A stretch of DNA of 20,738 nt from the IMG/VR virus record IMGVR_UViG_3300043449_001742, positions 1-20,738 of that record; one strand, given 5' to 3'. Positions 1 to 20,738 of this stretch are shown piece by piece; the stretch's first letter is position 1; each line of letters begins with the position of its first letter. The notes beneath the pieces were generated by a model. The model did no database searches. It had not been told where the DNA came from and worked only from the letters and a program-made list of their open reading frames with translations. The translations under genes were made by a program, and so were the position numbers. Origin of the DNA: a virus.

Positions 1-756
1 GACCCGGCCATCTCCAAAAGCCACCTGGACCAGGTGAACCGCAGCCCAGCTCACTACTGGATGCGCTACCTGGACCCGGCGAGGCAGCCCACGCCCCCCA
101 CTGAGGCGATGCTGATCGGCACCGCCGCGCACACTGCCATCCTGGAGCCCCACCTATGGAGCGAGCAGGTCGCGGTTGCACCGGACGGCATCAACCGCCG
201 CACCAAAGAGGGGAAAGAGGCGTGGGCTGCCTTCGAGGCCGACTCCACCGGCAAGGTGGTGCTGAAGCCCGAGGACGCTGCCGTGGTGCGCCGCATGGCC
301 GAGGCCGTACACCAGCACCCGGCGAGCAGCTTCCTGCTCGACCTGCCCGGCGTGTGCGAGGCCAGCTACTTCTGGACCGACACCGAGACGGGCCTGGAGT
401 GCAAGGTGCGCCCCGACTGGCACAGCGAGGACCGGCGCCTGCTGGTGGACGTGAAGACCACCGACGATGCCTCACCTGAGGCGTTCAAGCGCAGCTGCGC
501 GAAGTTCCGCTATCACGTCCAGGCGGCCTGGTATCTGCGGGGCCTCCAGGCTGAGCAGTTCCTGTTCATTGCGGTGGAGAAGCAGCCCCCGCATCTGGTC
601 GGCGTCTACGTCGCCACGCCTGAGATGGTTGCAGCCGGTGGCCGTGCTGCCGACCGCAACCTTGCCACCATCGCCGAGTGCCGCGCCGCTGATCGGTGGC
701 CCGGCTACGGCGATGAAATCCAACCACTCGACCTTCCACGTTTCTGTGATGACTGA
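1..756 (+). CDS. RecE-like PD-(D/E)XK exonuclease, 5'-truncated by window edge
   Basis: Probable phage recombination exonuclease of the exodeoxyribonuclease VIII/RecE-like PD-(D/E)XK group, which would resect double-strand ends to give single strands for the annealing protein encoded next. The frame is open from base 1 and already reads ISKSHLDQVNRSPAHYW before the GTG at 34. That N-terminal type is usual in this family, so the true start lies outside the window. The visible core has a KVRPDW segment, then LLVDVKTT around 439-462 (the D-x-K part of the active site) and a YHVQAAWYL helix (QxxxY type) downstream. It ends in ATGACTGA, overlapping recT by 8 nt, and this nuclease-annealase pairing supports the call. 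Function is inferred from motifs and context. Confidence 0.85.
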   Translation, partial: DPAISKSHLDQVNRSPAHYWMRYLDPARQPTPPTEAMLIGTAAHTAILEPHLWSEQVAVAPDGINRRTKEGKEAWAAFEADSTGKVVLKPEDAAVVRRMAEAVHQHPASSFLLDLPGVCEASYFWTDTETGLECKVRPDWHSEDRRLLVDVKTTDDASPEAFKRSCAKFRYHVQAAWYLRGLQAEQFLFIAVEKQPPHLVGVYVATPEMVAAGGRAADRNLATIAECRAADRWPGYGDEIQPLDLPRFCDD

Positions 757-1489
757 TCAATCAACAGCACTGACGACGACCACCGCCCAGGGCGGGGGAG
801 AAATGGCGTTCCTGCACGATGGGCAGGCGCTGGAGCATGTCTGGCGGCTGAGCAAGTATTTCGCGGCCAGCAAGATGGTCCCGCCGCACTTCCAGCAGAA
901 GCCGGAGGACTGCATGATTGCGCTGATGATGGCCCAACAACTGGGCGTGAACCCGGTGCTCACATTGCAAAACCTGCAAGTGATCAACGGACGCCCGGGC
1001 TTCAGCGCCAGCTTCGCCATCGGCCTTGCCAACCAACGGGGCCCGTTTGCTGGTCCGATCACCTGGACCACCAAGGGCACGGGCGACAACCTGGCCGTGA
1101 CTGCTCAGGCGACGGTGAAATCTACGGGTGAACTTGTGAGCACGACCGTCTCGATGGGGATGGCCAAGGCTGAGGGATGGGTGAAGAATCCCAAGTACCG
1201 CAGCATCCCAGAGCAGATGCTCAAGTACCGATCCGCAACCTGGCTGATCCGTTTGCACTGTCCCGAGGTATTGATGGGGTTGTCCTCCAGTGAAGAATTG
1301 GAAGACGTCCAGCCAGTACGGGTCAAAGACGAAACGGATCAAGCCGTCCCCACCAGCGCGAACGTGATCGCCGACCTGAACCAGCAGATCAAGCAGCGGG
1401 CCGCAACAGCGAGTCCCGAGACGGAAGAAGACGTTCAACCACCGGCCGAAGAGCCGGTCGAGGTCATCGAAACCGATGACCCGTTTTGA
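749..1489 (+). CDS. recT: RecT-family single-strand annealing protein
   Basis: Single-strand DNA annealing protein, partner of the exonuclease just upstream in phage recombination. The 246-residue product has the RecT pattern: an N-terminal ALEHVWRLSKYFAAS helix, then MIALMMAQQLGVNPVLTLQNLQVINGRPGFSA, then a conserved block near residues 150-180 with MLKYRSATWLIRLHCPEVLMGL. The last 60 or so residues are acidic and Pro/Glu-rich, and the end is DDPF, close to the DDIPF tip of the SSB two genes downstream. I chose the ATG at 749, inside the exo stop overlap, over a longer frame from 467 because homology begins there. The 8-nt ATGACTGA overlap suggests translational coupling. Confidence 0.9.
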   Translation: MTDQSTALTTTTAQGGGEMAFLHDGQALEHVWRLSKYFAASKMVPPHFQQKPEDCMIALMMAQQLGVNPVLTLQNLQVINGRPGFSASFAIGLANQRGPFAGPITWTTKGTGDNLAVTAQATVKSTGELVSTTVSMGMAKAEGWVKNPKYRSIPEQMLKYRSATWLIRLHCPEVLMGLSSSEELEDVQPVRVKDETDQAVPTSANVIADLNQQIKQRAATASPETEEDVQPPAEEPVEVIETDDPF

Positions 1490-1497
1490 GGGGGAGG
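1490..1497 (+). promoter_or_regulatory. Strong Shine-Dalgarno site for the HTH gene
   Basis: A purine run containing GGGGAGG ends 7 nt before the ATG at 1505. It fixes that start and contrasts with the module-driven genes further on, which have C/A-rich leaders without such a site. Confidence 0.7.
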
Positions 1498-1504
1498 TTA
1501 GTGC

Positions 1505-1702
1505 ATGAGTAGTGAAGTGCTTTACATGACGAGCAGAGAGCTTGCCACCCGCTGGCGGCTCTCGGAACAGACCCTCGCCAACTGGCGACACGGGAGCAAG
1601 GGGCCGCCGTTCATTCGCATCGGCGCCCGTGTTCTCTACCCCGTAGAGGGGATCAACGCATACGAAAAACTCGACACCCAATGGCTCTCACAGCACAACT
1701 GA
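1505..1702 (+). CDS. Small HTH DNA-binding protein (excisionase/AlpA-like)
   Basis: A 65-residue DNA-binding protein of the MerR-like excisionase/AlpA type (HTH_17-like). The pattern is YMTSRELATRWRLSEQTLANWRHGSKGPPFIRIGARVLYPVEGINAYE: a helix-turn-helix at about residues 9-28, the usual GPPFIRIG wing and then the valine/tyrosine strand before the last helix. A strong Shine-Dalgarno site precedes the ATG, and the 3' end overlaps ssb by 22 nt. Relatives act as excisionases or transcription regulators. Because it sits with the recombination genes, about 12 kb from integrase, either role is possible. It is one of two plausible regulators in the window for the repeated promoter module. Confidence 0.75.
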   Translation: MSSEVLYMTSRELATRWRLSEQTLANWRHGSKGPPFIRIGARVLYPVEGINAYEKLDTQWLSQHN

Positions 1703-2124
1703 CAGGCAACATCGGACGGGACCCCGAGGTCCGGTTCTTCGACAACGGCAACGCCGTGGCAACCTTCAGCGTGGCGGTTAAGCAGCCAGGCAAGAAGGAC
1801 CAGGCGACCGGCGAATGGGTGGATCAACCACCGTTCTGGGTGAAGGTTGAGATCTGGGGCAAGGCGGCGCAGACCGCAGTGGACCAGCTCAAGAAAGGCG
1901 ACCTGGTGTTCGTGGTCGGCGACGGCAAGCTGGAGGAGTTCACCAAGCGGGACGGGACACCGGGCACCGCGTTCGTGGTGAAGTTCGCCCGGTGCGAGAA
2001 GCTCAAGTCGGCAGGCGATGGCCAGGCGCCCCGCCAGGCTGCACCAGCACCCGCACCCGTCGCTCAGGCGGCTCCGGGCCCCGCAGGTGCGGTGGCCGAC
2101 TATCAGGACGACATTCCGTTCTGA
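1681..2124 (+). CDS. ssb: Single-stranded DNA-binding protein
   Basis: Phage SSB that coats single strands during replication and recombination. The 147-residue product starts MALTAQLTGNIGRDPEVRFFDNGNAVATFSVAV, a typical OB-fold start, and the fold runs to about residue 110 (WVKVEIWGKAAQTAVDQLKKGDLVFVVGDG, then FVVKFARCEKL). An Ala/Pro/Gln linker follows and the protein ends DDIPF, the acidic tip that recruits partner proteins. The start overlaps the HTH gene by 22 nt and has no clear Shine-Dalgarno site, so coupled translation is likely. It is the last gene of the recombination block: its TGA is followed directly by the first copy of the repeated promoter module. Confidence 0.95.
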   Translation: MALTAQLTGNIGRDPEVRFFDNGNAVATFSVAVKQPGKKDQATGEWVDQPPFWVKVEIWGKAAQTAVDQLKKGDLVFVVGDGKLEEFTKRDGTPGTAFVVKFARCEKLKSAGDGQAPRQAAPAPAPVAQAAPGPAGAVADYQDDIPF

Positions 2125-2175
2125 TGTGACGAGATGTGACAGGCCTCGGTTTTGGGGCCTGTCACCCGCCACACT
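2125..2175 (+). promoter_or_regulatory. Promoter module copy A (diverged)
   Basis: Direct repeats TGTGACGA (2125-2132) and TGTGACAG (2135-2142), 10 bp apart, are followed after 27 nt by CACACTGG (-10-like CACACT at 2170-2175). Repeat period and spacing equal those of the other copies. The linker is GA instead of AT, and the leader to the ATG at 2211 lacks a GNRA hairpin, keeping only a weak TGGT/ACCA pairing. Confidence 0.7.
2136..2165 (+). repeat. 10-bp perfect inverted repeat inside copy A
   Basis: GTGACAGGCC (2136-2145) and GGCCTGTCAC (2156-2165) pair perfectly around TCGGTTTTGG. It could end ssb transcripts, although no T-tract follows. It also places an inverted TGTCAC half-site between the direct repeats and the -10, so it could be an extra operator. 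Confidence 0.6.
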
Positions 2176-2210
2176 GGCCCTGGTTCCGATACCACCCCAA
2201 CCCCAACCCC

Positions 2211-2471
2211 ATGAAACTGATTGCACTGCTGGGCGCCGCCGCATTGGCCGCAACCCCAGTCCCCGCTCAAGCCACCACCCCGTCCTATGCCAAGGCGGTG
2301 GCGTTTGAGACCTGCCGCAACCAACGGGCAGGCATGACCTCCACCACCGCGATCCGCAAGGCACTGGACGACCTCTGGCCGATCTACGGCGCAGACATCA
2401 CCCGCGACACCTCAGCGGTGGCGGCCCGGTACGTCGTGGCCGAGCGCATCATCCTCTGCGGTGACCTGTGA
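2211..2471 (+). CDS. Small secreted protein with signal peptide
   Basis: An 86-residue protein of unknown function with a clear Sec-type signal peptide: MKL, then the hydrophobic stretch IALLGAAALAA and TPVPAQA, with likely cleavage after AQA at residue 21. The mature part of about 65 residues has two cysteines (in FETCRNQ and ILCGDL), so one disulfide is possible. The ATG at 2211 is first after promoter copy A, in a C/A-rich leader without Shine-Dalgarno. The stop overlaps the next gene as TGATG. An exported early phage protein could act in the periplasm or on the host surface, for example in exclusion, but nothing in the sequence shows this. Confidence 0.75.
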   Translation: MKLIALLGAAALAATPVPAQATTPSYAKAVAFETCRNQRAGMTSTTAIRKALDDLWPIYGADITRDTSAVAARYVVAERIILCGDL

Positions 2472-2965
2472 TGAGCAAGGCACCGCAATGGAGCACCGAG
2501 GCGCCCCCAGGGCTCGACCTTGGTAGCACCACCATTGACCAGGCCAACGAGATCGTCGGCGCAGCCGGCTATGAGCCGCTGGCGCGTGGCACTCTGAACG
2601 CCCTCTATCGGGCCGGATGGGGCGCCGCTGACCGGGTGATCTACGGCGAAGCCAAGGAGCTGATGTTCAAGAACTGCATCGGCGTGAAGCGGATGGGCGA
2701 GGTGGATGCCTGGCGCACCGCCCTGCTGTCGGTGGTGACGCCGGATGGCGAGGCCATGAGCACGGCTGAGCGTGTGGTGCTGAACCTGATGCGCCGCAAG
2801 GTGCCGGAGGTGCAGACCGTGCCAACGGATGATGTGCTTGCGATGATCCGCCAAGGCAACCACACCGAGCACCTGCGCGAGCTGCTGCTGGAGCTGGCAC
2901 TGCTGGTGCCGCCCCGGCTGGATGGCCCGACCCGGCAGTGGCTGCTGGAGGTGGCCCGTGGGTGA
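2471..2965 (+). CDS. Hypothetical phage protein
   Basis: Unrecognised 164-residue protein. It has a Thr/Ile-rich N-terminal part with an Asn-Glu motif (TTIDQANEIVGAAGYEPL), a central basic stretch (FKNCIGVKRMGEVDAW) and a Leu-rich helical C-terminus (LRELLLELALLVPPRLDGPTRQWLLEVAR). No signal peptide or obvious membrane segment is seen. The ATG at 2471 overlaps the preceding stop (TGATG). A GTG directly before it is less likely. The C-terminal coding sequence contains the Shine-Dalgarno site and GTG start of the next gene. It could be a replication or DNA-binding accessory protein, but this is only suggested by location. Confidence 0.7.
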   Translation: MSKAPQWSTEAPPGLDLGSTTIDQANEIVGAAGYEPLARGTLNALYRAGWGAADRVIYGEAKELMFKNCIGVKRMGEVDAWRTALLSVVTPDGEAMSTAERVVLNLMRRKVPEVQTVPTDDVLAMIRQGNHTEHLRELLLELALLVPPRLDGPTRQWLLEVARG

Positions 2966-3368
2966 CTACCAAGCAACGCCTGACGACTGGGCCAACGCTG
3001 AGACGATGGCCGCGCACGACGACGGCATGGGCTACTACGCCCTGCGCTGCATCATCGAACTCCGCGCCAGGGTCGAGGCACTGGAGGCCCGACGCCCAGC
3101 GTCCAAGGTCTACGAGATCAATGAGCCGCTGAAGCTCACCCCAAGGCAGCAGGAGGAGATCGCCGCGCTGCTGCGGCCTGACCCCAAGCCAGCGGTCAAG
3201 GGGCCTTCGGTGGTGACGCGAGTGGCTGCCGCCATCAGCCAAGACGGTGAGCCGATCCACTGGGCCGGAGCCTACGCCGCGATCCGCGAGGTGGCGGCGT
3301 GGATGCGGGAGCAGCATGACGGTGACCTGGTGGCAGCGACCGTGCTTGAGCAGGAGGCCGGGAGATGA
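2958..3368 (+). CDS. Hypothetical protein with central coiled coil
   Basis: Unrecognised 136-residue protein. After VGDYQATPDDWANAETMAAHDDGMGYYALRC a helix rich in Glu/Arg/Leu (IIELRARVEALEARR, about residues 34-48) looks like a short coiled coil. LTPRQQEEIAALLRP follows and then a helical C-terminus. I chose the GTG at 2958 because GGAGG at 2947-2951 sits 6 nt before it. A longer reading from 2922 would be entirely antisense-like filler inside the previous gene. It overlaps its neighbours by 8 nt upstream and 4 nt (ATGA) downstream, so it belongs to the coupled chain. Confidence 0.65.
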   Translation: MGDYQATPDDWANAETMAAHDDGMGYYALRCIIELRARVEALEARRPASKVYEINEPLKLTPRQQEEIAALLRPDPKPAVKGPSVVTRVAAAISQDGEPIHWAGAYAAIREVAAWMREQHDGDLVAATVLEQEAGR

Positions 3369-3562
3369 CCCACCCCATCACCCCACCGCCGGAGCTGACC
3401 ATCACCGTGCAGGGCCTCGATTGGCCCGTAACCCTCGGCAACTTCACCCTTGTGGGATCTGTCAACAATCAAGGCGCATGGCGCTGGTACGAGCGCCAAC
3501 ACGACGATGGCACCATCGAACGCATCAAAGTTGACCACCAACTGCAACCCCTAAAACAATGA
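3365..3562 (+). CDS. Small hypothetical protein
   Basis: Unrecognised 65-residue protein, mainly beta-type by composition (LTITVQGLDWPVTLGNFTLVGSVNNQGAWRWYERQHDDGTIERIKVDH). It begins MTHPITPPPELT, similar to the next gene's MTNTPAISPPPELV, which suggests a shared leader peptide or an old duplication of the start region. AGGAGG at 3352-3357 lies 7 nt before the ATG, and the start overlaps the preceding stop by 4 nt (ATGA). The stop overlaps the next start in the same way. Confidence 0.65.
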   Translation: MTHPITPPPELTITVQGLDWPVTLGNFTLVGSVNNQGAWRWYERQHDDGTIERIKVDHQLQPLKQ

Positions 3563-3909
3563 CCAACACACCTGCCATCAGCCCACCGCCGGAGTTGGTG
3601 CAACGGTGGGGCAGTAATGCCGTGCTTTTGGGTTTGGAGCACAGTGAATCGCACTGGGCTTATGAACAGCACATCGCCACCCGCGCCGCCCAATGGGGTG
3701 CCGAGCAGGAGCTGGAGGCGTGCTGCGAGCTGATGGATGACTGGGGGCTTGAAGCGTCTGACCTCCGCGTCGCCCGCCGCCCCAAGCCGCCGAGCTTGAA
3801 GGAGCAGGCGCTGGCTTTGATCAACGACTGCACCGATCCAGAAGGCGACTACCTGGACGACAACGCTCTGTCCATCATCCGACGCGCACTGGAGCAACTC
3901 GATGACTGA
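3559..3909 (+). CDS. Hypothetical protein of a picocyanobacterial/phage family
   Basis: A 116-residue protein of unknown function. From memory, its pattern (ISPPPELVQRW near the start, HIATRAAQWGAEQELEACCELMDDWG in the middle, LRVARRPKPPSLKEQALALIND next) recurs as a hypothetical family in marine and freshwater Synechococcus-type genomes and their phages, which is one reason for the host inference. It is soluble and mostly helical, with a Cys-Cys pair in the central helix. It overlaps the upstream gene by 4 nt and the downstream gene by 8 nt (ATGACTGA). The family assignment is from recollection of the pattern, not from a search. Confidence 0.75.
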   Translation: MTNTPAISPPPELVQRWGSNAVLLGLEHSESHWAYEQHIATRAAQWGAEQELEACCELMDDWGLEASDLRVARRPKPPSLKEQALALINDCTDPEGDYLDDNALSIIRRALEQLDD

Positions 3910-4093
3910 CCTCTCTCCCGCCGCCAGCGCCATCCTCGAAGCGTGGCGATGCGGCGCTCCCATCGGTGAGCCTCGCATCGCCCAGCGCCTGGCCGCCGCA
4001 CTCACCGCCCTGGCGGTGCGCATCAAGGGCGCCCCTGACATCCGCCAGGACGTGCTCGACATCATCAACGAACTGGAGCAGGCCGATGACTGA
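3902..4093 (+). CDS. Small helical hypothetical protein
   Basis: A 63-residue, Ala-rich, probably all-helical protein (LSPAASAILEAWRCGAPIGEPRIAQRLAAALTALAVRIKGAPD, then RQDVLDIINELEQADD). Its C-terminus resembles that of the preceding protein (ALSIIRRALEQLDD), so the two may be related. Start and stop are both embedded in ATGACTGA overlaps of 8 nt, the same junction used between exo and recT. Function unknown. Confidence 0.65.
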   Translation: MTDLSPAASAILEAWRCGAPIGEPRIAQRLAAALTALAVRIKGAPDIRQDVLDIINELEQADD

Positions 4094-4316
4094 CTGGAAC
4101 CCCGTGCTCCTGTGGAGCGAAGAGACCACGCCCGCCAAGTACGGCCCGGGCGTGAGCCGGCCCCGCGATGGCCAGCGGACCAGGCCCTACCGGCTGCTGG
4201 TCCGCAACGGCAACGCCCAACCCATGAAGGTGACGCTCCAGGCCCCGACCAAGCGCGACGCCCTGCGCTACGGGCAGAACCGCTGGCCTGGTGCTGCGGT
4301 GGAGGTGCTGGCATGA
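4086..4316 (+). CDS. Small hypothetical protein
   Basis: A 76-residue basic protein of unknown function (MTDWNPVLLWSEETTPAKYGPG, then RPYRLLVRNGNAQPMKVTLQAPTKRDALRYGQNRWPGAAVEVLA). The C-terminal half reads as beta-strand, helix, strand, a small domain of the type that often binds nucleic acid or protein, with no motif to decide. The ATG at 4086 lies in the 8-nt overlap with the preceding gene; longer readings from 3966 are out-of-frame shadow. The stop overlaps the next ATG by 4 nt. Confidence 0.6.
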   Translation: MTDWNPVLLWSEETTPAKYGPGVSRPRDGQRTRPYRLLVRNGNAQPMKVTLQAPTKRDALRYGQNRWPGAAVEVLA

Positions 4317-4489
4317 CCCTGCCCACCGACTGGACCCGCTGCCACGACAGCAGCTGCGAGCACCGGGAGGAGTGCCTGCGATGGCTTGACCGCGACAGCG
4401 GTTGGAGCCACGCCAGGACCCACCGGGTCGATGGGGGCCCCTGCCTGGCGCAAGTGTTACGGATTGCGACGAACTTGTTTTCCGGGTGA
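4313..4489 (+). CDS. Small Cys-containing protein running into promoter copy B
   Basis: A 58-residue protein (MTLPTDWTRCHDSSCEHREECLRWLDRDSGWSHARTHRV...). Three Cys and a His (C10, C15, H17, C21) could hold one zinc, but the spacing is unlike a standard finger. GGAGG at 4301-4305 sits 7 nt before the ATG. The last 11 codons are read through promoter copy B. Where related copies have GTG-TGA (stop), this one has GTG-TTA, so the protein is extended by LRIATNLFSG. This is probably a recent loss of the stop inside the promoter repeat. Confidence 0.65.
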   Translation: MTLPTDWTRCHDSSCEHREECLRWLDRDSGWSHARTHRVDGGPCLAQVLRIATNLFSG

Positions 4490-4530
4490 GGTGCGCCCCC
4501 ATACTGGTGGAACCGAGGGCGGAGACGCCC
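4455..4530 (+). promoter_or_regulatory. Promoter module copy B
   Basis: Direct repeats TGTTACGG (4455-4462) and TGCGACGA (4465-4472) are followed after 27 nt by CATACT (4500-4505) as -10, with no -35 at normal spacing. The 5' leader hairpin is GGGCG (4517-4521), GAGA loop, CGCCC (4526-4530). It lies partly inside the preceding reading frame and drives the gene at 4550. Confidence 0.8.
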
Positions 4531-4549
4531 CACCACCCCACCGCCGACC

Positions 4550-4939
4550 ATGGCCTTCGCCACCGCCGCCGCCACCCCGATCCGCCGCCCCGAGTTCAGC
4601 CGCCAGTTTGACTGCTTCCCCCTGGACGCCGGTTTCCGCGCCGTCTGGACCGTGGACCAGCGACCCGACCAGGAGATCTGCCTGGAGGAGGGTGAGTTCC
4701 AGATCAGCACCCCCAACGGCCAGCGCCTGATCGCCAAGCTGACCGGCCGCACCCGTAAGGCTCGCCGCCGCAGCGAGGGCACCCTGGCCACCTGCGAGGT
4801 CTTCCACATCGACACCGTGGTGGAGATGGTGGGCGAGCTGCCGGTACTGGTGGGCCGCCGTGGCGAGCGGGTCGAGGGCGGCACCTGGGGCGTCCACCTG
4901 ACCGCCCTGACCGGCAACACCCTGGCCAGCCTGGCCTGA
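4550..4939 (+). CDS. Hypothetical early phage protein
   Basis: Unrecognised 129-residue protein, mainly beta by composition ([85 protein letters not shown]). A basic loop ([10 protein letters not shown]) lies near its middle. There is no signal peptide or membrane segment. It is the only gene between promoter copies B and C, so it is a single-gene transcription unit. Its leader is C/A-rich (CACCACCCC type) without Shine-Dalgarno. The last codons and TGA directly precede copy C. Confidence 0.7.
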
Positions 4940-4940
4940 T

Positions 4941-5015
4941 TGTTACGGATTGCAACGGGGCGTTGACCGGCGCCCCCGTTCGCATGGACACTGGTTTCAA
5001 CGGGGGGAGACCCCC
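4941..5015 (+). promoter_or_regulatory. Promoter module copy C
   Basis: Direct repeats TGTTACGG (4941-4948) and TGCAACGG (4951-4958) are followed after 28 nt by GACACT (4987-4992) before the conserved TGGTTTCA. The spacer can form an AACGGGG/CCCCGTT-type hairpin. The leader hairpin is GGGGG (5002-5006), GAGA, CCCCC (5011-5015). It drives the DUF2958 gene. Confidence 0.8.
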
Positions 5016-5039
5016 ACCACCCCAAGACCGAGCACCACC

Positions 5040-5330
5040 ATGAAACTGATCACCAAAGCCCAAGCCAAGAAGATCCCCGCCCTCTACGCCCAGGACGGGC
5101 AGGGGATGGAGGCCATCGCCTTCATCAAGCTGTTCACGCCCTGGTCGAGCTGGACCTGGTACGTCACCGAGATGGACCCGGAGACCGGCGAGTGCTTCGG
5201 CCTGGTGCATGGGCACGAGCGTGAGCTGGGCTACTTCAGCCTGGCGGAGCTGGAGTCGATCACCGGACCGGCTGGGCTCAAGATCGAGCGGGACCTCCAC
5301 TTTAACCCCAAGCCCCTGAGCCAAGTGTGA
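5040..5330 (+). CDS. DUF2958-family protein
   Basis: A 96-residue protein matching the DUF2958 pattern almost end to end: [18 protein letters not shown], then [47 protein letters not shown], then [16 protein letters not shown]. The family is common on plasmids, integrative elements and phages, and its biochemical role is unknown to me. It is the single gene between promoter copies C and D. Its TGA stop (5328-5330) is supplied by the TGTGAC of copy D. I chose the ATG at 5040 because homology begins there and the longer frame would include the promoter. Confidence 0.85.
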
Positions 5331-5405
5331 CGGATTGTTACGGGGCGCCCGATGCGGTGCCCCTAGCCGCCATACTGGTCTCAGTTCAACCGGGGGCGAC
5401 CCCGG
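5326..5405 (+). promoter_or_regulatory. Promoter module copy D
   Basis: Direct repeats TGTGACGG (5326-5333) and TGTTACGG (5336-5343) precede CATACT (5371-5376) by 27 nt. The spacer holds an 8-bp hairpin, GGGGCGCC (5342-5349) with GGTGCCCC (5356-5363). The leader hairpin is CCGGGG (5390-5395), GCGA, CCCCGG (5400-5405). The first repeat contains the stop codon of the DUF2958 gene. Confidence 0.85.
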
Positions 5406-5412
5406 AACCCCG

Positions 5413-5730
5413 ATGAAGACCCCCACCGCCGTCGTCAAGACCCTGGAGCACAAGTTCGACAGGGAGTACCTGCGCTCCCCCGGCTTCGCTGAAAAGATGC
5501 TCCAAGCGCTGGCCCAGCGCAGCACCGACTTCACGGTCAAGCTGCTGGCCCAGGGTGCCCTCTGGTCCGACGCCACCGGGCGCACCTCCGGCACCGTGAG
5601 CTTGGCCCTGCGCAAGGCCACCAAGTTCCAGGCCGCCCGCCTGATTCACGCCATGGTGGCCGATGGCCTGACCGTCCAAGCCGAGGTGCCGGCCTGGCTG
5701 AACGCCAACGCCCTGGCCATCTTGGCCTGA
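5413..5730 (+). CDS. Hypothetical early phage protein
   Basis: Unrecognised 105-residue, probably helical protein (MKTPTAVVKTLEHKFDREYLRSPGFAEKMLQALAQRSTDFTVKLLAQGALWSDATGRTSGTVSLALRKATKFQAARLIHAMVADGLTVQ...). It ends LNANALAILA, similar to the NTLASLA end of the protein at 4550, which may reflect shared 3' cassette ends. The ATG is only 7 nt after the leader hairpin of copy D, the shortest such leader in the window. It is the only gene between copies D and E. Confidence 0.7.
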   Translation: MKTPTAVVKTLEHKFDREYLRSPGFAEKMLQALAQRSTDFTVKLLAQGALWSDATGRTSGTVSLALRKATKFQAARLIHAMVADGLTVQAEVPAWLNANALAILA

Positions 5731-5731
5731 G

Positions 5732-5807
5732 TGTGACGGATTGTTACGGCCCCGCCACCAGGGGCCGATCAGCAGCCATACTGGTTTCACCGGGGCGGAG
5801 ACGTCCC
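5732..5807 (+). promoter_or_regulatory. Promoter module copy E
   Basis: Direct repeats TGTGACGG (5732-5739) and TGTTACGG (5742-5749) precede CATACTGGTTTCACC (-10 at 5777-5782) by 27 nt. The spacer hairpin is CGGCCCC (5747-5753) with GGGGCCG (5761-5767). The leader hairpin is GGGGCG (5792-5797), GAGA, CGTCCC (5802-5807), with one G-U pair. It starts an operon from 5825. Confidence 0.85.
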
Positions 5808-5824
5808 ACAACCCCAACCGAACG

Positions 5825-6115
5825 ATGACCCGCACCCCTTCCACCCGCACCGTCCTCAAGGCCCTCCGCGAAGCCGGCTTCGACATGACCGCCATCGTTG
5901 AGCAGCACCGGGGCTGCATCGAGATCGGCTACCTGAACCCCGAGACCAAGCGCGTCGAGTTGGCCGACCGCGAGCGCACCGAGCAGGCCGCCACCGTGGC
6001 CGAAGAGCTGCTGGGCTGGGGCGGTTACCGGAGCGGCTATGGAACCTACTGGCTGGAGGTCGGCTACCGCTACGACGATCCGACCCGCGAGCTGATCCGC
6101 AACAACATGGACTGA
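5825..6115 (+). CDS. Hypothetical early phage protein
   Basis: Unrecognised 96-residue protein: a helical start (STRTVLKALREAGFDMTAIVEQHRGCIEIGYLNPETKRVELADRE) followed by a Gly/Tyr-rich C-terminal part (LLGWGGYRSGYGTYWLEVGYRYDDPTRELIRNNMD). The alternation suggests a small alpha/beta fold. It is the first gene of the unit driven by copy E. A further GNRA hairpin starts 1 nt after its stop, before the next gene, so the two probably share a transcript with a structured junction. Confidence 0.7.
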   Translation: MTRTPSTRTVLKALREAGFDMTAIVEQHRGCIEIGYLNPETKRVELADRERTEQAATVAEELLGWGGYRSGYGTYWLEVGYRYDDPTRELIRNNMD

Positions 6116-6116
6116 C

Positions 6117-6130
6117 CCTGGGCGACCAGG
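6117..6130 (+). other. Intercistronic GNRA hairpin without promoter box
   Basis: CCTGG (6117-6121), GCGA, CCAGG (6126-6130) is followed by the same CCACCACCC-type leader as in the promoter modules, but no direct repeats or -10 lie upstream. The hairpin and leader therefore also occur inside an operon, which points to a role in the RNA. Confidence 0.6.
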
Positions 6131-6156
6131 CCACCACCCACCACCACCCCGACACC

Positions 6157-6354
6157 ATGACCCCCTACGAACAGTTCACAGAATGGCTCGACGAGTGCCC
6201 CTGCCCATGGCTGCTGATCGAGGACCACGCCGACAGCCGGACCCTCAAGTTCTTCCCGGACGAGGCCCACGACGAGGACGAGGGCGAGGACGAATACGAC
6301 TGGCGCACCCATCCAAGTCTCACGCCCGAGCAACGCAACCCATCTCTGCGATAG
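6157..6354 (+). CDS. Small acidic protein
   Basis: A 65-residue, strongly acidic protein (TPYEQFTEWLDECPCPWLLIEDHADSRTLKFFPDEAHDEDEGEDEYDWRTHPSLTPEQRNPSLR). The Asp/Glu run in the second half resembles DNA-mimic or inhibitor-type small phage proteins in composition only. It starts after the hairpin at 6117 in a CACC-rich leader. In the -1 frame its 3' end continues into a hydrophobic segment (ISAIAELILIIWAAVAVAHTLSR) that stops as TGATG on the next start, so a membrane-tailed longer form is conceivable, although no slippery heptamer is visible. Confidence 0.6.
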   Translation: MTPYEQFTEWLDECPCPWLLIEDHADSRTLKFFPDEAHDEDEGEDEYDWRTHPSLTPEQRNPSLR

Positions 6355-6412
6355 CCGAACTCATCCTGATCATCTGGGCTGCCGTGGCGGTGGCCCACAC
6401 CCTGAGCCGCTG

Positions 6413-6892
6413 ATGCCTGAGCCCTACGACTACGACAGCCAAGACCCGACCTTCCTGACCGACCTGCGCGACAGCCGCAAGGCGGTGGAGGTGGTGGCCT
6501 CCTGGCTGTCATCGCAGGGCTATCCGGTGGTGGTGCGCCCCACCTTTGAGCGGCCAGACCCGTCAGCCATGGCGGAGTTCGCCGACGATGGTGACCTGGA
6601 GATCCTGCAACGGGTCGAGGTGAAGCGCCGCCGCTCGCTGACCTTCACCAGCCGCGAGGACTTCCCGCATCCCACCCTGATCGTGGACGCCTGCCACTGC
6701 TACGACCGCGCCAGGCCCAAGCCCTACGCCTACATCATCCTGAACCGCGAGATGACCACCGCCTTCGTGGTGGACTGCCGCACCACGCGCCCGCACTGGG
6801 CGAGGGTGACCAAGCACGACCGCTTCAAGAACCGCGAGCGGCACTTCTATGAGTGCCCCATCCATCTGGTGCGCGTCGAGCGACTATCCTGA
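6413..6892 (+). CDS. Putative PD-(D/E)XK-like protein
   Basis: A 159-residue soluble protein. A helix with KAVEVVASWLSSQGYPVVVRP is followed by FADDGDLEILQRVEVKRRRSLTFTSREDFPHPTLIVDACHCYDRARPKPYAYIILNREMTTAFVVDCRT. The acidic residues before VEVK (D...ExK) and the following strands fit a restriction-endonuclease-like nuclease fold, and the cryptic KRRR could contact DNA. This is a motif-based guess; the protein could also be a non-catalytic relative. The ATG at 6413 overlaps a TGA of the -1 frame. It is the last gene of the unit driven by copy E. Confidence 0.6.
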   Translation: MPEPYDYDSQDPTFLTDLRDSRKAVEVVASWLSSQGYPVVVRPTFERPDPSAMAEFADDGDLEILQRVEVKRRRSLTFTSREDFPHPTLIVDACHCYDRARPKPYAYIILNREMTTAFVVDCRTTRPHWARVTKHDRFKNRERHFYECPIHLVRVERLS

Positions 6893-6932
6893 CCTCGCTG
6901 GGTCGGCTCCACCCGTAAGGGCGAGCGCCTTG

Positions 6933-6966
6933 GGTCGCTTGGGGATGGTCTCCCCGGGGGGCGACC
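6933..6966 (+). other. Extended imperfect hairpin before zinc-ribbon gene
   Basis: Outer arms GGTCGC (6933-6938) and GCGACC (6961-6966) enclose inner arms GGGGA (6941-6945) and TCCCC (6951-6955). It lies in the 115-nt gap 6893-7007, which has no promoter module. It may be a terminator for the upstream unit (no T-tract) or a structured leader. Confidence 0.4.
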
Positions 6967-7007
6967 TGGACGAGGCATCGGAGGCCCAGCACTCACTCCC
7001 CCACCTG

Positions 7008-7547
7008 ATGATGACCTGTCCCACCTGCGGCAGCGCACGGATCGAAGTGTGCGAAGTGCGCCGCTGCATCAACGGCACCCGCCGCCGCCGTATGCGCTGC
7101 GTTGACTGCGACCACCGCTGGACCACCTGGGACGGGCCTAGGCCGCCGCGAGGCGGTGCCGGCCTGCGCAGCTCGCCCAGAGCGTCCGGCAAGAAGCGCG
7201 GCGCACTCACCGACGAGCAGGTGCGCCAGGCGCTGATCCGCCGTGACCTCAACAACGCCGAGGCGGGCCGGGTGATTGGCTGCTCTGCCGAGTCGGTTCG
7301 CCAGATCCGCGCCGGCCTGGTCTACCGCATGGTCCACCCTGAGCTGCTGCGGCCCAACGCACCTGCTGATGCACCACCACCGACCGTCAGCGGGCCCAGC
7401 TGCCACGAGTGCGTGAACTGGACGGGCGCCCGCTGCGGCTTCGGGTTCCCGGACCCACTGCTGGAGGGCCTGGGCTTTGCCTCCGACTGCGACCTCTATG
7501 AGGTGAGCCAGTCGATGAGCCTGGCCTGCCCGACCTCGGTCCAGTAG
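7008..7547 (+). CDS. Zinc-ribbon and HTH-like protein
   Basis: About 180 residues. The N-terminal [42 protein letters not shown] is a four-Cys zinc ribbon of the NrdR/TFIIS-like type. The middle part ([40 protein letters not shown]) looks like a helix-turn-helix, and a second Cys group follows ([35 protein letters not shown]). A DNA-binding regulator is plausible. Two ATGs at 7008 and 7011 are equally possible starts; the frame is open upstream but loses resemblance. The last 52 nt overlap the minus-strand HNH gene tail to tail, and the tail after DLYE looks like antisense of that gene rather than native sequence. Confidence 0.7.
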
Positions 7548-7795
7548 GGCTGCTCCCGCCACCAGCTGAAGACCTCCCGGTGTCCCTTGCGGCGGTTACA
7601 GGCCAGACAAGCCGGCACCAGGTTGCGGGGGATCGTGAGTCCGCCTTTGGCCTTGGGGACAACGTGATCGAGGCTCTCCGCCCCGTCGCCGCAATAAGCG
7701 CAGCGGTGCTCCCAGGCGCTCAGGATGCCGTGCCTGAAGCGGTGGCGGGCAGTGCGGGCAGGGACGAACTCGGTGCCATCAATCCGGGCCTGCAT
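7496..7795 (-). CDS. HNH endonuclease, antisense in early cluster
   Basis: A 99-residue HNH nuclease: CAYCG (C32, C35), [12 protein letters not shown] (D43, H44), then [14 protein letters not shown] (N58, C63, C66, N67), with the two CxxC pairs binding zinc and DH...N forming the catalytic beta-beta-alpha-metal site. Small HNH proteins of this type are often free-standing homing endonucleases. It is one of only two minus-strand genes in the early cluster, overlaps the 3' end of the zinc-ribbon gene and ends its upstream side 42 nt from promoter copy F. No clear Shine-Dalgarno site or promoter was seen. Insertion between two transcription units by homing is the likely origin. Confidence 0.85.
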
Positions 7796-7836
7796 CCGCA
7801 GCCAGCCGCTCGGGTCATGCTAGGCACGGCGGCTTG

Positions 7837-7912
7837 CGTGACGGATTGTTACAGGACTCGCCGTTGAGGGCGATGGCGCCCGATACTGGTTTCACCGGGG
7901 GCGAGATCCCCC
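7837..7912 (+). promoter_or_regulatory. Promoter module copy F
   Basis: Direct repeats CGTGACGG (7837-7844) and TGTTACAG (7847-7854) precede GATACTGGTTTCACC (-10 at 7882-7887) by 27 nt. The spacer hairpin is TCGCC/GGCGA. The leader hairpin is GGGGG (7897-7901) and CCCCC (7908-7912) around C-GAGA-T, with a C-U mismatch closing the tetraloop. It drives the longest early unit, which includes the nucleotide enzymes. Confidence 0.85.
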
Positions 7913-7927
7913 ACCACCCCGACGACC

Positions 7928-8146
7928 ATGACCCCCAACGCCTGCATCGCCCGCACCGCCGCCTACACCTTCACCGAGGTGCTCCACTACGAGGACGGCA
8001 CCACCGTGGTGAGCCGCTGCGAAAGCGTCCGCCGCGAGCCCAGCCTGGCCGTTTCCCGCCTCGCCACCGACGGCAACGGCTTCCGCTTCTGGAACGACCA
8101 CGACCCCCGCATCGTGGCTGTCGAGTACGCCTACGCCGCTGCGTGA
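7928..8146 (+). CDS. Small hypothetical protein
   Basis: Unrecognised 72-residue protein (MTPNACIARTAAYTFTEVLHYEDGTTVVSRCESVRREPSLAVSRLATDGNGFRFWNDHDPRIVAVEYAYAAA), beta-rich by composition, with two cysteines. It is the first gene after copy F and starts 15 nt after the leader hairpin in a CCACCACCCC leader. The 35-nt gap to the next gene is again C/A-rich and has no hairpin or box. Confidence 0.65.
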   Translation: MTPNACIARTAAYTFTEVLHYEDGTTVVSRCESVRREPSLAVSRLATDGNGFRFWNDHDPRIVAVEYAYAAA

Positions 8147-8181
8147 GCGACCCTTTGCCCCTTCACCCCAAGACGACTATC

Positions 8182-8340
8182 ATGCGCACGTTTCTTGCCT
8201 CCACTGGTCTGTGCCTGGCCCTGAGTGCCGGGTTCTGGTTCGCACTGACCAGCACCCTGACCGACTTGACGACCCGCGACTGCCGGGCAGGCGTGAGCCA
8301 GGCCTGCGAGCAGCTCCGCCGCGACGGAGTCCAGCCGTGA
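8182..8340 (+). CDS. Small membrane or exported protein
   Basis: A 52-residue protein: MRTFLASTGLCLALSAGFWFALTSTLTDLTTRDCRAGVSQACEQLRRDGVQP. Residues 4-24 form one hydrophobic segment after a single Arg, either an uncleaved membrane anchor or a signal peptide. The remaining part has two cysteines that could pair outside the membrane. The stop overlaps the GTG start of the next gene (GTGA). This is the second exported-type small protein in the early region, with the one at 2211. Function unknown. Confidence 0.65.
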   Translation: MRTFLASTGLCLALSAGFWFALTSTLTDLTTRDCRAGVSQACEQLRRDGVQP

Positions 8341-8540
8341 CCTACGCCCTGCGGCGTGGCTGCCAATGGATCAGCGCCACCGAAGGCCAAGGCGAGGGCC
8401 TGCTACTGCCGCCCGTGCTGGCCCTCTGCGACACCACCGACACCGCCTGGCTGGCCGATAGCCTGGAGCTGGCCCTGGAGCGGCAGACGCTGATCCGGCA
8501 CTGCTGGGGCTGGACCACCGAGGTCAGAGCCCTGCGGTGA
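8337..8540 (+). CDS. Small hypothetical protein
   Basis: Unrecognised 67-residue protein from a GTG start (VTYALRRGCQWISATEGQGEGLLLPPVLALCDTTDTAWLADSLELALERQTLIRHCWGWTTEVRALR). I preferred GTG at 8337 over a longer reading from 8211 because the latter is an out-of-frame copy of the gene above. Its start and stop both sit in 4-nt GTGA overlaps, so translation is coupled both ways. Confidence 0.6.
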   Translation: MTYALRRGCQWISATEGQGEGLLLPPVLALCDTTDTAWLADSLELALERQTLIRHCWGWTTEVRALR

Positions 8541-8797
8541 ACCTTGCCAAGATCCGAGGCCTCATGCGCCTCTACTGGTCCAGCGACCTGACGCTGGAGC
8601 TGAACATCGCCCGAATTGTCTACGCCGCCATGCACCCCGCCATGCACCCTGACTGTTGCCCCATCGAGCAGCAAGCCGTCCAAGACCAGCTCGAAGCCTG
8701 GTATGAGGCGGACGGCCGCCACGACCCGGCCCACCCGCAGCACGCGCACTACACAGGCCTCGCTGCGAAGTACCGCCAGCCGCAGGTGACGCCATGA
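8537..8797 (+). CDS. Small hypothetical protein
   Basis: An 86-residue protein from a GTG start (MNLAKIRGLMRLYWSSDLTLELNIARIVYAAMHPAMHPDCCPIEQQAVQDQLEAWYEADGRHDPAHPQHAHYTGLAAKYRQPQVTP). It has a tandem AMHP repeat followed by CC, and is His-rich in the second half, which could bind metal. It overlaps the upstream gene by GTGA and dcd by ATGA. Its place directly before dCTP deaminase in a coupled chain suggests co-expression with nucleotide metabolism, nothing more. Confidence 0.6.
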   Translation: MNLAKIRGLMRLYWSSDLTLELNIARIVYAAMHPAMHPDCCPIEQQAVQDQLEAWYEADGRHDPAHPQHAHYTGLAAKYRQPQVTP

Positions 8798-9321
8798 GCA
8801 TCCTGAGCGACTGGCAAATCCGCGCCCGCTGCCAGGGCGCCGGCGCGATGGTGGTGCCCTTCGATCCGGGCCTGGTGAACCCCGCCAGCCTGGACGTGCG
8901 CCTGGGCCGCCACATCAAGATCGAGTCCGCCACCACGCCCGAGCTAATCCTCTACGACCTGGAGCGCGAGGGCTGGGATGAGGAGACGCCTTACCTGCTG
9001 CGGCCTGGGCAGTTCATCCTGGCGGAGACCATCGAGACCTTCCACCTGCCGGCCGACATCGCCGCGCAGTTCATGCTCAAGTCCAGCCGCGCCCGCGAGG
9101 GCCTGGAGCACCTGATGGCGGGCTACTGCGACCCCGGCTGGCACGGGTCGAAGCTCACCCTGGAACTGCACAACAGCCGCCAGCTGCACTGCGTTGCGAT
9201 CTGGCCCGGCATGAAGATCGGGCAGATGGTGTTCCACAAGATGGATCAGGCGCCGCTGCGGACCTACGCCGAGACCGGCCGCTACAACAACGACCAGCAA
9301 GTGCAAGGGAGCCGGGGCTGA
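8794..9321 (+). CDS. dcd: dCTP deaminase (dUTPase superfamily)
   Basis: dCTP deaminase, converting dCTP to dUTP and so feeding dUMP and thymidylate synthesis. The 175-residue sequence begins ILSDWQIRARC and has LVNPASLDVRLG (29-38), KSSRAREGL (96-104), CDPGWHGSKLTLELHN (112-127, E124 in the place of the catalytic Glu), PGMKIGQMVFHKM and the C-terminal GRYNNDQQVQGSRG that closes over the substrate. Length is normal. Some members also have dUTPase activity, which cannot be told from sequence alone. It overlaps the upstream gene by ATGA and thyX by TGATG. With thyX and the kinase it forms a dTTP-supply group. Confidence 0.9.
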   Translation: MSILSDWQIRARCQGAGAMVVPFDPGLVNPASLDVRLGRHIKIESATTPELILYDLEREGWDEETPYLLRPGQFILAETIETFHLPADIAAQFMLKSSRAREGLEHLMAGYCDPGWHGSKLTLELHNSRQLHCVAIWPGMKIGQMVFHKMDQAPLRTYAETGRYNNDQQVQGSRG

Positions 9322-9947
9322 TGGCTGTCTCCTTCGTTCACTGCACGCCCGAGGCCGAGCGACTGATCGTCCGCATGGCAAGGGTCAGCAACCCCGCCAA
9401 CCAGGACAACGACGCCACCGCGCCCCGGCTGCTGCGCTACCTGATCAAGCACCAGCACTGGTCGCCCTTCGAGATGGCCAGCCTCTGCGTCGAGATCCAG
9501 ACCGAGCGCGACATCGCCGCGCAGATCTTGCGCCATCGCAGCTTCAGCTTTCAGGAGTTCAGCACCCGCTACGCCGTCACCGACCGAGCCGAGGCGCCAC
9601 GCTTCCGCCGCCAGGACCAGCAGAACCGCCAGGCCAGCCACGACGACCTGCCCGACGAGGTGCAGGACAGCTGCCGCTTGGCGGCTGAGAATCTGCTGCG
9701 CGAGGTTCATGCGTTCTACTGGTCGCTGCTGGAGGAGGGCGTGGCCAGGGAGACCGCCCGCCGCATCCTGCCGCTCTGCACCCCGACCACCCTCTACATG
9801 CACGGGACAATTCGATCTTGGCTGCACTATCTAAAGGTCAGAACTGGGCCAGAAACCCAGCTAGAGCACCGGCAAATAGCAGAAGGTTGCCGAGACATTT
9901 TTGCGGCTCAGTTTCCTGTCATTTTTTCTGCTGTTGAATGGAACTAA
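9321..9947 (+). CDS. thyX: Flavin-dependent thymidylate synthase ThyX
   Basis: Makes dTMP from dUMP using methylenetetrahydrofolate, FAD and NADPH. The 208-residue product carries the ThyX signature RHRSFSFQEFSTR (71-83) after AAQIL, with HQHWSPFEMASLCVEIQ (44-60) upstream and the C-terminal HGTIRSWLHYLKVRTGPETQLEHRQIAEGCRDIFAAQFP that completes the active site. It starts at the TGATG junction with dcd. From about codon 163 the base composition drops from typical G+C-rich to about half, and stays low through the next gene, although the protein is intact. That fits replacement of the 3' end during insertion of the adjacent homing-type nuclease gene. The stop overlaps that gene by 10 nt. Confidence 0.95.
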   Translation: MAVSFVHCTPEAERLIVRMARVSNPANQDNDATAPRLLRYLIKHQHWSPFEMASLCVEIQTERDIAAQILRHRSFSFQEFSTRYAVTDRAEAPRFRRQDQQNRQASHDDLPDEVQDSCRLAAENLLREVHAFYWSLLEEGVARETARRILPLCTPTTLYMHGTIRSWLHYLKVRTGPETQLEHRQIAEGCRDIFAAQFPVIFSAVEWN

Positions 9948-10438
9948 AACTCTGCAAATACTGCTCAACGATTTTGCCCGCTTCTCAGTTTTCGCCTCAT
10001 CCTCACACCAAAGACAGGCGATCAAACAAGTGCAAAACTTGCGTAGCTGCTTACAACCGCGACCGATGGAAGCGATTGTCGCCAGAGGAAAAGCAGGCGC
10101 GAGTTGAGCAAAACAGAAGGCTCAGAGAAAGACGCGCCACTGCGTACCGTGACGCAAACCGCTGCAAGGCTTTTCGTCGCAAATACGGAGTAACGCTTGC
10201 CGAGTATCACCAGCAATGGCAGCGCCAAGATTGCCGTTGCGCTATTTGCGATCGGCCGCGCTCTGATGATGAGTTAGCGTTTGCAATAGATCACTGCCAT
10301 GCGACTGGCAGCGTTCGCGGCATACTTTGCCCTCAATGCAACGTCGATCTCGGTCGAATCGAGAGGTATCTCGCCAAGCCCGAGCTGATAGACGCTTACC
10401 TTTCTTGCCCACCCTGGAACTCACAACCTCATGATTGA
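9938..10438 (+). CDS. Endonuclease VII-type HNH nuclease, probably homing
   Basis: A 166-residue nuclease of the recombination endonuclease VII (His-Me finger) type. The N-terminus has CKYC and CKTC zinc pairs (C6, C9, C32, C35), then a basic helix (RNRRLRERR-like), then YGVTLAEYHQQWQRQDCRCAICDRPRSDDELAFAIDHCHATGSVRGILCPQCNVDLGRI, with zinc Cys at 101, 104, 131 and 134, D118-H119-H121 and N135. Such genes in phages are often free-standing homing endonucleases, though some resolve branched DNA. The A+T-richer composition, unlike both neighbours, and tight overlaps with thyX (10 nt) and the kinase gene (ATGATTGA, 8 nt) argue for insertion by homing. Confidence 0.85.
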   Translation: MELKLCKYCSTILPASQFSPHPHTKDRRSNKCKTCVAAYNRDRWKRLSPEEKQARVEQNRRLRERRATAYRDANRCKAFRRKYGVTLAEYHQQWQRQDCRCAICDRPRSDDELAFAIDHCHATGSVRGILCPQCNVDLGRIERYLAKPELIDAYLSCPPWNSQPHD

Positions 10439-10952
10439 ACTGATCGGGCTCTACAGCCCCGCCCCGCAGTCGGGCAAGACCACCGTGGCCACCGCCCTGG
10501 AGCACCAGGGCTTCGCCAGGGTGCCGTTCGCCGATCCGCTCAAGGCGATGGTGGTCCAGTTCCTCCAGGGGCTGGGCTACCGCGACGACGAGGCCCAGCG
10601 CCTGGTCCACATCGACAAGGGCGCCAAGATCCCGCAGCTGGGCGTCACCGTGCGCCACCTGCTCCAGACGCTCGGTACGGAGTGGGGCCGTACCTGCGTG
10701 GCGCCCGATGTCTGGCTGAAGTGCTGGGCGGCCAGCGCGATGCGGCACCCGTGCGTCGTGGTCGATGACGTGCGGTTCCCCAACGAGGCCGAGCTGATCA
10801 AATCGATGGGCGGCCAGCTCTGGCGGATCGAGCGCCCGGGGCTGGCCGACACCAGCGGCCACGCATCGGAGGGCGGCCTGGCCGACTGGGCCTTCGACTG
10901 GGTGATCATCAACGACGGCACCGTGGAGGACCTGGTTCGTGATCTCCGCTGA
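10431..10952 (+). CDS. Deoxynucleoside monophosphate kinase-like protein
   Basis: A 173-residue P-loop protein of the phage dNMP kinase type (T4 gene 1-like). It starts MIELIGLYSPAPQSGKTTVATALEHQGF, with the Walker A loop at residues 6-18, followed by VPFADPLKAMVVQFLQGLG, a VRHLLQTLGTEWGR motif, PDVWLKCW and CVVVDDVRFPNEAELI, as usual for this family. It would phosphorylate dTMP and other dNMPs, the step after ThyX. Composition returns to G+C-rich from its first codons. The GTG of the next gene lies inside its 3' end. Confidence 0.85.
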   Translation: MIELIGLYSPAPQSGKTTVATALEHQGFARVPFADPLKAMVVQFLQGLGYRDDEAQRLVHIDKGAKIPQLGVTVRHLLQTLGTEWGRTCVAPDVWLKCWAASAMRHPCVVVDDVRFPNEAELIKSMGGQLWRIERPGLADTSGHASEGGLADWAFDWVIINDGTVEDLVRDLR

Positions 10953-11142
10953 GGTGCCCCGCTACGCCGGGCAGACCTGGCCCTGCTACGGCGTCCAGCC
11001 CCAGGGCTGGGAAGAGACCACCAGGTTCCTGCCGTTCGTGCATGACGGCCGCGTCGTGCACTGGGGCTGGCCCCGCTCGACTGAGAGCGAGGCGATGGAG
11101 GTGGCCGCCAGAATGGCAGCAGAGATCGAGCCCCGCCAATGA
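10939..11142 (+). CDS. Small hypothetical protein
   Basis: A 67-residue protein from GTG at 10939 (VISAEVPRYAGQTWPCYGVQPQGWEETTRFLPFVHDGRVVHWGWPRSTESEAMEVAARMAAEIEPRQ). It looks like a small beta-beta-alpha domain ending in a helix, with four Trp residues. It overlaps the kinase gene by 14 nt and the following gene by ATGA. Function unknown. Confidence 0.6.
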   Translation: MISAEVPRYAGQTWPCYGVQPQGWEETTRFLPFVHDGRVVHWGWPRSTESEAMEVAARMAAEIEPRQ

Positions 11143-11315
11143 TCGAGCCCATCGTGGTGAGCCGGACGGATCGAGACGGGGGCTGGATCGAAACCCTGGA
11201 GCCGGCGGATGGTGGTGAGCTGTATTACCGCAGCTGCGCTCACGGCTACTGCCGCTACAGCTCCGACCTTTGGCAGGCCGAACTCTACCTCGACCACCTG
11301 CTGGCCTCGGGATAG
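11139..11315 (+). CDS. Small hypothetical protein
   Basis: A 58-residue protein (MIEPIVVSRTDRDGGWIETLEPADGGELYYRSCAHGYCRYSSDLWQAELYLDHLLASG). C/H residues (C38, H40, C43) make a tiny metal site conceivable. It starts in the ATGA overlap with the previous gene and ends the + strand run that began at 7928. Its last 31 nt overlap the convergent minus-strand gene. Confidence 0.6.
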   Translation: MIEPIVVSRTDRDGGWIETLEPADGGELYYRSCAHGYCRYSSDLWQAELYLDHLLASG

Positions 11316-11566
11316 AGGTCCCGGGCCCATTGGACGTATTGGGCGTCAGGCTCCTCGATGGCGCCCAGCTGGGCCAGCTGCACCTCAGCCTCAGCCACCT
11401 GGGCGAGTAGCTGGCTGGTGATGTCCACCTGGCCGCACCAGGCTCGGTAGGCCTGCTCAGCCACCTTGCGGAGCCGGTCCAGGTCGGAGCACTCCCTGAT
11501 GGCGCGGACGTGGGTCTCAACCGCCAGCTCCTCCTCAAGGGGGAGACCGAATTGAAGCCAGGCCAT
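11285..11566 (-). CDS. Lone minus-strand hypothetical gene, faintly NblA-like
   Basis: A 93-residue helical protein (MAWLQFGLPLEEELAVETHVRAIRECSDLDRLRKVAEQAYRAWCGQVDITSQLLAQVAEAEVQLAQLGAIEEPDAQYVQWARDLYPEASRWSR). The F-x-L-x-(V/L)-E-x-(Q/E) start, followed by two helices, faintly recalls NblA, the phycobilisome-degradation adaptor found in cyanobacteria and some cyanophages. The match is too weak to name it. I also recall a family of small picocyanobacterial phage proteins of this shape. The frame continues to an ATG at 11617, but the start at 11566 gives the better beginning. It converges with the + strand gene at 11139 and diverges from the HNH gene at 11659. Confidence 0.6.
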   Translation of the reverse strand: MAWLQFGLPLEEELAVETHVRAIRECSDLDRLRKVAEQAYRAWCGQVDITSQLLAQVAEAEVQLAQLGAIEEPDAQYVQWARDLYPEASRWSR

Positions 11567-11617
11567 AGGTGCCCCGCAGTGATGCCCTAAGGTAGCCAGC
11601 ACCACCGCCCGGGGCAT

Positions 11618-11633
11618 CGTAGCCGTGGCTACG
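11618..11633. repeat. 7-bp palindrome between divergent genes
   Basis: CGTAGCCGTGGCTACG is a dyad with 7-bp arms around GT, lying in the 92-nt gap between the minus-strand gene (start 11566) and the HNH gene (start 11659). It is a plausible operator. A wider GATGCCC/GGGCATC pair overlaps the same gap. Confidence 0.4.
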
Positions 11634-11658
11634 CTTGGTGACAGGCGCGTGCCTGCGC

Positions 11659-11973
11659 ATGGCTGCGGACCCGTACAAGCGGCGCCTGGCGATTGCGCGA
11701 TGCAGGGCCAGAGCCAAGGCCAAGGCCAAGGCTTGGGTGCTGGCGTACCTGCTGGGGCACCCGTGCCTGGACTGCGGTGAGGCCGACCCGAAGGTGCTGG
11801 AGTTCGACCACCGCGACCCGGCCCTGAAGCGCCACAACATCAGCCGGATGGTGAGCGACGGGATGGGCCTGGCGAGCATCGAGCGGGAGGTGGCGAAGTG
11901 CGACGTGCGCTGCTGCAACTGCCACCGGAGGCGGAGCCTGGACGAGGGCCACGGCAGCTTCCGCCGTATGTGA
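11659..11973 (+). CDS. Small HNH endonuclease
   Basis: A 104-residue HNH protein. A very basic start (PYKRRLAIARCRARAKAKAKAW) is followed by CLDCGEADPKVLEFDHRDPALKRHNISRMV (C36, C39, D50-H51) and CDVRCCNCHRRRS (C85, C88, N87, H89). The HNH centre and zinc pairs are complete. It is the third nuclease of this class in the early cluster and, like the others, stands at the edge of a transcription unit. I chose ATG 11659 over TTG 11635. Its stop TGA (11971-11973) is provided by the first repeat of promoter copy G. A homing or packaging-type nicking role is possible. Confidence 0.8.
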   Translation: MAADPYKRRLAIARCRARAKAKAKAWVLAYLLGHPCLDCGEADPKVLEFDHRDPALKRHNISRMVSDGMGLASIEREVAKCDVRCCNCHRRRSLDEGHGSFRRM

Positions 11974-12039
11974 CGGATTGTTACGGCGTTGCCGGATGGG
12001 CGGGTGAGCGGGCATAATTAGGGGACCGGGGGCGACCCC
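11969..12039 (+). promoter_or_regulatory. Promoter module copy G
   Basis: Direct repeats TGTGACGG (11969-11976) and TGTTACGG (11979-11986) precede CATAAT (12013-12018), the best -10 of all copies, by 26 nt. The leader hairpin is GGGG (12028-12031), GCGA, CCCC (12036-12039). The downstream TGGTTTCACC is replaced by TAGGGGACC. It drives the gene at 12059. Confidence 0.85.
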
Positions 12040-12058
12040 ACCACCCCAACCCAAGCAA

Positions 12059-12289
12059 ATGACCACCACCCAACTGACCACCAAAGAGCAAGAGCTGCTC
12101 GACGCCATCAACGAAGGCATGGACCAGCCCGGCTGCGGCTGGCTGCATGAAGTCACCCCCTTCAGCAACGATCACGTCACCGCCGGAGTGCTTGGCTCTT
12201 TGATCTCCAAGGGCCTTGTTCACAGCTACGAGGACACCGAAGGGCCGATGGTTTGCTACTGGGTTTCGCTGATCGACGAGCCGGCCTGA
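12059..12289 (+). CDS. Small winged-helix-like protein
   Basis: A 76-residue protein (TTTQLTTKEQELLDAINEGMDQPGCGWLHEVTPFSNDHVTAGVLGSLISKGLVHSYEDTEGPMVCYWVSLIDEPA). The order helix, helix (VTAGVLGSLISKGLV as recognition-type helix) and wing (HSYEDTEG...CYWVSL) fits a small winged-helix DNA-binding fold of MarR-like type. It is the only gene between copies G and H. As a promoter-module gene with a DNA-binding look it could regulate the module itself. That is inference. Confidence 0.65.
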   Translation: MTTTQLTTKEQELLDAINEGMDQPGCGWLHEVTPFSNDHVTAGVLGSLISKGLVHSYEDTEGPMVCYWVSLIDEPA

Positions 12290-12298
12290 GCCCGTCCA

Positions 12299-12318
12299 GG
12301 CCCCGGGCGACCGGGGCC
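12299..12318 (+). other. Perfect 8-bp GCGA-tetraloop hairpin
   Basis: GGCCCCGG (12299-12306), GCGA, CCGGGGCC (12311-12318) follows the winged-helix gene and precedes copy H. There is no T-tract. It has the same tetraloop as the module leader hairpins, but here at a 3' end, so it may protect or end the transcript. Confidence 0.6.
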
Positions 12319-12328
12319 ATCCCGCCCA

Positions 12329-12402
12329 CATGACGGATTGTTACAGGACCACCAGGTGGAGCACCCTGTCGTCCATACTGGTTTCACCGGGGAGAGATCC
12401 CC
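12329..12402 (+). promoter_or_regulatory. Promoter module copy H
   Basis: Direct repeats CATGACGG (12329-12336, first half imperfect) and TGTTACAG (12339-12346) precede CATACTGGTTTCACC (-10 at 12374-12379) by 27 nt. The leader hairpin is GGGGA (12389-12393), GAGA, TCCCC (12398-12402). It drives two small genes. Confidence 0.85.
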
Positions 12403-12419
12403 ACCCACCCCGCAAAGCC

Positions 12420-12611
12420 ATGACCCTCACCGCCGCCGCCGTCATCGAAGAGATCAAGGGCCAGATCGAGGCCCTCCGCTCCGCCGGGGCCGAAGGCGAA
12501 GCCGCTCTGTTCGATTCCGATCTGTTCGTGGCAGGTGATGACCTGCGCGAGCTGCTCATGCTCCGCGAGAGCCTGGACGAATGCCTCTGCCCCGCTTCCG
12601 ACTGCTTCTGA
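12420..12611 (+). CDS. Small acidic helical protein
   Basis: A 63-residue acidic protein (MTLTAAAVIEEIKGQIEALRSAGAEGEAALFDSDLFVAGDDLRELLMLRESLDECLCPASDCF), largely helical, ending in three Cys (CLC...DC). It is the first gene of the unit behind copy H, 17 nt after the leader hairpin in a C/A-rich leader. Function unknown. Confidence 0.65.
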   Translation: MTLTAAAVIEEIKGQIEALRSAGAEGEAALFDSDLFVAGDDLRELLMLRESLDECLCPASDCF

Positions 12612-12615
12612 TCCG

Positions 12616-12807
12616 ATGACCCGCACCGCCTACCGCATCGACGCCATCACCGCCTCCCGCATCCGGGGCAAGGTCTACCGCTCCACCGAGACCCTGGTGG
12701 ACGGGATCGCCAAGCCCTCCGATGCCGACCGCCACCACGCCCGCCTGACCGCCGAGCGCCCGGACGCCCTGGTGGTGATCACCGCCTACGCCGTCCCGGC
12801 TGTGTGA
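12616..12807 (+). CDS. Small hypothetical protein
   Basis: A 63-residue protein (MTRTAYRIDAITASRIRGKVYRSTETLVDGIAKPSDADRHHARLTAERPDALVVITAYAVPAV), basic at the start. It begins 4 nt after the preceding stop, so it shares the transcript from copy H. Its TGA (12805-12807) lies within the first repeat of copy I. The longer reading from 12535 is out of frame with the gene upstream and is not preferred. Confidence 0.6.
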   Translation: MTRTAYRIDAITASRIRGKVYRSTETLVDGIAKPSDADRHHARLTAERPDALVVITAYAVPAV

Positions 12808-12880
12808 CGGATTGTGACAGGCCCGCCGTTGCGGGTCGCCTGGCGTCCATACTGGTTTCACCGAGGGGGAGCGATCCCCC
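12803..12880 (+). promoter_or_regulatory. Promoter module copy I
   Basis: Direct repeats TGTGACGG (12803-12810) and TGTGACAG (12813-12820) precede CATACTGGTTTCACC (-10 at 12848-12853) by 27 nt. The spacer hairpin is CCCGC/GCGGG. The leader hairpin is GGGGGA (12865-12870), GCGA, TCCCCC (12875-12880). It drives the gene at 12898 and contains the upstream stop codon. Confidence 0.85.
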
Positions 12881-12897
12881 CGCCACCGCCCCGACCA

Positions 12898-13248
12898 ATG
12901 ACCGCCACCCTGAACGCCACCTGCACCTGCCCCGTCTGCGGTGGCTCCGGCAAGCTCCCCCACTACAGCCACATCGCCAACGGTGACTGCTTCGCCTGCG
13001 GAGGCTCTGGCACGATCCGAGACCTCACCGCCTTCATTGGCGCCGAGTCCGACGTGAGCCTGGAGGTGGAGGTCATCCGGGGCGAGTTCCGGGGCGCCGT
13101 GCTCCGCTGCCGCACCTGGAAGGTGACCGGCACCTACAAGACCTGGGGCCGCGACCGCTGGGTGCGGGAGATCACCGACGCCGACGAGGCCCGCCGGATC
13201 TGGCGCGACGCCAAGCGCCTGGGGATCGAGACCAGCCTGTTCGACTGA
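12898..13248 (+). CDS. DnaJ-type zinc-finger protein
   Basis: A 116-residue protein with two CxxCxGxG motifs near the start (CPVCGGSGKL and CFACGGSGTI), the zinc-binding type of DnaJ, but with only two repeats and no J domain. The rest is beta-rich (SLEVEVIRGEFRGAVLRCRTWKVTGTYKTWGRDRWVREITDADEARRIWRDAKRLGIET). Small phage proteins with such motifs are frequent and of unknown role. It is the last + strand gene before int, behind copy I and followed by a terminator. Confidence 0.75.
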   Translation: MTATLNATCTCPVCGGSGKLPHYSHIANGDCFACGGSGTIRDLTAFIGAESDVSLEVEVIRGEFRGAVLRCRTWKVTGTYKTWGRDRWVREITDADEARRIWRDAKRLGIETSLFD

Positions 13249-13262
13249 GCCCAGACATGCGG

Positions 13263-13290
13263 ACGCCCTGGTTGTGAGCCAGGGCGTTTT
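13263..13290 (+). terminator. Rho-independent terminator of early cluster
   Basis: ACGCCCTGG (13263-13271) pairs with CCAGGGCGT (13279-13287) and is followed by TTT. It starts 14 nt after the stop of the last early gene and separates the cluster from the integrase region. Confidence 0.85.
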
Positions 13291-13313
13291 GGTGTGGGGA
13301 CGGTGTGGGGACG
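13291..13313 (+). repeat. Direct repeats, possible integrase arm sites
   Basis: GGTGTGGGGACG occurs at 13291-13302 and 13302-13313 (period 11). A third copy, GGTGTGGGGACA, is at 13499-13510. G-rich repeats of this kind near DUF4102-type integrase genes are often arm-type sites, which is my inference here. Confidence 0.45.
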
Positions 13314-13331
13314 GGTTTTCGGGGTTCCCCT

Positions 13332-13354
13332 AAGCCCTTGGAATCACAGGGCTT
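13332..13354. other. Candidate attP core (7-bp inverted repeat)
   Basis: AAGCCCT (13332-13338) and AGGGCTT (13348-13354) are perfect inverted arms around nine bases (TGGAATCAC). The geometry fits a tyrosine-recombinase core site, between the G-rich direct repeats on both sides. It could also be a second weak terminator. The host partner site is not in the window. Confidence 0.4.
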
Positions 13355-13440
13355 TCTGGCCTCGGTTACTTTATCTTGGTGCAAGCCTCAAGGGTTCCCG
13401 GGACATACCTAGAGCCTTGTTTTATCAAGAGAATCCTGCG

Positions 13441-13469
13441 TTGACCTTACCGGAGCTTTCCGCTACACC
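13441..13469 (+). promoter_or_regulatory. int: Candidate integrase promoter
   Basis: TTGACC (13441-13446) and TACACC (13464-13469) are 17 bp apart. The -10 overlaps the left arm of the large inverted repeat, so a protein bound there could repress int. Confidence 0.45.
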
Positions 13470-13507
13470 CCACACCATCCCCACGCATTTGTGGGGTGGG
13501 TGTGGGG
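13468..13507 (+). repeat. 17-bp inverted repeat before int
   Basis: CCCCACACCATCCCCAC (13468-13484) and GTGGGGTGGGTGTGGGG (13491-13507) pair at 15 of 17 positions around GCATTT. The right arm contains the only Shine-Dalgarno-like GGGGA before int, so the RNA hairpin could mask it. As DNA it could be an arm site or operator. Confidence 0.65.
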
Positions 13508-13517
13508 ACAGAAAACC

Positions 13518-14684
13518 ATGAAACTGACCAAGACCGTCGTCGATTCAGCAGCCCCCAAGGGCTCAAGCTACAGGCTCAGCGACAGCCTGGTGCCAGGCCT
13601 CTGCCTGGTGGTGACCCCGACCGGGCACCGCGCCTATCACCTCCGCCACCGCGTCGATGGCCGCCTGCGCGAGATGAAGCTGGGCACCCCGGTGGAGTTG
13701 ACCCCGGATGATGCCCGCCGCCTGGCGCGTGATGGGCTGGCCCGGGTGCGTGAGGGTGGCGACCCGTTGCACGAGCGCCAGCAGCGGCGCGAGGCGCCCA
13801 CCGGCCAGGACCTCTACGAACGCCACAAGCTCGCCCGCCAGGCGAAGCCCGGTTGGGTGACAGAGGACTTCGTGTGGAAGGGCCACCTGCTGCCCAAGTT
13901 CGGCAAGATCCAGGTCGTCCGCATCACGACGCCGATGGTGCAGGAGTTCTACGACCGCTCCGGCCGCCGCCCCGTGGTCCGCGCCGCTGTCGTGCAGCTG
14001 GCCCGTGCCATCCGCATGAGCGAGCGGTGGGGCTGGTGGGGCGACGGCAAGGTGCCGCGCCCATGCCTGGGCGTTGACCTGGACCCCAGGGTCGAGCGCG
14101 AGCGTTACCTCACCACCGACGAGCTGGTGCGGCTGCGCGAGGCGTTGCTCCGCTGGGAGGTCGATGGCACCGGCACCCGCTGGCGGTTTGCCCAGCTGAT
14201 CCGCCTGCTGCTGCTCACCGGCTGCCGGCTGCGCGAGATCAACCACGCCCGCTGGACCTGGATCGACTGGGCCGGGAGCCGGCTCATCATCCCGCCCGCC
14301 CACCACAAGACCGGACGCCGCACCGGCAAGAGCCGCCGCGTGCTGCTGGTGCCCCGGGCCATGGAGATCCTGGAGGCGCTGCGCCGCCAGCAGCCCCTCA
14401 GCGGTGGCGACTGGGTGATCGCCGGGTCCAAGCCCGGCCACCCACTCACCGGCTACCACTCGCTCTGGAAGAAGCTGCGCGACGAGGTGGGCCTGGTGGA
14501 CTTCCGGCCCCACGACCTACGCCACTCCTTCGCCAGCTACGGGCTCAGCTCAGGGCACGGCCTGGACGTGGTGGGCCAGCTGCTGGGCCACGTCAGCCTG
14601 CAAAGCACCCGCCGCTACGCCCACCTGGTCGAGGACTCAGCGCGTGCTGCGGTCGCCCGGATCGAGCGTGAGGTGGGGGTCTGA
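13518..14684 (+). CDS. int: Tyrosine-type integrase
   Basis: Site-specific recombinase for integration and excision. The 388-residue product begins MKLTKTVVDSAAPKGSSYRLSDSLVPGLCLVVTPTGHRAYHLRHRVDGRLREMKLG, the DUF4102-like arm-binding N-terminal domain. A core-binding SAM-like domain follows at about 95-190. The catalytic domain is complete: R237 (TGCRLREI), K264 (HHKTGRR region), H332 and R335 (PHDLRHSF), H358 (LLGHVS) and Y367 (RRYAHLV). I chose ATG 13518 because homology begins there; the frame is open back to 13491 through the repeat. It stops 1 nt before the stop of the convergent endolysin gene, with no terminator between, so the two transcripts may overlap. Confidence 0.95.
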   Translation: MKLTKTVVDSAAPKGSSYRLSDSLVPGLCLVVTPTGHRAYHLRHRVDGRLREMKLGTPVELTPDDARRLARDGLARVREGGDPLHERQQRREAPTGQDLYERHKLARQAKPGWVTEDFVWKGHLLPKFGKIQVVRITTPMVQEFYDRSGRRPVVRAAVVQLARAIRMSERWGWWGDGKVPRPCLGVDLDPRVERERYLTTDELVRLREALLRWEVDGTGTRWRFAQLIRLLLLTGCRLREINHARWTWIDWAGSRLIIPPAHHKTGRRTGKSRRVLLVPRAMEILEALRRQQPLSGGDWVIAGSKPGHPLTGYHSLWKKLRDEVGLVDFRPHDLRHSFASYGLSSGHGLDVVGQLLGHVSLQSTRRYAHLVEDSARAAVARIEREVGV

Positions 14685-14685
14685 G

Positions 14686-15087
14686 CTAGGCCTTGCCGGT
14701 GGCCATCATGCGGCTCAGCCGGTGGGCCCTGGCGCCCACCTGGCGGGCCCACTTGCTGTCCAGCATCATGGCAGCGGCCCGCTGATAGTCGCCGGCCCGG
14801 ATGGTGGCCAGCGTGTTGCGGAAGCCCAGGAGCCCGCCGACGCCCAGGTTGAAGGCCATGTCGAGCAGCACCCGCTGGCGCACCTCGTCCAGCTGCTCGA
14901 CCCAGGGGATGGCCAGGGACAGCTCACGCCAATGGTGGTCGATGTCGTTGCCCAGCAGGTAGGCCGACTCCTGGGCGGTGATGCCCCGGTCTTCCAGGTT
15001 GCGGCCGACCCCAATGGTGAGCTTGCCGGCGGTGCAGCGGTAGGGCTTGAGCCGCTCCCCCTCATGGAGGCGGAGCTGGCTGATCAT
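14686..15087 (-). CDS. Endolysin, GH24 lysozyme
   Basis: Muramidase that cuts peptidoglycan at lysis. The 133-residue protein starts MISQLRLHEGERLKPYRCTAGKLTIGVGRNLEDRGI and has the E-8aa-C-5aa-T triad (E9, C18, T24) known for a subgroup of phage lysozymes, in place of the T4 E-D-T. The LLLDMAFNLGVGGLLGF and SKWARQVGARAHRLSRMM blocks of T4-type lysozymes follow. I chose ATG 15087, 10 nt after the upstream stop; the longer reading from 15318 crosses another gene. There is no signal peptide, so a holin or similar is needed. Confidence 0.9.
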   Translation of the reverse strand: MISQLRLHEGERLKPYRCTAGKLTIGVGRNLEDRGITAQESAYLLGNDIDHHWRELSLAIPWVEQLDEVRQRVLLDMAFNLGVGGLLGFRNTLATIRAGDYQRAAAMMLDSKWARQVGARAHRLSRMMATGKA

Positions 15088-15097
15088 TGCGTCGCGG

Positions 15098-15301
15098 TCA
15101 ATCCCTGCGCCAGGGCGCGTGGATTGAGATGGGGCCACCGAGGTCACGGCTGGCTCCGGTTTGGATGGTTTCGTCAATCGGTTCCTCGATGATGATTGGC
15201 TGGGCTGGCGGGTCAATCTGTTCTTGCGCAGCCTTGAAGCGATCCACCTCAGCATCAATGCGCGGCCCAAGCGTTGCGTGAAACTTTTTGGACGCCACCA
15301 T
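15098..15301 (-). CDS. Small hypothetical lysis-region protein
   Basis: A 67-residue protein (MVASKKFHATLGPRIDAEVDRFKAAQEQIDPPAQPIIIEEPIDETIQTGASRDLGGPISIHAPWRRD), mostly helical at the start with a Pro-rich acidic middle and no membrane segment. It lies just upstream of the endolysin gene, 10 nt from its ATG. Weak Shine-Dalgarno. Composition here is somewhat less G+C-rich. Function unknown; an endolysin accessory or spanin-like role has no support in the sequence. Confidence 0.55.
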   Translation of the reverse strand: MVASKKFHATLGPRIDAEVDRFKAAQEQIDPPAQPIIIEEPIDETIQTGASRDLGGPISIHAPWRRD

Positions 15302-15366
15302 TCGTCGCAGTTCTTCATCCGCTGATCGGGTGGAGAACCGCAGCAGCCAGGTGCCGCCCGGTGCAG

Positions 15367-15507
15367 TCAGACCTTTTTTGTTTTGATCAGGTTCAGGATC
15401 TGTAAGACGAGCTGCACGATGCTGTTGCTTTTCAGCGGGCTCAGAGCGATTAGCTCAGAGGCTGCTGCAACCACGATCCAGAAACCGGGATGGCTGAGAA
15501 TGTCCAT
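15367..15507 (-). CDS. Small membrane protein, holin candidate
   Basis: A 46-residue protein: MDILSHPGFWIVVAAASELIALSPLKSNSIVQLVLQILNLIKTKKV. Residues 8-23 form a hydrophobic helix, a second amphipathic helix follows (SIVQLVLQILNLI), and the C-terminus is basic (KTKK). I recall similar tiny proteins (ASELIG...LKSNSIVQLVL) in Synechococcus-type genomes and phages. Location between the C39-like peptidase and the endolysin makes it a holin candidate. The 65-nt gap to the next gene downstream shows nothing. Confidence 0.6.
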   Translation of the reverse strand: MDILSHPGFWIVVAAASELIALSPLKSNSIVQLVLQILNLIKTKKV

Positions 15508-15527
15508 GGGGTGCACGGTGATGCTCC

Positions 15528-16229
15528 TTAAAGGTTAGCGATGATGGCCCAGCCGGAGCCAGGCCCTTCGACCATCCACCTGGGGCCGAAGTTCTTGCGA
15601 GAGTACCGGAGCCGGGCGCCCCAGTTGTTGAGGTAGCCGCCCTGCGCCAGGTTGATCTCCCCGAACGGGTCATGCACCACCAGGGCGTCGGCGGTGTAGC
15701 CGATGGCGCAGAGCCAGTGGCCACCGCCGCCGGGCTTCGCTGCTGAGCCGTGGTGCAGGAAGCCCAGGGGCACCGGGATGCCCTTGTCGATCTGCTGCTC
15801 CACCGTGGCCCAGGAGGCTTTCTGGGTGAAGCTGGCTTTGATGCCGTAGCTCGCCAGTGCCCGTATCTGGGCCTGGGCGTCGGTGGTGTCGCCGTAGCGC
15901 AGCACCCGGCCCAGATAGGCGTCGTCGCCGTTAGGGCCGGCCAGGGTGCCGGGCTTGCGGGTTTCCAGCAGCATGGCGCAGCTGGAGCTGAAGCACATCC
16001 GCAGCGCATGGCGCGTCTCGCTGTCGCGCTGGCTGTAGTAGGGCACCTGGAGCGGGTTGGACTTGGTGCGGGGCTGCTCTTGCTTGCCGGCCGCCTTCCA
16101 GGTCTCGACCCAGGCGCTGTCAGGTTTCTTGAGGCTGTCGGGCACCGCCTGCCACAGCTGGGTGATGGCGGCCCGTTGATGGGGCAGATCCTTCCAGTGC
16201 TGGAAGTAGGGGATCAGGTCATTGACCAC
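15528..16229 (-). CDS. C39-like cysteine peptidase, lysis or tail-associated
   Basis: A 233-residue protein of the peptidase C39-like (papain-fold) type. An N-terminal helical part (about 1-58) is followed by LQVPYYSQRDSETRHALRMCFSSSCAMLLE with nucleophile C84, GGGGHWLCAIGY with H171 and VVHDPFGE with D187, the Cys-His-Asp triad. Phage versions probably cut peptidoglycan cross-links during entry or lysis. The GTG start lies inside the 3' end of the upstream coiled-coil gene (11-nt overlap), so the two are coupled. It sits 20 nt before the small membrane protein, in the lysis block. Confidence 0.8.
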   Translation of the reverse strand: MVNDLIPYFQHWKDLPHQRAAITQLWQAVPDSLKKPDSAWVETWKAAGKQEQPRTKSNPLQVPYYSQRDSETRHALRMCFSSSCAMLLETRKPGTLAGPNGDDAYLGRVLRYGDTTDAQAQIRALASYGIKASFTQKASWATVEQQIDKGIPVPLGFLHHGSAAKPGGGGHWLCAIGYTADALVVHDPFGEINLAQGGYLNNWGARLRYSRKNFGPRWMVEGPGSGWAIIANL

Positions 16230-16488
16230 CAGGCCTGGCCTCCACAGCGGCGGGCTGTGGGAAGTGTAGGCGGGGTGCTGCGGCGGTGACCAGCAGGGGG
16301 ATGATGACGGAGCAGGCCAGGGCGATGCCGGCCCACTTGGCCATGCTCCTTTCCAAGGTGCTGATCCGGTCGAAGGCCGACGAGATGTCGGTGTGCTTCT
16401 GGAGCAGGGTCTGGCTCATGGTGTCGAGCTTGCCCTCCAGGATGCCCAGCGCACGATAGATGTCAACGTGCGAAACCTCATCAGCCAT
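16219..16488 (-). CDS. Coiled-coil protein with C-terminal membrane segment (XhlA-like)
   Basis: An 89-residue protein: ADEVSHVDIYRALGILEGKLDTMSQTLLQKHTDISSAFDRISTLERSMAKWAGIALACSVIIPLLVTAAAPRL. An N-terminal heptad-like coiled coil is followed by one membrane segment (about residues 52-70), the plan of the haemolysin XhlA-type proteins that assist holins. GGGGAG sits 7 nt before the ATG at 16488, which decides that start over 16506. It overlaps the peptidase gene. A role in lysis with the C39-like peptidase is inferred from plan and place. Confidence 0.7.
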   Translation of the reverse strand: MADEVSHVDIYRALGILEGKLDTMSQTLLQKHTDISSAFDRISTLERSMAKWAGIALACSVIIPLLVTAAAPRLHFPQPAAVEARPGGQ

Positions 16489-16514
16489 TCTGATGCTCCC
16501 CATCACTTGCCATG

Positions 16515-16655
16515 CTAGCCGCGACCTTGGCCACGGAGTTTTTTTCGTCCTCGCCGCCGGGGCCGGGAGCGCAGTCCCTGGCCCTGGGAGGTGGTCTTGG
16601 GCGGACCGGGCTGGTGTTCGATCCGCGTGGCGCCGGTCTTAGCCCTGACCGCCAT
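16515..16655 (-). CDS. Small very basic protein
   Basis: A 46-residue protein: MAVRAKTGATRIEHQPGPPKTTSQGQGLRSRPRRRGRKKLRGQGRG. It is Arg/Lys/Gly-rich with a duplicated GQG motif. I recall small basic proteins ending in YRGQG-type motifs in cyanophage structural regions. It overlaps the preceding gene by 17 nt in another frame and ends 26 nt before the next ATG, filling an otherwise empty 150-nt gap. This and the resemblance support it as a real gene. It might bind DNA or be packed in the virion. Confidence 0.65.
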   Translation of the reverse strand: MAVRAKTGATRIEHQPGPPKTTSQGQGLRSRPRRRGRKKLRGQGRG

Positions 16656-16806
16656 CTTCCTGCTGCTCGGGGAGGGTGACTTCAGCAGCATTGAGGAAGG
16701 CCATCAACGCACCAGCGGACTGCTGGGACAAGAGCTGGCTGTTGGTGGCGCGTGCGGAGGCGTAGGCCTCGATCAGCTGGATGAGGTGCTGCTTGGCTTC
16801 GTTCAT
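16639..16806 (-). CDS. Small hypothetical helical protein
   Basis: A 55-residue protein (MNEAKQHLIQLIEAYASARATNSQLLSQQSAGALMAFLNAAEVTLPEQQEDGGQG), helical, with a Gln/Ser-rich middle and acidic tail. Its ATG overlaps the previous stop by 1 nt (TGATG); the longer reading from 16851 lies within the upstream gene. Function unknown. Confidence 0.6.
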   Translation of the reverse strand: MNEAKQHLIQLIEAYASARATNSQLLSQQSAGALMAFLNAAEVTLPEQQEDGGQG

Positions 16807-17078
16807 CAGGAACCTGTGTAGGGGCTGGGGCCAAGGAGGTCGGTGGGCCACAGCGCTTTGAGGGCGGTGGCGGACTTGGCCTGGTTGATTTTGGGGTCTG
16901 CGGGCAAATCACGCAAGGCCTGCTTGGCCGCAACGATGGCGGCGGTGTTGGCCTGTGCGCCTTTCTCCAGCTCGCGCTGGAAGGTGGTGTCCAGCTCCGC
17001 CAGCTTGGGTGCGCGGGCTTCACGGAGCTTGGCCCGGTGGATGTCACGGGCCTTGGTCATGTTGATGGTGACTTTCAT
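16806..17078 (-). CDS. Phage tail-associated small protein
   Basis: A 90-residue helical protein (MKVTINMTKARDIHRAKLREARAPKLAELDTTFQRELEKGAQANTAAIVAAKQALRDLPADPKINQAKSATALKALWPTDLLGPSPYTGS). The KAR.IHR..LR.AR...LA.LD..F...LE pattern with KQALRDL and LKALWP is common in genes following phage tail fibres, where it is usually unannotated or called tail-assembly related. It overlaps its upstream neighbour by ATGA and the next gene by 1 nt. Confidence 0.7.
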   Translation of the reverse strand: MKVTINMTKARDIHRAKLREARAPKLAELDTTFQRELEKGAQANTAAIVAAKQALRDLPADPKINQAKSATALKALWPTDLLGPSPYTGS

Positions 17079-17389
17079 GGCTGAGTCTCGGGCTCGGGGA
17101 TGGGCTCGGGCACATAGCCCTCCGGCGGGCCGGGCCGACGCTCGACGGGCGGATGCGCGGCGAACCAGGCGTCCGCACCGATGCCGGTGCCGTCAGAATT
17201 GCTGAAGTCAGCTTCCCAGGCCTCAAAGAAGTCGAAGTCGGGCGGCAGGTCGGCCTCGGTGTCCACGATCAGGTAGGGCGTGCCAGCGGGCACGTCTTTC
17301 AGCGCCACATCCTCCAGCGGCAGCTCCCCGGTGGGGGTGACGTGGGCGACGGAACCGTTGGCTTGGGGGTAGATGATGGAAAGGGGCAT
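17075..17389 (-). CDS. Phage tail-region protein
   Basis: A 104-residue protein: MPLSIIYPQANGSVAHVTPTGELPLEDVALKDVPAGTPYLIVDTEADLPPDFDFFEAWEADFSNSDGTGIGADAWFAAHPPVERRPGPPEGYVPEPIPEPETQP. The IIYP...G.VA...P...L.LE..A.KDVPAG.PY.I.....LP..F.FFEAWE pattern recurs next to tail fibre genes in many siphoviruses; I infer a tail assembly or fibre-accessory role. The C-terminus is Pro/Glu-rich. It begins 9 nt after the fibre gene and overlaps the next by ATGA. Confidence 0.7.
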   Translation of the reverse strand: MPLSIIYPQANGSVAHVTPTGELPLEDVALKDVPAGTPYLIVDTEADLPPDFDFFEAWEADFSNSDGTGIGADAWFAAHPPVERRPGPPEGYVPEPIPEPETQP

Positions 17390-17398
17390 GGTGATTGC

Positions 17399-18604
17399 TC
17401 AGCGGACGACGATGAGGTGAAAGCGGTCAAAATCAAGCAGGGTGAAAGACCCCAATCCCATCGAAACTTCTAGAGAGCCTGTGTTCAACACTCTTTGATA
17501 CATGTAAACGGGCTCGTTAGTGGATAAGCGCTTTGCCATAAAAGCAGCACTGTAGTTTGTGTCTGGCATCGCCGTCGTGAAGTTGACCGCGTAGGCACCT
17601 AGGCCTTGTCGAGTCACGCTTGATACATTGCCATTTCCATTAATGGCGAATGATCCAAGGCTTCCCTGTGAAACGTTCACCCACGCCCGACACGCATAAA
17701 CGGGAGCCGTGCCAGGCGCGTTCATTATCGTCCGGGCAAAGTAGCCGGCCTCGGCCTTTCTGTAGTAGTTGTCGCCACCGTTCGTAACGATGACCTGCGA
17801 GATGCCGGGGTTTTCGTTGTTGTTGGTGTTGCTGTTGATGTAGCCGGTGAAGGTGTATCCGTTGCCGTCAGTGCGAACGAGCTGGTTGGCGCTTGGCGCT
17901 GCACCGCTGCTGGCGGGGGCAAGGCTGGCGACCGTGTTTGCGTTGCCAGCTGCGTCCGCAAAGCCAGCATTGATCTTGCGCCAGGTCGAGAGGCTGTTGT
18001 TCTCGTTGTAGCGGACGGAGAGGTAGGGGTTGGCGGTGTTGCGATCAATGGCCAGATACATGCCATAGGAACCCGCGCCGGTTGCCGGGTACTCAGACCC
18101 CAGCCCCGTGTAGAGGGAATAGAACTGGCTGCCGCCCGTCCCAGGACCGTTAGCCGTGTTCTGAACAAAGCGAAAGCCGAAGTCATACGACGGCGTGGTG
18201 GCGTCAAAGCCGAGCACCCGTGTGCCGTGACCCTGACCCATGTTGTTGAACAGCCCGGTCGAGCTGATCCCGTTCAGCTGGGCAGAGCTGCCGGTGATGT
18301 TGATGCCCCAGGTGCCTGAGGCGCCGGTCCCCGTCTTGCTTGGGGCGTAATCCGTCAGGCTGACGGCGGTCGCCAGCCCCCAGTTCGTCGCATCCAGCGT
18401 CCCAATGGTCAGCCAGGCGTTGTTCGCCCCGTTGCGCTGCTTCAGTAGGCCCGCAGCGGTGTCTGCCCAGAGTTGGTAGGCGTAGCTCGGATCTGGCGCG
18501 GCCGTGCCCGACTGCATGGTGCCCAGCGCCAGCAGCTGGTTGTTGAGGTCAGACCGGAAGGCGGCCCCGGACTGGTTCGCTACGTTGAGGTCGCCCTGCG
18601 GCAT
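17399..18604 (-). CDS. Tail fibre protein
   Basis: A 401-residue receptor-binding fibre. The start (MPQGDLNVANQSGAAFRSDLNNQLLALGTMQSGTAAPDPSYAYQLWADTAAGLLKQRNGANNAWLTIG) is a virion-attachment module I know from several siphovirus fibres. A repetitive Gly/Ser/Thr/Asn-rich shaft follows, then a C-terminal domain with YAVNFTTAMPDTNYSAAFMAK and a final DFDRFHLIVVR strand. Base composition is less G+C-rich in the C-terminal half, as is common for exchanged receptor-binding tips. The ATG overlaps the gpJ stop (TGATG), so fibre and tail tip are coupled. Confidence 0.85.
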   Translation of the reverse strand: MPQGDLNVANQSGAAFRSDLNNQLLALGTMQSGTAAPDPSYAYQLWADTAAGLLKQRNGANNAWLTIGTLDATNWGLATAVSLTDYAPSKTGTGASGTWGINITGSSAQLNGISSTGLFNNMGQGHGTRVLGFDATTPSYDFGFRFVQNTANGPGTGGSQFYSLYTGLGSEYPATGAGSYGMYLAIDRNTANPYLSVRYNENNSLSTWRKINAGFADAAGNANTVASLAPASSGAAPSANQLVRTDGNGYTFTGYINSNTNNNENPGISQVIVTNGGDNYYRKAEAGYFARTIMNAPGTAPVYACRAWVNVSQGSLGSFAINGNGNVSSVTRQGLGAYAVNFTTAMPDTNYSAAFMAKRLSTNEPVYMYQRVLNTGSLEVSMGLGSFTLLDFDRFHLIVVR

Positions 18605-20738
18605 CAGATGATCTCCCGGCCGAAGCCGATAGCAGTGTAGGTGAACTGGCGGCTCACGGGGTCACCATCGACGTTCCTGAAGGTTACTCGGAATCCCGTG
18701 CGGGTCACGGAACCGATCTCAAACGTGTCGGTGGAGCCAAGGTTGAAAGCTGTGAGGCCCACGGTGGGGGGCTCGATGAACGGGGAGCTGAAGCTCACCT
18801 CGTAGTCCGCTCCACTTGAGAACAACGGGCCGCCCCTGTCAACCCTCTGCTGGAGTTCCATCTCCACGCCCAGCTCATCCACCAGGATGTTCTCGAACGG
18901 CGTATCGGTCATCGCCACCAGCTTGAACTGGAACGCCCGGCCGCGCACGATGGCGTTGGCAAACTCCCGCCACTCACTCCACAGCGGGGCCGCCGCCGGG
19001 TCTTGGTTGGCGTGGCGAACGTAGAGCTTGGCGGTGACCCCATCGGGGAACTCGCCGTCGATGTCGTCCCAGGTGTCGATCAGGTCGGTGCGGTCGTCGA
19101 TCAGGTCGGTGGGCACGAACGGCCGCGTCACCAGGCGCCGCCGCAGGTTCACGTCGTAGATGCCGCCGAGGTCGTAGTCGCTGCCGAACTCGTACTCGCC
19201 CTGCATCATCACCTGGTTGGTCTCAGGGTCTGTGTCGAGGATCAGCGCGTCGAACTCCGCGTTGTAGAGCATGTTCGTGGGCACGCCCGTGAACGGCGGG
19301 CTCTCCTGGTCCTCAGCAAACCGCCGCACCTGGAGCCGGGGCTGCGGTGCTGGCAGGTCGGTCCTGGCCGTTGCGGCGTTGCGCGAGCGGTTGCCCGAGC
19401 TGTCCTCAAACTTCAGCATGTAGCTGCCCTCAAGCAGCGGCACCACCTTCTGGGTCTGCGAGCCGGCCGCTGCCGCCACGATCTCCTGTGCCTTGGTCCA
19501 GTCGGGGTTCTGGAGATCGACGGTGTGCCGAATGAGCACCTTGCCGCCCAGTAGCACGTCGAGGTCGCTGGCCCGCTCCCAGCTGATGATCGCGGTTGCC
19601 TGATCCACCGCCACCAGGGAGATGCCCGTCACGTCGGCAGGCGGCGCTGAGCGGCCCTGGGCGTCGTAGATCAGCATCGCCGGCTGGGTGGATTGGCGCA
19701 GGGCCGCGTTGAGGCTGTAGACCTCGATCTCGTAGCGGGCCACCTGGGTGTCGAGGATTTCAAAGTCGGACCGCTGCACCGTGGCGGTGCTCCAGTTGCC
19801 GGACGCCACCCGCCAGCGGATGCGGTAGTCCTTGACGCCCAGCACCGGCTGCCAGCTCACGATGATCTTGGTCAGCGCCAGACCGTTGCTCTCGTAGAGC
19901 ACCTCGGTGGCGTCCACCTTCTTGGGCGCCTCGGGAATGACGTTGAGGTTGGTGACATCGCGGAACTGCAACGGCTGCCCGCGTTCGATGTAGGCGTATT
20001 TGGAGCTGTTGTAGGAGATCGCCGTCACGGCGTAAGTGAGGCCCTCCTGCTCCTGGATCCCCATCACCCGCCAGGTTGAGGTCTGGAGGTCGGTGCTTTG
20101 GTGCACCCATACGCTGTTCGCCCTGGGCGTGACGCTGAACGCCTGCGTGACGGTGATCGCCGTGCCGCTGCGGCTGGCCACGCTCCGGGTCTCCACCGTG
20201 CCGTCCGGTGTGATCACCGACAAGGTGCCGCCAGAGGCCGGAAGGTCGGCGGCGCTGTCCACCGTCACCGTCGTGGCGGTAGCGGCTGTGATGCGCCCAC
20301 CGCGCCGGGCACCGGCCCGCATGGGGTCGGCAATTTCAATGATCTGTCCAGGCCGCACCACCGCCCCGGCGTCGATGGATGCGGCAAAGGTCACCACCTC
20401 GGCCTCCTGGCGCTCGGAGTAGAGCAGCCACTCGCCCAGGCGCGACGCCTGGCCCCGGCTGGTGCAGGCAAACGCTGTCACCTCGGTGGTGGTGACGCCG
20501 TATTTGGCGATGGCCTCGTAGTCCTCCACCACCTCGTAGGCGGTGTCGCGCTGGTCGAGGTCCATGTAGCCCACCACCGCCACGGTGGGGCGGTTCTTGA
20601 AGCTGCTGGTGGCGTAGCTAAACCCTTCTTCGGTGACGTTGGCACGGGTGAACAGGTAGGACGGGTCAGCGGGCCGGTCCTGCGCCAGCGCCAGGCTGCC
20701 GGCGCTCCAGTAGGGCATGGCGCGGAACACCGAGCACA
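18604..20738 (-). CDS. gpJ-like tail-tip protein, N-terminus cut by window edge
   Basis: The last 711 or so residues of a siphovirus central tail-tip (host specificity) protein like lambda gpJ. The visible part begins in a domain with TEVTAFACTSRGQASRLGEWLLYSERQEAEVVTFAASIDAGAVVRPGQIIEIADP, typical of the gpJ/gp27-like hub, followed by fibronectin-III-like strands (KIIVSWQPVLGVKDYRIRWR and AIISWERASDLDVLLGGKVLIRH). It ends in beta-rich modules (PPTVGLTAFNLGSTDTFEIGSVTRTGFRVTF). The frame is open beyond the GTG at 20730 to the window edge, so the true start lies outside. This gene identifies the phage as long-tailed and non-contractile. Confidence 0.85.
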   Translation of the reverse strand, partial: CSVFRAMPYWSAGSLALAQDRPADPSYLFTRANVTEEGFSYATSSFKNRPTVAVVGYMDLDQRDTAYEVVEDYEAIAKYGVTTTEVTAFACTSRGQASRLGEWLLYSERQEAEVVTFAASIDAGAVVRPGQIIEIADPMRAGARRGGRITAATATTVTVDSAADLPASGGTLSVITPDGTVETRSVASRSGTAITVTQAFSVTPRANSVWVHQSTDLQTSTWRVMGIQEQEGLTYAVTAISYNSSKYAYIERGQPLQFRDVTNLNVIPEAPKKVDATEVLYESNGLALTKIIVSWQPVLGVKDYRIRWRVASGNWSTATVQRSDFEILDTQVARYEIEVYSLNAALRQSTQPAMLIYDAQGRSAPPADVTGISLVAVDQATAIISWERASDLDVLLGGKVLIRHTVDLQNPDWTKAQEIVAAAAGSQTQKVVPLLEGSYMLKFEDSSGNRSRNAATARTDLPAPQPRLQVRRFAEDQESPPFTGVPTNMLYNAEFDALILDTDPETNQVMMQGEYEFGSDYDLGGIYDVNLRRRLVTRPFVPTDLIDDRTDLIDTWDDIDGEFPDGVTAKLYVRHANQDPAAAPLWSEWREFANAIVRGRAFQFKLVAMTDTPFENILVDELGVEMELQQRVDRGGPLFSSGADYEVSFSSPFIEPPTVGLTAFNLGSTDTFEIGSVTRTGFRVTFRNVDGDPVSRQFTYTAIGFGREII

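Follow-up and report, generated by a model that had tools for sequence, protein, structure and literature searches.

A putative activator-dependent promoter cassette with a conserved RNA hairpin is shared by temperate cyanosiphoviruses and unrelated T4-like cyanomyoviruses

Introduction

Several regulatory systems are known in which a short repeated element precedes phage or cyanobacterial genes. In cluster K mycobacteriophages the SAS/ESAS, a repeated noncoding module with partly inverted repeats, is found ahead of many small genes and adjoins the start codon. The late promoters of P2/P4 have a poor -35 and are served by the zinc-binding activators Ogr/Delta, the site of which is an inverted TGT-N12-ACA centred near -55. 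Lambda CII activates phage promoters from direct TTGC repeats that are about one helical turn apart and straddle the -35. In cyanobacteria, the light/redox regulator RpaB is reported to be highly conserved. Its binding site, HLR1, has the consensus KTTACAWW-N2-KTTACAWW and activates from -45 to -66 (PMC13421787).

The stretch of DNA analysed here (20,738 nt, called the window) belongs to a temperate siphovirus of picocyanobacteria, which encodes an integrase. It contains a repeated element that differs from SAS/ESAS in comprising an operator, a predicted promoter and a 5' hairpin within about 90 nt, and in occurring in unrelated phages. An earlier sequence-only reading had set the element apart from lambda CII, and this was confirmed: TTGC-N6-TTGC was absent, and the TGTNACRR repeats do not lie across the -35 but upstream, ending 27 nt before the -10. 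The Ogr/Delta promoters have in common with the element an upstream site near -55 and a poor -35, but their site did not fit either, as the repeats are direct here, with 11 nt from TGT to AC, although the NrdR-like protein of the window phage invites comparison with a zinc-binding activator.

Results

The pattern TGTKACRG-N2-TGTKACRG, with up to three mismatches, had exactly nine matches in the window, all of them on the plus strand (copies 1 to 9: 2125-2142, 4455-4472, 4941-4958, 5326-5343, 5732-5749, 7837-7854, 11969-11986, 12329-12346 and 12803-12820). With the same pattern, shuffled windows yielded 1.08 matches on average, and none of 100 shuffles reached nine. When both strands were scored with a position weight matrix, the nine copies obtained 22.7-32.1 bits, while the best non-copy obtained 8.7. 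The nine direct-repeat copies proposed earlier were thus upheld. Each operator consists of two 8-bp half-sites separated by 2 bp (18 bp in total, with a 10-bp period), and copy 1 reads TGTGACGAGATGTGACAG. All nine copies are situated at gene junctions, in coding direction; the operators of copies 4, 7 and 9 include the stop codon of the upstream gene, and that of copy 2 overlaps the final codons of a short ORF. Within the window, they are grouped in a single arm.

The distance from the repeats to the predicted -10 was 27 nt in seven copies, 28 nt in copy 3 and 26 nt in copy 7, exactly as had been read before. The -10 elements were also of the expected CATACT/CATAAT type: CATACT in copies 2 (4500-4505), 4 (5371-5376), 5 (5777-5782), 8 (12374-12379) and 9 (12848-12853), CACACT in copy 1 (2170-2175), GACACT in copy 3 (4987-4992), GATACT in copy 6 (7882-7887) and CATAAT in copy 7 (12013-12018). 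The absence of a -35 held for eight copies, but not for copy 3, where TTGACC precedes the -10 by 18 bp. The nine genes start at 2211, 4550, 5040 (encoding a DUF2958 protein), 5413, 5825, 7928, 12059, 12420 and 12898, respectively. In most copies a TCA follows 7 nt after the -10, and its A is the likely +1, which would place the operator at about -57 to -40. This architecture very probably represents an activator-type promoter module.

A third element, which had been missing from the earlier description, is a GC hairpin of the type GGGCG-GAGA-CGCCC at about +3 to +20 from the predicted start. It was found in eight of the nine copies, seven of which have a GNRA tetraloop: copy 2 (4517-4530, GGGCG-GAGA-CGCCC), copy 3 (5002-5015, GGGGG-GAGA-CCCCC), copy 4 (5390-5405, CCGGGG-GCGA-CCCCGG), copy 5 (5792-5807, GGGGCG-GAGA-CGTCCC), copy 7 (12028-12039, GGGG-GCGA-CCCC), copy 8 (12389-12402, GGGGA-GAGA-TCCCC) and copy 9 (12865-12880, GGGGGA-GCGA-TCCCCC). 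In copy 6 (7897-7912, GGGGG-CGAGAT-CCCCC) the GAGA lies within a six-base loop. Copy 1, the weakest copy, is devoid of the GNRA leader hairpin, and its spacer is filled by a 12-bp stem with a TTTT loop (2137-2164). Also overlooked before was a stem in the spacer between repeats and -10, which in eight of the nine copies exceeded the length seen in shuffles. The order of the leader is TCA, hairpin, a ACCACCCC-like tract and ATG.

Among 64 independent leaders, 16 had a GNRA hairpin, compared to 0.1 in shuffles. In a set of sequences that were chosen for having the hairpin, 95.7% of the stem was paired, all five pairs showed changes on both sides, doubly changed cells numbered 18 versus 5.8 in shuffles, and the covariation score was 0.79 versus 0.21. 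The stems thus carry the compensatory changes of a structured RNA leader, and the module includes a conserved RNA hairpin.

The sequence-only reading had proposed a motif scan of related phages. One model (TGTGAMGGATTGYNACRR, 27/28 nt, TANNNT, 6 nt and A), at a threshold that is passed by about three sites in shuffled sequence, was applied to the window and 27 related contigs, and it revealed 99 distinct sites, while about three were expected by chance. Operator matches were also selected without the use of the -10; they formed 30 independent clusters, and TANNNT started 26-29 nt downstream in 12 cases versus about 1.7 expected. In five further cases the distance to TANNNT was 37-39 nt, longer by one helical turn, as for a factor that has to remain on one face of the DNA. 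Of 75 operator matches from one search, many resembled chance matches with no suitably spaced -10, and these were left out of the counts.

The cassette is also present in unrelated T4-like cyanomyoviruses. In the T4-like contig L070, gp6 is 58% identical to gp6 of cultured Synechococcus phages, and the cultured T4-like Synechococcus phage DSL-LC03 contains TGTGACGGATTGTTACAG-27-TAGATT followed by a gene start. A single likely copy was seen in phage B23, and another in S-CBS1. The cassette is therefore common to a family of temperate cyanosiphoviruses and to unrelated T4-like cyanomyoviruses; the activator-type direct-repeat site and the co-regulated units of the earlier reading are supported, and the units may be early, as it proposed, but the regulon is not that of a single phage. 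The module was not found in the sampled marine-host phages S-SM2, Sf-FS3, KBS-S-2A, S-H1 and MED4-117, and a search of marine cyanophages for GTNAC pairs gave nothing above chance. INPHARED contained no close DNA match to the window. In the GTDB set a restricted motif with TANNNT, a pattern of low power that fails to capture most phage copies, the nine of the window among them, had three chance matches, none of them cyanobacterial. We found no earlier description of the module.

Two candidate regulators are encoded by the window phage, both on the plus strand: an excisionase-like protein with a Pfam match to HTH_17 (1505-1702) and a zinc-ribbon protein with a possible HTH, for which Zn_ribbon_NrdR scored just below the Pfam cut-off (6849-7547). 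Of the two HTH proteins named earlier as possible binders, that at 1505 matched HTH_17, whereas that at 12059 matched no Pfam family. Among 24 records, some of which are fragments, 19 contained a homologue of the HTH_17 protein and 16 one of the NrdR-like protein. Neither was found in the T4-like carriers G005, G006 and G008 or in the complete S-CBS1, and thus neither protein accompanies the module in every carrier. The OmpR C-terminal domain was detected in none of the 24 records.

Discussion

Like HLR1, the operator is 18 bp long and made up of two direct repeats of 8 bp with 2 bp between them; the T-N-A-C core and the 10-bp period are also shared. HLR1 activates from upstream of promoters, over a range of -45 to -66, and the phage repeats would lie at about -57 to -40 from the predicted start. 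The sequences differ, however. The phage consensus is TGTNACRG, and none of the nine copies fits KTTACAWW: G prevails at the A/T positions that follow TTAC, TGAC is the usual form of the first half-site, and T occupies position 11, which HLR1 leaves free, in nearly all cases. In addition, the phage cassette occurs in phages and has a hairpin leader. Because of these departures, the operator may be said to work like HLR1, and not to be HLR1. When the collection was scanned for genuine HLR1 pairs accompanied by a -10, at least 120 stretches matched, compared to 43 for a scrambled control. The matches came from phages of various kinds, a proper -35 was present in several of them, and a 27-nt spacing was not preferred, so the scan is neutral with respect to RpaB.

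Each copy can be regarded as a self-contained promoter cassette. The two half-sites (TGTNACRR), which are offset by one helical turn and cover about -57 to -40, would be bound by an activator that recruits the host RNA polymerase to the -10 (TANNNT; CATACT in the window phage) without a -35. The mRNA would start at the A of TCA and open with the GC hairpin, usually GNRA-capped, which probably shields the 5' end, and between the hairpin and the ATG there would be a short tract rich in C. The activator would most likely be a response regulator of the OmpR/PhoB family of freshwater and estuarine picocyanobacteria. As a whole, this explanation is given slightly less than an even chance.

The occurrence of the cassette in unrelated phage groups favours a host-encoded activator, and the absence of HTH_17, NrdR-like and OmpR-type domains from the T4-like carriers makes a common, host-made factor probable. 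The alternative of "a phage or host activator" left by the sequence-only reading is thereby shifted towards the host and away from the proteins at 1505 and 12059. Overall, a host origin of the activator is somewhat favoured. The known geometry, namely 8+2+8 direct repeats and activation from about -45 to -66, makes RpaB the leading candidate, but the identification is tentative and more probably wrong than right. The absence of the module from the sampled marine-host phages, in spite of the conservation of RpaB, counts against it, as does, with low power, the absence of the restricted motif form from the cyanobacterial genomes of the GTDB set. No paper that ties RpaB or HLR1 to cyanophage promoters was found in the open-access literature.

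It is unlikely, yet worth considering, that the same cassette is served by a phage-encoded activator, be it the HTH_17 protein, the NrdR-like protein or a so far unrecognised protein that cyanophages exchange, so that each phage would turn on its own units once the activator is made. Excisionase-like proteins frequently bind direct repeats, both candidates have homologues in most of the records, and the cyanobacterial genomes of the GTDB set yielded no exact consensus site. Yet the site-bearing T4-like phages and S-CBS1 lack both proteins, S-H1 and KBS-S-2A have HTH_17-like genes without a detected module, and the consensus is identical across unrelated phages.

It is improbable that a repressor, for lysogeny or silencing, uses the repeats as its operators, or that they are an antisilencing or nucleoid protein site, at promoters that are otherwise constitutive. 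Phage repressors commonly use repeated operators, and the integrase of the window phage would be in line with this, but the core contacts of RNA polymerase are downstream of the site, the -10 has no -35, the spacing is either constant or differs by one helical turn, and T4-like phages also carry the site. A non-regulatory origin, as a recently copied repeat or a recombination or packaging sequence, would agree with the grouping of the copies in one arm, but is very improbable in view of the covarying stems, the same geometry in unrelated phages and the position of every copy at a gene junction in coding direction; recent duplication was rejected, since the spacers are unrelated in sequence, whereas the repeats, the -10 and the leader are conserved.

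To our knowledge, transcription initiation of cyanophages is poorly known beyond a few marine isolates, and a precisely delimited cassette in unrelated cyanophages can serve to locate their promoters and units. The hairpin leader may also be of use as a 5' element in picocyanobacterial expression. The results suggest that unrelated viruses sharing this switch all exploit one activator protein, probably host-made, and the recurrence of the cassette points to this host activator as a common dependency. It is a possible, although doubtful, extension that the cassette links many small genes of unrelated freshwater and estuarine cyanophages, both temperate and T4-like, to RpaB. With the cassette it can be tested directly whether infection senses the light/redox state of the host, and if the link to RpaB is true, phage gene expression would track the host's photosynthetic state.

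The nine copies of the module in the window

The window, which is a virus record, encodes an exonuclease (DUF3799), RecT, SSB, a dCTP deaminase, ThyX, a dNMP kinase and a tyrosine integrase, and it also carries minus-strand genes, the last of which is tail J-like. The closest cultured relatives of the exonuclease are in the Synechococcus phages S-H1, KBS-S-2A and S-CBS1, and those of the tail protein in Prochlorococcus phages. The window is read as a temperate siphovirus whose presumed hosts are GC-rich picocyanobacteria.

The sequence-only reading had described nine plus-strand copies (2125-12880) of two 8-bp direct repeats 10 bp apart. A search with the repeat pattern, allowing three mismatches, returned exactly nine matches at these positions, compared with a mean of 1.08 and a maximum of 4 in shuffled sequences. 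With a weight matrix the worst copy scored 22.7 bits, and the best other place in the window only 8.7 bits. It was verified that the spacing from the repeats to the -10 element is 27 nt in seven copies and 26 and 28 nt in the remaining two. The proposed lack of a -35 element held for eight copies, but not for that with its operator at 4941, which has TTGACC at 18 bp.

The repeats are placed where the upstream gene ends, and in three copies they include its stop codon. Between the repeats and the -10 a stem is possible in most copies; its sequence is unrelated between copies, and it exceeds the shuffled length in eight of nine. Because of this location of the repeats, the stem is read as the putative end of the upstream transcript. 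After the SSB gene, a 12-bp stem with a TTTT loop (2137-2164) overlaps the second half-site of copy 1 (operator 2125-2142, +), which is the weakest of the nine.

Conservation in related contigs

IMG/VR was searched twice by protein and once by operator, which brought in the related contigs. The spacing was tested with operator hits that had been picked blind to the -10, near-identical ones being merged into 30 clusters. TANNNT started 26-29 nt downstream in 12 cases, compared with about 1.7 expected from other positions, and 37-39 nt downstream in five further cases, i.e., one helical turn further, as for an activator confined to one DNA face.

Operator, spacer and -10/+1 were combined in a model that was refined by iteration. 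At a threshold passed by about 3 sites in shuffled sequence, it scored 99 distinct sites across the window and 27 relatives; this is an upper figure, as a few of the sites are weak or inside genes. The consensus is TGTGAMGGATTGYNACRR, 27 or 28 nt, TANNNT, 6 nt and A, and the better conserved half-site is the promoter-proximal one, TTGYNACRR.

In seven relatives (L015, L047, L066, L071, L088, L090 and L092) one cassette, absent from the window, overlaps the integrase gene end; the small ORF behind it (MSIACLTAWAVALLLLPLLVLAWATESRQQRARRWRR..., then a possible HTH) seems to encode a membrane-anchored DNA-binding protein. In another contig (L038:234-400), TGTTACA-like units form an array, many of them spaced by about 10 bp, and no clear -10 is seen at 27 nt. 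Two operator copies with 27-nt spacing (L032:3841 and L032:4195) lie in a 76-kb phage contig that represents a further lineage and encodes a distant DUF3799 exonuclease (27% identity).

The leader RNA

The sequence-only reading had missed the spacer stem and the leader features. Downstream of the -10, most copies have GGTTTCA, the A of which is the predicted natural +1, and in eight of nine copies a hairpin follows (e.g., GGGCG-GAGA-CGCCC, GGGGG-GAGA-CCCCC or CCGGGG-GCGA-CCCCGG). In most copies a ACCACCCC-like tract and the ATG come next, giving predicted leaders of about 29-41 nt. A GNRA-capped stem near +1 was present in 16 of 64 independent leaders, compared with a shuffled mean of 0.1. Among 15 aligned hairpins all five pairs were changed on both sides, and the covariation score was 0.79 versus 0.21 in shuffles; 95.7% of the cells pair, a value inflated by the selection of rows for having a hairpin. 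The informative part of the alignment is the exchange of G-C for C-G pairs. The hairpin would protect the mRNA.

In six relatives (L015, L045, L047, L066, L071 and L102) the leader is long, GC-rich and structured (CATCGGGAGGC..CCGCCTCCTCCGGGGC..) and reaches about 100 nt downstream from the -10. Being nearly identical before two different genes, it is a possible small RNA or riboregulator.

The module in unrelated phages and its candidate regulators

Low-GC carriers such as the 246-kb contig L070, with a gp6 58% identical to that of cultured Synechococcus phages, are T4-like cyanomyoviruses. In the cultured T4-like Synechococcus phage DSL-LC03, from Dishui Lake, TGTGACGGATTGTTACAG is separated by 27 nt from TAGATT, and a gene begins after it. 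Synechococcus phage B23 combines TGTTACAGATTGTTACGA with TAGACT at 28 nt, and a leader hairpin may follow. A weaker copy lies directly downstream of a gene end in S-CBS1. No module was found in sampled phages of marine hosts (partly 40-kb pieces). Four other viral contigs (L145, L146, L170 and L246) have GTTACA direct-repeat pairs before a proper TTGACA/TATRAT-type promoter, which is a different repeated promoter-operator element.

Homologues of the HTH_17 protein (1505-1702, +) occur in 19 and those of the NrdR-like protein (6849-7547, +) in 16 of 24 records, window included, covering most siphovirus relatives. Neither was found in the three T4-like carriers searched or in S-CBS1. An HTH_17-like gene is also present in S-H1 and KBS-S-2A, in which no module was found. 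An OmpR C-terminal domain was absent from all records searched. Because the two proteins are not in all carriers and the records have no OmpR domain, a factor common to all carriers is more likely that of the host. A scan of genome contigs was negative, which is a weak result because its strict pattern is not matched by the bulk of the phage copies, the nine of the window among them. In the NrdR-like protein a zinc ribbon is accompanied by a possible HTH, and there is a second Cys-rich end. The matched stretch of several relatives contains an internal TGA or TAG, which may reflect split genes or frameshifts.

The cyanobacterial OmpR-type regulator RpaB binds HLR1, KTTACAWW-N2-KTTACAWW, and activates when HLR1 is located at about -45 to -66 (PMC13421787; also PMC11633204, PMC9241938). 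The module shares the 8+2+8 layout of HLR1; its repeats would lie at about -57 to -40 from the predicted start, and the operator would mediate activation. By analogy, the module would work like HLR1, but it is not classed as HLR1 because its sequence departs from it consistently.

The cassette is judged to be a real promoter cassette of cyanophages, putatively activator-dependent, with a direct-repeat site and predicted start sites. No earlier description of it turned up in the open-access literature. It merits a bench test because it has spread over phages that are not related and because its geometry is RpaB-like.
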